A DNA stretch of 64,000 nucleotides, from positions 186,001-250,000 of the forward strand of contig NZ_JPNB01000002.1 in NCBI RefSeq assembly GCF_000732725.1, given 5' to 3'. How positions within the stretch are numbered: the stretch's first letter is position 1; every line of letters begins with the position of its first letter. Shown here piece after piece: positions 1-64,000 of this stretch. The notes beneath the pieces are model-generated. The model searched no databases. It saw only the letters and a list, made by a program, of their open reading frames with translations, and was not told the DNA's origin. Source of the DNA: Kineothrix alysoides (GTDB taxonomy: Bacteria; Bacillota; Clostridia; Lachnospirales; Lachnospiraceae). Position numbers and translations under genes: made by a program.

Positions 1-61
1 CTTCTATACAATCTTGAACATCGCCTTGAGCTGCCATTTCAATCTTAACTATCTGCTCCAT
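1..61 (-). CDS. N-terminus of a probable GNAT-type acetyltransferase (cut by the window edge)
   Basis: Reading leftwards from an ATG at 61, twenty codons stay open to the window edge and give a peptide of the type MEQIVKIEMAAQGDVQDCIE. This resembles the first strand and helix of GNAT N-acetyltransferases (a short strand, then a 'D-V-x-x-C/I' helix). An AGAGG-like ribosome binding site lies a few bases upstream. The assignment rests on only 20 residues; acetyl-CoA binding motifs lie outside the window. Confidence 0.4.
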   Translation of the reverse strand, partial: MEQIVKIEMAAQGDVQDCIE

Positions 62-151
62 AATTTATACCTCTGGAAATTCTTATTATGCCACCAATCC
101 GCAGTAACACTTGATTACACTTCAGTCCCTCTTTCTCATAAACCTATTTTC

Positions 152-631
152 CTATACTAATTCAAACAATGCGTCCTCATAATCCTTTACATAATATTTG
201 ATATTCTTCCTGCCCTTTTGAATTATACTATGTCCTTCTTCTTCCAGCCTTTCTTTTTGAGTTTCAATTCCGCCCGGATACTTAGAATTTAACTCGCCAT
301 TGGCTTTTAGTGTTCTCCAATATGGCGTTTCGTTCGCGGAACGCTGATAACTCGCCCATGCCGCAATAGATACAAAAACTCCGGCAGTTATAGGCTCCGT
401 GAAATCTGCTCCGTTTAATTTGGCAAAGTATGCACGGATTTGACTGATAGTAATTACTTTACCACGGGGAACTGATTTCATTATCTTGTCATAGTCAATT
501 GGCGGAGCAAAGTACATTGTATTTCCGCCATATTTTTCAATACTTTTCTGATCTGTTATAGTCTGAATCTTTGGCATATCCTTGTTGTCATACAACATTG
601 CATTAAAATCTTTCATATCTTCGTTTGCCAT
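152..631 (-). CDS. MGMT-family alkyltransferase-like protein lacking the acceptor cysteine
   Basis: The 159-residue protein has the fold signature of the DNA-binding domain of O6-alkylguanine-DNA alkyltransferases: a 'VPRGKVITISQIRAYF' helix-turn-helix entry (around residue 60) followed by 'ANGELNSKYPGG' and a terminal 'QKERLEEEGH' helix. Where active enzymes have PCHR, this protein reads PYWRT, so the methyl-accepting cysteine is replaced. In the related ATL proteins such a change leaves a DNA-lesion binder rather than a repair enzyme. The start chosen is the ATG at 631, which has AGGAGG eight bases upstream; an in-frame extension to 751 has no ribosome binding site. It follows the methyltransferase gene at 757-1518 on the same strand and may be co-transcribed with it. 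Confidence 0.7.
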   Translation of the reverse strand: MANEDMKDFNAMLYDNKDMPKIQTITDQKSIEKYGGNTMYFAPPIDYDKIMKSVPRGKVITISQIRAYFAKLNGADFTEPITAGVFVSIAAWASYQRSANETPYWRTLKANGELNSKYPGGIETQKERLEEEGHSIIQKGRKNIKYYVKDYEDALFELV

Positions 632-756
632 ATCTGTTACCTCCTGCATAAAGAATATAACAGTTAAACAATTCATGCAATGAGACGGTTTCAAAAACTT
701 TTGTTTTAACGTTCCAATTATATCATTTTTTCCTATTGCCCGCCATGGCATTATGC

Positions 757-1518
757 TTATTTAGTACATATAACTAATCCGTGTGAACTACAGCCAAGAA
801 TACTTTTTACTTCACAATTAGATAAGTGTACTTTCATATATCTTTCGAATGTGTCATCACTCATTGAATTTATAATATCACCATTATAAATACAACCATC
901 TGTCCCTATGTTGTGTAAAATTCTTAAGCCTGACTCTTGAATATCACTTTCAACCATTTCCGGTGTAGAACAAAAGAACACATTATCCACAGTACCGCTT
1001 TCTAAAAAATTTTCAAACATACCAAAATCACGATTCATTTCATCGGCATGGCCTATGTAATTGGCAAAACGGTTGATATATGACATGAAATATAAGCCTC
1101 CCTTTCTTAAAACTTTGAGACATTCTTGTATTGATTTTTTTCTGTCAACTGAATCTAATAAATGATAATATGCGCCCAAATTAAGTACAACATCAAAACT
1201 TTCTTCTTTAAATCTTGATAAATCCAATATACTGCCTTGATATATTTCAATCAATGAATTTACTTTCTTATTTTGCTCTTTAATTTTTTCCACATTTATT
1301 TCTACTAAATCTCCAGCAGTAACATTATGTCCTAATTGAGCAAGTTGAAAAGCATATTTTCCTGCTCCGGCACAAGCATCAAGTATATTGCTATTTGGAG
1401 GACATAAACTTTTCATGTATTTCATAGTTGTTATATATTCAATTTGTCCAATTCCGGAATTTAGTCTTTCTTCCTCCAGGCACTCGTTATTATAAAACTC
1501 ATCTATATTCTGATACAT
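757..1518 (-). CDS. Class I SAM-dependent methyltransferase, substrate unknown
   Basis: The 253-residue protein carries the SAM-binding glycine loop 'ILDACAGAGKYAF' (about residues 45-57), the acidic end of strand 2 'TAGDLVEINVEKI', and the 'FDVVLNLGAYYHLL' strand 4 region, as in Methyltransf_11/25 families. The C-terminal third does not indicate a substrate. AAGGAGG stands eight bases before the ATG. The 235 bases before the gene contain the tuf terminator, so the gene has its own transcription start. It could act on a small molecule; nothing nearby narrows this. Confidence 0.75.
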   Translation of the reverse strand: MYQNIDEFYNNECLEEERLNSGIGQIEYITTMKYMKSLCPPNSNILDACAGAGKYAFQLAQLGHNVTAGDLVEINVEKIKEQNKKVNSLIEIYQGSILDLSRFKEESFDVVLNLGAYYHLLDSVDRKKSIQECLKVLRKGGLYFMSYINRFANYIGHADEMNRDFGMFENFLESGTVDNVFFCSTPEMVESDIQESGLRILHNIGTDGCIYNGDIINSMSDDTFERYMKVHLSNCEVKSILGCSSHGLVICTK

Positions 1519-1662
1519 AGAGATTGCCTCCTTAATTTAAAATCACCATGACTAGCATTTTCAACTTGGTTTACTATGTCACCAATCCTAATACTTTCTA
1601 ATCACATTATCACTATGCCGTGAATATGTCAAAAGATTTATCACTTTTTTTCAATAAATAAT

Positions 1663-1696
1663 AAAAAAAAGGCTTTCCGAGAAATATCGGAAAGCC
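1663..1696 (-). terminator. Rho-independent terminator of tuf
   Basis: A perfect 10-bp stem (1671-1680 with 1687-1696) with a 6-base loop is followed on the minus strand by a run of eight or more T residues. It lies 24 bases after the tuf stop codon. Confidence 0.9.
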
Positions 1697-1720
1697 CATA
1701 AAATCAATATTTTTTACTGA

Positions 1721-2914
1721 TTACTCCATGATTGTAGCAACACGGCCTGAACCAACCGTACGTCCACCTTCACGGATAGCGAAGGTAAGACCCTGCTCCA
1801 TAGCGATGGGATGAATCAATTCAATCGTCATCTCTACGTTATCACCAGGCATGCACATTTCTGTTCCTGCCGGAAGATCGCATACACCAGTTACGTCAGT
1901 TGTTCTGAAGTAGAACTGAGGTCTATAGTTATTGAAGAAAGGAGTATGACGTCCACCTTCGTCTTTTGTCAAAACGTAAACCTGAGCTGTAAATTTCTTG
2001 TGGCATTTTACAGAACCGGGTTTGGAAAGAACCTGACCTCTTTCGATGTCTGTTCTCTGAACACCACGAAGTAACGCACCGATGTTATCACCAGCCTGAG
2101 CTTCGTCAAGCATCTTACGGAACATCTCGATACCTGTAACAACAGATTTTCTGGATTCTTCTTTGATACCAACGATTTCAACTTCTTCGTTGATGTGAAG
2201 AGTACCACGCTCAACACGTCCTGTAGCAACCGTACCACGGCCAGTAATCGTGAATACGTCTTCGACAGGCATAAGGAAAGGCTTATCTGTATCGCGAACC
2301 GGATCCGGAATATAGTTGTCAACAGCGTCCATAAGCTCAAGAATCTTGTCGCCCCACTCGCCGCTCGGATCTTCGAGAGCCTTCAAAGCGGATCCCTGAA
2401 TAACCGGTGTGTCATCGCCCGGGAATTCGTACTCGGACAATAAGTCTCTAACTTCCATCTCAACTAACTCAAGCAATTCAGCGTCGTCAACCATGTCACA
2501 TTTGTTCATGAATACTACGATATAAGGAACACCTACCTGACGGGAAAGTAAGATGTGCTCTTTCGTCTGAGCCATAACACCATCAGTTGCCGCAACAACA
2601 AGGATAGCACCATCCATCTGAGCAGCACCGGTGATCATGTTCTTTACATAGTCAGCATGTCCGGGGCAGTCAACGTGTGCATAGTGTCTCTTCTCCGACT
2701 CATACTCAACGTGAGAAGTAGAAATCGTGATACCACGTTCTCTTTCTTCCGGAGCCTTATCGATCATATCGAATGCAACAGCCTGGCCTGTACCCAGTCT
2801 TACATTCAACGTCTTTGTGATTGCTGCTGTTAACGTTGTTTTACCATGATCAACATGACCAATGGTTCCAATATTACAATGGGGTTTGTTTCTTTCAAAT
2901 TTAGCTTTAGCCAT
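1721..2914 (-). CDS. tuf: Translation elongation factor Tu
   Basis: EF-Tu is the GTPase that delivers aminoacyl-tRNA to the ribosomal A site. The 397-residue product is full length. It shows the P-loop GHVDHGKTT (residues 19-27), the switch region 'ERERGITI', DCPGH, and the guanine-specificity motif NKCD, then the two beta-barrel domains ending in '[15 protein letters not shown]'. AGGAGG is placed correctly before the ATG. It lies downstream of fusA but has its own promoter at 2984-3012 and a strong terminator, so it can be transcribed apart from the str operon. Confidence 0.99.
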
Positions 2915-2983
2915 TTCTAAAGTCCTCCTTTAATTTGTTTAACAATATAATTTTATTTTTTTCGATTAACTCGGTTATCTTTG

Positions 2984-3012
2984 ATTATATTAAATAATAC
3001 CAAGTTTTTCAA
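2984..3012 (-). promoter_or_regulatory. Sigma-A promoter of tuf
   Basis: On the minus strand a TTGAAA -35 box (3007-3012) and a perfect TATAAT -10 box (2984-2989) are separated by 17 bases. The 5' leader of tuf would be about 65 bases. Confidence 0.75.
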
Positions 3013-3033
3013 GCATTATTTATATCCCGCAAC

Positions 3034-3192
3034 TTTATTATTTTACCTCAGCCGCAAGGACATTTTCCGCAAGATAAGGTTTCGCCGCTTTTATTTTGAC
3101 TTAGCTGCCAGAACCTTTTCTGCAGGATAAGGTTTCTTCGCTTTTATTTTGACTTAGCTACCAGAACCTTTTCCTGTACGCTCTTCGGCACC
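3034..3192 (-). repeat. Three 53-bp tandem copies starting from the fusA 3' end
   Basis: The last codons and stop of fusA (copy A, from 3140) are repeated at exactly 53-bp intervals downstream: copy B at 3087-3139 and copy C at 3034-3086. Equivalent TAA triplets fall at 3144-3146, 3091-3093 and 3038-3040. Copies A and B are nearly identical over the first 34 bases; B and C match at roughly 38 of 53 positions. In its own frame copy B still reads 'KPYPAEKVLAAKSK' and stop, and C 'KPYLAENVLAAEVK' and stop. The 53-bp period is not a multiple of three, so B and C are not part of the fusA reading frame. Confidence 0.8.
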
Positions 3193-5261
3193 TGCTCGTA
3201 TTTCTCAAAGAACATGGAATAGTTACCGCGTCCCTGTGTCTTGGAACGTAAGTCTGTAGCATAGCCGAACATTTCAGCAAGCGGAACATAACCTCTTACC
3301 AGCTTTCCGCCTCCGATGTCATCCATACCTTCTATACGTCCGCGGCGGGAATTAATATCGCCGATAACATCTCCCATATAATCTTCAGGCATCGTAACTT
3401 CTACCTTCATGATAGGCTCCAAAAGTACCGGGTTCGCTTTCTTCATAGCTTCCTTGAATGCCATGGAACCAGCAATATGGAATGCCATTTCGGAAGAGTC
3501 GACTTCGTGGTAGGAACCGTCATAAACATTAGCGTGTACACCGAGTACGGGGAATCCGCCGAGAATACCTGACTTGGAAGCTTCTTCAATACCTTCGCCT
3601 ACTGCCGGGATGTATTCCTTCGGAATAGCACCACCCACAACTGTAGATTCGAATTTGAAAATTTCCTCGCCGTTAGGATCCATAGGCTCGAATTTAACCT
3701 TACAATGTCCGTACTGTCCACGACCGCCGGACTGTTTTGCGTACTTGTAATCCTGATCCACAGACTTTGTAAACGTCTCTTTGTAGGAAACCTGAGGAGC
3801 GCCTACGTTAGCTTCTACCTTGAATTCTCGAAGAAGTCTGTCTACGATGATTTCCAGATGGAGCTCGCCCATACCTGCAATAATCGTCTGTCCGGTCTCC
3901 GGATTGGTGTGAGCGCGGAATGTAGGATCTTCTTCCGCAAGCTTCGCCAAAGCTTCGCCCATTTTACCCTGTCCAGCTTTCGTCTTAGGCTCGATTGCCA
4001 GCTCGATAACGGGTTCGGGGAATTCCATGGATTCGAGAATTACCGGATTCTGCTCATCACAGATAGTATCGCCGGTTGTTGTAACTTTAAATCCTACCGC
4101 TGCAGCGATGTCGCCGGAGTAAACCTTATCCAACTCCGCCCTTTTGTTCGCGTGCATCTGAAGGATACGTCCAACACGTTCTTTTTTATCCTTTGTTGCA
4201 TTCAGCACGTAAGAACCTGAGTTCACCGTACCAGAATAAACTCTGAAGAATGCCAGCTTACCTACAAACGGGTCAGCCATAATCTTGAATGCCAACGCGG
4301 AGAAAGGCTCTTCATCGGAAGAGTGTCTTTCCACTTCATTGCCGTCCAAATCGACACCCTTAATAGAAGGGATATCGGTGGGAGCGGGCATGAACTCCAA
4401 GACCGCATTTAAAAGCTTCTGAACGCCCTTGTTTCTGTAAGCAGTACCACAGCATACGGGTATTGCAGTACATTCACAAGTTCCTTTTCTCAGAGCTGCC
4501 TTCAACTGCTCATTGGTCGGCTCTTCGCCTTCCAAATACATCATCATCAAGTCGTCATCCAACTCGCTGATTTTTTCTACTAATTCCGAGCGATAGAGCT
4601 CAGCGTCATCTTTCATATCATCCGGAATATCTATGATAGAAATGTCTTCGCCCTTTTCGTCGTTATAAATATATGCTTTCATTTCAAACAAATCGATGAT
4701 TCCTTTGAAATCGTCTTCTTTACCTATCGGTAATTGGATGCAGATAGCGTTCTTGCCAAGTCTTGACTTGATCTGATCTACCGCTCCATAGAAGTTCGCA
4801 CCTAAAATGTCCATCTTATTGATGAATGCCATTCTCGGTACATTATAAGTGTCAGCCTGACGCCATACGTTTTCAGATTGAGGCTCTACACCACCCTTTG
4901 CACAAAATACGCCTACTGCGCCATCGAGTACACGGAGTGAACGCTCAACCTCTACCGTAAAGTCAACGTGTCCTGGCGTATCGATAATATTGATACGATG
5001 TTCCATTGCTCCCGGCTTCGCTTGCGTGCCTTCCTGCAATGTCCAATGACAAGTTGTTGCGGCTGATGTTATTGTAATACCTCTTTCCTGTTCCTGCTCC
5101 ATCCAGTCCATGGTAGCAGTACCTTCGTGAGTATCACCAATCTTATAATTAACACCGGTATAAAACAAGATACGTTCCGTAAGAGTCGTCTTACCCGCAT
5201 CAATATGAGCCATAATACCGATGTTCCTGGTTCTCTCTAATGGATATTCTCTTCCAGCCAA
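3144..5261 (-). CDS. fusA: Translation elongation factor G
   Basis: EF-G is the ribosomal translocase GTPase. The 705-residue product is full length, with the P-loop AHIDAGKTT (residues 18-26), '[12 protein letters not shown]', DTPGH and NKMD in the G domain, and the domain IV/V signature '[24 protein letters not shown]' near the C-terminus. It is the third gene of the rpsL-rpsG-fusA (str) operon, 14 bases after rpsG. The C-terminus ends in '[10 protein letters not shown]', and the coding for this tail is tandemly repeated beyond the stop codon (see the repeat at 3034-3192). Confidence 0.99.
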
Positions 5262-5275
5262 GGGTTATTCCTCCT

Positions 5276-5773
<498 letters not shown>

Positions 5774-5912
5774 TTATTAATATATTAATAAATGGATTGA
5801 TAATTCAACGGTACTCACCTACTAATGTGTTCGTGCTGTCATTATGCTTATATTGATATATCAATAACAGAATTCCAACACAAATTAGTTATGCTGTAGT
5901 ACTAGATCCTAA

Positions 5913-6332
5913 TTATTTACCAGCCTTAGGTCTCTTTGCTCCATATTTGGAACGAGCCTGTCTTCTATTAGCGACTCCCGCAGTATCGAGCGTACCTCTG
6001 ATTACATGGTATCTTGTACCCGGTAAGTCCTTTACTCTACCACCTCTTATAAGAACAACGCTGTGCTCCTGCAGATTGTGGCCTTCTCCCGGAATGTAGC
6101 TCGTTACTTCGATTCCGTTAGAAAGACGAACTCTGGCGATTTTTCTAAGGGCTGAGTTAGGTTTCTTAGGAGTTGCTGTCTTAACAGCGGTACAAACACC
6201 TCTTTTCTGAGGAGAAGAAGTTTCGATTGCTTTCTTGTGAAGAGAGTTGTAACCCTTCTGGAGAGCAGGTGCTGTTGACTTCTTTTCTGATGTCTGACGT
6301 CCTTTTCTTACTAACTGGTTAAATGTTGGCAT
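5913..6332 (-). CDS. rpsL: 30S ribosomal protein S12
   Basis: S12 sits at the decoding centre and affects translation fidelity. The 139-residue protein has the conserved '[20 protein letters not shown]' and '[13 protein letters not shown]' segments; both lysines at which streptomycin-resistance changes occur are the wild-type residue. The ATG follows AGGAGGTGAAACAG. It is the first gene of the str operon: an apparent terminator separates it from rpoC upstream. Confidence 0.98.
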
Positions 6333-6411
6333 TCTGTTTCACCTCCTATGGTATAAACTTAATAGTTTCTTGTGCCGCATTCGATTCGTTTCGGTATTTG
6401 TTAAAATGCGC

Positions 6412-6470
6412 AAAAAAAGAAAACGCATCTGCATGCACACCTTGATAGTATAAGTGGTCGCAGATGCGTT
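6412..6470 (-). terminator. Terminator between rpoC and rpsL
   Basis: The rpoC 3' region holds an 11-bp perfect stem (6422-6432 with 6460-6470) around a 27-base loop, followed on the minus strand by TTTTCTTTTTTT. It lies about 44 bases after the rpoC stop. A T-rich run also follows the stem on the other strand. Confidence 0.75.
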
Positions 6471-6513
6471 GTCAATATTTTTTTTTATATTTCGAAGCGT
6501 TTTTCCTCTGAGC

Positions 6514-9500
6514 TTAGACTTCTGCTTCTTCGAAGTTCTCCTCTTCGGTATATAAGTCACCGAAAGTCATTTCTTCATCGAAAAGTCCATCTTCATCGAA
6601 GGAAATTGTACCCATCAGATTGTTGTCAGTATCCAGCGAGGTACTGCGGTATCTCTTCATACCCGTTCCTGCAGGAATCAGCTTACCGATGATAACATTT
6701 TCTTTAAGACCGATCAGCGGATCTACTTTTCCTTTAATTGCCGCTTCCGTAAGAACCTTCGTGGTCTCCTGGAAAGAAGCAGCGGAAAGGAAGGAATTGG
6801 TAGCCAGAGACGCCTTCGTAATACCGAGCATTACCTGCTTGCCCTCCGCCGGTTCCTTGCCTTCTTCTATCAGCTTATCGTTCATATCCTCGAAGTCCAA
6901 GATATCCACCAGAGTTCCCGGCAAGTATTCCGCATCGCCATTATTCTCGATACGTATCTTCTTGAGCATCTGGCGCACGATGACCTCGATATGCTTATCG
7001 CTGATATCAACACCCTGAAGACGGTATACGCGCTGTACCTCACGAAGCATATAATCCTGAACCGGGCGTACTCCCTTAATCTTCAGCAAATCATGAGGAT
7101 TCACGCTTCCTTCTGTCAGCTCGTCGCCGGCCTCAAGCACCGTTCCGTCCAAAATCTTTATTCTGGAGCCATAAGGAATCAGATAAGTCTTAGTCTCGCC
7201 CGTTTCCTCGTTTGTAATGATAATTTCGCGCTTCTTCTTCGTATCCTTAATAGTCGCTATGCCGCCAAATTCTGCAATAATTGCAAGTCCCTTGGGCTTT
7301 CTCGCTTCGAAAAGCTCCTCAACACGGGGAAGACCCTGTGTGATATCATCGCCCGCAACGCCGCCGGTATGGAAGGTACGCATGGTAAGCTGTGTACCGG
7401 GTTCACCGATCGACTGTGCCGCGATGATTCCGACAGCTTCACCTACCTGTACCGCCTCGCCCGTTGCCATGTTTGCTCCGTAGCACTTCGCACATATTCC
7501 ATTGTGTGAACGGCAGGTAAGAATCGTACGAATCTTGATCGCTTCCAAAGGTTCGCCCTTTTCATTCACGCCGACACTCATAATCTTAGCAGCACGACTG
7601 GGAGTTATCATATGGTTTCTCTTTACGATCAAATTGCCTTCTCTGTCTTTTACAGTCTCGCAGGCATATCTGCCATTGATTCTGTCCTTCAATCCCTCGA
7701 TTGTTTCTTTTCCATCCATAAAAGCCTTTACGACCATTCCCGGAAGCTCTTCTCTGCCTTCACAGCAGTCTACTTCGCGGATGATGAGTTCCTGAGAAAC
7801 ATCGACCATACGCCTTGTCAGGTATCCTGAGTCAGCGGTACGGAGTGCCGTATCCGACAGTCCCTTACGGGCGCCGTGTGCGGACATGAAGTACTCCAAA
7901 ACGTCAAGACCTTCACGGAAGTTGGATTTAATAGGAAGCTCGATGGTTCTGCCGGTAGTATCCGCCATAAGTCCGCGCATACCTGCCAGCTGCTTAATCT
8001 GCTGATTGGAACCACGGGCACCGGAGTCAGCCATCATGAAGATGTTGTTGTACTTATCCAGTCCAGACAAAAGAACCTCTGTCAGCTCTTTATCCGTCTC
8101 GTTCCATGTTTCTACAACGGCACGGTATCTCTCTTCCTCCGTAATAAGGCCTCTTCTGAAATTCTGAGAAATCTTATCTACCGTCAACTGAGCCTCATTC
8201 AACATTTCCTGCTTCTGCTCCGGCACTGTCATATCGGAAATGGAAACGGTCATTGCCGCCTTGGTGGAGTATTTATATCCGGTGGATTTAATTAAGTCCA
8301 GTACCTCTGCCGTCTTGGAAGCACCGTGAGTATTAATAACTTTTTCAAGGATCTGCTTTAACTGCTTTTTGCCTACATGGAAATCCACTTCCAGCTTCAG
8401 AAAGTTCTCAGGAACCGTTCTGTCCACGAAGCCTAAATCCTGAGGAAGGATTTCGTTGAATAAGAAGCGTCCTAATGTAGATTCCACATTTTCGCTCACT
8501 TCTTCGCCGTTTTCATTCTTCTTCGTCACCTTTACGTTGATTCTTGAATGCAAGGTACAGAAGCCGTTTTCATAAGCAAGGATAGCTTCGTTTACGTTCT
8601 TATAGAACTTGCCTTCTCCTACCGCACCAGGTCGTTCTTGTGTCAGATAGTAGATGCCGAGTACCATATCCTGAGAAGGAACAGCTACCGGCCCGCCGTC
8701 TGACGGCTTTAACAAGTTGTTGGGCGAAAGCAGAAGGAAACGGCACTCTGCCTGCGCTTCTACAGAAAGCGGAAGGTGTACAGCCATCTGGTCACCGTCG
8801 AAGTCGGCATTAAACGCTGTACATACGAGGGGATGAAGCTTGATTGCCTTACCCTCTACGAGAATGGGCTCAAATGCCTGAATTCCCAGTCTGTGCAACG
8901 TAGGAGCACGGTTAAGCATAACCGGATGCTCTTTGATTACTTCCTCCAAGACATCCCATACCTGCGAATCCAGTCTCTCTACCAGCTTCTTCGCGTTTTT
9001 AATATTCTGTGAAATACCTCTCCCAACCAGCTCTTTCATAACAAAAGGTTTGAAAAGCTCAATCGCCATCTCCTTCGGAAGACCGCACTGATAAATCTTA
9101 AGCTCCGGCCCTACGACGATAACGGAACGTCCCGAGTAATCGACACGTTTTCCAAGCAGGTTCTGACGGAAACGTCCGGACTTACCCTTTAACATATCGG
9201 AAAGAGACTTGAGGGCTCTGTTGCCCGGCCCCGTTACCGGCCGTCCGCGGCGGCCGTTATCGATAAGTGCATCTACAGCCTCCTGAAGCATTCTCTTCTC
9301 GTTGCGCACAATGATGTCAGGAGCGCCCAGCTCAAGGAGTCTCTTCAGACGGTTATTTCTATTAATAATTCTTCTATATAAGTCATTTAGGTCGGAGGTC
9401 GCAAAGCGTCCGCCGTCCAGCTGTACCATAGGACGTAAATCAGGAGGAATTACCGGAACCGCATCCATAATCATCCACTCCGGGCGATTTCCGGATTCTC

Positions 9501-10170
9501 TGAAGGCTTCAACTACCTCCAGTCTCTTAATGATTCTGGCTCTCTTCTGTCCTGTGGATTCTTTTAAGCCGGTTGTTAATTCTACCGATTCCGTTTCGAG
9601 GTCGATTGCCTGAAGCAGCTCTTTGATTGCCTCTGCTCCCATACCTACACGAAATTTATTTCCCCATGTCTCTCTTGAATCCTGATATTCTCTTTCAGAC
9701 AACACCTGCTTGTATTCCAAATCGGTCTCGCCTGCATCCAGTACAATATAAGAAGCGAAATACAAAACTTTTTCAAGCACTCTCGGGGATAAATCGAGAA
9801 TCAAGCCCATACGGCTGGGGATTCCCTTAAAATACCAAATGTGAGATACCGGGGCCGCCAGCTCAATGTGGCCCATACGCTCCCTGCGTACGCTGGCCTT
9901 CGTTACCTCTACACCGCAGCGGTCGCAGACAACACCCTTATATCTGATTTTTTTATATTTACCACAATGACATTCCCAGTCTTTGCTGGGGCCAAAAATC
10001 TTCTCACAAAACAAACCTTCTTTTTCCGGCTTCAATGTTCTGTAATTGATGGTCTCCGGCTTTAATACTTCTCCCCTCGACCACTCTCTGATTTTCTCAG
10101 GCGATGCTAAACCAATCTTAATCGCATCGAATGTCATCGGCTGATACATTTCCTGTTTTGTTTCTGACAT
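6514..10170 (-). CDS. rpoC: DNA-directed RNA polymerase subunit beta'
   Basis: This is the catalytic beta' subunit of RNA polymerase, 1218 residues, close to the Firmicutes norm. Visible landmarks are the N-terminal zinc ribbon '[20 protein letters not shown]', the Mg-binding active-site loop NADFDGDQM, the bridge-helix/trigger-loop area '[23 protein letters not shown]' and '[18 protein letters not shown]', and the second zinc site '[13 protein letters not shown]'. It follows rpoB by 80 bases; that gap contains a small palindromic element. The start ATG is preceded by AAGGAG. Confidence 0.99.
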
Positions 10171-10195
10171 TTTGGGTACTCCTTCCAGATATTAT

Positions 10196-10226
10196 GTTAC
10201 TGATGAGCCTACGGCTTCATAGCAAC
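10196..10226. repeat. Short palindromic intergenic element (rpoB/rpoC junction)
   Basis: The 31-bp segment GTTACTGATGAGCC / TAC / GGCTTCATAGCAAC is an imperfect palindrome that fills part of the rpoB-rpoC gap. It shares its arm sequence with the elements at 26013, 26962, 34765 and 48101. Confidence 0.65.
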
Positions 10227-10250
10227 AATTGATGCCATTCGGCAATAATC

Positions 10251-13200
10251 TTACTCACCAAAAGACTCTACAAATTCAGCTTCTTCCTGTAACTCCAAAT
10301 CCATATCATCATCCAGTTCTTCCTCGTCGTCGGAGCTTACCAGCTCTCCGCTGTCCTCATCGAATTCCTGCTTCTGATATCCCATGGACTCCAATGGCTC
10401 CTTCTCATAATTATAGCCCTTGGAATCTCCTTCGATTTCGTAACGGTAATCCGTATCGCCGTAATCGATGGTCTCCATAATCTCGACCTCACTCTGATCC
10501 TCACGGAGTACGCGAACATCGAGTCCGAGAGATTGCAATTCTTTCAAGAGTACCTTGAAGGATTCAGGTATACCGGGTTCAGGTATATTATCGCCTTTAA
10601 TGATGGCTTCGTAGGTTTTTACACGTCCTACGACATCATCGGATTTTACAGTAAGAATCTCCTGAAGTGTATAGGATGCACCATATGCTTCCAAAGCCCA
10701 AACTTCCATTTCACCGAATCTCTGTCCGCCGAACTGCGCTTTACCACCGAGAGGCTGTTGCGTTACCAGAGAATAAGGTCCCGTAGAACGGGCATGAATC
10801 TTGTCATCTACCAAGTGGTGAAGCTTCAGGTAATGCATGTGACCGATGGTTACCGAGCTGTCAAAATATTCGCCGGTCCTTCCGTCGCGCAACCTTACTT
10901 TACCATCTCTGGAAATCGGAACTCCCTTCCAAAGCGCTCTATGGTCTCTGTTCTCGGATAAATATTCCATTACCTCAGGGAGCAGATCATTTTTATATTT
11001 TTTCTCGAAATCTTCCCACGTCATATTTACATAATCGTTGGCAAGATCAAGCGTATCCATAATATCGTTCTCGTTAGCGCCGTCGAATACCGGAGTCGCA
11101 ACGTTGAAGCCAAGCGCCTTCGCTGCAAGTGAAAGGTGAATTTCAAGTACCTGTCCAATGTTCATACGGGAAGGCACGCCCAAAGGATTGAGTACGATGT
11201 CAAGAGGGCGTCCATTGGGCAGATAAGGCATATCCTCTGCCGGAAGCACACGGGAAACAACACCTTTGTTACCGTGACGTCCTGCCATCTTATCACCTAC
11301 GGAAATCTTTCTCTTCTGAGCGATATAAATGCGCACCGCCTGATTTACGCCGAGAGACAGCTCGTCGCCGTTCTCTCTGGTGAACACCTTGGCATCTACG
11401 ACAATACCATATTCGCCGTGAGGCACCTTAAGGGAGGTATCCCTTACTTCTCTCGCCTTTTCGCCAAAAATCGCGCGAAGCAACCGTTCTTCCGCCGTAA
11501 GCTCCGTCTCTCCCTTAGGAGTAACCTTACCTACGAGAATATCTCCGGCACGAACCTCCGCACCGATCCTGATAATTCCTCTGTCATCCAGGTCCTTCAG
11601 CGCATCATCGCCCACGCCCGGTACGTCTCTCGTAATTTCTTCCGGTCCCAATTTGGTGTCGCGGGCTTCCGCTTCGTATTCCTCGATATGAACAGAGGTA
11701 TAAACGTCCTCCTGCACAAGTCTTTCGCTCAGAAGAACAGCATCTTCATAATTATAGCCTTCCCAAGTCATGAAGCCGATCAAGGGATTCTTGCCAAGTG
11801 CTAACTCGCCGTCCGCCGTGGAAGGGCCGTCTGCAATCACCTGACCTTTTTCCACATGGTTGCCCTTAAATACGATAGGCTTCTGATTGTAGCAGTTGGA
11901 TTGGTTACTTCTGGAGAACTTCGTAAGACGGTATTCATCTCTCTCACCATCATCGTAAGTCATCTTAATGAGTCTGGAAGATACATAATCCACGGTACCC
12001 GATTTTCTCGCAACGATACAAACGCCGGAGTCAACCGCTGCCTTCGGTTCCATACCCGTTCCTACGGCAGGGGCCTCGGTAGTCAAAAGAGGCACAGCCT
12101 GACGCTGCATGTTGGATCCCATGAGCGCACGGTTCGCATCGTCGTTCTCCAAGAAAGGAATGAGAGCCGTAGCAACTGAAAATACCATCTTAGGCGATAC
12201 GTCCATATACTCATACATAGCCTTGGGATATTCGGACGTCTCGTCTTTATAACGGCCGGAGACAGTATTTCTTATGAAATATCCCTTCTCGTCCAACGCT
12301 TCGTTGGCCTGAGCTACATGATAATTATCTTCTTCATCCGCCGTCATATAAACGACTGCATCCGTTACACGCGGATTCTCTGCGTCGGATCTATCGATAA
12401 TACGATAAGGAGCCTCCACAAAACCATATTCATTAATTCTCGCATAAGTAGCGAGAGAGTTGATCAGACCGATGTTAGGACCTTCCGGTGTCTCGATGGG
12501 GCACATTCTTCCATAATGGGAATAATGAACGTCGCGGACCTCGAATCCGGCACGATCTCTGGACAAACCACCAGGACCCAACGCTGAAAGACGTCTCTTA
12601 TGAGTGAGCTCGCCTAACGGGTTGTTCTGATCCATGAACTGGGACAACTGGGAGGAACCGAAGAATTCCTTCACAGCAGCCTGCACCGGCTTAATATTAA
12701 TGAGCACTTGCGGAGATACTTCTTCCGCATCGTGAGTCGTCATTCTCTCACGAACAACTCGTTCCAGTCTGGACAAACCGATTCTATACTGGTTCTGGAG
12801 CAGTTCTCCTACCGCTCTGATACGTCTGTTGCCCAAATGATCGATATCGTCATCGTTACCGATACCATATTCCAAATGGATATTATAATTAATAGAGGCA
12901 ATAATATCCTCTTTCGTAATATGCTTCGGTACAAGCTCGTGTACATTCTTCTTAAGCGCATCGGCAAGAGCTTCCGGATTTTCGCCATATTCTTCAAGAA
13001 TCTGCTCTAAAACAGGATAGTATACCAACTCGCTAATGCCAAGCTCTCTGGGATTGCAGTCCACGAAATTCGTAATATCCACCATCATATTGGAAAGAAC
13101 TTTAACATTCTTCTCTTCCGTCTGAATATATACATAAGGAACCGCTGCATTCTGAATAGCGTCGGCAAGCTGTGCCGTCGCTTTCGTACCGGCAGTCGCC

Positions 13201-14120
13201 AAAACTTCACCGGTGGTCACATCCACCACATCCTCAGCAAGAATGTGATGTCTGATTCTATTTTTTAATGCTAATTTTTTGTTGAATTTATATCTTCCAA
13301 CCTTCGCCAAATCATATCTTCTGGGGTCAAAAAACATTGCGGTAATCAAACTCTCCGCACTTTCTACGCTTAAAGGCTCTCCCGGACGAATCTTCTTATA
13401 TAACTCTAACAGACCCTCCTGATAGTTCTCAGCAGTGTCCTTGCCAAAGCTTGCTTCGATTTTAGGTTCATCACCGAAAAGCTCTCTTATCTCATCGTTG
13501 GTACCGACTCCCATCGCTCTGATCAATACAGTAATCGGCACTTTTCTTGTTCTATCTACACGTACATAAAAAACATCATTGGAATCAGTCTCGTATTCCA
13601 GCCATGCACCACGGTTAGGAATAACGGTGGAAGAAAACAGACGCTTACCGATCTTATCGTGTCCGATGGCATAATAGATGCCCGGAGAACGTACCAACTG
13701 GCTAACGATAACACGCTCCGCCCCGTTGATAACGAAGGTTCCCGTCTCAGTCATTAAGGGAAGATCTCCCATGAAAATCTCATGTTCACTGATTTCTTCC
13801 TTCTCTTTATTATAAAGACGAACCTTAACCTTTAACGGCGCCGCATAAGTTGAATCTCTTTCTTTGCACTTTTCAATAGAATATTTAACATCATCTTCAC
13901 ACAATTCGAAGCTGACGAATTCCAGACTTAAGTGTCCGCTATAATCCGCAATTGGAGATATATCGTCAAAGACTTCTTTTAAGCCTTCTGAGAGAAACCA
14001 TTTATAGGAGTCCTTCTGAACTTCTATAAGATTGGGCATCTCCAAAACCTCTTTTTGCCGTGAATAACTCATACGTATGTTCTTGCCTGAGGCAATAGGA
14101 CGTATTCTGTTCTTTTCCAT
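10251..14120 (-). CDS. rpoB: DNA-directed RNA polymerase subunit beta
   Basis: The beta subunit, 1289 residues from the ATG at 14120 (GGGGTG eight bases upstream; an in-frame extension to 14186 would run into the promoter). The rifampicin-binding region is wild type: '[22 protein letters not shown]' continues into '[11 protein letters not shown]', with the usual Asp, His and Ser. '[13 protein letters not shown]' and the C-terminal '[11 protein letters not shown]' clamp motif are present. A strongly acidic tail of about 35 residues ([17 protein letters not shown]) extends the C-terminus. The gene has a good promoter at 14189-14217 and lies downstream of an attenuator after rplL. Confidence 0.99.
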
Positions 14121-14188
14121 TGACATTTCACCCCGTTCTTTATAATTTACTAAAAGTATCCACACCTTAACACAATAGTGCATCATCC

Positions 14189-14217
14189 ATTCTACTACAA
14201 GAATTTTGTATAGTCAA
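14189..14217 (-). promoter_or_regulatory. Sigma-A promoter of rpoBC
   Basis: TTGACT (14212-14217), a 17-base spacer and TAGAAT (14189-14194) lie on the minus strand about 70 bases before the rpoB ATG. Confidence 0.7.
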
Positions 14218-14248
14218 GAAATTTTTCAAAAAATTAAGACAAATGGAC

Positions 14249-14303
14249 TTTTTATATAATATAATAAAAAATCCTCAGAACTTCCTATTATATTATATAA
14301 AAA
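14249..14303 (-). promoter_or_regulatory. 18-bp perfect AT-only inverted repeat after the rplL hairpin
   Basis: TTTTTATATAATATAATA at 14249-14266 is exactly complementary to 14286-14303, with a 19-base loop. The right arm overlaps the T-tract of the rplL terminator, so the two RNA structures share the U-run. Confidence 0.7.
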
Positions 14304-14330
14304 CGGCGGTATCCGACTTTCGGATACCGC
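14299..14330 (-). terminator. Terminator/attenuator between rplL and rpoB
   Basis: A perfect 11-bp GC-rich stem (14306-14316 with 14320-14330) and a 3-base loop is followed on the minus strand by TTTTT. It lies 24 bases after rplL, the place where many bacteria attenuate transcription between ribosomal proteins and RNA polymerase subunits. Confidence 0.85.
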
Positions 14331-14354
14331 TGTATATCTTCTGGTAAAATACAA

Positions 14355-14732
14355 TTATTTAATTGTAACTTTAGCGCCTTCTGCTTCCAGTTTCGCTTTG
14401 ATGTCTTCTGCATCCTGCTTGGATGTAGCTTCTTTTACCATCTTCGGAGCAGTGTCAACTAAGTCTTTAGCTTCTTTCAAGCCAAGGCCTGTAGCTTCAC
14501 GTACAACCTTGATGACCTTAACCTTGTTAGGGCCTACTTCTGTAAGCTCAACATCAAATTCTGTCTTCTCTTCTTCTGCTGCTGCTTCGCCTGCACCTGC
14601 TGCTGCAACTACAACACCTGCTGCTGCGGACACACCGAATTCTTCTTCACAAGCTTTTACCAAATCATTTAATTCTAATACTGTTAACTCTTTAATAGCG
14701 TCAATAAGTTCCTGAGCTGTTAATTTTGCCAT
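14355..14732 (-). CDS. rplL: 50S ribosomal protein L7/L12
   Basis: L7/L12 forms the mobile stalk that recruits translation factors. The 125-residue product has the N-terminal dimerisation helices '[22 protein letters not shown]', an Ala/Gly/Glu-rich hinge and the conserved globular domain '[24 protein letters not shown]'. The start is the second of two close ATGs (14732), nine bases from GGAGG. It follows rplJ by about 60 bases in the same operon. Confidence 0.98.
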
Positions 14733-14795
14733 TTTCATTTACCTCCATTATAATTTTGTAAGTTTCTTTTCATTTTTGTTTTCTGAATTTATTTC

Positions 14796-15452
14796 TTATT
14801 CAGCAGGAGCTTCTTCAACCGGAGCTGCTGCTTCTTCAGCCGGTGCTGCTTCTTCAGCCGGTGTCGCTTCCTCTGCTGCAGGTGCTGCTTCTTCAGCCGG
14901 TGTCGCTTCCTCTGTTGTTTCTACTGCCGGAGCTGCTTCTTCTGCTGCCGGTGTATCGCATGCGGATGCGCCGCCTTTTTCTGCCAGCTGGTTCATGACA
15001 CGAGCAAAGTTCGTGATAGGAGACTGGATGCTTCCAAGTAACTTGGAGAGCAGCTCTTCTCTTGAAGGAACTTTAGCGATTTCGGCAATGCCGTTCGCGT
15101 CGTATGCAGAGCCTTCAACTATACCGCCTTTGATCTCGAGCTTGGTTGCTTCCTTCGCAAACTTGCACAATACTCTTGCCGGTGCCGTAGCATCGCTTGT
15201 AGAGATAGCAATTGCACTGGGGCCCTCCAGATACGGAGCGAGTGCTTCGAAGTCCGTTCCCTTAAACGCGAAATTCATCATCGTGTTCTTGTAAACCTTG
15301 TAAGTAATTCCCTCTTCGCGAAGCTGCTTGCGAAGTCTTGTGTCCTGCTCTACCGTAAGTCCGCGGTAATCTACGAGCACTACTGACTGCGCATCTTTAA
15401 TGCTTGCGGAAATTTCTTCTACGACGGGTTGTTTCAATTCAACTTTTGCCAC
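14796..15452 (-). CDS. rplJ: 50S ribosomal protein L10 with a long Ala/Glu/Pro-rich C-terminal extension
   Basis: L10 anchors L7/L12 dimers to the ribosome. Residues 1 to about 165 match the normal protein ('VVLVDYRGLTVEQDTRLRKQLREEG', 'SREELLSKLLGSIQSP'). The 218-residue product then adds about 50 residues of repeats such as EEAAPA, EEATPA and EEAAAPVEE, encoded by near-identical 15-18 bp units at 14806-14952. The usual length is 165-175 residues. The L7/L12-binding helix precedes the extension. The gene is controlled by the L10 leader at 15515-15652. Confidence 0.97.
   Translation of the reverse strand: MAKVELKQPVVEEISASIKDAQSVVLVDYRGLTVEQDTRLRKQLREEGITYKVYKNTMMNFAFKGTDFEALAPYLEGPSAIAISTSDATAPARVLCKFAKEATKLEIKGGIVEGSAYDANGIAEIAKVPSREELLSKLLGSIQSPITNFARVMNQLAEKGGASACDTPAAEEAAPAVETTEEATPAEEAAPAAEEATPAEEAAPAEEAAAPVEEAPAE
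14806..14952 (-). repeat. Imperfect tandem repeats encoding the L10 tail
   Basis: Units of the type GCTTCTTCAGCCGGTG (plus-strand sense) recur with small changes across the 3' end of rplJ. The repeats keep the reading frame and give an acidic, proline-punctuated tail. Confidence 0.75.
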
Positions 15453-15514
15453 TTTTTTTACCTCCTTATAGATTTGTAAGGGCCTTAGCCCTCTTGTTGC
15501 CGATAGGAGTTTAT

Positions 15515-15652
15515 ATACATATAAAAAACCTCTCTGAAGACAGAAAGGTTTAAAGTCACATTACAGCATCAACTCTTCTCCTCGGTAGGCGATACACTTA
15601 CGCCGCAGGAACAGAAACTGTTCACATCCGGCACCTACTGTCTTCGGCACGG
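15515..15652 (-). promoter_or_regulatory. L10 leader RNA with attenuator (autoregulation of rplJL)
   Basis: The untranslated region before rplJ folds into the kink-turn-containing arrangement expected of the ribosomal-protein L10 leader: paired blocks around 'GCCGAAGACAGUAGGUGCCGG' and 'CUGCGGCGUAAG...CGCCUACCGAGG' (minus strand), ending in a terminator hairpin at 15521-15552 (AAACCUUUCUG / CAGAGAGGUUUUUU). In Firmicutes the L10-L7/L12 complex binds this leader and promotes termination. Boundaries are approximate. Confidence 0.85.
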
Positions 15653-15669
15653 TCAAAACGACCTTTATC

Positions 15670-15699
15670 AATATAATATACTTATGCTTATATTGTCAA
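15670..15699 (-). promoter_or_regulatory. Sigma-A promoter of rplJL
   Basis: A perfect TTGACA (15694-15699) and TATATT (15670-15675) with an 18-base spacer on the minus strand, just before the L10 leader. Confidence 0.7.
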
Positions 15700-15841
15700 G
15701 CACTTTTATCAATCTTTTCAACTTTTTCAGCCAGTCTTTTTTTCAATCTGCGCAATCTTCGTTTTCCACTCTTCGCTTGAATCTTCGTCTAAAAATTGAA
15801 GATCACTTTTCACTCAAGCATACTTCTTCAGAAAATCCTAT

Positions 15842-17107
15842 TTAATTAATATATCCTTCTTCGTCGATATTCACACCCGGAGAAATGGCTCGCATATAGG
15901 AAAGCACCCTTTCCTTTTCCGCCCCTTCTAACAAAGAAGTTTGGCAATCCTTTTGCAGGGCGGGGATGAACTTAAGACTTTTTAATCCATTCTCATTGAT
16001 GGCGGCCTTTACCAGACAAGTATCCACTTGCTTGGAGTTGAACCAAAAATTTCCAAGACTGTATACCACCGGAACTCCATCCACATATTGAATGGGCTGA
16101 AGGCAATGGGGATGATCTCCAATAATTAAATCCGCTCCCGCTTCCACGATCTTCGGTGCCTGATCCAGTTGGGCCCAATCTAACTGCTCCGTATTCTCCG
16201 TTCCCCAATGAATATATACTACCACGAAATCGCTGTTTTCCTTTGCCGCCTTTACCGCTTCCAAAAGGCCTTCGGGATTCCAACACCGGAATACTCCCGC
16301 AGAATTATCCGTAGCTCCTTTAGTATCTGGATTATCCAGCCTCTCGATCTGAGTGGCAGACAGATAGGCTATTTTTATATCATTTATAATGAAGTAGACA
16401 GGTTTTGCTGCCTCCTCCAGATTGCGGCCCGCTCCCACATATGGCATCCCAGCCTCTTTTAAGATATCCAGGGAATCCAGAAGCGCTGCTTCTCCATAAT
16501 CATACGCATGATTATTGGCAAGCGATACGATATCCACCCCCATATCATCCAAAAGGCTTACGGATTCAGGCCTTGCCCGAAAGGTAAACTGCTTCTCCGG
16601 TGTGGGCGTTCCTCTGTCGGAATAAGGGAACTCATTGTTCAGCATTAAAATATCCGCACTCTTCATTTCCTCCAGCAGCTTTGCCGATATGCTGTCATAG
16701 ATTCCATTTTTCCTCTGCAGCAGCTTTACCATAACGCTGTAACTTGGATCGAACAGTATATCTCCGCCGAAGGACAATGTCACCTCTTCTGCCGAAGCGG
16801 CCTCCTTAGCATAAATATTATTCAGAGCCATGTACTCTTTATCCGACAAAATTTCTCCGTATCGTCCGCTTATATTCAATGCTTCCTCCCTCGCCTCCGC
16901 TTCTTCCTCCGGTATTTTCTCCGAAAACATATGCGAAACGACCTCCGACAGGCCGGAGGGTGAAAGTGCTACTGCGTCCGCTTTTCCCACAACGGAATTA
17001 TATATCAATATTCCTGCAACACCGACAATAACCACTCCGGCAAAAGTTAACCAGAAGGTTAACAGAATATTCAGGAAATGTATTTTTCTTCTCCGGGTTT
17101 TCTTCAT
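15842..17107 (-). CDS. CapA/PgsA-family membrane-anchored metallophosphatase-like protein
   Basis: The 421-residue protein has one N-terminal membrane segment (about residues 11-37) after a basic tip, then an extracellular CapA domain. The calcineurin-like metal-site motifs are visible: GGD at 114-116, NNE at 157-159, NNH at 198-200, IHW at 299-301 and GDHPH at 330-334. Family members are associated with poly-gamma-glutamate synthesis or other envelope polymers, but no pgsB/capB or capC homologue lies nearby, so the substrate is unknown. The gene interrupts the ribosomal cluster between rplA and rplJ and has its own start region and ribosome binding site (AGGAGC). Confidence 0.85.
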   Translation of the reverse strand: MKKTRRRKIHFLNILLTFWLTFAGVVIVGVAGILIYNSVVGKADAVALSPSGLSEVVSHMFSEKIPEEEAEAREEALNISGRYGEILSDKEYMALNNIYAKEAASAEEVTLSFGGDILFDPSYSVMVKLLQRKNGIYDSISAKLLEEMKSADILMLNNEFPYSDRGTPTPEKQFTFRARPESVSLLDDMGVDIVSLANNHAYDYGEAALLDSLDILKEAGMPYVGAGRNLEEAAKPVYFIINDIKIAYLSATQIERLDNPDTKGATDNSAGVFRCWNPEGLLEAVKAAKENSDFVVVYIHWGTENTEQLDWAQLDQAPKIVEAGADLIIGDHPHCLQPIQYVDGVPVVYSLGNFWFNSKQVDTCLVKAAINENGLKSLKFIPALQKDCQTSLLEGAEKERVLSYMRAISPGVNIDEEGYIN

Positions 17108-17146
17108 TTATTACAAGCTCCTGTTGATTTTTATGACAATAATATA

Positions 17147-17152
17147 ATTATA
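17147..17152 (-). promoter_or_regulatory. Possible -10 box of the capA-like gene
   Basis: A perfect TATAAT preceded by TGTGT lies about 40 bases before the ATG on the minus strand. No good -35 box stands at the right distance. Confidence 0.4.
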
Positions 17153-17201
17153 ACACAATTAATTCCTTTTATAGAACAAGTACTTATTTTTATCGGACAA
17201 A

Positions 17202-17362
17202 AGTGTGCTTCGTACACTCTCGCGGCCAAATACTTTGGCTGCACAGCTTTTGTTCCGCGCGCGTAGCTGCGCATCGTTGGCCCGAAGGGCAACACGAGTG
17301 TTTATATCATAGGAGGCAATACCTTCACACGTTAAAGCAGCAAGGTCTTTCCTATGATATAA
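17202..17362. repeat. Multi-hairpin intergenic element between rplA and the capA-like gene
   Basis: This gene-free stretch is a chain of hairpins: AGTGTGC/GTACACT (17202-17218), GCCAAA/TTTGGC (17225-17239), GTTGGCCC-gaa-GGGCAAC (17276-17293), and a 13-bp perfect inverted repeat TTATATCATAGGA / TCCTATGATATAA at 17302-17314 and 17350-17362. No reading frame is convincing. It looks like a dispersed palindromic element; no second copy was seen in this window. Confidence 0.5.
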
Positions 17363-17397
17363 AAAGGCTGTCACACTAATCACTTAGTGCGGCAGCC
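17361..17397 (-). terminator. Terminator of rplKA
   Basis: A 14-bp stem with two mismatches (GGCTGtCaCACTAA against TTAGTGcGgCAGCC) is followed by TTTTT on the minus strand, 27 bases after rplA. Confidence 0.8.
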
Positions 17398-17423
17398 CTT
17401 GCAAACTCTATAAGCAACGTATA

Positions 17424-18113
17424 TTAGAACTTCGCTACGCTAACCTTTACGCCCGGTCCCATAGTGGAAGAAAGCGTAATGCTTCTTAAATACTGTCCCT
17501 TCAATGCTGACGGTTTTGCTTTTACAATAGCTTCCATCAATGCGCCAAAGTTCTGTGACAGCTGCTCTTCCGTAAAGGAAGCCTTGCCAACAGGTACGTG
17601 TATGATATTGGATTTGTCCAATCTGTACTCGATCTTACCTGCCTTGATATCATTAATGGCTTTGGTTACGTCCATCGTTACTGTTCCCGCTTTCGGGTTA
17701 GGCATTAAGCCCTTCGGTCCGAGAACCTTACCGAGACGTCCTACAACGCCCATCATGTCAGGGGTAGCAACAACAACGTCGAACTCTAACCAGCCTTCGT
17801 TCTGGATTCTGGGGATAAGCTCATCGCCGCCTACAAAATCAGCTCCTGCCGCTTCTGCTTCGGAAGCCTTATCTCCTTTTGCGAATACCAATACTTTTAC
17901 TTCTTTACCCGTACCGTTAGGTAATACAACGGCACCACGAATCTGCTGTTCTGCATGACGTCCATCGCAACCGGTTCTGATATGAACTTCGATGGTCTCA
18001 TCGAATTTTGCGGTAGCTGTCTTTTTTGCAAGAGCAATCGCATCCGCTGCTTCGTACTGAATGGAACGGTCTACCTGCTTTGCAGCCTCATTATATTTTT
18101 TTCCATGTTTCAT
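17424..18113 (-). CDS. rplA: 50S ribosomal protein L1
   Basis: L1 forms the ribosomal L1 stalk and can act as a translational repressor of its own operon. The 229-residue product has the family signature '[21 protein letters not shown]' in domain II and normal length. The start is the ATG at 18113, preceded by AGGAGG; a TTG two codons upstream is less likely. It is the last gene of rplK-rplA and is followed by a terminator. Confidence 0.98.
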
Positions 18114-18172
18114 TGTCAATTCCTCCTATGGTTCAATCGGCAATCATCATTGCCTCCCACTTTTACTTGTTA

Positions 18173-18598
18173 TTAATCTTCTACTGTAATGCCCATACTT
18201 CTTGCCGTACCTGCGATCATGCTCATAGCTGCTTCGAGAGAAGCTGCATTCAAATCAGGCAATTTCAGCTCAGCGATTTCTTTTACTTTGTCTTTGGAAA
18301 TCGTTGCCACCTTCGTCTTGTTAGGCACTGCCGAACCGGACTTAAGGTTGCATGCTTTCTTAAGAAGTACTGCTGCAGGCGGAGTCTTTGTAACAAAACT
18401 GAAACTTCTATCTGCATATACTGTAATAACAACGGGGATGATTGTATCTCCCTTATCCGCTGTTCTCGCGTTGAACTGTTTGGTAAATTCAACGATGTTG
18501 ACACCGTGCTGTCCGAGTGCAGGACCAACCGGTGGAGCCGGTGTTGCTTTTCCGGCAGGAATCTGTAACTTAATATATCCTTCTACTTTCTTTGCCAT
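18173..18598 (-). CDS. rplK: 50S ribosomal protein L11
   Basis: L11 binds 23S rRNA at the GTPase-associated centre. The 141-residue product begins '[35 protein letters not shown]' (the proline-rich signature in the N-terminal domain) and ends in the rRNA-binding domain '[16 protein letters not shown]'. AGGAGGTGCC precedes the ATG at 18598. In-frame codons reaching up to 18694 are non-conserved leader sequence. Confidence 0.98.
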
Positions 18599-18629
18599 TT
18601 TGGCACCTCCTAAAATATTGTGGTCTGGC

Positions 18630-18668
18630 GCTTCATCCTCCGTTCGGCAAAAGCCGGCGGGATGATGC
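18630..18668 (-). promoter_or_regulatory. Structured rplK leader, candidate L1 feedback site
   Basis: The rplK 5' region folds into a long hairpin: GCTTCATCC (18630-18638) against GGATGATGC (18660-18668), topped by an inner CGGC/GCCG stem with an AAAA loop. In many bacteria L1 represses the rplK-rplA message by binding a leader that imitates its rRNA site. The structure is seen; its function is inferred from that precedent. Confidence 0.45.
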
Positions 18669-18753
18669 TCCCACTGCCCTGGAAAAATCCCCAAGACTTT
18701 TCATGTTACTGATTTATATTTCAATCGGAAAAGAAATTCCGACAAAATATCTC

Positions 18754-19269
18754 TTACATCCTTCTTACTTCTGCAAAGCCAATCTCGACCGGGGTCTCCC
18801 TGCCAAAAAGTTCTACATTGATCGTAGCCGTCTGTTTGCCGTAATCGATCCTCTGTACGACGCCCACCGTGTCCTTCCAAACTCCGGCGACGACTGCAAT
18901 CATATCTCCCTCTGCAAAATCCACAGAGATATTTTCCATTCGAATGCCAAGAGGCTTCATTTCTGCTTCCGTAAGCGGTACCGGTTTGCTTCCCGGACCT
19001 ACAAAGCCTGTAACACCTCTCGTATTCCTGACAACATACCAAGTGTCGTCGTTCATTACCATATTAATAAGAACATAACCCGGGAACATCTTTTTCTGGA
19101 CATTCTTCTTAGCGCCGTTCTTCATCTCTACGACGTCCTGCATAGGTACACGGACCTCCAGAATCTCTTCCTCCAGATGTCTGTTCTCGATTGTCTTCTC
19201 AATATTGGCTTTGACTTTATTCTCATACCCGGAATAGGTATGCACTACATACCAATTTGCCTCTGACAT
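18754..19269 (-). CDS. nusG: Transcription termination/antitermination protein NusG
   Basis: NusG couples RNA polymerase to pausing, termination and translation. The 171-residue protein has the N-terminal NGN domain ('WYVVHTYSGYENKVKANIE') and a C-terminal KOW domain ('GDMIAVVAGVWKDTVGVVQ'). It follows secE by 15 bases and precedes rplK, the conserved secE-nusG-rplKA order. Confidence 0.98.
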   Translation of the reverse strand: MSEANWYVVHTYSGYENKVKANIEKTIENRHLEEEILEVRVPMQDVVEMKNGAKKNVQKKMFPGYVLINMVMNDDTWYVVRNTRGVTGFVGPGSKPVPLTEAEMKPLGIRMENISVDFAEGDMIAVVAGVWKDTVGVVQRIDYGKQTATINVELFGRETPVEIGFAEVRRM

Positions 19270-19284
19270 TTATCCACCCTCACT

Positions 19285-19494
19285 CTACAACGTCGTCATG
19301 AAATCCACACCATACTGAATGATAAAATCAAGTACGGCAATAATTACTCCTACTACAACCGAGGCGCAGACAACTGCTGTAGACTGTTTGAGAAGTGCAT
19401 CCTTATCCGGCCATGTAATTTTCTTAAATTCAGTTTTTACACCTTTGAAAAAATCCGTCTTCGGTGCTTTATCTGTATTTGCGGAATCTCCCAT
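19285..19494 (-). CDS. secE: Preprotein translocase subunit SecE
   Basis: SecE is the small clamp subunit of the SecYEG channel. The 69-residue protein has the family pattern 'FFKGVKTEFKKITWPDKDALLKQS' before a single C-terminal membrane segment (about residues 40-64), the short one-helix form typical of Firmicutes. It stands between rpmG and nusG. Confidence 0.95.
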   Translation of the reverse strand: MGDSANTDKAPKTDFFKGVKTEFKKITWPDKDALLKQSTAVVCASVVVGVIIAVLDFIIQYGVDFMTTL

Positions 19495-19524
19495 ATTGTA
19501 CTCCTTTCAAAAATTACGGACCAA

Positions 19525-19674
19525 TTATTTAGTTTCTTTGTGCATAGTATGAGTCTTGCAGAATCTACAATACTTTTTTGTCTCCATTCTATCCGGATGT
19601 GCTTTCTTATCTTTTGTTGTATTGTAGTTACGCTGCTTGCATTCTGTACATGCCAATGTAATTCTTGTACGCAT
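19525..19674 (-). CDS. rpmG: 50S ribosomal protein L33, zinc-binding form
   Basis: This 49-residue gene reads [17 protein letters not shown]... to ...[15 protein letters not shown]. Two CxxC pairs (Cys9/12 and Cys36/39) mark the zinc-binding variant of L33. The ATG at 19674 follows GGAGG at a short distance, and the gene opens the rpmG-secE-nusG operon from the promoter at 19734-19762. Longer open frames overlapping it in another phase are not real. Confidence 0.95.
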
Positions 19675-19733
19675 ATATTTTTCCTCCAATTTTTGAGCAT
19701 AAAAAAAAGACCTAAAACTAATCTCGTTGGATA

Positions 19734-19762
19734 ACTATAACACAAGAAGCCCGCATCGTCAA
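19734..19762 (-). promoter_or_regulatory. Sigma-A promoter of rpmG-secE-nusG
   Basis: TTGACG (19757-19762), a 17-base spacer and TATAGT (19734-19739) on the minus strand, about 60 bases before rpmG. Confidence 0.75.
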
Positions 19763-19876
19763 CTGTTTAGAGAGGTTTTTGTCCTAATTTTTTAATTTAT
19801 TTTTTTAATTTGTTTTTATATGAAACTGTTATTAATATTTATATTTTTTATCCGATATATGTATCATGGCACAGAC

Positions 19877-19970
19877 GCGTAAGAACGTGATTCAAGAGGT
19901 GCTTTCTGCTTCGCAGAGCGAACTTACATGCAGAAATCATGCATTACTGAGAACGGAGTGAACAGTAACC
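19877..19970 (+). repeat. 94-bp dispersed intergenic repeat, copy 1
   Basis: The segment from GCGTAAGAACGTGA to GAACAGTAACC is about 85% identical to the reverse complement of 38261-38355. It contains the internal stem TTTCTGCTTCGCAGAGCGAA and TGCAGAAA, has no convincing reading frame, and ends in GAACAGTAAC, the arm shared with the small palindromes. It occupies the gap between the rpmG promoter and the fliD-like promoter. Confidence 0.8.
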
Positions 19971-20002
19971 GAATCGCCGATTATATTTGTATATTATGTA
20001 TA

Positions 20003-20032
20003 TTGATATGTTTTAGGCTTTCATAATATAAT
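20003..20032 (+). promoter_or_regulatory. Promoter of the FliD-like gene
   Basis: TTGATA (20003-20008) and TATAAT (20027-20032) with an 18-base spacer; the ATG at 20073 follows a strong GGAGGGGG site. Confidence 0.65.
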
Positions 20033-20072
20033 AAGGTAGAGTTATCTCATCGAGAGAAAGGAGGGGGACATT

Positions 20073-21389
20073 ATGGCATATAATGGTGCTGTCTTAAGCA
20101 ATATTCATAATAATTACCTGACAGCTTATGCACCTAACAAGAATTCGCGTTTCGATGCACACAAGAAAAGCGAACTTCGGAATATATACAACTCCATTGT
20201 CAAATTAAATAAAGATGCCCCTCTGTACAAGCTCGATACCAGCAAGGAAGCCAAGACCTTTGCGGTAGGAATCAAGGAGGATGCCCGATCGCTCCGAAGC
20301 TCCATCGCCTCCTTAGGCGGCTTGGATGAAGAGAAGATTCTGAATAAAAAAGCCGCTTATTCCAGCAACGAGGATATGGTTGTTGTTTCCTTCATCGGAG
20401 AGCAAACCGAAGCACCCGACGGTCAGGATGTTCCTTCCTATAATATTGAGGTCAATTCCTTAGCCTCCGGCCAGTTCAATATCGGAGTGTTCCTTCCGGA
20501 CACAAAGACGAAGCTTTCTCCGGATACCTATTCTTTCGATATAAGTATAAACGATTTGAACTACGAGTTCCAGTATAATATAAAAGAAAATGAAACTAAC
20601 CGTGAGGTACAAAGGCGTCTTTCAAGGTTGATAACCAATGCGGATATCGGGCTGAGGGCAGATGTCATTGAGGATGGCAGAGGCAACAGCTCGCTGCGCT
20701 TAAGTTCTGTTTCCGAGGGACTGAAGGATGCCGACGCTTCTATTTTCACAGTTTCGGACGACCATACAAGCAAGAATTCCGGTTCTGTTTCTTATTTCGG
20801 TTTGGATTATCTTGCGCGCCCGGCTTCCAATGCAGAGTTTTTATTGAATGGAATGACCCGTACTTCCACGTCCAATACCTTCACTGTCGATGGTCTTTAT
20901 GAAGTTACCTTAAAAGGCATCAGCAGCATGGAGGGGCAGGCAGCTACCATCGGTTTAAAGACGGATGTAGAATCCCTGACAGAAAATGTCAATGCTCTTT
21001 TAAAGAGCTATAATTCTTTTATAGCGGATATGTCAGGCTATACGGATAATTTTTCCGGCAGCCGCCGTTTGTTAGGCGAGATGAAAGGAATTACCGACCG
21101 CTACCAGAGCAGTTTCGACGTTATCGGCCTTAAGGTTCAGGACAACGGAACGATTAATATAGATAAAGACGAATTGGCATCGGCAGTTTTATCCAGCTAC
21201 GCCAAGGAGGATTTTTCTTCGATTAAGAATTTCGCTAATTCTTTGATTCGCAAGACCGACCAGATATCACTTAATCCTATGAATTACGCGAATAAGACTA
21301 TTGTCGCATATAAGAATCCCGGCAAGAATTATGCCACGCCTTATATTACCAGCGCTTATAGCGGAATGTTATTTAATTACTATTGTTAA
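20073..21389 (+). CDS. FliD (flagellar filament cap)-like protein, orphan
   Basis: The 438-residue protein resembles the C-terminal half of flagellar hook-associated protein 2 (FliD). It has a middle segment 'YNIEVNSLASGQFNIGVFL', a beta-rich central part, 'AEFLLNGMTRTSTSNTFTVDGLYEVTLKGIS' (the family's 'x-x-NG-x-x-x-x-x-x-N-x-x-x-x-x-x-G-x-x-x-L' pattern), and 'VNALLKSYNSFIADMSGYT' followed by 'LKVQDNGTINIDKDELASAV'. No signal peptide is visible. It lacks the usual long N-terminal coiled coil and there are no flagellar genes in the window. It may cap another surface filament or be a retained relic. Own promoter and terminator make it a single-gene transcript. Confidence 0.65.
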   Translation: MAYNGAVLSNIHNNYLTAYAPNKNSRFDAHKKSELRNIYNSIVKLNKDAPLYKLDTSKEAKTFAVGIKEDARSLRSSIASLGGLDEEKILNKKAAYSSNEDMVVVSFIGEQTEAPDGQDVPSYNIEVNSLASGQFNIGVFLPDTKTKLSPDTYSFDISINDLNYEFQYNIKENETNREVQRRLSRLITNADIGLRADVIEDGRGNSSLRLSSVSEGLKDADASIFTVSDDHTSKNSGSVSYFGLDYLARPASNAEFLLNGMTRTSTSNTFTVDGLYEVTLKGISSMEGQAATIGLKTDVESLTENVNALLKSYNSFIADMSGYTDNFSGSRRLLGEMKGITDRYQSSFDVIGLKVQDNGTINIDKDELASAVLSSYAKEDFSSIKNFANSLIRKTDQISLNPMNYANKTIVAYKNPGKNYATPYITSAYSGMLFNYYC

Positions 21390-21415
21390 AAGTATTTCCT
21401 ATTACATAATAATAG

Positions 21416-21463
21416 AGGATGCGGTAAGGAGTTCGATTTTCGATTCCCTGCCGCATCCTTTTT
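21416..21463 (+). terminator. Terminator of the FliD-like gene
   Basis: AGGATGCGG (from 21417) pairs with CCGCATCCT (21451-21459), with further inner pairing (TTCGA-tttt-CGA), and is followed by TTTTT. It lies between convergent genes. Confidence 0.8.
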
Positions 21464-21469
21464 AGAAAT

Positions 21470-23104
21470 TTATAACGGTATATTCCCATGCTTTTTGTAA
21501 GGGGTTTCCACCGATTTGCTTTTTAGCGCTTTTAATGCCTTTAATATCTTCTCTCTCGTTTCCTCCGGCTTAATCACTTCGTTTACATAGCCCCTGGCTG
21601 CTGCCACATAGGGATTTAAGAACCGGTCTTCGTATTCCTGCTTGCACTGCTCACGCATCGCCTGAGGGTCCTGCGCTTCTTTTATCTTACGTTTGAACGC
21701 AATATTTACAGCTCCATCCGCGCCCATAACCGCAATTTCCGCGATGGGCCATGCGAATACCATGTCTGCGCCCATTTCCTTGGAGTTCATAGCTATGTAC
21801 GCCCCTCCATAGGCCTTGCGCATAATAATAGATATCTTCGGCACCGTAGCCTCTGCGTAAGAATACAACACCTTCGCTCCATGCCTTATGATTCCGTTGT
21901 GCTCCTGCTCCGTACCGGGCAGGAATGCAGGAACGTCAACCAAGGTTATCAAAGGAATATTGAAACAGTCGCAGAAACGGATAAAACGTGCAATCTTATC
22001 GGACGCATGATAATCTAATGAACCACCCATTATATTGGGCTGATTCGCTACGAAGCCTACGACCTCTCCGTCCATGCGAGCCCAACCGACTACCGCATTG
22101 GCTGCAAAATCCTTTTGCACCTCGAAAAAGCTTCCTTCATCTACGATGCATTCCAGTACTTCCTTCACATCGTAAGCGCGTCTGGAATTATCCGGCACAA
22201 TTTCCCTGATGCGGCTCATTTTGTCCTTTTCTCCCTGAGATAAGGCCTTTCCGAGACTTCCGAACTTCTCGATTACTTTATTCACGCTGAATAGAACCGA
22301 GGGGCGCTCCTTTATATTTTTTACGACAGGAGCCGTTTCCTTGTTGTTTGACGGCAGATAAAAGAGAAGCTTTCTCACTCCCATAAGGCAGTCGCCCTCG
22401 GATTCATAAACAAAATGTGCGACTCCGCTCTTTTTCGCGTGCACTTGTGCTCCACCCAGCTCATCTACGGATACCTCTTCGTTAATAACCGTCTTTACTA
22501 CGTTAGGCCCCGTAATGAACATCTTGGAAATATCGCTTACCATAAAAATAAAGTCACAGATTGCAGGCGCATAGCATGCACCGCCGGAGCAGGGGCCTAA
22601 AATGACAGAAATCTGAGGAATCACCCCTGAAGCCTTCGTATGGCGTAAAAATATGCCGCTATATCCGCTAAGTGATGAGATTCCCTCTTCGATTCTCGCT
22701 CCGCCGCTGTCATTGATGCAGATAATCGGGGCTTTCATCTGCATTGCCATATCCTGAATGTGACAAATCTTATAAGAATGGTACTCTCCCAGAGTTCCTC
22801 CGATTACCGTGAAGTCTTCGCTGGCAATAAACACCAGACGCCCGCCGACTTCTCCGTAGCCCGTCACTACACCGTCTCCCGGAACCCTTCTTTTATCCAG
22901 GTCGAAATCATCGATTCTGGATTCCACAAAGCCATCCACCTCCACAAAGGTGCCTTTATCCAAAAGTATTTCTATTCTTTCTCTCGCCGTGAGCTTGCCG
23001 CTTTGGTGCTGTTTCTCGATTTTCGCAGTTCCGCCGCCCAGCGCAGCCTTCTCGCGGCGTTCCTCTAAATCCTTTATCGCTTCGTCCCAACTTCTGTTGC
23101 CCAT
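21470..23104 (-). CDS. Acyl-CoA carboxylase/decarboxylase carboxyltransferase subunit (MmdA/PccB family)
   Basis: The 544-residue protein is a two-domain crotonase-fold carboxyltransferase. The first acyl-CoA site contains 'KAPIICINDSGGARIEEG' and 'GPCSGGACYAPAICDF'; the second, carboxybiotin-side domain contains 'GFVANQPNIMGGSLD', 'LVDVPAFLPGTEQE' and 'KAYGGAYIAMNSK'. The family includes the beta chain of propionyl-CoA carboxylase and the alpha subunit of methylmalonyl-CoA decarboxylase. No biotin carrier, biotin carboxylase or membrane decarboxylase subunit is nearby, so partners must be elsewhere. 'MmdA' or 'PccB' cannot be separated from sequence alone. It has its own promoter. Confidence 0.88.
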   Translation of the reverse strand: MGNRSWDEAIKDLEERREKAALGGGTAKIEKQHQSGKLTARERIEILLDKGTFVEVDGFVESRIDDFDLDKRRVPGDGVVTGYGEVGGRLVFIASEDFTVIGGTLGEYHSYKICHIQDMAMQMKAPIICINDSGGARIEEGISSLSGYSGIFLRHTKASGVIPQISVILGPCSGGACYAPAICDFIFMVSDISKMFITGPNVVKTVINEEVSVDELGGAQVHAKKSGVAHFVYESEGDCLMGVRKLLFYLPSNNKETAPVVKNIKERPSVLFSVNKVIEKFGSLGKALSQGEKDKMSRIREIVPDNSRRAYDVKEVLECIVDEGSFFEVQKDFAANAVVGWARMDGEVVGFVANQPNIMGGSLDYHASDKIARFIRFCDCFNIPLITLVDVPAFLPGTEQEHNGIIRHGAKVLYSYAEATVPKISIIMRKAYGGAYIAMNSKEMGADMVFAWPIAEIAVMGADGAVNIAFKRKIKEAQDPQAMREQCKQEYEDRFLNPYVAAARGYVNEVIKPEETREKILKALKALKSKSVETPYKKHGNIPL

Positions 23105-23191
23105 CGTGTAATACTCCTTTTTTCATCGAATTTCATTGAATCTCTTATTATTTGATTTTATAATATTTTGATACTCAAAGTATTTAGGAAT

Positions 23192-23219
23192 ATTATAGCA
23201 TTATTTTTTATTTTTTCAA
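23192..23219 (-). promoter_or_regulatory. Sigma-A promoter of the carboxyltransferase gene
   Basis: TTGAAA (23214-23219), a 16-base spacer and a perfect TATAAT (23192-23197) on the minus strand. Confidence 0.7.
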
Positions 23220-23254
23220 GAACTTTTTAAATTAATATGTACTCTGAAAAAATA

Positions 23255-23345
23255 TACAAGGTGAAACCCGGTTGAATCCGGAAAGGACGATGACTCAGGC
23301 AAAGGAGGGGACATGTGCCTGAACGGCTTTCTTTTTAACCGCAAA
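23255..23345. other. Structured gene-free segment, unassigned
   Basis: Between the carboxyltransferase promoter and the GH13 terminator lies a compact segment with CCCGG-ttgaat-CCGG and a TCAGGCA (23295-23301) / TGCCTGA (23316-23322) hairpin around an AGGAGGGG loop, then CGG...CCG flanking a T-rich run. Parts recall the conserved 'CUCAGGCAAAAGGAC' string of glycine riboswitches, but the rest of that consensus is not present and it does not lead into a gene in the needed orientation. It is not assigned. Confidence 0.3.
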
Positions 23346-23369
23346 ATCAGCCCCAAAACAATACTTGAC

Positions 23370-23426
23370 ATAAAAACTGACCTCCTATAAGTTAGATTTT
23401 GCAGTCCAACTTATGGAGATCAGTTC
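23370..23426 (-). terminator. Terminator of the GH13 gene, with IS150-like inverted-repeat sequence
   Basis: A ~20-bp stem (AACTGACCTCCTATAAGTT at 23375-23393 against AACTTATGGAGATCAGTT ending 23425) is followed by TTTTT on the minus strand. The two arms resemble terminal inverted repeats of IS3/IS150-group elements (ACTGACC...AAGTT), placed almost end to end with no transposase between, so the terminator may derive from an element remnant. Confidence 0.7.
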
Positions 23427-23447
23427 AGCCCCTTTGGTGTTCTTCAT

Positions 23448-25121
23448 CTATGATAGATTACGCAATTGTATGGCGTATGTCTCTTCCTCTCTATCAAAAA
23501 TAACCTTTACCACTTCTCCTCTATGCAGCACAAGCCGTTTCTCTTCCGCATAAATATGAAATCCATCCTCCGGCTTTATATATTTTTTTCGAATTGCTGC
23601 CAGCTCGGCAATCATCTCTTCAAGACCGGTTTTTTCCACTGTAACCTCATGGCTTTCCCACGGCATAGCTTGTCTGTACTGCTCTTCTCTAATTCCTTCT
23701 ATCCCTTTCTCATCGCCATAGAAAAGACAGGGCACTCCGGGCATCATCATCAAAAAACATACTGACATCTTCCATAGCCTCACATTTCCTCCGCACAAGG
23801 ACAGGAAACGGGGAACATCGTGACTGTCAAGAATATTGAGCTGTCCCTCGCTCACTTCCTTCGGATACCGAAGATACATGGCAGTTATCCGGTCTGCAAA
23901 GGTCCCGGACTCTATTTTCTTCAGAGCAAAGAAATCTCTGCAATGCCGTCTGAAATCATAATTCATAGTGGAATCGAACATATCTCCTCTGAGCCAGACC
24001 TCGGAATTCTCCCACACCTCTCCGATTAAGACCGCATTACCATTTATCTTCTTCGTCTGACTTCTAAACCCGCGCCAAAAATCTTTATCCACCTCGTTAG
24101 CCACATCCAGCCGCCATCCGTCTATCCCATATTCCTCCATCCAATAACTGCAGACATTGCAAAAATATTCTCTGACCTCCGGGTTAGCCGTATTCAGCTT
24201 CGGCATTTTTCTTTCATAGGCAAAGCAGGCGTATCCCGGCTCTTCTTTCTCCCCTTCCGGGCGGACGACCGGTTCCTCCAGACAGTAGAACCATTTCCAA
24301 TAGCGAGAATCCTTCCCTTTCCGCACCACATCCCGGAAAGCGAAAAAATCCCAGCTGCAATGGTTGAACACCCCATCGATCACTATATACATATTCCGTT
24401 CATGCACCGCCTCCACCAACATCCGAAAGTCGTCACCCGTTCCGAAACATGGATCGATTTTAAAGTAATCCCTGATGTCATATTTGTGGCTTTCTCCTGC
24501 CAGAAAAATCGGGTTCAGATATAAACAGTCAAAGCCCATGCCTTTTATATAATCCAGATTTTCCATAATTCCTCTGAGCGTTCCGCCCAGCTTGGATTTG
24601 CATTTTAACTTATCGGGCGCTTCGATTTCCTTTGGCGCCTTTTCTATATATTCATTCCCTGTTGCAAAGCTATCGGGGAAAATATTATAAACAAACGCAT
24701 TTTTGAACCATTCCGGTTCCTTAAGTATCTCCGATTTGAGCAAAAACGGATACTGGTAATATTCGCTCCTTGTATCTATCAAAAGTCCGTTCACTTTGAT
24801 ATCCGGTATTTCCCTTTTGAATTCGTCGGCATAGTAATAAGTCCACTCTTCCTCTTTCTCCAATTTAAAGAAATAACATATCCGGCTATACGGGCTTTTG
24901 ATCACACTCTCGTAATAATCGAATAATTCGTCCGAATATGCAGCCTGCATGGGTATGCCTTGAAACTCTATCGGAACGCTTTTGCACGCCCTGTCGGCAT
25001 AATAAAGGGTACATTTCGTAAGGTCTTTCCTTCCGGCACGTATCCTGACCGTCAGCTCCCTCTCACCGGAAGCAAAGGCATACTGCGAAAGCGGTATATG
25101 CAAAACCGCACTTTTATTCAT
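23448..25121 (-). CDS. GH13 alpha-glucan hydrolase (neopullulanase/cyclomaltodextrinase type), cytoplasmic
   Basis: The 557-residue enzyme has an N-terminal beta-sandwich region (to about residue 120), then the GH13 barrel. Motifs: DGVFNH (region I, 249-254), GWRLDVANE with nucleophile Asp339, LIGEVWENS with acid/base Glu368, and LDSHDVPR with Asp435. There is no signal peptide. It is the last gene of the malE-malF-malG-like unit, 18 bases after the permease, so its probable job is to cleave imported maltodextrins or cyclodextrins. Exact bond specificity cannot be read from the sequence. Confidence 0.9.
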   Translation of the reverse strand: MNKSAVLHIPLSQYAFASGERELTVRIRAGRKDLTKCTLYYADRACKSVPIEFQGIPMQAAYSDELFDYYESVIKSPYSRICYFFKLEKEEEWTYYYADEFKREIPDIKVNGLLIDTRSEYYQYPFLLKSEILKEPEWFKNAFVYNIFPDSFATGNEYIEKAPKEIEAPDKLKCKSKLGGTLRGIMENLDYIKGMGFDCLYLNPIFLAGESHKYDIRDYFKIDPCFGTGDDFRMLVEAVHERNMYIVIDGVFNHCSWDFFAFRDVVRKGKDSRYWKWFYCLEEPVVRPEGEKEEPGYACFAYERKMPKLNTANPEVREYFCNVCSYWMEEYGIDGWRLDVANEVDKDFWRGFRSQTKKINGNAVLIGEVWENSEVWLRGDMFDSTMNYDFRRHCRDFFALKKIESGTFADRITAMYLRYPKEVSEGQLNILDSHDVPRFLSLCGGNVRLWKMSVCFLMMMPGVPCLFYGDEKGIEGIREEQYRQAMPWESHEVTVEKTGLEEMIAELAAIRKKYIKPEDGFHIYAEEKRLVLHRGEVVKVIFDREEETYAIQLRNLS

Positions 25122-25139
25122 TTTGTAAACTTACTCCTT

Positions 25140-25994
25140 TCATCCTTTTACTCCGCCGGCCGTAAGCCCCGACACCATGTATTTCTGAATGCAGAAGAAT
25201 ACTGCGAGAATCGGCACCGACACCATAATGGAGGCTGCCGAGAACAATGGCCAGCTCCTGCTGTAGTCGTTGGACTGGAGCTGATACAAGCCGCCTGCCA
25301 GCGTATAGCTTTTTTCGTTCAATAAAAAGGTGGTGGCAAATAAATACTCATTCCACACAAATATAAGCACCATGACTGCTGTCACAATGACTGCAGGCCT
25401 TGCAAGCGGCAGTACAATTTTCCACAAAAGCTGAAAATCTCCCGCTCCGTCTATTTTCGATGCCTCCTCTATTTCCACCGGTATGGTATCGAAATATCCC
25501 TTCATATTCCAAATACTGAATATGCACATGCTTCCGGCATAGACAATAACAAGTCCTATTTTTGAATCCAGCATCTCCATTGTTTTAAACAAACGGAATA
25601 TGGCGAACATGGAGAGAATTTGGGGAAATGCGTTCAGCACAAGCAATAGCTTTAAAATCCCCTTCCGTCCCTTGAACCGGAACCTGGAAAAAGCATAAGA
25701 GGCCACGACTGCAAAACCGATGGCAACTACCATGGTCGCTGCGCTTAAAATCACCGAGTTGGACAGCCATATAAAAAACGGCTCCTCTGTAATAATTTTT
25801 ATGTAATTTTCTATGGTCACCTTCTCCGGCCAAAGGGTAAGCCCGGCCGACAGCGCGCCGCCGCTTCCGCTTAAGGATAGGGAAAGCGCGTATAAAATCG
25901 GTACCAGTCCCAGAAAGCATAATGTAATCAGCAATAAATTCAATACAGCCAGCTTTAATTTTGTCTTTATTTTCCTGCGGTTCGTTCTCTTCAT
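25140..25994 (-). CDS. Maltodextrin-type ABC transporter permease (MalG-like)
   Basis: This 284-residue membrane protein has about six membrane segments and the ATPase-docking EAA loop 'EEASKIDGAGDFQLLWKIVLPLARP' near residue 185. The ATG at 25994 is preceded by AAAGGAG. It pairs with the permease at 26046-26933 and the binding protein at 27001-28320. No ATPase gene is present, so the system presumably shares an MsmK-like ATPase encoded elsewhere, as is common in Firmicutes sugar importers. Confidence 0.92.
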   Translation of the reverse strand: MKRTNRRKIKTKLKLAVLNLLLITLCFLGLVPILYALSLSLSGSGGALSAGLTLWPEKVTIENYIKIITEEPFFIWLSNSVILSAATMVVAIGFAVVASYAFSRFRFKGRKGILKLLLVLNAFPQILSMFAIFRLFKTMEMLDSKIGLVIVYAGSMCIFSIWNMKGYFDTIPVEIEEASKIDGAGDFQLLWKIVLPLARPAVIVTAVMVLIFVWNEYLFATTFLLNEKSYTLAGGLYQLQSNDYSRSWPLFSAASIMVSVPILAVFFCIQKYMVSGLTAGGVKG

Positions 25995-26012
25995 AACCAA
26001 GCTCCTTTACTA

Positions 26013-26043
26013 TTACTATTCAGCCTGCGGCTTCATAGCAGCC
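26013..26043. repeat. Short palindromic intergenic element (malF/malG junction)
   Basis: TTACTATTCAGCC / TGC / GGCTTCATAGCAGCC: a 31-bp imperfect palindrome starting right after the upstream permease's stop codon. It matches the family described at 26962. Confidence 0.7.
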
Positions 26044-26045
26044 CT

Positions 26046-26933
26046 CTAGTCCTCTTCTTTCAGTCCCTTGTTCGTTCCCATCGAAAAACATATAATCAGC
26101 ATGAAGATTATGATAGAAACCGCCGAAGATAAACCATAGTTATTCGATACAAACGCATTTTGGTGGGCATACGTAATAATCGTCTGCAAGGTCGCCCCCG
26201 ACAGCGCCCCCTTTTGCATCGTCAGAAGATACACGATGTCGAATTGCTTAAAGGTCGTAAACGTGGTCATGATGACCGCCGGTGCAATGATTCCCCTAAG
26301 CGCCGGAACTGTTATATAAATATTCTTGGCCAGAAATCCCGCACCATCTAACTGAGCGCTTTCGTAATAGCTCTTGTCGATACTTTGCAGCGCGCCGTCT
26401 ATCATCATGATCATAAACGGCAGCGCCATCCACAGATTCAAGGCGAGGCAGGATATAAATGCCGGCACATTTTCGGATAAAAAGTTTACCTTTTCCAGTC
26501 CCATGGCTGCCAGAAGCTTATTCAGCAGTCCAAATTCCGTATTGTACATTCCTACTCTCCAAAGAAGTATGGAAACATATGCCGGCATCGCCCACGGAAA
26601 CATGAGAAGCGTTTTGTAAAGGCGGCTGAGCTTCAGCCCCTGCGCATTGAGCGCCAATGCAATGAAGTAAGCCAGCAAGACCTGAAGCACGATGTTTACC
26701 ACTGTCCACAAAATCGTCGTAAGCAGAGCGGATAGAAATCCTGCATCCAGCTTAAGCAAGGCCCTTGCGTAATTCGAAAGGCCTATGATTTCGAAATCGA
26801 ACCAATGAAACAGGTTCATATTGGTAAGCGAAATGTATCCCGTGTATAAAATCGGAAATACGATGATCATCCCCACCAGCATAAGAGCAGGCAGGCTGTA
26901 GAGCCAGGGCAGCATTTTATTACTTCTTCTCAT
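26046..26933 (-). CDS. Maltodextrin-type ABC transporter permease (MalF-like)
   Basis: The 295-residue protein has six predicted membrane segments beginning at 'MLPWLYSLPALMLVGMIIVF' and the EAA loop 'YESAQLDGAGFLAKNIYITVPALRG'. It is shorter than E. coli MalF and matches the Gram-positive MsmF/MalC form. GAGGATTAAAT precedes the ATG. It lies between the binding lipoprotein and the second permease, each gap holding a palindromic element. Confidence 0.92.
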   Translation of the reverse strand: MRRSNKMLPWLYSLPALMLVGMIIVFPILYTGYISLTNMNLFHWFDFEIIGLSNYARALLKLDAGFLSALLTTILWTVVNIVLQVLLAYFIALALNAQGLKLSRLYKTLLMFPWAMPAYVSILLWRVGMYNTEFGLLNKLLAAMGLEKVNFLSENVPAFISCLALNLWMALPFMIMMIDGALQSIDKSYYESAQLDGAGFLAKNIYITVPALRGIIAPAVIMTTFTTFKQFDIVYLLTMQKGALSGATLQTIITYAHQNAFVSNNYGLSSAVSIIIFMLIICFSMGTNKGLKEED

Positions 26934-26961
26934 ATTTAATCCTCTATTTCTTCCTCATTTC

Positions 26962-26992
26962 GTTACTATGCAGCCTTCGGCTGAACAGTAAC
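26962..26992. repeat. Short palindromic intergenic element (malE/malF junction), best-formed copy
   Basis: GTTACTATGCAGCC / TTC / GGCTGAACAGTAAC: arms of 14 bases pair at 12 positions. It lies between the binding-protein stop and the permease start. Confidence 0.8.
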
Positions 26993-27000
26993 CTCATTTC

Positions 27001-28320
27001 TTACTGCATATCTGCAATCGCGGTCTCCGCCTGCTTCTCGAATTCCTCAGCCGCCGTATTCACATCCTCACCGGATTTGTTCACCGCCGCAAGAAGTTTT
27101 TCTGCCGGATCCCACATCACGCTCATCTGAGGAATGTTAGGCATAGGCTGCGCCGTGTCCGCCGTGGTCTTCATCGCCATAATCATTTCGTTGGAGGCCA
27201 CATCTGCATCCTCATAGGCCTTGACATTCGCAGGAGCACAATTGAAATTGTTGGCAAGGGCAATTCCTACTTCCGGAGCTGCTACCGCCCGCAGCACCTC
27301 AGCTACTGCCCCCTTCTTATTCTCCGCCGCATGCTTCAATACGCCGATTCCCTGAACGCCGGAATAAGGCGCCAGGCCCTTTCCGTTCGGTAAAGTGAAA
27401 TCGGAAAGTGATTTTATTCCCAAATCGATGCCCGCGTCTTTGATTCCCGAGATGAGCCAGGGGCCTCCGATAATTGCTGCCGCTTTTTTCTCATTGAACA
27501 GAGTAGTTACCGTATTATAATCTCCGTCCGCCTGTAACGCAGCAAATTTCTTGTTATACTCGATAGCGTCCTTCGTCTCCTGAACATTCAGTCCGGGATT
27601 GCCATCTTTGTCTATGATATATCCGCCGAAGGCATTGATAAAAGGTGCTACGTTGTACGCGGTGGAATGTTGATTGACAACCGCATAGGTACCTGCTGCC
27701 GCATCCGTATTCGCACTCATGTACTTATACAGATCCTCTGTTGAAGACGGCACATCTCCATTCCACAATTCTTTGTTATACAAGAATAGCAGTGTTTCAA
27801 AGTAAACCGGCATAAGATACTGCTCATCGCCATAGATACCCGCTTCTACCGTCATCGGAAGCAAATCTCCCATAACGCTTGCATCCGCCATATCTCCAAT
27901 GGGAGAGAGGATGCCCATTTCGATGAAAGTGCCAAGCGAGTCGTGAGCGTAGAAATACATATCGGGGCCGTTTGCTGCATCATTTCCATACAGCTTAAGC
28001 TGATCGGTAAGTCCGGTCTTTTTCTCGAAGCTGACGGTAATCTGTTTATCCGCCAATGCCTCATTTACATTGTCCGCAATCGTCTGCATAATTGCCTCAT
28101 CTGCATCGTGCCAAATCTTGATTTCTGTCGGTTCTGCACTCGCCTGCTCTTCTGCCTCCGCCGCCTCTGTGCTTTCATCGGTCGAAGATACTGCTTCCGC
28201 TCCGCTAGTCTCCGTACTGTCATCCACTGCAGTGGTCTGCGTCTGAGCCGCGCTTCCGCAGCCGAATAATGCGCCCGCTGTAAGCAGACCGCACATGATT
28301 AAACTAATTCTCTTTTTCAT
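27001..28320 (-). CDS. Maltodextrin-type ABC transporter substrate-binding lipoprotein (MalE-like)
   Basis: The 439-residue protein begins with a lipoprotein signal (MKKRISLIMCGLLTAGALFGC, lipidated Cys21), followed by a Thr/Ser/Glu-rich linker to about residue 65 and a type 1 solute-binding domain. 'EIKIWHDADEAIMQTIADNV' and 'NGPDMYFYAHDSLGTFIEMGILSPI' resemble MalE/cyclomaltodextrin-binding proteins. It is the first gene of the operon and faces the LacI regulator, with a 12-bp palindrome in the shared control region. Confidence 0.92.
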   Translation of the reverse strand: MKKRISLIMCGLLTAGALFGCGSAAQTQTTAVDDSTETSGAEAVSSTDESTEAAEAEEQASAEPTEIKIWHDADEAIMQTIADNVNEALADKQITVSFEKKTGLTDQLKLYGNDAANGPDMYFYAHDSLGTFIEMGILSPIGDMADASVMGDLLPMTVEAGIYGDEQYLMPVYFETLLFLYNKELWNGDVPSSTEDLYKYMSANTDAAAGTYAVVNQHSTAYNVAPFINAFGGYIIDKDGNPGLNVQETKDAIEYNKKFAALQADGDYNTVTTLFNEKKAAAIIGGPWLISGIKDAGIDLGIKSLSDFTLPNGKGLAPYSGVQGIGVLKHAAENKKGAVAEVLRAVAAPEVGIALANNFNCAPANVKAYEDADVASNEMIMAMKTTADTAQPMPNIPQMSVMWDPAEKLLAAVNKSGEDVNTAAEEFEKQAETAIADMQ

Positions 28321-28385
28321 TTTGCTGCTCCCTTCTTATACATCAATTACCTTTGATTTCGTTGTGCCTGAAAATATATTTTCTT

Positions 28386-28397
28386 GGAAAATTTTCC
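28386..28397. promoter_or_regulatory. Candidate LacI-family operator
   Basis: GGAAAATTTTCC is a perfect 12-bp palindrome with a central AT, in the divergent region between malE-like and lacI-like genes. A similar half-site AGGAAAAC lies at 28503-28510 between the -35 and -10 boxes of the regulator gene, suggesting autoregulation. Confidence 0.5.
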
Positions 28398-28491
28398 TAA
28401 ACACATTTTATTTGCTATGTATTTCAACAATTGTTTAAGTTATTTCTACCATTTTATCCTTTTGTCCACAATAGTTTTTTGTGTAATTTGT

Positions 28492-28520
28492 TTGACTTTG
28501 TTAGGAAAACGCTATACTAT
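28492..28520 (+). promoter_or_regulatory. Promoter of the LacI-family regulator
   Basis: TTGACT (28492-28497), 17 bases, TACTAT (28515-28520). Confidence 0.65.
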
Positions 28521-28561
28521 AACATTAATTTTGTAAATAATTTTAAAGGAGCGTGTATCCT

Positions 28562-29587
28562 ATGCCAGTCACGATCAATGACGTCGCTAAAGAAGCCGGT
28601 ATTTCCACATCTACTGTCTCCAAGGTGCTGAACCACTGGACCACCATTTCTCCGGAAACCACCGCCCGCGTCAATGCAGCTATCGCCAAATTAAACTATA
28701 CTCCCAATGCCAGGGCCGTCAGCTTCGCCAGAAAGTCCACCCGGAATATCGTATACCTCACCTCTCTCGGCAAGGACGAGGCGTACCGCAATCCGCATAT
28801 GTTCGACATTATGTGCGGCGTGCACAAGGAGCTGACCAAGCATAATTACACTTTGGCTCTGGTCGACATCTCTGACGAAGCCTATCCCGGTGAAAGCGTA
28901 CATAATGTGATTGAAGGAAAATGCGCCGACGGCCTGATCATACATGGCTCTGCAGTGACTAAGGAGCTTTCCAAATCGATAACGCAGCAGAACTACCCTC
29001 ACATCATCATAGGGCACCCCGGCTTCGAAAGCAGCCTTTGCTGGATCGATACCAATCACGGCCTTGCCGGACAATTTGCGGCAAAGCATATGATTTCCTG
29101 CGGCTACAAGGATGTTGCCTTTATAGGAGGCAGAAAAACTGACTATATTTCCATGCAGCGGCAAAAAGGCTTTATCGGCGGGATGTACGAATACGGCTAC
29201 CATATTCCCGACATACATATCGGTTATACCGATTCTTCCATTCCCGAGAGCTGTGAGGCCGCCTGTTCCATGCTCATCTCCCATCGTCCTCCACAAGCAA
29301 TCGTCTGTGAAAACAATACCATTGCGCTGGGTGTAATAAAAGCGGTGGAAAAACTGAAGCTTAAGGTCCCCGAAGAAGTTGCCCTGCTTGTTTTCGACAC
29401 GTATCCCTATTCCGGCATCCTATCTCCCAAGCCTACGGTAATCGACATCAACGTCTACGATATGGGAGTACAGGCAGGAGCCACCATCTTAAGAAAACTG
29501 AAGAATCCTTCTTTACTGGTGCAAAGCTATACCACCCTTCCTATCGTAATACAGGGGCAGTCCACGCAGCCCTTACGAAAGCAATGA
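28562..29587 (+). CDS. LacI-family transcriptional regulator of the maltodextrin unit
   Basis: The 341-residue protein opens with the LacI helix-turn-helix and hinge ('TINDVAKEAGISTSTVSKVLN...LNYTPNARA', residues 3-55), then a periplasmic-binding-protein-like sensor domain. The start is the ATG at 28562 (AAGGAG ten bases upstream), not the GTG three codons earlier. Divergent orientation to the malE-like gene suggests it controls that operon, probably as a maltodextrin-responsive repressor. Confidence 0.93.
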   Translation: MPVTINDVAKEAGISTSTVSKVLNHWTTISPETTARVNAAIAKLNYTPNARAVSFARKSTRNIVYLTSLGKDEAYRNPHMFDIMCGVHKELTKHNYTLALVDISDEAYPGESVHNVIEGKCADGLIIHGSAVTKELSKSITQQNYPHIIIGHPGFESSLCWIDTNHGLAGQFAAKHMISCGYKDVAFIGGRKTDYISMQRQKGFIGGMYEYGYHIPDIHIGYTDSSIPESCEAACSMLISHRPPQAIVCENNTIALGVIKAVEKLKLKVPEEVALLVFDTYPYSGILSPKPTVIDINVYDMGVQAGATILRKLKNPSLLVQSYTTLPIVIQGQSTQPLRKQ

Positions 29588-29618
29588 GCAACCGGCTCCG
29601 TCAATTGCTTTTATACTC

Positions 29619-29665
29619 AAAAAAATAATTACCGGAGTATTTCTTCCGATAATTATCCCTTTTTT
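29619..29665 (+). terminator. Terminator between convergent lacI-like and glf
   Basis: A stem of about 11 bp (ATAATTAcCGGA against TCCGATAATTAT) with A-rich 5' flank and TTTTTT 3' flank, so it can act in both directions. Confidence 0.75.
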
Positions 29666-29687
29666 GAACTTTATTGCTATCTCACAT

Positions 29688-30815
29688 TCAAGCTCTGCTG
29701 TCTTGCAGTTGTTCCTCTGCCATAGAAAGCGCCTGAACGATTACCTTATCCATGTCATAATATTTATACTGTCCCAAACGGCCTCCGAATAACACGCTTT
29801 CTTCCTGGCGAGCCAGCTCTTCATATCGTCTGAACAGCTCATCGTTTCTCGCATCGTTTACCGGATAATAGGGCTCATCCTGCGGCTTCCACTCCGCTGG
29901 ATACTCCCTTGTAATGACGGTTCCTTGCTGAGTACCGAACTCGAAATGCTTGTGCTCGATAATTCTCGTATACGGAACCTCCCTTTCTGTATAATTGACT
30001 ACCGCATTTCCCTGATAATTATCACAATCGGAAAGTGCCTCTTCTTCAAAACGCAGGGAACGGTATTCCAACGTGCCCAGACAATAATCATAATACTCAT
30101 CGATCATGCCCGTATAAAGTACCTTCCCAAAAGAAACCTCCTTCGATAACTCATTTTCTTTCAGAAATGCCCTATACTGCGTACCGGTACGAACATCGAT
30201 TCCCTCTAGGAGCTTTTCTATAATTGCCGTATAGCCGCCCACAGGAATTCCCTGATATAAATCGTTAAAATAGTTGTTGTCGAAGGTAAACCTAAGAGGA
30301 AGTCTCTTGATAATAAATGCCGGCAAATCCTTGCAGTCCTTGCCCCATTGCTTTTCGGTATAGCCCTTGATCAGCTTTTCATACACATCTTGTCCTACCA
30401 GCGATAAAGCCTGTTCCTCCAGATTCGAAGGCTGTCCAATGTCCAAGCCGGCAATCTGGGATTCGATTTTCTCCTTAGCCTGCGCTGGCGTCCGTACTCC
30501 CCACATCTTGCTGAACGTATTCATGTTAAACGGAAGGTTGTATAATTCATCCTTATATACTGCCACCGGCGAATTCACAAACCTGTTAAATTCGGCGTAT
30601 TGGTTTACATAATCCCACACTCTTTTATCGGATGTGTGAAAAATATGGGCTCCGTATTTATGAACATTAATCCCCAGTACCTTTTCCGTATAAATGTTTC
30701 CGGCAATATGCTCCCTCTTATCGATGACCAGACACGTTTTCCCATGCTTTTTCATCTCACAGGCGAATACAGCCCCGAATAGGCCGGCGCCTACTACCAA
30801 GTAATCGTAATGCAT
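29688..30815 (-). CDS. glf: UDP-galactopyranose mutase
   Basis: Glf interconverts UDP-galactopyranose and UDP-galactofuranose, the donor for galactofuranose-containing surface glycans. The 375-residue protein has the FAD dinucleotide fold 'YLVVGAGLFGAVFACEMKK' (residues 4-22), 'HIAGNIYTE', 'KYGAHIFHTSD', 'GYTEKQWGKD' and the C-terminal 'LFGGRLGQYKYYDMDKVI', all typical. A small HTH gene lies 31 bases upstream on the same strand. The nearby glycosyltransferase genes make galactofuranose a plausible component of one of the polymers. Confidence 0.96.
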   Translation of the reverse strand: MHYDYLVVGAGLFGAVFACEMKKHGKTCLVIDKREHIAGNIYTEKVLGINVHKYGAHIFHTSDKRVWDYVNQYAEFNRFVNSPVAVYKDELYNLPFNMNTFSKMWGVRTPAQAKEKIESQIAGLDIGQPSNLEEQALSLVGQDVYEKLIKGYTEKQWGKDCKDLPAFIIKRLPLRFTFDNNYFNDLYQGIPVGGYTAIIEKLLEGIDVRTGTQYRAFLKENELSKEVSFGKVLYTGMIDEYYDYCLGTLEYRSLRFEEEALSDCDNYQGNAVVNYTEREVPYTRIIEHKHFEFGTQQGTVITREYPAEWKPQDEPYYPVNDARNDELFRRYEELARQEESVLFGGRLGQYKYYDMDKVIVQALSMAEEQLQDSRA

Positions 30816-30846
30816 AAAATTTCCTCACAGGCCAAGCTGAAGCCTT

Positions 30847-31185
30847 TTACTCTTTCATCTGATATTTATCTAACTGCACGTAGTCCTCCATCAGCTCGAG
30901 AACCTTCTTGCGCCCCGTCTTATTCAGCTTCACATAATACTGCATAACACGATTCTCCAGAATCTTCTCACCGAGCACCGCCCCTTTTTCGAGAGAGGAA
31001 AAATCTACCGGATTAAGATTCAGCTTATCGCACATCTTAATTACTGTTCCATATGCCATTCCTTCAATTCCTCTATCCAGAGCCGTGACCAAAGTGCTAT
31101 ACGGAATCTGCATTTCAATTGCAAACTGCCGTACACTCTTGTACTGTGACAAAATTTCTTTTTTCAAAATTTCTGCTTTTATCAT
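30847..31185 (-). CDS. Small HTH (XRE-like) regulator
   Basis: The 112-residue protein has an N-terminal helix-turn-helix ('KSVRQFAIEMQIPYSTLVTALDRG', residues 16-39) and 'MAYGTVIKMCDKLNLNPVDF', the layout of Cro/C1-type DNA-binding domains, then a helical tail with no known domain. AGGAGG precedes the ATG. It may control itself and glf, which follows closely. Confidence 0.75.
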   Translation of the reverse strand: MIKAEILKKEILSQYKSVRQFAIEMQIPYSTLVTALDRGIEGMAYGTVIKMCDKLNLNPVDFSSLEKGAVLGEKILENRVMQYYVKLNKTGRKKVLELMEDYVQLDKYQMKE

Positions 31186-31285
31186 ACCTAAACATCCTCC
31201 TGTCTTTTTGTTCGTGTTTTTATGTTCGTTCCTTCATCTATTTTGCCCTATTGGCATACATGTATACACCCTTTAAGGCTTTTTC

Positions 31286-31291
31286 ATTATA
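31286..31291 (-). promoter_or_regulatory. Possible -10 box for the HTH gene
   Basis: A perfect TATAAT preceded by TATATGT on the minus strand, about 100 bases before the ATG. The -35 region is not clear. Confidence 0.4.
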
Positions 31292-31392
31292 ACATATATA
31301 CGTTTTTTGGTCATCGGTTTGCAAAATATGTTATAAAAATTTAATAATTGTATATTTATACTCTTTTACCCGGTCTTACCAATGATTTATGC

Positions 31393-32379
31393 CTACTCTC
31401 TCATATGAGTCAGCCAGCAGACGGACCGGTACGCCGCCTCAGAGAGAAGCAGAGGCATATGACGGTAAAACCACGAGAACGCTTTTACAGAAAATTTCCT
31501 GCTGTCCGGCAGAAGCGAATCCTCCTTCCACGGGGAGAGCGCTGCCGCTTTAAGATATTCCTCCTTCATCGGATGAATGCAGTTCTCCTCCCACGGCCTT
31601 CCTACCAAACCGGTAGTAAAATGAAGAATCGCCGGATCGCTCTTCGCCTTGTCAAGTTCTTCCTGAGAGTAGAAATTGTCCATGAAATAAATACGCCGTA
31701 TGGTCTTTGCCGAAAAGGAATAAATATTCGACGTCGCATTGAAGCCTGGCTTTACTGCCAGCTTCCGCGCTCTGCATACGCCGTTGATGGTGCCTTGATC
31801 GTGATGCGGCACATTACCCTCAAACTTCCGGATGAATGCTATAAAGCGCTGCTCCAGTTCCTCTTTTCTCCAGCCCTCCAGATCTATCAGCAAAATTCCG
31901 GCATTTACATAATACTCGTCCTCATCCAGCCCTATTTTTTTCAGGAAAAAGCTGTCCACCGTATCCCTCACTCCGGCTACCAAATATTCCTCCATATCCG
32001 CATTCCAGAATTCATCTACCTTCCCCCGCACGATAGTGTCGCAGTCCAAATACAACACCCTCGTACAACTCTTTGGCAGAATAGATGCGAGAAACAGCCT
32101 CGCATAGGACGCGACAGATATTTTTCTGGCTCCCATGCGCAGGTCCAGGCCGGATACCGCCTCCTCCATGGAAATGAAGATGATTGTTCTGTCATACTGC
32201 CCGGAAATGGATTCCAGCTTGTTCTTATTTTCCTTTAAAATTCCGCAGTCCAGCACAAAAACTTCTATTTCCTCAAATTCCTCATTCGAGCGAAATAAGG
32301 ACAGCATGGAAATTCCCAGATATTTTGCATAGTTATCATCGGCCGCATATGCGACGCATAATTTTTTTTCATCTGTCAT
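31393..32379 (-). CDS. Family 8 glycosyltransferase
   Basis: The 328-residue protein is a GT8 (retaining, UDP-sugar) transferase: 'LCVAYAADDNYAKYLGISMLSL' at the start, the metal-binding DCD motif in 'RVLYLDCDTIVRG', 'YYVNAGILLIDLEGWR' and 'HHDQGTINGV'. Members include LgtC-type galactosyl- and glucosyltransferases. It is the last gene of the long run that starts at pelD. The sugar added is unknown. Confidence 0.88.
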   Translation of the reverse strand: MTDEKKLCVAYAADDNYAKYLGISMLSLFRSNEEFEEIEVFVLDCGILKENKNKLESISGQYDRTIIFISMEEAVSGLDLRMGARKISVASYARLFLASILPKSCTRVLYLDCDTIVRGKVDEFWNADMEEYLVAGVRDTVDSFFLKKIGLDEDEYYVNAGILLIDLEGWRKEELEQRFIAFIRKFEGNVPHHDQGTINGVCRARKLAVKPGFNATSNIYSFSAKTIRRIYFMDNFYSQEELDKAKSDPAILHFTTGLVGRPWEENCIHPMKEEYLKAAALSPWKEDSLLPDSRKFSVKAFSWFYRHMPLLLSEAAYRSVCWLTHMRE

Positions 32380-32412
32380 ATTTTTTGTTTCCTTCCCATG
32401 TTTCGCCCATTT

Positions 32413-34743
32413 TTACCACCCGTTCGTCTCTATCTCATCCGTATAATCCGACAAATAATCTACCTGCAGGTCATAAGGACTGTAAGGATTCTGTTTCATG
32501 ATATAAGCGACATAAATATCATCCTCGTAATACACCTTGAAGTTGCGGGGATATATCTGTTTAAATTTCAGCGCCCAGTAATATGCCTGAGACTCTATCG
32601 TCGCCCTTTCGAAATAATAATCCTGTGTATTGGCGAAATATACGAAGTCCATCGCTGCATATTTCAAATCGACGTTTACCGGCCCGTAAAAGTAGTCCTG
32701 CAAGACCTTTTTTTCTATGAAGAAGAAAACATACTCCGTAGGGAAGGTAAATGCCTCCTGCTTCCCATTTACCATGTTGATAAACTCTGAAAGCTGGGTA
32801 TGCCGGCCGTAATCCAACACATCATAATATTCGTCCGTGGGCGATACGATGGTAAAGGTATTTTTTTCATAGGACTTCTTTATATTTCTAAGCAGATATT
32901 CCGACTCGTTATAATACGCCTGGTTGATCTCGAAAAAGGAATGGTACCAGCCCAAGGTAATGATCATATAAGTCGTCCCTATGCAGACCGCTGCCGAAAT
33001 CACATTTAAAACGGCCTGATAATACTTATTCTTCCAGCCCCCCAAGACACGAAAAGCAAAATCTACCGGGAGCATATAAATGAATCCGATGAAGGGTTCC
33101 GCAAAAGTAGAGGCTCTCGCTGCCGCTATCAGCTCCATCAGCCCTAATTGCTGAGCTGCTCCCATTGTACAGAGGATAATCATGTTAATAATCATCGCCA
33201 TGTAATCGTGTCCATAGCATCTCGTCTTCTTACGCAGCATGAAGAGCACTGCGCAGACAGCTCCAGACAGCATGCAAAGGAACATCAGCCGAATTGCAGC
33301 ATAACCGAACATGGCAAGAATACCGAAATTTATCAGCGCATTGGAATAAAACCGGAGAATTTCAATCGGTGTCATGGAGGAGTAATCTACCTCCACCTTT
33401 TGCGTTTCCTCCTCTGCCTCCTGATCGGCGTCCAAGGAGCCTCCTATATCGCCCCTATCAAGCGCTTGTGCCAGCTCCGATTGGTAATCGGGATCGCTGC
33501 CCACCCATTCCTCTCCTGTCATAACGCTGGTAGCCCAAGCCATGGATTCCTGAAACGGGATTCCTTTTGCCAGACAAGCCCCCATGGGAAGCACTGCGAT
33601 GAACGCTCCCATGATACCGCAGAACAATAAGGGAATAAAATACTGCTTTTTAAATATCTTCGGAATATAGGCGATACCTATCGCCGCCACGAGGAAGATT
33701 GCAGCAATTGCCGTATAAAAATGATATGCAATGACCAGACCTATGCAGAGCATTAAGAGAATCTCCTCAGAGCGGATATATCTTCGATTGATATAGCAGC
33801 CCGCACGGAATACTCTGCGAAAACGGGAATCTCCTTCAATTACGAACTTTTTTCTATCTCCGTGCAAATACCTGATCATGAAATAAGCGATTCCTACTAC
33901 CGCATACATCCCTGCCTCCTGCGGAAGGGAAGCTGCGTAGCGGCCCTGATTCAGCATCAAGCTGATAATCACGACTACTGTAACCGGAGTGTATTTCCCA
34001 TAGAAAATTTCCTTCGCCAGAATAAATAATCCGATGAAGAGCAGAACCGTCTGATAGGCTCCTGCATAGAGCAGTATCTCACGCAGGTTCAGGCCAAACA
34101 GCACCCGTATGATGTATGTCATGGCATGCATTCCGAAGGGATAGATTCCGTCAGAAAACAAATTGCCCTGTTCCAGCTCATAAATCCAAGACTGGTGTAC
34201 CGGTATGTCGGAGAACTGATAGCAATGATACCGCATAACGTTGTAAGTCAAAAACCATATATTATATACGATCAATCCTGCCATAAGGAGAATTTCCAGC
34301 CAGTGCGTCCGCATATAGCGCCAAATCCTCCAGCCGCCTGCCGTTCTTATAAACGTCTTCCACCATCCGGCAGCTTCACGCAGAAGATAGCTGACCAACC
34401 TGTCGTTCCTGTATGCTTCCCAGAAAGCGTCGGACCATCCCTTAAGACGGCGGAAAAGCTTTTTATCCGAAAAGTTCCAGAGAATCAGAAGATAAATAAC
34501 GATATTGCAGCCGATTACCGTTCCTCTGCTGCATATATCCAAAAAACCAAGAAGGAGTACGAGATTAATCTGAAGGCTGGCCTGCGTAATCACGCAGAAC
34601 CAGAAACGGTACGCATAGCTTTTGTTCTTAAGATGATTTTTCCATACGAAAAGCGGAATCAGGAAATCACGAGCCGCACAGCTTAGCAAAACCATTATCA
34701 TAGACGATATATAAGCATTAGTATCGACGATCACCTTCTGCAT
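32413..34743 (-). CDS. Large multi-spanning membrane protein, probable GT-C-like glycan enzyme
   Basis: About 776 residues with at least ten predicted membrane helices and a C-terminal soluble part of about 170 residues ('TIVSPTDEYYDVLDYGRH...'). The segment 'SDIPVHQSWIYELEQGNLFSDGIYPFGMHAMTYI' in an early extracellular loop resembles DUF6541-type/GT-C transferases, which use lipid-linked sugars; no catalytic acidic pair can be proven. The start is uncertain: an ATG at 34743 lies very close to GGAGGGG, and a GTG at 34734 has better spacing. Sequence upstream to 34794 belongs to a palindromic element. It sits between the flippase and the GT8. Confidence 0.6.
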   Translation of the reverse strand: MQKVIVDTNAYISSMIMVLLSCAARDFLIPLFVWKNHLKNKSYAYRFWFCVITQASLQINLVLLLGFLDICSRGTVIGCNIVIYLLILWNFSDKKLFRRLKGWSDAFWEAYRNDRLVSYLLREAAGWWKTFIRTAGGWRIWRYMRTHWLEILLMAGLIVYNIWFLTYNVMRYHCYQFSDIPVHQSWIYELEQGNLFSDGIYPFGMHAMTYIIRVLFGLNLREILLYAGAYQTVLLFIGLFILAKEIFYGKYTPVTVVVIISLMLNQGRYAASLPQEAGMYAVVGIAYFMIRYLHGDRKKFVIEGDSRFRRVFRAGCYINRRYIRSEEILLMLCIGLVIAYHFYTAIAAIFLVAAIGIAYIPKIFKKQYFIPLLFCGIMGAFIAVLPMGACLAKGIPFQESMAWATSVMTGEEWVGSDPDYQSELAQALDRGDIGGSLDADQEAEEETQKVEVDYSSMTPIEILRFYSNALINFGILAMFGYAAIRLMFLCMLSGAVCAVLFMLRKKTRCYGHDYMAMIINMIILCTMGAAQQLGLMELIAAARASTFAEPFIGFIYMLPVDFAFRVLGGWKNKYYQAVLNVISAAVCIGTTYMIITLGWYHSFFEINQAYYNESEYLLRNIKKSYEKNTFTIVSPTDEYYDVLDYGRHTQLSEFINMVNGKQEAFTFPTEYVFFFIEKKVLQDYFYGPVNVDLKYAAMDFVYFANTQDYYFERATIESQAYYWALKFKQIYPRNFKVYYEDDIYVAYIMKQNPYSPYDLQVDYLSDYTDEIETNGW

Positions 34744-34764
34744 CCCCTCCTTTATTATCAATTC

Positions 34765-34795
34765 CTTATTATTCAGCCGATGGCTTTCTGACAAC
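34765..34795. repeat. Short palindromic intergenic element, diverged copy
   Basis: CTTATTATTCAGCC / GAT / GGCTTTCTGACAAC fits the same arm pattern as the copy at 26962 with more mismatches. It lies between the flippase stop and the next gene. Confidence 0.55.
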
Positions 34796-34805
34796 CGGCT
34801 ATGCC

Positions 34806-36251
34806 CTATGCTTTCAGGCTATAGATCATATCCTTCACACTCCGGTACTCTTTGCTTATAAATATCACATAGATGCCGCAGCCAAGCAGGTATACCGCGC
34901 CTCCCGCAAGAATCTGCATGGGAAGCAGCAGAAATGGATTAATATTCAGTCCGCACATGAAATAAGTCACCGCAAACTCCAGCCCCCCGCAGACCATAAA
35001 GGGCAAAAGCATCTTAACGAGCTGACCCAGCCGGTAGACGTCCTTAATATAGTGCATCTGATAAACACATACCAACACTTCCGCACACAGGGTGCCTATT
35101 ACCGCACCCGAAGCGCCAAAGGACGGAATCAGCAGAAGGTTAAGAACAATATCCGTAACCGCTCCCAGCGTTACCGAACGGATATAAATATTTTCCCGCT
35201 TAAACGGAATCAAATATTGAGTCTGCACCATCTCCGCCAAGCTCATCGGAATCATGACCATAGCAAGCTCCATCGTCAGCACGATTGCCGGCACATACTC
35301 TTCTCCGAAAAACCACGGAATGAATACCGGAGAGACTCCGGCGATTCCGAAGCACAGTGCACAACTCACAAAGCTGTTAAACCGAATGGCATTCCTCATC
35401 TTCCGCATGCCCTCTTCAATCCGCTCGTTCGCCACCAGATTGGAAATTCTCGGAAGCATTACGGTATCCAGAGCGGACATTATTCCCTTGGGCAGATTAA
35501 TGATATTCTCGGCATAAGTATAAAATGCTACAATTGCTGTACTCTTCGTCATCACGCCCAGCATGATTTTATCCATCCAATGATAGCTGCTTAGTGCCAG
35601 CAATGGAACAAACAGCTTTAAATTCGGCACGATATGGCAGGTGATATCCTCTTTTTTAAGGCTCACCCATTTTATCTGCCGGTACAAATAAGGAACGAGC
35701 AGGAGCTGCTCTAACAAAAAGCAGGCACTCATCACACATGTATAAATCCATAAATCCTTTTCCGAATGTACGAATATGAAAACGCCGATGATAATGAGCG
35801 TTCTGGAAATCAGGCTCCGAATCATCGTGATGCGAAACCGCTCCATGCCATAAAAGAACCAGCTAACGTCAAAGAGTATGGAGCACACATACATAAGCTG
35901 CATCCAATATACGACGCTGTCCGCTTTAAAAACCGTCACGATGAGAAGGATGAAAAGGAGAATGGAAATGATAGAGGTAACCGCCTGCATGGCGTAGATT
36001 CCCCAAAACACTTTGCTCCTCTTCTCTATATCATCCCTGCAGGATGCGATGCTGCGATTCCCGTAATTATCCAATCCCAGCTTGCCGAACATAATAAAAT
36101 AGCAGGCTACCGTACTGGAAAAGGCATAAAGTCCCACCTGTCCCGCCCCCAGCACACGAGCCACATAGGGAGTGACAATCAACGGCAGAATACAGATGGA
36201 CAGCCGGTATATTACATTGTATATATAATTTTTCTTCACTTGTGAACCCAT
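34806..36251 (-). CDS. Polysaccharide flippase (Wzx/MVF family)
   Basis: The 481-residue protein has about 14 membrane segments, beginning 'IYNVIYRLSICILPLIVTPYVARVLGAGQVGLYAFSSTV', which is the family's N-terminal pattern. Such proteins move undecaprenyl-linked oligosaccharide units across the membrane. The ATG at 36251 is eight bases from AAAGGA. Its presence beside a PelG transporter shows that two different export routes are coded in one gene run. Confidence 0.9.
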   Translation of the reverse strand: MGSQVKKNYIYNVIYRLSICILPLIVTPYVARVLGAGQVGLYAFSSTVACYFIMFGKLGLDNYGNRSIASCRDDIEKRSKVFWGIYAMQAVTSIISILLFILLIVTVFKADSVVYWMQLMYVCSILFDVSWFFYGMERFRITMIRSLISRTLIIIGVFIFVHSEKDLWIYTCVMSACFLLEQLLLVPYLYRQIKWVSLKKEDITCHIVPNLKLFVPLLALSSYHWMDKIMLGVMTKSTAIVAFYTYAENIINLPKGIMSALDTVMLPRISNLVANERIEEGMRKMRNAIRFNSFVSCALCFGIAGVSPVFIPWFFGEEYVPAIVLTMELAMVMIPMSLAEMVQTQYLIPFKRENIYIRSVTLGAVTDIVLNLLLIPSFGASGAVIGTLCAEVLVCVYQMHYIKDVYRLGQLVKMLLPFMVCGGLEFAVTYFMCGLNINPFLLLPMQILAGGAVYLLGCGIYVIFISKEYRSVKDMIYSLKA

Positions 36252-36263
36252 TGATAACATCCT

Positions 36264-38216
36264 TTAGCCGGCAGAAGCAGCCTCATTCCCTTCGATTTCG
36301 GGAATCCGCACCTGCGTATGCCTGTCGAAGGCCGTAGGCGAGATAGAGGTATCTCCTGACATTATAATTGCATTAGTAAGCGAGGTACATTTCGCAAAAG
36401 CCTGGTGATTAATGGAAAGCACCTTCTTAGGTATCTTGACGAGCTTTAAGCTTTGGCAGCCATAAAAAGTCCGTATAGGAATCCGCTCGATTTGGTTCGG
36501 AAACAGAAAATAATCCAGCGACTCACAGTGCATGAACGCACACTTTCCTATGCTTTTCAGCGCATCGATCTGTGGAATGGCCACCGTCTCCAACTCCCTG
36601 CAATAGGCGAAGACATAGCTTCCCACCGCTTTTACCCTTCCGGTCAGAACCACATTCTGCAGTCCTAAGCAGCCTAGAAAAACACCATTTTCTATCGTCT
36701 CCAATATGCTGTTCACACCGAATTCCACCGACAGCAAGCCGGTACATCCCAAAAACGCATAGCGGGGAAGCTTGCTTATTGCGGTGGGATATAAATGGTT
36801 CGCCCTTTCCTCCCCGCGATGCAGGTAGGTAAAGGATAGCTGCCTTAGAGAACAGCATTCGGCAAAGGCATATCTGCCGATTTGCACAATATTGGAAGGC
36901 AGGCTCATCGTTTTTAACAGGCGGCAGCCCGTAAAGGCATAGTTTCCTATTTTACCCAGACGACTTCCTTCTTTAAAGGTGACATGGCGCAGATTTTGGC
37001 ATTGATAAAAAGCGTAGGACTGAATTTCCAGTACTGTATTAGGTATTTCCACGCTGACCAGGTTGTCACAGCCATAGAACATGCCTTTCTTAATTACTGT
37101 CACATATTCGGGAATGACGATACTTTTAAGCTTTTTATTGAAGCAAAAATCGAGAGACTTCTTCTCATTATATTCACGGGCGGAGGAAAACTCAAGCGGT
37201 ATTTCTTTATCCGCCTCCGGCTCATAAGGAACCTTCAGCGCTTTTACCTTTTCCAGCTTCCCTTTTTGAATCATGCGGATATCCCGGTTCAAACGAAGCT
37301 TCCCGAACAGCATAGAGACAGCGCGCCTATTCCATTTCACCGTATAATAAATATTCTTTGCTGTCTTTTTGAAAAACATCCAGACCGAGCGTGCCGGCGA
37401 CTTGACAAAGTACATATAAATATAGATGAAATAGTTCAGCCACATATAATTAATTCTGGCAAGAAAGAGCATACGCCCATAAAAATTCTGAGCCATACGC
37501 CTATTTACCACAAAAATCTCCGTATATTTATACAGAATCTTTTGTCCATCCGTAAAATCATTCCAGTCGTAGTCTTCGTCGACAGACGTAATCCGGCATT
37601 CACACAAGGAATCGGCAGGAAACAGAACCTTTTTCCTGCGGCTTAGCCGAAGCAGCATATCTCCGTCACAAAAGTTGACAAACTGCTCATCAAAGCCACC
37701 CTCTTCCAGCACCACCGCTCTTCTGTAAATGACCTGCCCCGGACTCCTCGCAGGATTGTTCATCAGCCATAGCGAGGAATCCTCCTCCGGATGTTCCAGC
37801 AAAGGCTCTACTTCCAGTTCCGCTCCCCGCTCATCCATGAGTATCCCGCCGCTGCAGGAGGCCGCCGCATCCGTAGACGCTTCCAGCCCGGCTATCTGCA
37901 ATGCCGCCTTACCCTGAAGCCATATATCATTGCTGCTCAAGTAGGCGATATACTCTCCCTCTGCACTCCTAAGCATCTGATTGCGTATAGCGGCAATCGA
38001 AAGAGAGGGGTCCAGCCGTACATACTCTACCTCCGGAAAATCAATCAAATCCTCCTGCATCCCCAGACTGTACAAACTGTCGGGCTCATTGGCATCCACC
38101 ACCAGCACCTTAATAGGTGCATAGGTCTGGCGGAGGACACTTTGCAACGCCCGGACAAAGCTTAACGAAGTATTTCTTTTTGCGATTAAGATAACATTCA
38201 GTAATAAATCCGACAT
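36264..38216 (-). CDS. GT2 glycosyltransferase fused to BspA-type leucine-rich repeats
   Basis: Residues 1 to about 230 are a family 2 glycosyltransferase ('NVILIAKRNTSLSFVRALQSVLRQTY', 'SIAAIRNQMLRSAEGEYIAYLSSNDIW', 'SPGQVIYRRAVVLEEGGFDEQF'). The usual DD/DxD acidic pair appears as SND. Residues 230-350 hold hydrophobic and basic helices. From about 355 to 635 there are LRR_5 (BspA/Treponema type) repeats with the pattern 'L-x-x-I-x-I-P-x-x-V-x-x-I-x-x-x-A-F-x-x-C'. Such repeats normally bind proteins or surfaces; their attachment to a cytosolic-type transferase is unusual. TTTTCC and weak AAAGGA precede the ATG. Confidence 0.85.
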   Translation of the reverse strand: MSDLLLNVILIAKRNTSLSFVRALQSVLRQTYAPIKVLVVDANEPDSLYSLGMQEDLIDFPEVEYVRLDPSLSIAAIRNQMLRSAEGEYIAYLSSNDIWLQGKAALQIAGLEASTDAAASCSGGILMDERGAELEVEPLLEHPEEDSSLWLMNNPARSPGQVIYRRAVVLEEGGFDEQFVNFCDGDMLLRLSRRKKVLFPADSLCECRITSVDEDYDWNDFTDGQKILYKYTEIFVVNRRMAQNFYGRMLFLARINYMWLNYFIYIYMYFVKSPARSVWMFFKKTAKNIYYTVKWNRRAVSMLFGKLRLNRDIRMIQKGKLEKVKALKVPYEPEADKEIPLEFSSAREYNEKKSLDFCFNKKLKSIVIPEYVTVIKKGMFYGCDNLVSVEIPNTVLEIQSYAFYQCQNLRHVTFKEGSRLGKIGNYAFTGCRLLKTMSLPSNIVQIGRYAFAECCSLRQLSFTYLHRGEERANHLYPTAISKLPRYAFLGCTGLLSVEFGVNSILETIENGVFLGCLGLQNVVLTGRVKAVGSYVFAYCRELETVAIPQIDALKSIGKCAFMHCESLDYFLFPNQIERIPIRTFYGCQSLKLVKIPKKVLSINHQAFAKCTSLTNAIIMSGDTSISPTAFDRHTQVRIPEIEGNEAASAG

Positions 38217-38260
38217 AACTTTTCCTTTACTTTTACACGGGAACTAAACTCCCTAAAAAC

Positions 38261-38393
38261 GTTACTGTTCACTCCGTTCTCAGCAACACATGATTTCTGC
38301 ATTTAAATTCGCTCCGCGAAGCAGAAATCATCTCTTAAATCACGTTCTTACGTAGCTTAACAGCAAGTGTTAGGCTACTGTATGAACAGTAAC
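38261..38393 (-). repeat. Dispersed intergenic repeat, copy 2, bounded by 11-bp inverted ends
   Basis: GTTACTGTTCA (38261-38271) and its exact complement TGAACAGTAAC (38383-38393) bound a 133-bp segment. Its first 95 bases, read in reverse, match the copy at 19877-19970. It fills the gap between the DUF4832-type gene and the GT2-LRR gene and has no reading frame of its own. The inverted ends are the same sequence as the arms of the 31-bp palindromes, so this looks like a small non-autonomous (MITE-like) element. Confidence 0.8.
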
Positions 38394-39761
38394 CTAAAAA
38401 CCCACAGTAAAATTACCCAGCTTATAATTCCCCATATGATCCGGCGTCGAGAAAGTATTGGCTATTTGAATCACCCTATCCATCCGCGGGTCATAAATTC
38501 CCATACATAAAATATAGCTGCTCCGGTTAAACTGCTCCGGAGGAATCAACGCTTCCAGGCTCACAAGCTCTTGCGGCATCCACATGCGAGTGTCCGTATC
38601 TACCTCGTATTCGTATATCCCGGAAAACGAAGCGTCACGAATCACGAACTTCACTTCGTATTTATGATAGCAGGGAGCGAAGCCCCGATTGACTATCTTA
38701 ACCGCAGTCTTAAGCCTTCCGCTTTTATCCGGAACAAGGGACAGGGACGCTTCTTCCAGAGAAAACCGGTATCCCAAATGTGCTTCTATGTATTCGAAGG
38801 CCGTTTTCTCCCTCCACGGAGCCTCACTTACCCCTGACTTAGAAGACTTCCATTTATTCAGTACCTTTTCATCATAATCACTGTGAAGGTAAGAAATCCT
38901 CATTTTCCTAAGCCCCTCCAGCGCCGGTCCCACATCGTTGCCCGGACCTTCGTTAATGACCTCGCCTCCATTGGAGACATACCGGCACAGCTGGTTCTGG
39001 AATTCCAGTTCATCTTTTCGTACCCACTTTTCGCTGTAGGACTTGGAATCTTTCATTCCCACATTTCCATAGGTTCCAAAATCTGTGTCCGAAGCCATGA
39101 TGCCGTCGTTAAATAAGGAAAACCGCGCCTTCTGAATATCAGTGAACGCGTTAACCCATTCTAACGGCTGGTAGGTCTTGAAAAGAGTCCGCCAAAAGTT
39201 GGGACATCTCAGCGCTATCTGAGTGCTTTCCCCCGAACATTCATATAACTGTCTGGCCAGCCTGGCAATGTGACGTTCGCTTAAGTAACGGGAATTGTGC
39301 ATCTCTCCCCAGCTTCCGATAAAGAGACCTTGAAGAATGTAAATATGCTTCGTATATTCCTTCAGCAGCGGAGCAAGCTGGCTCATATGGTTCATGATAA
39401 CAGAAATGTCCTTCGGCTCGCTCAATATCCCCTTGCCCTCCCAATCGTATAGGAAGCGCACCACCATTTGCTTTTCCAGCTTCGCAAAACGTTCAAAAAT
39501 CATGCGCACTACTTCTAAAGCTTCCCCCGTCAGCTTAGTCTCATTAAAGTGCAGAAGGTTGATCTCCACAAGGCAAAGCTGCCTCGAAGGCTCCACTCGC
39601 ACCTCTTCGATAGGAATTCCCTCTACAGCCTCTATTTTGCTGTCAGCAAAAAAACGGTAGATGGAATAAAATCCACAGTATGGATTGTGCAAAGCCTCCG
39701 CCTTCTCCGTTCGGGGAAGCGGAATCCATTTCAATTTCGTAACCTTATCCTTGTATTCCAT
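38394..39761 (-). CDS. DUF4874/DUF4832-type protein of the polysaccharide locus
   Basis: The 455-residue protein begins with 'NPYCGFYSIYRFF', the start pattern of DUF4874, goes through a TIM-barrel-like region ('VVRFLYDWEGKG', 'YILQGLFIGSWGEMHNSRYLS') and ends in a beta-rich DUF4832-like part. Families of this kind occur in carbohydrate loci and look like glycoside hydrolases without proven activity. The conserved acidic residue in 'GSWGEMH' is a candidate catalytic position. There is no clear signal peptide. It is followed downstream by the dispersed repeat. Confidence 0.65.
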   Translation of the reverse strand: MEYKDKVTKLKWIPLPRTEKAEALHNPYCGFYSIYRFFADSKIEAVEGIPIEEVRVEPSRQLCLVEINLLHFNETKLTGEALEVVRMIFERFAKLEKQMVVRFLYDWEGKGILSEPKDISVIMNHMSQLAPLLKEYTKHIYILQGLFIGSWGEMHNSRYLSERHIARLARQLYECSGESTQIALRCPNFWRTLFKTYQPLEWVNAFTDIQKARFSLFNDGIMASDTDFGTYGNVGMKDSKSYSEKWVRKDELEFQNQLCRYVSNGGEVINEGPGNDVGPALEGLRKMRISYLHSDYDEKVLNKWKSSKSGVSEAPWREKTAFEYIEAHLGYRFSLEEASLSLVPDKSGRLKTAVKIVNRGFAPCYHKYEVKFVIRDASFSGIYEYEVDTDTRMWMPQELVSLEALIPPEQFNRSSYILCMGIYDPRMDRVIQIANTFSTPDHMGNYKLGNFTVGF

Positions 39762-39801
39762 AAGAAAATTCCCTTCTGCATCATCTTACTTCTACATCTT
39801 C

Positions 39802-40545
39802 TTACTTCTGTAATCCTCTTCTTACTCGAATGAAAACCGTCCAAATGCTAAGAGGCATAATCATCATATAGGTCAACTGTTTCATAAGGCCGGTATGCAT
39901 GCTCACTCCTGCCGTCCTTTCGTGCATGACGGCGGCAGTCTCCTCCACCCGGTAGCCCAAAAGAAGCATCTGTATTATCATATTGGCATCCGGATAAAAA
40001 TAATCAAAGTTACCGTAAATAGAATAATAAGTGAATGCCTTTCTATTCAGTCCCTGTAAACCGGACGTCGGGTCCGTAATCTTCTTGCCCGTCATCCTCT
40101 TGATCAGCCATGAAAACATATTGATGGACATCCTCTTTATTCCGGAAATATGAAAGGATTCACTTCCCTCCACAAACCGCGAGCCTATGACGATGTCCGG
40201 CAGGCTCCCGCCGCCGTCAGGCGTCGTCAGGCATTGATAGATATGGGCAATATTGGAAATATTGTGCTGCCCATCAGCATCCAGCTGTATGACATACTCA
40301 TAGCCCCGGCGCACTGCATATTTATACCCTACTTGAAGCGCAGAGCCGTATCCCAAATTAAACACATGGGTAACCAGAGATACGTGGTACGACTTTGCAA
40401 TATTCCCCGTCATATCCCTGGATGCGTCATTGATTACAAGAATATCGGCGAAGCTGCGTATTTCCGGCTTACAAAGCTGATCGAACAAAGCCGTCATATT
40501 CGCTTCCTCGTTAAATGCGGGAACAATGATCAATACGTTATTCAT
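39802..40545 (-). CDS. Polyprenyl-phosphate glycosyltransferase (DPM1-like GT2)
   Basis: The 247-residue protein has 'VLIIVPAFNEEANMTALFDQL', 'DILVINDASRDMTG', the metal-binding 'VIQLDADGQHN' and 'DPTSGLQGLNRKAF', typical of dolichyl/undecaprenyl-phosphate sugar synthases. The ATG at 40545 follows AGGAGG; the in-frame codons up to 40695 overlap the upstream GT4 gene and are not used. A DUF2304 protein, the usual small membrane partner of such enzymes, is encoded two genes upstream. Confidence 0.9.
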   Translation of the reverse strand: MNNVLIIVPAFNEEANMTALFDQLCKPEIRSFADILVINDASRDMTGNIAKSYHVSLVTHVFNLGYGSALQVGYKYAVRRGYEYVIQLDADGQHNISNIAHIYQCLTTPDGGGSLPDIVIGSRFVEGSESFHISGIKRMSINMFSWLIKRMTGKKITDPTSGLQGLNRKAFTYYSIYGNFDYFYPDANMIIQMLLLGYRVEETAAVMHERTAGVSMHTGLMKQLTYMMIMPLSIWTVFIRVRRGLQK

Positions 40546-40576
40546 AAAGCAATCCCTCCTTCGTAACAGTTTGGCC

Positions 40577-41809
40577 TTACGGCAAAACCGCGCATTTCTC
40601 CTCAAGCATCGAAAGCAGTTCTTCCAAGTCCTCGGGAAATTCCAGCTTTTTCTCAAGTACATGCTTCTCATAGCTTCTTCTAAGCTCCGGATCATCGATT
40701 ACTGTTTTCAGTCCCTCCGCCAGATTATCCGCCTCCAAAGTCAGAAGCATACCGTCGTAGCCATGCTCGATCTGCTCCCGGTTGCCGGTACAGTCCGACG
40801 CAACAATGGCCTTTCCAAGAATCTGTGCTTCCTCTATAGCAATGCTTTTCCCCTCATAGCGGGTAGCATGGACGTAAATATCTGCCTGTTTTATATAAGG
40901 ATAGGGGTTTTCCTTCACCCCAAGGAGAAAAAAATCATCCTCCAGCCCGAACTTTCGAATCAACTGCTCCAAGGGCTTTCGCTCCATGCCCTCTCCGATT
41001 ACATACCAGCGCGCGTCATAGCCCTGCGCTCGCAGCTTGGCTAACGCTTCCACCGCGATATCATAGCCCTTCTGGTAATGGAGCCGTCCTACGGTAACAA
41101 GGCGCACTCCCTGAAAGTCATCTGTAAAACCTGTATTCTCCTGAGCTTTTTTCCTAATTCCCCGGATATCCAAAAGGTTGCGAAACAGCCGAATCTTATT
41201 CCGGTACTGTGGATAGACCTTGCAGAACTTTTCTCCTACCTCTTTGGATACGACGAAAATTTTCTCCGCTTCCTTATAGCAATCCTTATCCATATCTAAA
41301 GTATAACCAGCCTTTTCATAATCAATGTGGATAAAGGCGGCTTTATGTTTCGCATTTACCTTGTCCGCAAGGCAATAGGCCGATGCTCCCTCTATGTAAG
41401 CCACCGCTAAATCATAGTCACCCGCTATCGCAGAGCGCCCATCAGCTAACAGCCTCCAAAAGAGCTTGTCATATTGCAGCTTCCTTCCCGTCTTTTTCTG
41501 CATGCGAATATTGCGCCACATGTAAGGAAGCAAGCGAAAACCGGTCAGCTTATAGAAGAACGAACGGAACACCTCTATACTAATGTACACATGACCTTTA
41601 AAAGAGAGAACCGAACCATTCCCTGTATGCTTATTCAAAATGTGAACACCCACAGGCACCTTGTCGAACAACTCTCCGTAAGGAATGACCGCGTAGAGGA
41701 AAAGCTCATATTCCTTCATAGAATCAAGCTTATTAAGAAGCTCGATCAAAGCAGTCTCTGCCCCGGCCCGTCCCATTGTGTTGATAATAAACAATATACG
41801 TTTTCTCAT
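40577..41809 (-). CDS. Family 4 glycosyltransferase
   Basis: The 410-residue GT-B enzyme has an N-terminal 'FIINTMGRAGAETALIELLNKL' acceptor domain and the C-terminal donor motif 'DIYVHATRYEGKSIAIEEAQILGKAIVASD' with the E-x7-E pair, plus 'LVTVGRLHYQKGYDIAVEALAKL' at the start of domain two. Its ATG overlaps the stop of the DUF2304 gene by four bases (ATGA), so the two are translationally coupled. Sugar specificity is unknown. Confidence 0.92.
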   Translation of the reverse strand: MRKRILFIINTMGRAGAETALIELLNKLDSMKEYELFLYAVIPYGELFDKVPVGVHILNKHTGNGSVLSFKGHVYISIEVFRSFFYKLTGFRLLPYMWRNIRMQKKTGRKLQYDKLFWRLLADGRSAIAGDYDLAVAYIEGASAYCLADKVNAKHKAAFIHIDYEKAGYTLDMDKDCYKEAEKIFVVSKEVGEKFCKVYPQYRNKIRLFRNLLDIRGIRKKAQENTGFTDDFQGVRLVTVGRLHYQKGYDIAVEALAKLRAQGYDARWYVIGEGMERKPLEQLIRKFGLEDDFFLLGVKENPYPYIKQADIYVHATRYEGKSIAIEEAQILGKAIVASDCTGNREQIEHGYDGMLLTLEADNLAEGLKTVIDDPELRRSYEKHVLEKKLEFPEDLEELLSMLEEKCAVLP

Positions 41810-42288
41810 TCTGTCTGCTCCGTGCCGGAATTCGTCGGTTCTTCAGAATTCATCGGCTCTACAGAACTCTTTTGTTCCCCAATGTCCACATCGGCCCTGG
41901 CGGTTCCGTGCAGATGTACCAAATCCACGTCCCTTTCTATCAGCACCTTCAAATGACTGTTCTCCTCATTCAGCAGAGAAACCTGCATCGCCAGCTCCTG
42001 CACTCTGGAGGACAGCTCCGCGATAGAATTATAGCAGTTGAATATCCCATAAGCCGCCAGAACGACAGCCAGTGCAAATATAATAGAAGGCGGATATTCC
42101 ACCGCAAACAAATCGGAAATAAAATAAACCAGCCGGGGAATCAGCCCGAATAAAATGATGATAACTCCCCCGCTAATCCAGAACAAACTCTGCTTCTCCG
42201 TCATCTTACGGACGATACTGGCCCTGCGTGCCATATAAATCAGAACAATACCCGTAAAACATACAAAAATTCGAAGTGTAATAGACAT
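41806..42288 (-). CDS. DUF2304 small membrane protein
   Basis: The 160-residue protein has three membrane helices and the charged link 'RRASIVRKMTEKQSLFWISGG' typical of DUF2304, then a coiled-coil segment ('ISELSSRVQELAMQVSLLNEENSHL'-like, starting near residue 90) and a low-complexity Glu/Ser/Thr tail. These proteins usually partner with a DPM1-like transferase, here the GT2 at 39802. The ATG at 42288 has AAGGAGGG upstream; earlier in-frame codons overlap pelG. Confidence 0.85.
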   Translation of the reverse strand: MSITLRIFVCFTGIVLIYMARRASIVRKMTEKQSLFWISGGVIIILFGLIPRLVYFISDLFAVEYPPSIIFALAVVLAAYGIFNCYNSIAELSSRVQELAMQVSLLNEENSHLKVLIERDVDLVHLHGTARADVDIGEQKSSVEPMNSEEPTNSGTEQTE

Positions 42289-42302
42289 ATGTGCCCTCCT
42301 TG

Positions 42303-43778
42303 TCATTGTGCCTTTGTTTTTTTCAAATCCGTTTTTCCTCTATATATATTATAAACATCTTCTTCCGGCATATCCGAAGCCACCTGCTTCAATACCGTTC
42401 CCCTGCAGAAAATGTGATTATCCAAGTTTTTCTCCACGTAACGAAGTCTTAAATAAGAAAAAGTAAACGCCGCAAATGCTGCTGCCGTAAATCCCGCACC
42501 ATACCAGATGGCCGGCAGTCCGGCGGAAAATATGGAGCCTATAAGCGCCACTCCCGCAAATATAACACCGTTCAGCATCGCTCCGGTCAGATCATCGAAG
42601 TAATACAAAAATAAAAGCTCCGAATACATCAAAAAGGAAATAAAATATCCCACTGCAAGCTGGGGATATATTTCCATGACCATTCCCGAGAATCCCATAA
42701 AGGGGAGTACCACAATCGCAACCAAATAGATAATAACTGACACGATGAACTGAATATGCACAAGGGAAAGAAGCTGCGAGGAAAGCCCCCGGAACATCCG
42801 CTTTTTCGCCTTCTGAATGCTGTCCAGCTTGCCGCCTATAACGGCCTCCGTATAATCCTTATATCTTTCATGAAAGTGCATCTCCACTCTTGAGATGAAC
42901 AGCACGCTGGCAGAAATATTAGTGAACATAGCAAGACAGGATGCCATGTCATAGGGTTGGTTGCTGACATAGGTATTACGGACAACCATATGCCACGGTT
43001 GAGCCCAGAATACGAAATTATGAATAAACAGCCCAAGCGTATACAGGAAATTAGAAGCAATCAGCTTCCAGTATATTCTGTAATAACGAAGCACTGCTTT
43101 ATAGTTTCGGCTGTTAGCAGGAAAATATTGCAGCACATTGGCAAGCTCCAGGGATGCAATCAGCAAAAAGCCTATGGTCAGCGAAAGCAGCATGCTATAC
43201 GTAATAGAAAATCCCCATCCGAAACGAAAAATAACGGACAGAACAAAGCTAACACCCATACCGCATATAAAATATAAGGATATTTTCTTATACTGCTTTA
43301 AAATCGAGTTATACACCATCGTCGAAAAGGTCAGCGAAAGTCCCAAAAATCCCATATAAGTAGTAAACACATAGTATACAGGCACACCGCCCACTATGGT
43401 TTCATAAATATAGAAGGGAATCGCCACCATAGAAGAAAAGGTCAGGTTTGTGATTGTTCCCACATAAATGCAGGGTCTGATGTCCTCATACCGCTGCTCA
43501 TAGATCCTATCCGTCTGGAACTTCGACAGCACCGAGTTAAAAGGGGCAGAGGTCAAAAGGGAAAAGATAAATATGTAGAGAATACTGCTGGAAAATGTCT
43601 CCCTTTCCAGATACCCTACCGTATCGAAGCCCAGAACCTTATACATTGCGAACAAACAGCCGATGACCACCAGCATAGGTGCAATCGTATATACGAAGCT
43701 AAAGCCTATCCCATAAAGTGCAGCTGTTACCGACCGCTTATCGAATATTTTATTTAACTGAATGCCAAGACCAGCCAT
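42303..43778 (-). CDS. pelG: PelG-like Pel polysaccharide transporter
   Basis: The 491-residue protein has about 12 membrane helices and the PelG start 'MAGLGIQLNKIFDKRSVTAALYGIGFSFVYTIAPMLVVIG', followed by 'TSAPFNSVLSKFQTDRIYEQRYEDI'. PelG is an MOP-superfamily protein that, with PelD and PelE, forms the inner-membrane synthase/export complex for Pel. It follows pelF by 23 bases. Confidence 0.92.
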   Translation of the reverse strand: MAGLGIQLNKIFDKRSVTAALYGIGFSFVYTIAPMLVVIGCLFAMYKVLGFDTVGYLERETFSSSILYIFIFSLLTSAPFNSVLSKFQTDRIYEQRYEDIRPCIYVGTITNLTFSSMVAIPFYIYETIVGGVPVYYVFTTYMGFLGLSLTFSTMVYNSILKQYKKISLYFICGMGVSFVLSVIFRFGWGFSITYSMLLSLTIGFLLIASLELANVLQYFPANSRNYKAVLRYYRIYWKLIASNFLYTLGLFIHNFVFWAQPWHMVVRNTYVSNQPYDMASCLAMFTNISASVLFISRVEMHFHERYKDYTEAVIGGKLDSIQKAKKRMFRGLSSQLLSLVHIQFIVSVIIYLVAIVVLPFMGFSGMVMEIYPQLAVGYFISFLMYSELLFLYYFDDLTGAMLNGVIFAGVALIGSIFSAGLPAIWYGAGFTAAAFAAFTFSYLRLRYVEKNLDNHIFCRGTVLKQVASDMPEEDVYNIYRGKTDLKKTKAQ

Positions 43779-43801
43779 ACGCTACGTTTTCCTTTCTGCC
43801 A

Positions 43802-45286
43802 TTATCTTTCTCTTTTTCCCGAAGGGCTCTCTGCAATCGACGGGGGGACGAATATCTCCTCCGTATATTCCACCGAACCAAGCGTTCGATATATCTTACG
43901 GTAAGCTTCCTCCATATAGACGCTTTTATATTTGCGCATCAGGCGTTTATAACCATTCTCGCCCATCCGGTGGGCCATATCAGGATGCCATGCCAGCCTT
44001 AAAATTGCACGAGTGATTTCGGAAATATTCATAACAGGTACCACAATACCTGCCTCTCCGAAGGAATCATCTTCCCCGTAAACCAAGCCGTAGCAGTTGC
44101 CTACGTTAGTGGCGATGCAAGGCTTCTTCGCCGCAAAGCCCTCCAGAATCGTAAGCGGCTGTCCCTCGCTGATGCTGGTAAGAATCGTCATATCCATCCG
44201 CCCTATATAATCCGTCGTCTGAATGCTTCCTGTAAATTCGATATTTTCCGCCTGCAAAGCCTTTACAAGATCTTTGCAGTCCTGTGCATATTCCGGATTC
44301 TCATCGTCCGGTCCCATAATCCAAAGCTTTAGCAGCGGTTCCTTTTCATGTGCGTAATAGAATGCGTTAATCATCGTCTTTACATCCTTAATCGGTGTCA
44401 CACGAAGAATTGCACCGACATTGATATAAGGGTCCTCCGGGTCCTTCCCGGGAACTGCCGAAAACCGCTCCGCATCGATGCCGTTGGGCGTCACGATAGC
44501 CTTTCCTGCAGGGCATCCCAGCTCTATCTGCAAGGTGCGCGCATGCTCAAAAAGCGAAGTCACCAAATCCGCATAGTAATACGCGCATTGAGACATTTTA
44601 CGAAACTGCTCGATCCAAATCGTCTTATAAACTCCCTGCACCCATTTTGCCTTAATAATTTCCTCTTCCCTCTCCCTTGTGTAAATACCGTGCTCGCTGA
44701 CGAGCAGCTTGGAATCGGGATACATGGACAATGCCTTGCTGCCGATGATTCCCGCATAGCCTGTCGCCACGCAATGGTAAATATCAGCCTTGGGCGGTTT
44801 ACACTTTAACGCGAAAAAAAGCGGCAGGTAAATAGAGCGCAATGTCCATAAAAAGTCAGAAAAGGTTATATCCGAAAATTTCATGGAATAATATTCCTTC
44901 GCAATCTCTAAAAATTCCGGGCTCATCAATATACGGTCAATGGAAATGTTCTTTCTGTTAAACATAGAAAACACTCTTATCCAGTCCACATCCTCGCCGA
45001 TGACCAGGCCGCGCAGGGCCTCAGTCTCCTCACTGCTTAGATGGAACCGCTTCTTCCCCGCCTTACTGTGTCCCACCCAGTCCACATCCTGAAGATACAC
45101 CTCGTGGATTTCCGTCAGATTATCCGGAAGCTGGTAGGCAAATTTCCCGCTTACACTGCGGTCTGCAACAATTGTAATCAATTTAAATTCTATATTCGGA
45201 AATAACCGAATGATGCTATGTATCCAACTGGATACACCGCCGACAACATAAGGATAACAGCCCTCTGCTATCATGCACACAATCAT
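43802..45286 (-). CDS. pelF: PelF-like Pel polymerase (GT4)
   Basis: The 494-residue enzyme begins 'MIVCMIAEGCYPYVVGGVSSWIHSIIRLFP', the PelF signature, and contains 'GVHASGY'-region equivalents 'CVATGYAGIIGSKALSM', 'VTPNGIDAERF', 'VGAILRVTPIKDVKTMINAF' and 'TSISEGQPLTILEGFAAKKPCIATN'. In Pseudomonas PelF is a cytosolic UDP-sugar-dependent transferase that makes the GalNAc/GlcNAc polymer. The ATG at 45286 has AGGAGG seven bases upstream. Confidence 0.94.
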   Translation of the reverse strand: MIVCMIAEGCYPYVVGGVSSWIHSIIRLFPNIEFKLITIVADRSVSGKFAYQLPDNLTEIHEVYLQDVDWVGHSKAGKKRFHLSSEETEALRGLVIGEDVDWIRVFSMFNRKNISIDRILMSPEFLEIAKEYYSMKFSDITFSDFLWTLRSIYLPLFFALKCKPPKADIYHCVATGYAGIIGSKALSMYPDSKLLVSEHGIYTREREEEIIKAKWVQGVYKTIWIEQFRKMSQCAYYYADLVTSLFEHARTLQIELGCPAGKAIVTPNGIDAERFSAVPGKDPEDPYINVGAILRVTPIKDVKTMINAFYYAHEKEPLLKLWIMGPDDENPEYAQDCKDLVKALQAENIEFTGSIQTTDYIGRMDMTILTSISEGQPLTILEGFAAKKPCIATNVGNCYGLVYGEDDSFGEAGIVVPVMNISEITRAILRLAWHPDMAHRMGENGYKRLMRKYKSVYMEEAYRKIYRTLGSVEYTEEIFVPPSIAESPSGKRER

Positions 45287-45306
45287 ATCCAATCCTCCTG
45301 CCAGTC

Positions 45307-47133
45307 TTACTGCGGGTTACTGGGAACTGTCTTGTTATTTTTCGGCTTTTCCAAGACATTTTCCTCCGTCAGATAAATCCTTACCTCCGGTGCCAGGGCC
45401 CTGATCAGCCAGGCCGTATCGGAAAGCTTCTCCACATCAGCATTCTCTGCGGATTCCACGCTGTTATTATAGGTACAAAGCACAAAATAAGCCTCTTCTT
45501 CGAAATTCTTCATCCGAACCGTTATGCCCTTTTCTTCCCTTTCATAAATATAATCCAGCGCCATAAAACGTCTGATACGCTTTTCCATTTCATATACGGA
45601 CACCATGTCCAGCTTGGAAAAATCTTTGAAATACGTATCTCCCTTAGACCATTCCAGGCTTAGATTGTTCCATTCGTCCTCATCGCTTTCGGGGTAAAAT
45701 ACCCGTCCGATATCTACTTCCATATTGCACATTCCGAGGGCATTTTCCACACAGATCATACGCAGATCGTCCATCGTTTCATGCTGGTAGCCGTCCTGAT
45801 TGAATTTTACGGAGAGGACTCCGTCATCCAAAAAGTCTATCAGGGAATCCCCCTCTTCGTATCCCGACATAATCAGCCTTATATCTCTCAAGTGTTCATA
45901 GTCCGCATTCCCGGCTATCTCCTCGGGCTTAAAGTCCGCCGCGTACAAAGCCGTAAGGCCGTATTCCGGTAAGTTTTCCTCCAGGAACTGCTCATTATCT
46001 TCTTGTACTTTGGCAAGGCCCGTATCCGATACATGGTCAAAGGATAGGCCCATGTCTCCCGGAAGCTTACTTATTTCCCTCAGGTAAAAGCTAAGGTAAT
46101 CTGCACGGTCCTTGTCCTGCGCAGCATAATCCAGTTTCGGGGAGGCAAAAAAGCTATAGGAGCTGCCATAATTTTTCAATATCTGGACGATGCCTGACCA
46201 AAGCAGATCTCTGGCTACTGCCTCTGAACTGCGGCTGTACAGCTTCTGCATCGTCTCATCGTTCTCTCCGGAAAAATACGGATAATTCAGCACAGAAATC
46301 GTCTGCGCATTGACAATAGGATAGAGAAAGACGTCTCCCTCCTGTGCCATAAAGCCGGTAAGGATGCCTAGCAAGGGCACTCCGTTAAAAACATCGCTAT
46401 TCACTGCGAAGACGAAAGACTTTTCAGTCGTAGTCTTCCAAAGAAGAGGCGGCAGCTCTTTATCTTCAATTCCAAGCTCCTTCTGATTGTCCAGGATACC
46501 TACCGCATACACTTCATAGCCCGACGCCAGAGAATAATACGGCACATCGATTCGCGTATCGTCCTCCTCACCGAAGTAGTCGCCCTCCTTATACACCCTC
46601 TCCTTACTTAACATAAAATCAGAGAATATCTTGATTCCATCCGCTTCCATCTCCTCTTCCACTCCCGCTTTGATACCGAAAAAAGCGGCGAACTGCGGGT
46701 CTGCAACGATTGCACTGTAATCCGGAAGCTTTGTGAAAATCATAGTCTTTCCCAGATTCGCATAGGAGTAAAGAATGTCGCTGTCCTCTGCCGTCAGTTT
46801 ATAATCGCTAAATAACAGCAAATCATAAGTATCAATTTCCTCCTCCGGTACCCACGAGGTATAAAGCTGATAGGAGTACTTATTGTATATACACCACTCT
46901 TCAAGAAGCTTGGCCGCAGCAGTTTCCCCATCCGATGAAAGGATAGCCGCCCTTTTCTTCTGTTCCGCAGAAAAGACCTCCCTATCCTCATAACTTACCT
47001 CTGCCTTGTCCTCTGCCCTGATATTTTCTGACGCATCCGACAATACATGGGACGAAACACCGGCAAACATGAACATGAAAAAGACCATAAACAGCAATAT
47101 AAAAATTACAAAATAATTTCCTTTTGAAATCAT
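45307..47133 (-). CDS. DUF2194-type membrane-anchored protein in the pelA (deacetylase) position
   Basis: The 608-residue protein has one N-terminal membrane helix (about residues 7-27) and a large extracellular part: a flavodoxin-like half ('AILSSDGETAAAKLLEEWC', 'DTYDLLLFSDYKL') followed by a deacetylase/glycosidase-like region ('FVFAVNSDVFNGVPLLGILTGFMA', 'GLSFDHVSDTG'). Gram-positive pel loci carry a PelA limited to a deacetylase domain in this position; DUF2194 proteins are found there. The metal-binding Asp-His-His set of CE4-like deacetylases is not clearly visible, so activity is uncertain. Its start overlaps the pelE stop by four bases. Confidence 0.75.
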   Translation of the reverse strand: MISKGNYFVIFILLFMVFFMFMFAGVSSHVLSDASENIRAEDKAEVSYEDREVFSAEQKKRAAILSSDGETAAAKLLEEWCIYNKYSYQLYTSWVPEEEIDTYDLLLFSDYKLTAEDSDILYSYANLGKTMIFTKLPDYSAIVADPQFAAFFGIKAGVEEEMEADGIKIFSDFMLSKERVYKEGDYFGEEDDTRIDVPYYSLASGYEVYAVGILDNQKELGIEDKELPPLLWKTTTEKSFVFAVNSDVFNGVPLLGILTGFMAQEGDVFLYPIVNAQTISVLNYPYFSGENDETMQKLYSRSSEAVARDLLWSGIVQILKNYGSSYSFFASPKLDYAAQDKDRADYLSFYLREISKLPGDMGLSFDHVSDTGLAKVQEDNEQFLEENLPEYGLTALYAADFKPEEIAGNADYEHLRDIRLIMSGYEEGDSLIDFLDDGVLSVKFNQDGYQHETMDDLRMICVENALGMCNMEVDIGRVFYPESDEDEWNNLSLEWSKGDTYFKDFSKLDMVSVYEMEKRIRRFMALDYIYEREEKGITVRMKNFEEEAYFVLCTYNNSVESAENADVEKLSDTAWLIRALAPEVRIYLTEENVLEKPKNNKTVPSNPQ

Positions 47134-48059
47134 AAGCTTCTATCCTTCTGGTTACCGTACAGCCGAAACAGATTCAGAATCTCTTCATCTGCTGCCACAT
47201 CGCTCTCGCCAAACTCGTCCAGGCAATTAAAAAAAGCAGCTTGATTGCGCTGGTTATAATATAAATGCAGTCTCGCCTTAAAAGTATCCAGCATATTAGG
47301 TCTGTACTGTACGGCTCTGGATACCCATTTATCCGCCATATTATATTCCTTAATAGTAATAAACCAATCCGCCATCCAAAGATAATGAGTCGCACTCATA
47401 TACCATAGATTATGGGTAAAAAGATTCTCCGCGACATTATCCAGCGTGTAAATATAAGCCTCCTGCTCCATATTCGTCATGATTTTCATCTTCAGGACAT
47501 CATGGATATAATTGAAGGTAAGAAGGTTCATCTCTACGTCCTCAGGAAGCTTCTGGGTATGCTCGATCATATTCTGGGCAGTGGAACGAAACTCCGACAG
47601 CGCATCGAGAATGACCGAAGCCGCATAGTGGGAAGTCTCCGTATCCTTACTGTTCATGGCTACCGCAATGCTGGCCACTGTTCTCTTCGCATCGTTTCTA
47701 AGCGCATCAAGAATCAGGCGGCGAAGGCTGAGCGTATCCGAAACCGCCATGGCATCCTGAATCGGCACATAATTCATCTCTGTCTCTATATCCGGCGGCA
47801 GAATAAGCTTCTCCCGTTCCTGACTGAAGCTTACATCGCTCATATCCACGTTCTTCCTACGGTTCAGAAATCCAATAAAACGGCTAAGCAGCAAATACAG
47901 CAGCCCGAAAAAAGGAACGATAAAAATGAACCACGCAATCAAAAAACCTGTGCCGCGCCTACCCTTTTTCTGGAAGCAGGCCCAGACGAATATGCCAAAT
48001 GCCACGAGTACATTCCCTATGCAAATTGCCATAACCGGCCAAAGTCCTGTCGTATCCAT
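47130..48059 (-). CDS. pelE: PelE-like protein (membrane helices plus TPR-like repeats)
   Basis: The 309-residue protein has two N-terminal membrane helices ('VMAICIGNVLVAFGIFVWACF', 'GFLIAWFIFIVPFFGLLYLLL') and then an all-helical TPR-like domain ('LRRLILDALRNDAKRTVASIAVAMNSKDTETSHYAAS' to the end). This is the PelE plan; PelE binds PelD in the Pel synthase complex. Sequence similarity in this family is low, so the call leans on architecture and its place between pelD and the pelA-position gene. Confidence 0.8.
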   Translation of the reverse strand: MDTTGLWPVMAICIGNVLVAFGIFVWACFQKKGRRGTGFLIAWFIFIVPFFGLLYLLLSRFIGFLNRRKNVDMSDVSFSQEREKLILPPDIETEMNYVPIQDAMAVSDTLSLRRLILDALRNDAKRTVASIAVAMNSKDTETSHYAASVILDALSEFRSTAQNMIEHTQKLPEDVEMNLLTFNYIHDVLKMKIMTNMEQEAYIYTLDNVAENLFTHNLWYMSATHYLWMADWFITIKEYNMADKWVSRAVQYRPNMLDTFKARLHLYYNQRNQAAFFNCLDEFGESDVAADEEILNLFRLYGNQKDRSL

Positions 48060-48100
48060 ATAAAAGCAACCATTTCCTTCCCCTATTTTATAGTTCTATT

Positions 48101-48128
48101 GTTATTTAGCCTGCGTCGTCATAGTACC
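48101..48128. repeat. Short palindromic intergenic element, diverged copy (pelD/pelE junction)
   Basis: GTTATTTAGCC / TGC / GTCGTCATAGTACC keeps the centre and one arm of the 31-bp family and lies just after the pelD stop. Confidence 0.5.
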
Positions 48129-48144
48129 CCCATATAACCAGAAA

Positions 48145-50322
48145 TTATATCTTTTTCTCCTGATAAGTAGCGATTCCGTTCTCTTCCAGACGTGCCTTTA
48201 CATATGCCGACTCGTTCTTATTCGTGTTGGTCAGGAGCACCCCAATATTGCCGCCCTGTACCATACCCACATAATCCGTTTCGCGCAGCAGCAAGCGGAG
48301 TTTATCGTTAAGCTCCGTAAGCGGCATGCCTTCCGCTTGGATATAGAAAACGCTGGACTGCGCATATCCCTTCTCCCCCGCATTCCGATAAATATCTAAC
48401 ATCGACTCGAAAGCCTCCTGCTGAAGGATACCGGTTCCGGGGAGAAATCTGCGGTATACCAGAGCATCCATATAATCCGCATCGCGCACCACTACAGCGT
48501 ATACGAGGGCACCTACTACCGATAGGAGATTTGCTTGGTACAAGGTCATCTGCTCATAGGGAATATTCCAAAGCAGTACGATGATTCTCATATTACCTTT
48601 ATCGTCAAAAAGTGCGCTTCCCATCATAGGAAGTTCTGTGTCTAACGACCGGTTAATATAAACCTGCTTCTTTATCAGCACGTCAAACATTGCCGCGTAA
48701 TCGGCCATTGCCAACGATTTGCCCAGAGAGCGGGCCTTCTCGCTGGAAGCGGAGGCCAGACGGCAATAGCTCTCGTTGGAAACGAGATAGATAGAAACAT
48801 CCTTCGTCTCCATAATCTCCGATAAAGTATCGAGAGCGGAAAACAGCACCTCGCCCATCTTGGCCCGCTCAAGCCTCGAAGTGATTTCGTAAATACGTCC
48901 AACACCTTCCGCACTGCTGATCAACTTTTCTGCAAAATAGTTCTTAAGCTTCGTATTGCTGGAATTAATTACTGTAATATCACTCAGTCTGTCCGCAAGA
49001 AAGTCGATTCTCTCGTTCTTATCCTCCTCCGTCTCGCGGAACTTATCCTTCAGATGTCCCACTGTCAGGCCAACAACGAAAATCTGAGCGGTCCATATGT
49101 AAGTATTGATATCTATTAATAATGAAAATCCGGACGTCGTATACATCTGCCCGAAGCAGTATCCGATTACGCTGAGCAAAGCGGATAAAATCGCCTGCCG
49201 CCTGCCGTGTACCACTGCGAAAAGAAGCACATATAATAAGTAGAAGTTAATCTGTCCGAAATAAATGCTATCTGCTACCCTGTTGTTCAATATATAGACA
49301 GGAAAGAAAAAGACTACAGTCTCCAAAAACGGAACTGCCTTTTTCAGCAGGCGAAGCATCCGGTCCCGAAGTCTCTTGCCCCCATATTGCTCGTCACCAT
49401 GTAAAAAAAGATTCTTATGGCGCTTCATATGAGCGATAATCATAGGAATCATTTCTTCGTACCCGGTCCGCACCTGAAAGGAGAATTCCGAGCAAAATCT
49501 TTCATTGGATAAAATGACCCGCTGGCGCAGGCCTATGGTACGGTCCACGATTTCCACAGGGTGTGAATATTTTTCCCGGATGAGCTCAGCCACCTTGTCC
49601 TCCGTTACTTCCTCCCTGGAAGAAACATGGTAAAGCTTATATTTTCTCTCCGGCGCATCGATTAACAGGTATACCGCTTCCACGCCATCCTTCACATACA
49701 ACGCAGACAGTACCTTCTTCGCGTTCACGTACAATCTGCCGGATACTAACGCCTTCATACACATCTTGGAATAAATATCGGTACAGGATTCTCGATCCAC
49801 CGGAATACCATACATACGGGCAATACGCAGAACAGTTACTTCCATCTGCGTCGTCGCATTAAAGTGCATTGCCAGATTCTCCCCTTGGGAAATCGTCATT
49901 CCCTGAAAGCTATTCGGCGAAGCCGGCATCTCCTCCCTGATATCCACCGCATATTCATCCTCATATACCCTGTCCGAAGACACATAAACAAAATGTCGTA
50001 CACCGAAGGACGCCGCCGCCATGAGGAGATTACTCAGTCCGGCAATATAGTTCAGTGACTCCTCCTGCACGTGGTCGTCCTCCCATCGATAAAGCGGATC
50101 ATAGGCCCCCATGAACAAAATTGCATCCGGACGGCAGCTTGTTATGACCTCTTCCACGCTGGCACTGTCATAAGCAAAGGTATACTGCTCAAATACATGT
50201 GCAGGCTTCACAAGCTTCTGACTATTCGTAAGCGTATAAATATGCCATTTTTCTTTATAGAATTTGTTGATCAATTCCTCCGTAAAGGTTCCGTAGCCAC
50301 CTACGATCAATATGCTACCCAT
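48145..50322 (-). CDS. pelD: PelD-like c-di-GMP receptor with an N-terminal SDR/epimerase domain
   Basis: The 725-residue protein is a fusion. Residues 1 to about 290 form an extended SDR (NAD-dependent epimerase-like) domain: 'ILIVGGYGTFTEELINKFYKE', 'FVYVSSDRVYEDEY'. About 320-430 are four membrane helices. About 450-600 is a GAF-like domain. The end is a degenerate GGDEF domain: the catalytic motif reads QGGNI, but the RETD (680-683) five residues before it keeps the RxxD I-site that binds c-di-GMP in PelD. So it probably senses c-di-GMP without making it. The SDR active site YxxxK is not obvious. The ATG at 50322 has GGGAG 13 bases upstream; a GTG at 50355 is an alternative. Confidence 0.9.
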   Translation of the reverse strand: MGSILIVGGYGTFTEELINKFYKEKWHIYTLTNSQKLVKPAHVFEQYTFAYDSASVEEVITSCRPDAILFMGAYDPLYRWEDDHVQEESLNYIAGLSNLLMAAASFGVRHFVYVSSDRVYEDEYAVDIREEMPASPNSFQGMTISQGENLAMHFNATTQMEVTVLRIARMYGIPVDRESCTDIYSKMCMKALVSGRLYVNAKKVLSALYVKDGVEAVYLLIDAPERKYKLYHVSSREEVTEDKVAELIREKYSHPVEIVDRTIGLRQRVILSNERFCSEFSFQVRTGYEEMIPMIIAHMKRHKNLFLHGDEQYGGKRLRDRMLRLLKKAVPFLETVVFFFPVYILNNRVADSIYFGQINFYLLYVLLFAVVHGRRQAILSALLSVIGYCFGQMYTTSGFSLLIDINTYIWTAQIFVVGLTVGHLKDKFRETEEDKNERIDFLADRLSDITVINSSNTKLKNYFAEKLISSAEGVGRIYEITSRLERAKMGEVLFSALDTLSEIMETKDVSIYLVSNESYCRLASASSEKARSLGKSLAMADYAAMFDVLIKKQVYINRSLDTELPMMGSALFDDKGNMRIIVLLWNIPYEQMTLYQANLLSVVGALVYAVVVRDADYMDALVYRRFLPGTGILQQEAFESMLDIYRNAGEKGYAQSSVFYIQAEGMPLTELNDKLRLLLRETDYVGMVQGGNIGVLLTNTNKNESAYVKARLEENGIATYQEKKI

Positions 50323-50374
50323 ACTATAATTTTTTCTCCCGCTTTTTATGAACACGAATTAAGTCTTGAATATA

Positions 50375-50403
50375 ACTATAATACATCACTTGTACGTATT
50401 CAA
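50375..50403 (-). promoter_or_regulatory. Promoter of the pel gene run
   Basis: TTGAAT (50398-50403), 17 bases, TATAGT (50375-50380) on the minus strand, about 50 bases before the pelD ATG. Confidence 0.65.
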
Positions 50404-50406
50404 GTG
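50387..50406. promoter_or_regulatory. Candidate operator over the pel -35 box
   Basis: CACTTG and CAAGTG form a perfect 6-bp inverted repeat with an 8-base spacer, covering the spacer and -35 box of the pelD promoter. A dimeric regulator could bind here. Confidence 0.45.
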
Positions 50407-50483
50407 AAAATCCTATATTTAGTATATAAAGGCACGTTCTCCGCATATACTAAGACTCGAATAATGTCAAAATCCATCCGACA

Positions 50484-50512
50484 TTGACAACGCAATCTGC
50501 TTGGGCTAATAT
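50484..50512 (+). promoter_or_regulatory. Promoter of the coiled-coil gene
   Basis: A perfect TTGACA (50484-50489), 17 bases, TAATAT (50507-50512), divergent from the pelD promoter. Confidence 0.7.
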
Positions 50513-50547
50513 TATTAAAAAGACTTAAAACAAAGGAATAAAACATT

Positions 50548-51237
50548 ATGAAAAAAAGCTTATTCGGCTATAACATTTCCGAAGCAGATATAACCTTAAA
50601 TGCTCTTCGCGAAGAAAATGAAAGCTTAAATGCCTCTATTATCGCACTGAAAACTCAAATTAAAAACAGCACTTCCGAAGAAAATGTTAAACTAAGTCTT
50701 TTACAAAATGAAATTATTAAAAATAAAGAAGCTTTACAGAATGCCCTCGATGAGAAAAGAGTACTTTTGTCACAAATTGCGGTGCTTTCCGGGGATGCGG
50801 GAGAACTTCGGAAAGAGAATGAGGCGTTGAGGTCAGAGATGGCAACGCGAGCGCAGGCAACAGAAACACGAGTGGCTGATGAAGCATCAGATGTTGACGC
50901 TGATACTTTAACCGGAAATGTGGAAGCATCTGCTGCAGAGACTTCGCGGGAGTCTGACAAGGCTCCATCACAAAAAACTACTGTTGCCTTTCACAGGCAA
51001 TTACAGCATCATACACAAAAGCAGCAAAATGTTTCTTCCGTTGCATCTTCCGCTAAAGCATCGGTACCACCCAAGCAGCGCCAAAAGCCAAAGAATGTTC
51101 CGGGATTAGGTTCTGAAGGACAGCAAGGACACTTCGTCTCGGCTGTATTGAAGGACATTGCCGGCGTGAGTAAGAAAATAACTCGTGAAGGTCAGAATAT
51201 TACAAAGAGCATTAAAAGGACTTCTCCCAAAAAATAA
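50548..51237 (+). CDS. Coiled-coil protein with DivIVA-like N-terminal motif, function unknown
   Basis: The 229-residue protein starts 'MKKSLFGYNISEADITLNALREENESL', similar to the 'GYN-x-x-x-V/A-D' start of short DivIVA-related proteins of clostridia. Residues 15-95 form a coiled coil; 95-200 are low-complexity (Ala/Ser/Thr/Lys/Gln), and the tail is basic. No membrane segment or signal peptide. It is divergent from the pel run and shares its control region, so it could be connected to cell-pole or division-linked placement of the polymer, but that is speculation. Confidence 0.6.
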   Translation: MKKSLFGYNISEADITLNALREENESLNASIIALKTQIKNSTSEENVKLSLLQNEIIKNKEALQNALDEKRVLLSQIAVLSGDAGELRKENEALRSEMATRAQATETRVADEASDVDADTLTGNVEASAAETSRESDKAPSQKTTVAFHRQLQHHTQKQQNVSSVASSAKASVPPKQRQKPKNVPGLGSEGQQGHFVSAVLKDIAGVSKKITREGQNITKSIKRTSPKK

Positions 51238-51263
51238 GAAACTTCTTTGTTTTTGATATTTTC

Positions 51264-51313
51264 ATTTACTATATAGGTGATATCATTTAACTGATATCAC
51301 CTATATAGTAAAT
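51264..51313. promoter_or_regulatory. 22-bp perfect hairpin after the coiled-coil gene
   Basis: 51264-51285 is exactly complementary to 51292-51313 around a 6-base TTTAAC loop. The core is TATAGGTGATATCA. No T-run follows on either strand, so it is not a standard terminator. Confidence 0.75.
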
Positions 51314-51404
51314 AATAACTTCTGTATATTAGTATTATGAAAGTAAAAGGGCAGGATTCCCAAAATGAACCGAATCTCAAGTACTGACAAAGTGCCAGTT
51401 ATAA

Positions 51405-51578
51405 AAATATGAAAAATCCCATAGGAAACTTTACAGTTCCTATGGGACTTATAATTAGCTTATGCAAAATATACAATTTCATACTAATCTTGTATAAATT
51501 CCCCTTTTACACTTTGCAGCTTAGTATCGAAAGATATGCTTTATGCATAAGCAAATTACCATTTATTACCTTCTCACG
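51405..51578 (-). ncRNA. Candidate small RNA (or leader-peptide transcript) of about 165 bases
   Basis: A promoter at 51585-51613 and a terminator at 51412-51447 bracket a gene-free segment on the minus strand. A GCTTATGCA/TGCATAAGC pair (51458-51466, 51544-51552) closes a 77-base interior. One very short frame begins at an ATG near 51566 after GAGAAGG and encodes 13 residues (MVICLCIKHIFRY). No known RNA family was recognised. Confidence 0.5.
51412..51447 (-). terminator. Terminator of the candidate small RNA
   Basis: TCCCATAGGAA (from 51417) pairs with TTCCTATGGGA (ending 51447); TTTTTC follows on the minus strand. Confidence 0.75.
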
Positions 51579-51584
51579 ATTGTA

Positions 51585-51613
51585 ATTATACTACACATTT
51601 TCTAAAAAGTAAA
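51585..51613 (-). promoter_or_regulatory. Promoter of the candidate small RNA
   Basis: TTTACT (51608-51613), 17 bases, perfect TATAAT (51585-51590) on the minus strand. Confidence 0.6.
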
Positions 51614-51699
51614 TACTTTTTTTATTTTTTTTGTCATTTTTTCACATTTTTTATTTTAAGTTATAAATTTCGACATAAAAGTTATAAATAAGAGAGCTT

Positions 51700-52062
51700 T
51701 TACAGCACTTTCTCAATCGCTTTCGACAAATTTTGTAGAAATACGATAATATCCTTTTCTAAGGATAAGGCTATCTTCTTGTCATCCTTGCTTTGCATCG
51801 CCTCGTTGAAGCTTAAAATACTGTTGTTTACTTCCTCCTTCACAATGCGAACCTTACCTTCATTAATTAAGTCCGAAGTTCTGTTATAAACCTGTATTAC
51901 CCAGTTCAAGCCGTCCAGGCATTGCTTCAGGAAATCATCGGTATCGTCCTTTTTCTTACCCTTTAGTTCGGGGACAAGGCTTTCCATCCCAGCGATTAAT
52001 TTTACTAAATAATCCTTGGTTACTTGTAATGCTTCTTTTTGCTCTTCTCTTAATTGTTCCAT
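51700..52062 (-). CDS. Small all-helical protein of unknown function
   Basis: The 120-residue protein is highly charged and predicted to be entirely helical ('EEQKEALQVTKDYLVKLIAGMESLVPELKGKKKDD...', 'LEKDIIVFLQNLSKAIEKVL'). No membrane segment or known domain is recognised; the plan resembles small export-chaperone-like helical bundles, without real sequence support. AAAGGATGAATAACT precedes the ATG. Confidence 0.6.
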   Translation of the reverse strand: MEQLREEQKEALQVTKDYLVKLIAGMESLVPELKGKKKDDTDDFLKQCLDGLNWVIQVYNRTSDLINEGKVRIVKEEVNNSILSFNEAMQSKDDKKIALSLEKDIIVFLQNLSKAIEKVL

Positions 52063-52378
52063 AGTTATTCATCCTTTCGTGTTTGTGTGAATTATTAAAA
52101 CGACTCGTAAAGTTTTATTTACTACATTCATTTTAATTCAGTTTTCTATTACATATTAGTATTACAAATATATTCATTTTCGACCATTATTTTTTATTTT
52201 GCCAGCTCTTAATTTCAGCATTAACGATTAGGGCATTTTCCTGCTGTTCTTTAGCCGTTTACAATCCGTTCAGCTCAAATTAATACTATACAAAGAACAA
52301 TATGACAATAGATTGAAGTACCACTACCTCGATGATAGAATCGATTGGATGAAAATCACTTCTCCTTTGATGAACCAT
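52063..52378. other. Gene-free AT-rich gap between the helical protein and the polyol dehydrogenase
   Basis: No reading frame, strong hairpin or terminator was found in these 316 bases. The promoter of the 120-residue protein should lie here but no convincing -35/-10 pair stands out. Confidence 0.5.
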
Positions 52379-53431
52379 TTACGGTCTAACAACCATCACT
52401 TTTACATATTCCTCGGTCTTATCCCTCATAATGCGCAAACCTTTCTCTAATTCGTCAAAGAGAATTCTTTGTGTGATATACTCTTCCGGAAATATTTCAT
52501 GGCGTTCAAGACGCTCCAATACATAATGCCAGTCGTCGTCGGTCTTATGGGAAAAAGACGAATTCCAGCTCCCTCTTATTGTAAGCTGATTACGTAAAAT
52601 CTTCCAATATGTATCTTTCTCAAAGCTTATGTCGGATGCTGGATTACCAACCAACTGCACTCTTCCCCCGGGGGCAGCGCATTGAATCGTCTTGCAAACC
52701 GTTTCATTTTTTCCGACACATTCAAAAAACACATCCACACCCCGCCCCGCCGTTTTATCCATTATCCACGAATGTATATCCGCCGTCCGGTTATCACAAT
52801 AGTATTCCCCGAGAACTCCATGCTTTCGAAGCATATCCTGCTGGAAATCCTTATTCCCGATAACCATTATGCTGTTGACCCCCATATCCTTTAAAAACAT
52901 GGTTAAAAGTATTCCTATTGTTCCCAGGCCGCACACTGCAACCGTCTCACCCACCTTTGGCTGCATACTGCGTATTGCGTGTACCGCTACCGCCATAGGC
53001 TCCAGCATAGCCGCAGCTTCAAAGGAAACATTATCCGGCAACTCAATCAAATTCTGTTCCGGTACCGCAACATATTCCGCGAAACCACCATCCACGCGCG
53101 ATCCTAAATAGCTATATTTTCTGCATAACTCATAGTGACCCTTTTTACAAGGCTCACAAGTCATGCAGGGAATCAGGGGAAATACCCCAACTCTCTTTCC
53201 TTTCCATCTGTGGTCTGCTTCCGCTCCTATTTCCATTACAGTCCCAGAAAATTCATGTCCCGGAATCAAAGGATAGGAATAGGTTCCCGTCTTATATATC
53301 CTTGGGATATCAGAGCCGCAAATCCCAGCGGCTCTGACCTCCACCAGAACCTCTTTCGATTTTATCTCAGGACTCGCTATCTCCTCATATCGTAGTTCAC
53401 CTATATCGCGCAAAACATAAGCTTTCATCAT
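52379..53431 (-). CDS. Zinc-dependent polyol-phosphate dehydrogenase (MDR; TarJ- or GatD-like)
   Basis: The 350-residue medium-chain dehydrogenase has the catalytic zinc ligands in 'AAGICGSDIPRIY' and 'PGHEFSGTVMEIG', a four-cysteine structural zinc loop 'CMTCEPCKKGHYELC' and the NAD(P) fold 'VAVCGLGTIGILLTMFL'. It resembles galactitol/ribitol-phosphate dehydrogenases. The next gene upstream encodes an IspD/TarI-type cytidylyltransferase and the stop/start overlap, so the likely reaction is reduction of ribulose 5-phosphate (or a related pentulose phosphate) to the pentitol phosphate. A second ATG one codon in (53428) is an equally good start. Confidence 0.85.
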   Translation of the reverse strand: MMKAYVLRDIGELRYEEIASPEIKSKEVLVEVRAAGICGSDIPRIYKTGTYSYPLIPGHEFSGTVMEIGAEADHRWKGKRVGVFPLIPCMTCEPCKKGHYELCRKYSYLGSRVDGGFAEYVAVPEQNLIELPDNVSFEAAAMLEPMAVAVHAIRSMQPKVGETVAVCGLGTIGILLTMFLKDMGVNSIMVIGNKDFQQDMLRKHGVLGEYYCDNRTADIHSWIMDKTAGRGVDVFFECVGKNETVCKTIQCAAPGGRVQLVGNPASDISFEKDTYWKILRNQLTIRGSWNSSFSHKTDDDWHYVLERLERHEIFPEEYITQRILFDELEKGLRIMRDKTEEYVKVMVVRP

Positions 53432-54126
53432 TTCATTCCTTCTATCTTTTGCCTAAATCGTTCCAAATCCTTTTTTGTCGTTATCTTAAAGTTTTCTTCA
53501 TCGCCGTCTATCATCACAATATCCATTCCTGCAAGAATAGCTGGTTCAGTAGAACCGTTGATTTTCAGTATCTCATCCGGCACCAGGGACTTGTTAGCCT
53601 CATAGTATTTTCCAAACTTGAATACCTCCGGTGCCTGCCCGGCAAAAATATTGTTTCGATTCAGCAAAGAAGAAACACTGCTGCCATTTTGGCTGAAATA
53701 TACAGTATCTTTCATCGGCAATACCGGAAGCACTCCATCATGACCATTCGCTTTTATCAGACTTTCCGTAATAAAATCATTTGTCAAAAACGGTCTTGCC
53801 GCATCATGTACTATAACCCAATCCTCTTCTGACGCATATTGGCAAGCATCCTCCAACGCATTCAATATAGAGAACTGCCGGTTTTTCCCCGGTCTTGAAA
53901 AGCCCTTCCATTTCTCCAGTACCGCTTCATCCTCAATCCACTGTTTGAGATAAGCATGCCATGAAATGTCGGCTACAATTTGTATTGCATCAACTCTCGG
54001 ATGCAGGGCAAAGGTTTTAAGGCAATAACAAATAACAGGCTTTCCTGCAATTTCTACGTATTGCTTGGGAATCTCACCGCCTATTCTCGTACCTGTCCCG
54101 CCTGCCAATATTAAAGCAATATTCAT
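53428..54126 (-). CDS. IspD/TarI-family cytidylyltransferase (probable ribitol-5-phosphate cytidylyltransferase)
   Basis: The 232-residue protein has the nucleotide-binding start 'ALILAGGTGTRIGGEIPKQYVEI' and 'VIVHDAARPFLTNDF', as in IspD and TarI. The neighbours (polyol-phosphate dehydrogenase downstream, pentulose-phosphate epimerase upstream, both overlapping or abutting) argue for a CDP-pentitol such as CDP-ribitol rather than the isoprenoid intermediate. IspD proper cannot be excluded from sequence alone. Confidence 0.85.
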   Translation of the reverse strand: MNIALILAGGTGTRIGGEIPKQYVEIAGKPVICYCLKTFALHPRVDAIQIVADISWHAYLKQWIEDEAVLEKWKGFSRPGKNRQFSILNALEDACQYASEEDWVIVHDAARPFLTNDFITESLIKANGHDGVLPVLPMKDTVYFSQNGSSVSSLLNRNNIFAGQAPEVFKFGKYYEANKSLVPDEILKINGSTEPAILAGMDIVMIDGDEENFKITTKKDLERFRQKIEGMK

Positions 54127-54806
54127 CAGATTCCGTCTCCTGTGGACTCGCCATACCCACGAATTTCCCGAATTATTTCCCCGTATGATCTACCTTTGTT
54201 AAATAAAAGAGTGGTACCGAGTACGAATCCATCCACTCCCTCCGGTGCGTATTTAATGATCTTATCCTTGCTGCAGGCTCCATCCCAGTAAACCTGAAAA
54301 TTCATTTCTTCTTTTAACAACAATAGTTTGGAAAGCTTCTTTCCCACATAGGGCAAATACATCTGCCCTGCATTTCCAGGATTTACAGACATAACAAGAA
54401 CCCTCTTGACAATGCGGAGCATTTCATATATCGTCTCTATACTTGTCCCGGGGTTAATCGCTACTCCTGGTATCATACCGGCAGCAATAATCTTCTGTAA
54501 GGTCGTAGAAGGATGATATTCTGCTTCCGGATGAATATATACGGTGTCCCCCTTGCGCAGATGATCAAGAAAAATATGTATATTGTTGTTCGGATGTTCT
54601 ATCATTAAATGGACGTCTAACGGCTTCTTTGCTACCGAAGCAATGTACGCCATATCATTTAAAGACATGGCATAGTTTGGCACATAACGGCCATCCATGA
54701 TATCTATATGGAATGAGTCGATGCCCCCTTCCTCCAAGTCTCGAACTTCTTTTTCCAGATTTCCGTAATTTGCACACATCATTGATGCGGTTAGTTCTAT
54801 GCTCAT
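54126..54806 (-). CDS. Ribulose-phosphate 3-epimerase family protein
   Basis: The 226-residue TIM-barrel protein has 'TASMMCANYGNLEKEVRDLEEGGIDSFHIDIMDGRYVPN', 'DVHLMIEHP', 'PGVAINPGTSIETI', 'MSVNPGNAGQMYLPYV' and 'DGACSKDKIIKYAPEGVDGFVLGTTLLF', all Rpe landmarks, including the two metal-binding Asp and His. Differences from housekeeping Rpe (for example MSVNPGNAGQ instead of MTVNPGFGGQ) suggest a pathway-specific copy that supplies the pentulose phosphate for the next two enzymes. The ATG at 54806 is preferred to the GTG two codons upstream. Confidence 0.85.
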   Translation of the reverse strand: MSIELTASMMCANYGNLEKEVRDLEEGGIDSFHIDIMDGRYVPNYAMSLNDMAYIASVAKKPLDVHLMIEHPNNNIHIFLDHLRKGDTVYIHPEAEYHPSTTLQKIIAAGMIPGVAINPGTSIETIYEMLRIVKRVLVMSVNPGNAGQMYLPYVGKKLSKLLLLKEEMNFQVYWDGACSKDKIIKYAPEGVDGFVLGTTLLFNKGRSYGEIIREIRGYGESTGDGI

Positions 54807-54845
54807 TGTCACCTTTTTCCTCTCTGTATTATTGGGCTACTTATG

Positions 54846-55898
54846 CTACACCAACATAATCCTCCCTGTATGTACAATATGTAAGTGCTCTTTATGGTAC
54901 ATAAAATATAAAGTAAGTAAATTTTCTCCAAGATATCCTATATATCGGTCAGAACGCTCGCTTCCCTTCGGAACACTCAATTGTTCTGTACGTTCCAATA
55001 TAGGAAATAACCATGCACAATAATCGGATATTACCTCTTTTCTTGCTATAAGAATATTGTAATTGTATAAGTACTCCTGTTCTAAAATTTTCATAAATGC
55101 GCTAAAGTAATCCGGTTGTAATTCCGCTAATGCCTGCAACATTGCCTTCCAATCAGAACTATTCACATATCTTTCATGATGCTCAGAAATATGGGGGTCA
55201 CAGATAGTCGGATAAGGCAATATCACATCTATCCCGTTATCCTTTAATCTGTAAAGTTCTTCCTTCTTAACATCCAATACCCTTCTATAATGAAAAAGAC
55301 CATAATATGAGTCTTTTTTATTGTCCTTGGGAATTACATTTTTCCAAATCCAATACAGCGCCGTTAATTCACAATAATTTCCATTCTTCCCTGAAATATT
55401 ATCTCCTGTATCATCTGTCATTCCAGCTACTCTTACATTTGTTAAAACTGCACCCACTTGTATTGGCTTTAGCCACATAGGCATTCTATATTCTTTGATA
55501 AGAGGCTTGTCCTTATAATATTTCGCAATATATCCATGAATATTTCCAATATCTCCACACTTCTCCAAAGACGGAAATCTATTAACAGCATCATAATATC
55601 GTCCCATCAACTCAGACTCTTTTTCCGAATCCATACAAATATAATTATCGAATCCCTGCTCTTTCAAAGACTTAACTATACTTCCCTGCACATCCTCCGG
55701 CGTTGCTATATAGATTAAAGTTCTCTTATCTTCTACGCTATTAAGTTCTATGACAGGAAGATTATGTAATTTGGTCGGATTTCCCGAAAGGCTGCTCACA
55801 ACAAATCCTTTGATATTATATTGCGGATATAACTCATTCAACGCAATACACGCTCCAAGCGCCAGACTCTTTGCTCCAAAAATCAACATATCTTCCAT
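54846..55898 (-). CDS. DUF4422 glycosyltransferase with N-terminal Rossmann-like domain
   Basis: Residues 1 to about 100 are a Rossmann-like domain ('MLIFGAKSLALGACIALNELYPQYNIKGFVVSS', 'TLIYIATPEDVQGSIVKSLKEQGFDNYICM'). About 125-350 match DUF4422 capsule transferases: 'NYCELTALYWIWKN', 'YYGLFHYRRVLDV', 'SERSDRYIGYLGENLLTLYF'. GGAGAGCGTTAT precedes the ATG. The acceptor and sugar are unknown. Confidence 0.82.
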   Translation of the reverse strand: MEDMLIFGAKSLALGACIALNELYPQYNIKGFVVSSLSGNPTKLHNLPVIELNSVEDKRTLIYIATPEDVQGSIVKSLKEQGFDNYICMDSEKESELMGRYYDAVNRFPSLEKCGDIGNIHGYIAKYYKDKPLIKEYRMPMWLKPIQVGAVLTNVRVAGMTDDTGDNISGKNGNYCELTALYWIWKNVIPKDNKKDSYYGLFHYRRVLDVKKEELYRLKDNGIDVILPYPTICDPHISEHHERYVNSSDWKAMLQALAELQPDYFSAFMKILEQEYLYNYNILIARKEVISDYCAWLFPILERTEQLSVPKGSERSDRYIGYLGENLLTLYFMYHKEHLHIVHTGRIMLV

Positions 55899-55915
55899 AT
55901 AACGCTCTCCATTCC

Positions 55916-57094
55916 TTACTTAAAAAACTTAATCTCGAACTCCTTATCCGGCTCCAAAAAGTTTTCTGAAAACCATAAGATTTTCTCTTGCTCAACTCCT
56001 AATGCAATTAAATCATTCTTTATAGTATTGGATACTTTACTGTCTGTATTTGCTATAAGCACAAAATCATAATCCCATTTAACAATGTCTTCCGGCATTT
56101 TAACATCATACTTTTGCTGCTGATATTCTTCGAAATTTTTATCTAACCATCCAGTTATTTCAACCTTATTATTTCCATACAAGTATTTATAGATCTGCTG
56201 TCCTACACCTCCAGCGCCATAAAGAACAACATTGCTTCCCACCGGAACGCCTCCATATGGTATCAGCACTTTATCTTTTTCTGTATCAAACGCCTGTATG
56301 TTCCGCAAAATCATATAATATTTGATATACTGGTTCAATTGTATTTCCATCATATCAGAAATATTATATTTGATAAATACATTCCGCATGTACTCAATAA
56401 ATATTTGATTACGAAATAGCTCATCTGGGGAAGTGGTTTTTGTAATTGCACCCGGATGCTGAATATAATGATAACCACATATATCTGCTATGCTAACTTT
56501 CTTTGCAGCTAAAATACATGGATATACGACAGCCGCATCTTCCCCCGCAATAATTCGTTCATCAACCTCAAGCTGCCTTGGACATATCAATTCCTTTTTC
56601 ATAATTTTGGTGTAGATGTGAGGATTAATTCCATATTCATAAAATGTTCCGGAATACAACATATTGCCTACAATATCTACAGGGGCATAACAACCATAAG
56701 CAATTCCATTTCTAACAACTTTCGAATTATTTCCGATATCAAAAAACAAATCTGCTGCCACGATATCTGCATCTGTCTTTATCATTGCTTCATGCATTTT
56801 CTCAATATAGTCCGGTTCAATCCAGTCATCGCCGTCTACCCATGTTATTAAACTTCCCTTAGCACTCCGAATCCCGGCTTTTCTGGCACTGACAAGGCCA
56901 CCATTCTCTTTGTGAATAACAATAATTCTATCATCCATCTCGGAAAATTCATCACATATTTCATAACATCCATCTGTTGAGCCATCATCTACAAGCACAA
57001 TATCTAGATCCTGCATTGTCTGATTTAATATACTTTCTATACATTTTCTTAAGTATGTCTTTATATTATAAATTGGCACAATTACTGATATCAT
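55916..57094 (-). CDS. GT2 glycosyltransferase with C-terminal Rossmann-like domain
   Basis: The 392-residue protein starts with a GT2-A domain ('ISVIVPIYNIKTYLRKCIESIL', 'DIVLVDDGSTDGC', 'ITWVDGDDWIEPDYIEKM' with the DxD-type acidic cluster) and ends with a Rossmann-like domain from about residue 290 ('NVVLYGAGGVGQQIYKYLYG', 'ITGWLDKNFEEY', 'YDFVLIANTDSKVSNTI'). GGAGAAGCACT precedes the ATG at 57094. It is the intact paralogue of the frameshifted gene at 62119-63281. Confidence 0.88.
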   Translation of the reverse strand: MISVIVPIYNIKTYLRKCIESILNQTMQDLDIVLVDDGSTDGCYEICDEFSEMDDRIIVIHKENGGLVSARKAGIRSAKGSLITWVDGDDWIEPDYIEKMHEAMIKTDADIVAADLFFDIGNNSKVVRNGIAYGCYAPVDIVGNMLYSGTFYEYGINPHIYTKIMKKELICPRQLEVDERIIAGEDAAVVYPCILAAKKVSIADICGYHYIQHPGAITKTTSPDELFRNQIFIEYMRNVFIKYNISDMMEIQLNQYIKYYMILRNIQAFDTEKDKVLIPYGGVPVGSNVVLYGAGGVGQQIYKYLYGNNKVEITGWLDKNFEEYQQQKYDVKMPEDIVKWDYDFVLIANTDSKVSNTIKNDLIALGVEQEKILWFSENFLEPDKEFEIKFFK

Positions 57095-57130
57095 AGTGCT
57101 TCTCCAAATCATTTAACAATATTTATCGTT

Positions 57131-58168
57131 TTAAATTGCATATATAACTGTTTCTGCATCAGAAAACGAATAATGCCGCACATATAACTTATATTCTTCA
57201 TTCATTGATAAAATCAATTCTGGTATTTCCCACACATCTTGCTTCTTATGGTAAATACACACCGCCAGCTTGGGTTTATATTTCTTAATCAGTTTTTCAC
57301 TGCCCTTTAACGCCTCATACTCCGCCCCTTCAACATCAAGCTTCAAAAAGGTGACCTTATCATTAATTATACTATCCAAACTCGTAACCGGAACTACTAT
57401 TTCTCCATCGCTTTCCACCCTTGAACCGATTCCATTATCTCTTCTTGAAAACCTCAAATCACATTCACTACTCCACAGACCCTTTGAAAACAACAGATGG
57501 TTTATACTTCCAACCGAACTCAGCACCTCATTACATATTTTTATATTCTCCGAATCCGGCTCAAATGCATATATAAACGCAGGCGCTTCTCCCGCCCACT
57601 TGGAAAAACTCACAGAACTGCTGCCGTCAAAGCACCCTCCGTCTACAAACACTTCCGGTTCTTCCTTATCGTTCTTCAAATAGGGAAGATCAAAATATTG
57701 TTGCCGATTCCAAACATCTACCACCAGCTTACCTATATCTTTTATTTTTTCTTCATTTACACCAGCATCTGCCAATTGTTGATGCATTTCGTCAGTATAT
57801 TTTGTTGAAGAAATATATATTGATGCATTTGCATATTTTTCTATGTATTCTTCTGCAGAAATAACCGGCAGGTTTTCATGCTCTTCATGCACATAATTGT
57901 CAACAAATCCCTTGAAGTGAAACTCCTCGTAGATATCTGCAAAAGTCTTTCCATTCAGTCCAATTCCAAAAATATATTTTTCCGAATCATCACTCTTTAA
58001 AATATCATATATCTTACGGTACAAATCTGTTCTCTTAAACATTTGTTTTAGGTAATAAGTATCATTTGTTAAACTATATGATAATCTGTCTACATATAGC
58101 CGCCTCGATTCGTCATCACCAAGATGCTTGTATATTTTTCCTATGCTATCCTGAAAATTAATTGCCAT
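57131..58168 (-). CDS. FkbM-family methyltransferase with N-terminal Rossmann-like domain
   Basis: Residues 55-150 hold the Rossmann-like domain ('YIFGIGLNGKTFADIYEEFHFKGFVDN', 'SIYISSTKYTDEMHQQL'). From about 170 comes an FkbM methyltransferase: 'EVFVDGGCFDGSSSVSFSKW', 'IYAFEPDSENIKICNEVL', 'TFLKLDVEGAEYEALKGSE' and 'LAVCIYHKKQDVWEIPELI'. FkbM proteins O-methylate hydroxyl groups, often on sugars. GGAGATGAATGGAAG precedes the ATG. Confidence 0.88.
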   Translation of the reverse strand: MAINFQDSIGKIYKHLGDDESRRLYVDRLSYSLTNDTYYLKQMFKRTDLYRKIYDILKSDDSEKYIFGIGLNGKTFADIYEEFHFKGFVDNYVHEEHENLPVISAEEYIEKYANASIYISSTKYTDEMHQQLADAGVNEEKIKDIGKLVVDVWNRQQYFDLPYLKNDKEEPEVFVDGGCFDGSSSVSFSKWAGEAPAFIYAFEPDSENIKICNEVLSSVGSINHLLFSKGLWSSECDLRFSRRDNGIGSRVESDGEIVVPVTSLDSIINDKVTFLKLDVEGAEYEALKGSEKLIKKYKPKLAVCIYHKKQDVWEIPELILSMNEEYKLYVRHYSFSDAETVIYAI

Positions 58169-58223
58169 CTTCCATTCATCTCCTCTAATATACTTTACCG
58201 AACCATTAATTCCTCTTATCCCT

Positions 58224-59378
58224 CTATCTTATCCGGGCTTTCATCTGCCTTATCAGCTCAGTAATACTCAATACTTTTGCTTCTGTTTTGTAAGATAGCC
58301 TTTCCATAATGCTGTTCTCTTCTTCAACTAAAGAAATAATGATAATATCCACTTCTGGCAACTCTTCGTCCAATGTATATATTGGAATATCCTCCCTTAA
58401 ATACTTTGCATTCATATCGATAAAGAAAGAAATGTTCAATCCATCTTTTTTCAAATTATGATATAACCTTTTTCCAATATAACTATCTGCATATATTGCT
58501 ATATCGTTATATTCAAGTTGTTTCAGATAATCTGAAATATAGATATCCTGTTCCTGCAGCTTCATCCATTCATTATATAGAAAAAACATTTTTTGAAATT
58601 TACATAATGCTTTTATGTGTTCATCTACTACATTTTTTACTGTAATGCTCAAGCAGTTCAACTCATCCTTTGAGAGAAGTCCATTCTCAGAAACTATCTC
58701 AAAAACTTCTCTTTCTGAATTAATCATATAATTGGTATTTATGGATGCATTGTTTCCTTCCACCACATGTTCAAATAATATCTCATTATTTAAGGCGAAT
58801 CTCTTCCCTTCTGCCATCATGCAAATCCATAACAGCCAATCGTCTGCGCCATTATTGCTTAATGTTGCATTTTTCCATACTTCCGAAATTGCGTCTTTTC
58901 TAATCAATACTTGTCCGGGAGAGATAATTGAATTTCTTACAGAAAACATATAATCTTTATTTATTACACTTTCAAATGGCATTCTCATGTCATAGAACTG
59001 TTTGTTTTCATGTATGAGCTTACAAACTACAGCATCACACTTTCCTATTTTATATAGCTGACAGGAAAAATACTCCGGTAATATTTTGTCGTCCTGGTCT
59101 AAAAATAAAACATACTCCCCCCTGCTTCTGCCCAGCCCCTCCACTCTTGCTCCATGAATACCTCTATTTTCCTTAAGGTTAAATAGCTTAATCTCCACCT
59201 CATGCCCGGCAAAGTCTTCCGCTATTTTCCCATCTGGGTAATCATTAATAAAAATCAACTCTATATCAGTTAAATTCCCTGCCACTTTTTTTGCTGTTTC
59301 TATCTGTGGGACTATTTTAGATATATACTTTTCACCATGATATAGCGGTACAATTACACTAATTAATGTTTGCTCCAC
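58224..59378 (-). CDS. GT2 glycosyltransferase with C-terminal Rossmann-like domain
   Basis: The 384-residue protein has 'LISVIVPLYHGEKYISKIVPQIE', 'IELIFINDYPDG', 'EYVLFLDQDDKILPEYF' and 'SPGQVLIRKDAISEVW' (GT2) and, from about 295, 'DIAIYADSYIGKRLYHNLKKDG...ISFFIDMNAKY', 'EVDIIIISLVEEEN' (Rossmann-like). In this copy the glycine loop is degenerate (ADSYIG). It starts with GTG two bases after the stop of the WbsX-type gene, with a weak ribosome binding site, so it is likely translated by coupling. Confidence 0.85.
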   Translation of the reverse strand: MEQTLISVIVPLYHGEKYISKIVPQIETAKKVAGNLTDIELIFINDYPDGKIAEDFAGHEVEIKLFNLKENRGIHGARVEGLGRSRGEYVLFLDQDDKILPEYFSCQLYKIGKCDAVVCKLIHENKQFYDMRMPFESVINKDYMFSVRNSIISPGQVLIRKDAISEVWKNATLSNNGADDWLLWICMMAEGKRFALNNEILFEHVVEGNNASINTNYMINSEREVFEIVSENGLLSKDELNCLSITVKNVVDEHIKALCKFQKMFFLYNEWMKLQEQDIYISDYLKQLEYNDIAIYADSYIGKRLYHNLKKDGLNISFFIDMNAKYLREDIPIYTLDEELPEVDIIIISLVEEENSIMERLSYKTEAKVLSITELIRQMKARIR

Positions 59379-59379
59379 T

Positions 59380-60942
59380 TCAATTTAACCCACTTTCATA
59401 TAATATCGTTTCTAATGAAATAATTTTTTTCATTCCCTTTTCTTTTAGTTTACGATAGATCTCATTAGATTCATAGGTAGCAGTAACTATGATGAGCGCT
59501 GTTTGTGGTAATGCCTCCGAAGGAAGGTATATTGTAGTATCCACATGTAATTTGCCCTTCTGTTTGTCTATAATATATTCTATCTCTATATTGCCCGCTG
59601 ACAGTTCATTATATAGATGTTTGCCCAACACCCCATAGCCGTAAATGGCAACTGATTTATATCCACCCTTTTCCAGCCACCTTAAAACAGAAATATTATT
59701 ATCCCTAAGCAGCATCCAGTAGTCTAATACTTTTAAATAATGAAGTTCCCTATCCCAGCATGTCCTCAACTCCTCCACGCCCATTCCTGCTGTACTATCC
59801 TTTTCATTATTCTTCTCAGTATCCTTTAACAAAAACTCTTCTACATATGTCAAATAATTTTTCTTGGCATATCGCACTGCCTCCAAAAACTTTTCTCCAT
59901 TCCGGCTATCCGGCTCAAGATACATCCCTTCTCCCCATTCGTTCCACGCATTAAGAAAAACAAAGTCATTTCCCAATGCCGCATTCTTTGCCATGAGCTT
60001 CGTTAGATAATGTGCAAATTTTTCAGGCGTCTCACCCTCTATTATATTCCCTTCCGCCCCCCTTCTTGGAGTATCATCATATCCCACAAAACCTCCAACA
60101 TAAGTCTTTGAGGCAGGGTTAACCTGCAATATATGATTCCAGATTTCATCATATTGCCATATGTCAATGCCATGGTTGTTTTTTATATGAGATAATGAAA
60201 TCCTGTCTTTGCTCCACACCGGTTCGTGATAAAGCTCTGCGTCCACGCAATCTCTTGTATTTCCATTACACCCGGCACCTATTATATAAATTCCTTGCAG
60301 TCCGTCCTTTTCTGCCAGTTCGTTCCAGCATTCCAGCATTTCAATCAAGCATGGTATATTTGCCGTCCGATATATCACAAATAGCGGTTTCCCTTGGATG
60401 CGAATATATCTTTCATCATGAAAAAATTGTTTCAGATAATTAAAATGTTCTTCCCACTGCCCCTTATTTCCATAGACCTGTTCCAGCAGTATCCCATTAT
60501 CATCCTCGTGCCCGGTGTTTTCCTCACTGGTATTCATCCACACATTTTTATTTCTTAATTTGCTCCATGATCTGGCCCATGTCTCATTCGCCCAGCAGAA
60601 GCAAAACGGCATATCAATAGTTCGCCATTTCAAAAGATTTTCCGCCGGTTTTTCCAAAATCCTCCTGCCATCCTTAAACCAGTAATGATATATACACATA
60701 CCATCCACACCATATTTTTTCATGAGATCTGCCTGCCATCTCATCGTATCTTTTTCAAGCAGATTATAATAATTGATATTTAGCGGCACCCGCGGCTGAT
60801 TATGTCCATCGTAAAACTTTTCCGCTTTTTTCACGGCTATCCATTCTGTAAAGCCTTCTCCCCACCATAAATCATTCTCTGGTATTCTGTGAAATTGTGG
60901 TAAATACATTGCTAATACTTTGAGTTGTTTAACCTCATCCAT
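59380..60942 (-). CDS. WbsX-type (GH99-like) protein with C-terminal Rossmann-like domain
   Basis: Residues 1 to about 355 match WbsX/GH99-like proteins of O-antigen and rhamnan loci: 'LAMYLPQFHRIPENDLWWGEGFTEW', 'YGVDGMCIYHYWF', 'GKPLFVIYRTANIP' and 'FVFLNAWNEWGEGMYLEPD'. These were named glycosyltransferases but the fold is that of an endo-mannosidase. The C-terminus (from about 430) is the shared Rossmann-like domain 'SVAIYGYGVLGKHLYNELSAG', 'IEYIIDKQKGKL', 'TALIIVTATYESNEIYRKL'. Confidence 0.87.
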   Translation of the reverse strand: MDEVKQLKVLAMYLPQFHRIPENDLWWGEGFTEWIAVKKAEKFYDGHNQPRVPLNINYYNLLEKDTMRWQADLMKKYGVDGMCIYHYWFKDGRRILEKPAENLLKWRTIDMPFCFCWANETWARSWSKLRNKNVWMNTSEENTGHEDDNGILLEQVYGNKGQWEEHFNYLKQFFHDERYIRIQGKPLFVIYRTANIPCLIEMLECWNELAEKDGLQGIYIIGAGCNGNTRDCVDAELYHEPVWSKDRISLSHIKNNHGIDIWQYDEIWNHILQVNPASKTYVGGFVGYDDTPRRGAEGNIIEGETPEKFAHYLTKLMAKNAALGNDFVFLNAWNEWGEGMYLEPDSRNGEKFLEAVRYAKKNYLTYVEEFLLKDTEKNNEKDSTAGMGVEELRTCWDRELHYLKVLDYWMLLRDNNISVLRWLEKGGYKSVAIYGYGVLGKHLYNELSAGNIEIEYIIDKQKGKLHVDTTIYLPSEALPQTALIIVTATYESNEIYRKLKEKGMKKIISLETILYESGLN

Positions 60943-60995
60943 TTTCTCTTCACCGCCATATATACTTAATTTTTTATCTGGAAGAAAATGAAAAC

Positions 60996-62078
60996 TTAGC
61001 GCTTAATCCCTAGAACAAGCCCTCTGCACAGCTTCAGTGAAATATATGCTTTTCTTCCCGCTGCCGGAAACCACATGTATCCCGGTGTCACTGAGCATTC
61101 CAGTCCATATCTTCCCAAAACATCTCTAATTAAAACCTCATCAAAATCCGCGTGATATGAACATACCGCACATTTTAATTTTTCAGAATTCCTAATCAGA
61201 TTTTCAGCCCCTAATAATGCATCCCATTCATTTCCCTCAATATCCATTTTTATAAAATTAACCGGCTCTTTTATTAATGAGTCAAGTGTTGCATTTTTAT
61301 TTTCATTTATTGATGTGACATACTTTTGAATAATCACAACTTTTTCCTGATAGTCTTTAAAAGTTTCCTTTAAAGCTTCTATCCACCCATTATCTGTTTC
61401 AATTATATAAACCTTCGAGGCCTTCTCTATAATTTCAAGAGAAAAATTTCCCTCTGCCACACCAATATCTACAACAACATCTCCCTCATTTACGTCAAAT
61501 TGCGGTGTTAAATATCTATGCGGAGATGCCTCATCCTGTTCTACCAGCAGCGATTTATAATACTCTTTCACTTTTAACTCCGTATCTAACACTTTGGCAA
61601 AGTATAGCTTTTTTCCCTGATGATAAACATAATACATCCCGCAATTATTATCATATGTTATATCCACTTTTAAATATTTATACTTGTCTGCAAAATCATA
61701 ATTAAATACCTGTAACTCATTTTCCTTTATGTATTTTAACACTGTTTTTATTTCTATATCATCAACATTATCATATCGCCTTAATATGCTTTTTTTATAA
61801 AAATAATTTTTATTTTCAATTAAATTCTGCATATCCGGAAACATATGAATAATCTGCCGGCTTATTTCATCATAATAATCAGATAAAATCACAATCTTAT
61901 CTGGTTTAACATCATACAAAACACTAGGCGAAAAAATTTCCTTATCTCCAAAAGCTTTTCCTTGCTTTTGGAGATTATTATCAATAAACCCCAAAAGCTC
62001 ATATTCATCATATACATTGTATTGTTCCAATAGATCTTCTGCTATTTTTCCTGTTCCCCATATAAAAATTCTTAACAT
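60996..62078 (-). CDS. FkbM-family methyltransferase with N-terminal Rossmann-like domain (second copy)
   Basis: Residues 1-95 are Rossmann-like ('LRIFIWGTGKIAEDLLEQYNVYDEYELLGFIDNNLQ', 'DKIVILSDYYDEISRQI'). From about 200 the FkbM methyltransferase reads 'GDVVVDIGVAEGNFSLEIIEK', 'VYIIETDNGWIEALKETFKD', 'VNFIKMDIEGNEWDALLGAENLI' and 'KCAVCSYHADFDEVLIRDVL'. It differs from the copy at 57131 in the middle region, so the two probably methylate different positions. AGGAGAAGTAC precedes the ATG. Confidence 0.88.
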   Translation of the reverse strand: MLRIFIWGTGKIAEDLLEQYNVYDEYELLGFIDNNLQKQGKAFGDKEIFSPSVLYDVKPDKIVILSDYYDEISRQIIHMFPDMQNLIENKNYFYKKSILRRYDNVDDIEIKTVLKYIKENELQVFNYDFADKYKYLKVDITYDNNCGMYYVYHQGKKLYFAKVLDTELKVKEYYKSLLVEQDEASPHRYLTPQFDVNEGDVVVDIGVAEGNFSLEIIEKASKVYIIETDNGWIEALKETFKDYQEKVVIIQKYVTSINENKNATLDSLIKEPVNFIKMDIEGNEWDALLGAENLIRNSEKLKCAVCSYHADFDEVLIRDVLGRYGLECSVTPGYMWFPAAGRKAYISLKLCRGLVLGIKR

Positions 62079-62118
62079 ATCTTTTTGTACTTCTCCTCTT
62101 AATTATTTATAAAATCTA

Positions 62119-63281
62119 TTATCCAATGTATTCCGGAGTTGTCCAGACTATTTTCTTTTTAGGGATTTTTTGTTCCAATAAATGCTCTTCTATCTCTTCT
62201 GCAAGCTTCTGATCGAAAACAGCAATCACGACAAAATCAAACTCAACCTCTGCAAGGATTGTCGGACTTTCAATGCGTACTCCCCCATAATATTCTATTT
62301 TATTATGTTTTCCATCTACCCAAGCTGCCACTTCCGCATATTTCTGAGTCCTTAAACAGTCCCAATATGACTTTCCGACAATACCAGCACCATATAAAAT
62401 CACCTTACATTTTGCAGGAATCAACTCGAAAGGAAATAAATAGGGTGTATTCGTTAATTCTATGCCATAAACACCTCTTACTACAATGGACATTACACCC
62501 CTGATATATCGTTCAAGCTGTAGCTGCATCGTATCCCAGACATTATATTCTTTAAATCTTCGTTCAAATTCTGCCTTTAGCAAAGAAACTTCTGCAAACT
62601 CTTCAAAAGTGCAGCTATGGCACATAGAATCTTCATTTTGAATATAATGATACCAAGATCTACGTATAATATACATACTATTTGCTTGTATCACAGCAGG
62701 ATAAACCACACTCGCATCATCACCTAATGAAATTTCATTGTCTACCTCTTCAATTATTCTTTTCAATAATTCTTTTTTAAAAATCTTATTCCAAAGAGCC
62801 GCCGTAATTCCCATGTATTAGCATACCCATTAAACATCATTTTAGGAATAATTATTTCTTTAATCTGATTGGTACAATAAAAGCCTTCTTCAAAATTGTC
62901 TTCTATTGATTTATCCTTCATCTCTCCAGTATAAAATCCAGAAGATACAATGTCTGGTTTATATTGGATATATACCGTCATCAGACTTTCATACATATCA
63001 GGTTCAATCCAGTCATCGCTGTCCACAAAAGTCACGACCTCTCCCCCTGCTGATTCAACTCCTTTTTTTCTCGCGGTAATTGCTCCGGAATTTTCAATAT
63101 GTATAACTTTTATTCTTGAATCGACTTTTAAAAATTCATCACAAATTTCTCCCGAAGCATCCGTTGACCCGTCATCTACAAGAATAATTTCCATATCGGA
63201 ATATGTCTGACAAGTGATACTGTTGATACATTTTTTCAAATGCCTTTCAGCATTATAAACGGGAACAATTACACTTAACAT
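62119..63281 (-). pseudogene. GT2 glycosyltransferase with C-terminal Rossmann-like domain, frameshifted
   Basis: Two adjoining frames make up one gene homologous to 55916-57094. The first (63281 down to a stop at 62763) holds 'LSVIVPVYNAERHLKKCINSI', 'MEIILVDDGSTDASGEICDEF' and 'VVTFVDSDDWIEPDMYESL'. The second continues from about 62814 with 'ALWNKIFKKELLKRI', 'GDDASVVYPAVIQANSMYIIRRSWYHYIQ' and the Rossmann-like 'CKVILYGAGIVGKSYWDCLR'. The shift of one base lies at about 62808-62828. Everything else is well preserved, so the change is recent, or a sequencing error. The ATG at 63281 follows GGAGGAGA. Confidence 0.8.
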
Positions 63282-63784
63282 TTGCATTCTCCTCCCCCAT
63301 TAAATATTGCGGTGCTCACAGTAATCATATCTTCCAGTTTGATTTTTCGTTCCATTAAGTCGTAGAATATCTCATTTGCATGAAAAATGCTACAAATTAA
63401 TATTTTATCAATTTTCTTTGATTCATATTCCTCCACCAGCTTATCAATACCAATTACCTCATTCTGATGAAATCCATTCCGATGATTCTGATTATTCTTA
63501 TCACAGATAGCCACTATCTTTATCGATTTGTCACACTTTTCCAAATCTTCAGCAACAAGTTCCGTGAACTCTGTGATGGCATACAATGCTATTTTCTGCG
63601 CTCCCTGTTCATATAAAAAGTCTCCAATATTCCATCCATCGATTTTATTTTTTAAATATTTCATGATAATTGGATATTGGTATTGATATCTTTCAGCAAT
63701 ATCTATATAATTATTGTCCTTAAATATAGGTTCCTGTATCTTTGGAAACATATTTGTTTTTTCTCTTTCACAGTCGTTATTCAT
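63275..63784 (-). CDS. Stand-alone Rossmann-like domain protein
   Basis: The 169-residue protein holds a short N-terminal helical part and then the same kind of domain as its neighbours: 'QKIALYAITEFTELVAEDLEKCDKSIKIVAICDKNNQ', 'IDKILICSIFHANEIFYDLMERK'. The glycine-rich loop is lost (YAITEF for YGAGxxG). There is no transferase or methyltransferase part. Its stop overlaps the start of the following GT2 gene, so the two are co-translated. GGAGAACATAA precedes the ATG. Confidence 0.65.
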   Translation of the reverse strand: MNNDCEREKTNMFPKIQEPIFKDNNYIDIAERYQYQYPIIMKYLKNKIDGWNIGDFLYEQGAQKIALYAITEFTELVAEDLEKCDKSIKIVAICDKNNQNHRNGFHQNEVIGIDKLVEEYESKKIDKILICSIFHANEIFYDLMERKIKLEDMITVSTAIFNGGGECKC

Positions 63785-63824
63785 TTATGTTCTCCACTTT
63801 GTTCTTTAATACTTAATGCTGATT

Positions 63825-64000
63825 TTAAAAAATAGCTGACTTGTCTTTCTCTACTCCTAATTTACCTTCAATACATTCAAAATCCATATTATCATCTAGC
63901 TTTCCAGAATGGATATAGCAATCTGCCATGCGACTACAAATTCCAAACTTTTCATTCAATTCATTTTCGTCAAACTGCTTTTTTTATCTCATTATCGTAA
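63825..64000 (-). pseudogene. 3' end of an unidentified gene, probably frameshifted in an A7 run
   Basis: A frame ending at the TAA 63825-63827 encodes about 50 residues ('KKQFDENELNEKFGICSRMADCYIHSGKLDDNM...') and would join an upstream reading 'DNEIKK' if one A were removed from the seven-A run at 63979-63985. Too little is present to name the product. Base composition matches the cluster. Confidence 0.3.

Follow-up and report, generated by a model that had tools for sequence, protein, structure and literature searches.

In a 64-kb stretch of the Kineothrix alysoides genome (the window), we report a gene cluster that probably encodes a Pel-type synthase (PelD-E-F-G) of a lineage without PelA de-N-acetylase activity, which carries an extracellular glycosylation module instead. 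The best reading of the encoded proteins is a c-di-GMP-responsive Pel-type polymer that would be side-glycosylated instead of deacetylated, and by analogy each of the four components of an extracellular glycosylation system of the GacIJKL type has a counterpart in the window. In the scheme that we infer, including every biochemical step, the sugars and Pel as the acceptor, PelD would sense c-di-GMP, PelF would polymerise an amino-sugar chain and PelG would export it, while the dead PelA homologue would remain associated with PelG as a scaffold for binding or guiding. The GT2 and DUF2304 proteins would make a polyprenyl-phosphate sugar, possibly extended by the GT4, GT8 and GT2-LRR proteins; Wzx would flip this lipid-linked sugar, and a GT-C protein would transfer it onto the emerging polymer.

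Two groups of known systems are relevant to this reading. The Gram-positive pelDEADAFG operon, with an alpha-1,4 GalNAc/GalN polymer as its product, was described in Bacillus cereus and Streptococcus intermedius (PMC7112168, PMC13254593, PMC12345266), and the window resembles it in the order pelD-E-(A)-F-G, the absence of recognisable pelB and pelC from the cluster, an SDR-fused PelD, and a DUF4832 accessory gene. However, the PelA-position protein of the window is devoid of the catalytic CE26 residues required in B. cereus, and the window adds the genes for DUF2304, GT4, GT2, Wzx, and GT-C proteins; the usual Gram-positive set of CotH, polyphosphate polymerase, and DUF4956 was not found by Pfam in its cluster. 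De-N-acetylation is described as essential for Pel in the two best-studied models, in P. aeruginosa and, for Pel biofilm, in B. cereus. The second group is represented by GacIJKL, presented in its published accounts as the multi-component transmembrane glycosylation system for the side chain of the group A carbohydrate (PMC8035078, PMC8327497), which combines a GT-A-type GT2, a small membrane partner, a Wzx flippase, and a GT-C enzyme. The GacJ-like small membrane proteins belong to DUF2304 according to the same accounts. The DUF2304, Wzx, and GT-C proteins of the window correspond to GacJ, GacK, and GacL, respectively, and its GT2 protein is the putative counterpart of GacI; the module is attached to a Pel-type synthase and not to a rhamnan pathway. 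This part-for-part match supports the decoration of Pel with side sugars that was put forward in the original prediction.

The predicted run of 13 genes, all on the minus strand, was recovered in the proposed order by open reading frame positions and Pfam/NCBIfam matches (Table 1), and its proximal part follows the Gram-positive order pelD-pelE-DUF2194-pelF-pelG. The DUF2194, DUF2304, GT4, GT2, DUF4874+DUF4832, GT2+LRR_5, Polysacc_synt (Wzx), and GT8 matches each exceed their own Pfam gathering scores, and PelD, PelE, and the 793-aa protein were identified from architecture, position, and relatives. The start of pelD, previously placed at 50403, has to be moved: the first start codon is the GTG at 50355, and the ATG at 50322 is more likely. 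The GT2 gene was assigned the ATG at about 40545, as a longer frame to 40695 would overlap the GT4 gene. Gaps are short, as claimed, the widest being the 177 bp with a small repeat between the DUF4832 and GT2-LRR genes, and 4-bp overlaps occur at pelG/DUF2304 and DUF2304/GT4. The former overlap leaves no intergenic gap for a terminator between pelG and the DUF2304 gene, which had been named as possible counter-evidence, and an intergenic terminator was rejected accordingly; three weak terminator-like matches lie on the minus strand within the DUF2304 gene, so a transcript end there is possible by sequence alone. The scan of 29500-49400 gave 23 terminator-like sites, where shuffles gave 16.6 (sd 3.6); for promoter-like sites the figures were 31 and 34.5, respectively. 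The GT8 gene is followed by the gene for a 112-aa protein and then by glf, a possible supplier of a sugar donor for the cluster. The closest relative has an 88% identical copy of glf, whose coordinate would match this position provided that the contig carrying it also carries pel, and seven other genomes searched gave 35-55% identity or no match. A separate capsule-type cluster occupies positions 52379-63784 of the window.

Table 1. Genes of the pel-linked cluster and its flank in the K. alysoides window (named loci, the best 80 of 349 confirmed matches)
Gene or product	Coordinates	Strand	Features	Basis
pelD	48145..50322	-	Degenerate SDR/epimerase N-terminus, DUF4118 membrane part, degenerate GGDEF-like C-terminus with RETD (RxxD); GTG 50355 possible start	Pfam, NCBIfam, alignment
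pelE-position gene	47130..48059	-	309 aa; no Pfam family	Relatives at same position in both pel classes
pelA-position DUF2194 protein	45307..47133	-	N-terminal TM helix, de-N-acetylase-type fold, active site lost	Pfam, alignments, AlphaFold, Foldseek
pelF	43802..45292	-	Polymerising GT4 with DUF3492	NCBIfam equivalog NF038011, 353.1 bits (cut-off 100); Pfam
pelG	42303..43778	-	Membrane translocase-type partner	PF16933, 452.5 bits (cut-off 29)
DUF2304 protein	41806..42306	-	Small membrane protein, GacJ-like, about 3 TM helices	PF10066, 66.3 bits; simple hydropathy; GacJ parallel
GT4 glycosyltransferase	40577..41809	-		Pfam; in 71 of the 80 named loci
GT2 glycosyltransferase	39802..40545	-	Polyprenyl-phosphate-sugar-synthase-like (PpgS/DPMS/GtrB relatives)	NCBIfam PpgS, 6e-26 (sub-cut-off); PDB 5mlz, 5ekp
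DUF4874+DUF4832 protein	38394..39761	-	Glycoside-hydrolase-like, without export signal	Conserved E153 and E267; Pfam
GT2-LRR	36264..38216	-	GT2 fused to BspA-type LRR_5 repeats; no TM helix by hydropathy	Pfam
Wzx-type flippase	34806..36260	-	Polysacc_synt	PF01943, 103 bits
793-aa GT-C-like protein	32413..34794	-	Polytopic; GT-C glycosyltransferase by predicted fold	Alignment, AlphaFold, Foldseek, co-occurrence
GT8 glycosyltransferase	31393..32379	-	Variable cluster end	PF01501, 130 bits; in 3 of the 80 named loci
112-aa protein	30847..31185	-	HTH-like by eye; 207 bp past GT8; cluster membership uncertain	No Pfam match
UDP-galactopyranose mutase (glf)	29688..30815	-	Cluster membership uncertain	PF03275, 275 bits

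Two collections of relatives were compared with the window. In 397 sampled genomes of the Lachnospiraceae, a threshold of 200 bits in PelG similarity to the window separated the PelG loci into class A, which includes the window, and class B, the standard type; three matches under the cut-off (G177, G334, G384) and one short fragment of PelG (G092:C258) were left out. The named loci, picked by likeness to class A PelG, comprise the best 80 of 349 confirmed matches. For the DUF2194 alignment, 65 of the 72 family pel stretches (38 class A and 27 class B) were used, the others having no pelF (L030, L079) or no pelA-position frame of 300 aa (L045, L048, L051, L065, L081); to these were added the window and, from the 76 named loci with a DUF2194 match (among the best 80 of 349), the 70 sequences of at least 450 aa. 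The resulting 109 class A rows include 100 distinct ones, as some contigs were fetched through two collections.

The Asp-His-His metal triad was retained in none of these 109 class A rows versus 20 of the 27 standard rows. In all class A rows the first MT1 Asp, both MT2 His, and the Arg are missing; 14 rows retain the second MT1 Asp, two retain the MT5 His, and an HxxxH motif is present somewhere in three, off the aligned site. The window protein does not carry the metal-binding and catalytic residues of the CE26 polysaccharide de-N-acetylases, and neither it nor the class A rows have the full set of a catalytically competent PelA deacetylase (Asp, HxxxH, Arg, His). Since these residues are gone, the pelA-position gene can no longer be regarded as a working PelA, and the DUF2194 protein looks to have lost its de-N-acetylase activity. 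Its AlphaFold model (pLDDT 89.3) has the NDST1 heparan N-deacetylase as the top Foldseek match, with many lower matches spanning only part of the chain. No solved structure was related to it by sequence (best E 0.49), and no second match to the PelA-type family was detected elsewhere in its own genome.

Among the other Pel components, the PelE-position protein had no Pfam or NCBIfam match, and its position and pairwise relatives fit PelE. Pfam matched neither a GAF nor a GGDEF domain in PelD. Counting the window row in each, the RxxD motif of PelD is present in all 13 class A family rows and in 63 of the 65 rows aligned for the named relatives (best 80 of 349 loci). Together with 22 GGDEF matches in the genome, this makes the proposed c-di-GMP control plausible. 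A c-di-GMP riboswitch upstream of pelD was not found by Rfam in 50250-50600 at E up to 1, and at gathering scores the L10 leader was the sole Rfam match in the whole window.

The best NCBIfam match of the GT2 protein is PpgS (NF058614), the mycobacterial polyprenyl-P-GalNAc synthase. Its 91 bits lie below the equivalog cut-off of 370, so the donor sugar is not inferable from this match. The QxDxDGQH motif of the GT2 is invariant in 60 of 60 rows. The DUF2304 protein fits the small three-TM partner and Wzx fits the flippase part of a GacIJKL-type system. Full-length relatives of the GT2-LRR protein occur in nine named loci (best 80 of 349). Both conserved glutamates of the DUF4832 protein are invariant across all 105 rows. 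In S. intermedius, Pel aggregates are broken up by a protein with a DUF4832 domain; for the window protein, the role of a secreted Pel hydrolase was rejected, since hydropathy shows neither a signal nor a TM segment in it. A second DUF4832 paralogue, anchored in the membrane, is present in many class A loci.

The 793-aa protein models as a GT-C glycosyltransferase. All Foldseek ranks 1-18 of its AlphaFold model (pLDDT 84.1, pTM 0.86) are GT-C enzymes or complexes containing them (DPY19, OST/PglB, ALG12/ALG9, AftD, AftB, Pmt4, ArnT), with a best E of 2.4e-5 and 11 matches at E up to 0.001; the TM-scores of these ranks are low (0.27-0.40 by query), and hence the assignment is at the superfamily level. 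The family alignment has near-invariant residues D196, H200, H223, R285, P291, E293, and H358, and its conserved loop motif is DxxxH, versus the DxD that a review presents as usual for GT-C enzymes. Unlike GacL, the protein itself has no Pfam match, and an orthodox Pfam family was rejected for it on this ground. Among 39 relatives, one matches DUF6541 at 3e-4, and the remaining weak matches of single members, including Wzy_C at 0.022, look like noise. The PDB sequence search gave weak matches alone (best E 0.046).

The GT-C gene, searched in whole genomes with an alignment built from pel-linked copies, was present in all 40 class A genomes, none of 30 with the standard type, and three of 327 others (Fisher p 8.6e-52, which is only indicative, as the genomes are related and class A is defined by PelG similarity to the window). 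It is present in 54 of 54 named loci of at least 18 kb (from the best 80 of 349); the DUF2304 gene is present in 38 of these long loci, and relatives of the window's own Wzx, the only flippase family searched for, in just eight. The GT2 gene cluster occurs in 37 of 42 class A stretches and the DUF2304 gene cluster in 27, and neither occurs in any of 30 standard ones. The original prediction asked for the 13-gene order in relatives: the twelve genes from pelD to the 793-aa gene keep order and strand in eight of the best 80 of 349 loci, while GT8 is present in three, many loci ending before that point. Shared order in relatives with 57-90% PelG identity, together with the strict co-occurrence, is more than chance.

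Distal genes occurring without pel had been suggested as counter-evidence; for the 793-aa gene, the genome search did not bear this out, since 40 of the 43 genomes carrying it have a class A pelG. In two more, the gene lies in a pel locus that is truncated or at a contig edge, and the last shows only a fragment of it, on a 3.1 kb contig that carries no pel genes. GT-C homologues away from pel were also found in G019 and G025. Conversely, two loci (L078, L080) have a dead PelA and no GT-C match in their genomes, one of which is 59% complete, and therefore the loss of deacetylation and the gain of GT-C look separable. In the midpoint-rooted PelG tree, 46 class A rows with L078 and L080 are separated from 27 class B rows (supports 0.998 and 1.0), and the A-only node is poorly supported (0.278). 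The locus is not the exceptional extension of a standard one that it was first taken for, as class A is a widespread lineage and a similar case was remarked on in Roseburia in 2020 (PMC7112168). There, pel genes were described inside larger clusters with glycosyltransferases, and the additions were called capsule- or teichoic-like with their function left open; the available portion of that text makes no mention of a dead PelA or a GT-C enzyme. These clusters probably belong to the same lineage as the window.

The linkage to pel indicates that the Pel machine is what the module serves without pointing to a particular acceptor, and GT-C enzymes use many; the Foldseek matches include both protein and lipid glycosyltransferases, and many relatives have the GT-C gene placed between pelE and the gene at the pelA position. 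Instead of decorating the body of the polymer, the module could link the Pel-type chain or a sugar tag to some other acceptor, for instance the cell wall, a lipid of the membrane, or a Pel-complex protein. We consider this unlikely, as GacIJKL, the closest functional parallel, is reported to modify a polysaccharide backbone and Pfam recognised no anchor-forming gene in the cluster.

It is less likely still that the distal genes make a separate second polymer, capsule- or teichoic-like and Wzx-dependent, merely co-regulated with Pel. This was the other branch of the original prediction, and the functions suggested for the Roseburia clusters (PMC7112168), the capsule-like character of Wzx, GT4, GT2-LRR, GT8, and glf, and the capsule-type cluster nearby agree with it. 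It finds little support, since the initiating phosphoglycosyltransferase and Wzy that mark a Wzx/Wzy capsule cluster are absent from the Pfam matches of the 15 genes at 29688-50355 (the PelE, 793-aa, and 112-aa proteins being without a match), as is the LCP family. Moreover, the GT-C gene accompanies class A pel without exception and is often embedded between pel genes, and GT4 and GT2 adjoin the pel genes in class A loci without a Wzx or GT8 match. Very improbable is a standard Pel locus with peripheral extra genes and deacetylation in trans. Seven stand-alone NodB-type deacetylase matches (PF01522) in the genome could provide such activity, but none is within the pel cluster, the nearest on its contig is about 59 kb away, and the GT-C gene is linked as strictly as the pel genes themselves (best 80 of 349 named loci).

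Side glycosylation of a Pel-type polymer remains the preferred reading. Extended to a large Pel lineage in the Lachnospiraceae and their neighbours, it is a tentative proposal with somewhat less than an even chance of being right: de-N-acetylation would have been replaced by polyprenyl-phosphate-dependent extracellular glycosylation, giving a neutral, branched relative of Pel under c-di-GMP control, with the dead PelA as an export scaffold. About one in ten of the sampled family genomes (40 of 397) is of class A, in which the synthase is kept and the deacetylase residues are lost, so that Pel-type export in this class must work another way. The question raised in 2020, whether such clusters work or make something unrelated, now becomes a gene-by-gene test, with a bearing on the surface polysaccharide displayed by common gut anaerobes.

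All 13 genes of the run lie on the minus strand, from an ATG at 50322 down to 31393 (the first gene, pelD, has an alternative GTG start upstream at 50355), and the original prediction of a 13-gene Pel-based glycan assembly line proved right in its gene order. The identity of PelF and PelG is firm by Pfam and NCBIfam. PelD begins with an SDR-like domain, continues with a membrane part of the DUF4118 type (Pfam) and finishes with a degenerate GGDEF-like end that is seen in the alignment and not by Pfam; in the alignment its SDR domain lacks the usual catalytic Tyr/Lys. The 793-aa polytopic protein matches no Pfam family. The pairs pelG/DUF2304 and DUF2304/GT4 overlap by 4 bp, and the largest gap within the run, 177 bp, separates the DUF4832 and GT2-LRR genes. 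This gap contains inverted repeats, noted by eye, and one copy of a repeat of about 92 bp with two reported copies in the window (90% identical). The GT2-LRR protein is without TM helices by hydropathy and is kept at full length in nine named relatives; LRR repeats on an apparently cytoplasmic glycosyltransferase look odd. The second glycan cluster, upstream of the run, is by its make-up presumably of the CDP-ribitol or capsule type.

Positions and content of features in the window
Feature	Position	Strand	Content
pelA-position gene	45307-47133	-	DUF2194 (Pfam)
Genes past pelG, in order		-	DUF2304, GT4, GT2, DUF4874+DUF4832, GT2-LRR_5 fusion, Wzx, 793-aa polytopic protein, GT8 (Pfam, the 793-aa protein excepted)
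GT2-LRR gene	36264-38216	-	GT2 domain, BspA-type LRR repeats
793-aa protein gene	32413-34794	-	
Genes beyond GT8		-	112-aa gene, then UDP-galactopyranose mutase gene (Pfam for mutase)
Repeat, copy in 177-bp gap	38261-38352		
Repeat, other copy	19878-19969		
Second glycan cluster	52379-63784	-	Zinc alcohol dehydrogenase, IspD-like cytidylyltransferase, ribulose-phosphate 3-epimerase, DUF4422, GT2s, FkbM methyltransferases, WbsX
Ribosomal L10 leader RNA	15513-15665	-	
438-aa protein gene	20073-21389	+	FliD C-terminal family match that spans only the family's first third

Of the 397 genomes sampled from the family, 72 had a PelG match, in 70 of them above the cut-off; 72 stretches around above-cut-off matches were then compared with the proteins of the window. 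Scores against the window's PelG were bimodal: 42 stretches reached 261 to 589 bits (class A, loci with a PelG like the window's) and 30 stayed at or below 152 bits (class B, standard-type loci). Class B loci resemble the published streptococcal and clostridial layout, with pelDEAFG followed in 23 of 30 stretches by two recurrent accessory gene clusters, mostly after a third; DUF4832 is also frequent in them. Judging from their order and PMC7112168, these three accessory genes probably encode CotH, polyphosphate polymerase and DUF4956. In class A, the series DUF2304-GT4-GT2-DUF4832, read off the gene-order listing, stands behind pelG in 25 of 42 stretches, the rest being arranged otherwise. 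A gene of the 793-aa type is present in 38 of the 42, behind pelG or flanked by pelE and the pelA-position gene, and the GT2 and DUF2304 clusters in 37 and 27; each of these three clusters is absent from all 30 class B stretches. One mixed locus (L026, genome G019) has a class A PelG, the 793-aa-type gene and the class B-type accessory trio, and is a possible evolutionary intermediate. Genome G107 carries, besides L014, a second pel locus on contig C48 (L065), ordered DUF2194-pelF-pelG-pelD-pelE-GT4-GT8-GT2-GT-C-GT4, where GT-C denotes the 793-aa-type gene.

The 793-aa GT-C gene belongs to pel. A whole-genome search of the family set with an alignment of 39 sequences found it in 43 of 397 genomes: all 40 with a class A pelG, none of the 30 class B genomes, and three of the remaining 327. 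Of these three, G027 has the gene beside pelD, pelE and a pelF that is truncated, with no pelG match; in G001 the contig breaks off inside the pel locus that holds it; and G275 has just a fragment of it, on a 3.1 kb contig that carries no pel genes. Occurrence of the distal genes without pel would have spoken against the original prediction; for the 793-aa gene, 40 of 43 genomes have a class A pelG. Copies apart from pel were seen in G019 and G025. Among 391 genomes drawn from the class, the gene was found in six: three of the same family, two weaker matches, and G576, whose class A locus includes DUF2304, GT2 and GT-C.

A scan with a PelG alignment gave 349 confirmed matches, of which the best 80 were compared. 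Within these 80, the nearest were a Clostridiales MAG (90% PelG identity), Herbinix and Anaerocolumna MAGs and Clostridium sp. KNHs205; other records came from Fusicatenibacter, Blautia, Coprococcus and Ruminococcus. The GT-C gene was present in 65 of these best 80 loci and in all 54 of at least 18 kb. Of those 54, GT4 and DUF4832 were each present in 50, GT2 in 48 and DUF2304 in 38; GT2-LRR matches occurred in 15, Wzx in 8 and GT8 in 3. The predicted order recurred up to the GT-C gene, as 12 genes, in eight of the best 80 loci (L101, L104-L108, L111, L115); its last member, GT8, was seen in 3 of the 80, many of which end before that point. Two DUF4832 paralogues per locus are common in class A (L120, L124, L126 and others of the best 80), one with and one without an N-terminal hydrophobic segment, and both keep two invariant glutamates.

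The 793-aa protein looks like a GT-C glycosyltransferase. Its model, built on the 39-sequence alignment (pLDDT 84.1, pTM 0.86), had as Foldseek ranks 1 to 18 exclusively GT-C enzymes or complexes holding one (DPY19, OST/PglB, ALG12, ALG9, AftD, AftB, Pmt4, ArnT), which we take to share the GT-C fold. These enzymes draw sugars from polyprenyl phosphates or diphosphates. The assignment is at superfamily level only, because TM-scores are low. By alignment and model, Asp196 and His200 are near-invariant and lie right behind a predicted helix; this DxxxH differs from the DxD or modified DxD that GT-C enzymes of this kind usually carry in an extracellular loop, according to PMC8035078.

The pelA-position protein of the window looks dead as a deacetylase, as judged from sequence. 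The B. cereus enzyme requires Asp262/263, His350xxxHis354, Arg458 and His488 (PMC13254593, in part). The motifs DDFP, HGYNH, PR and HPDD are clear in most class B rows, and absent from the window and class A, which show an alignment gap at the second-histidine site. In one alignment, none of the 109 class A rows (100 distinct sequences) had the full metal-binding Asp-His-His triad, which 20 of the 27 class B rows keep; isolated remnants among the class A rows were the second Asp of motif MT1 (14/109) and the His of MT5 (2/109). Among the seven class B rows without the full triad, L078 and L080 cluster with class A in the PelG tree. The other five (L054, L056, L057, L060, L077) are from standard-type loci with tandem PelA-type genes, one keeping HxYNH and the pelF-adjacent copy having lost it, which hints that the dead copy has a role other than catalysis. 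The window protein models well (pLDDT 89.3), and the solved structure closest to it by fold is NDST1, an N-deacetylase/N-sulfotransferase, so the deacetylase scaffold seems to be retained although the site is lost. The genome itself has no second member of the PelA-type family and seven generic NodB-type deacetylase matches at other sites.

In the Gac system, as described in parts of PMC8035078 and PMC8327497, GacI makes a polyprenyl-phosphate sugar aided by the DUF2304-type membrane protein GacJ, which has three helices, the sugar is thought to be flipped by a Wzx protein, and GacL attaches it to the polymer outside. This part list (GacI/GacJ/GacK/GacL) is paralleled in the window by its GT2, a candidate for the GacI role, and its DUF2304, Wzx and GT-C proteins. 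The GT2 is closest in NCBIfam to the polyprenyl-phospho-GalNAc synthase PpgS, under its cut-off, and its solved relatives include dolichyl-phosphate-mannose synthase and the sll0501 (GtrB) enzyme. We infer that the module would put side sugars on a Pel-type chain as it exits PelG, and that GT4, GT2-LRR and GT8 may build or vary the side unit. Control by c-di-GMP is plausible because the PelD RxxD is kept (13/13 class A family rows, 20/21 class B rows) and 22 GGDEF matches occur in the genome. The two glutamates of the DUF4832 proteins are invariant, and a relative in S. intermedius disperses Pel aggregates (PMC12345266, in part). Both points speak for a Pel-like backbone, but the window copy carries no export signal.

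Among the papers listed from the accessible open-access literature on DUF2194 and Gram-positive or Lachnospiraceae Pel, no description of a lost PelA active site or of a GT-C enzyme in pel loci was found, which does not prove absence. According to PMC7112168, the Roseburia pel genes are embedded in a larger cluster whose other members are capsule- or teichoic-like, and that paper leaves open whether the cluster is functional or yields another product. Active-site loss and GT-C gain appear separable, since L078 and L080 have a dead PelA and no GT-C match in their genomes, one of which is 59% complete. A PelA catalytic mutant of P. aeruginosa has no extracellular Pel (PMC10269871, in part), and PelADA activity is required in B. 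cereus (PMC13254593); given these species, retention of the synthase with loss of deacetylase activity in class A would be surprising. Class A would then have to send out some other product or achieve export by different means, and glycosylation, as decoration, is the natural candidate for replacing deacetylation.
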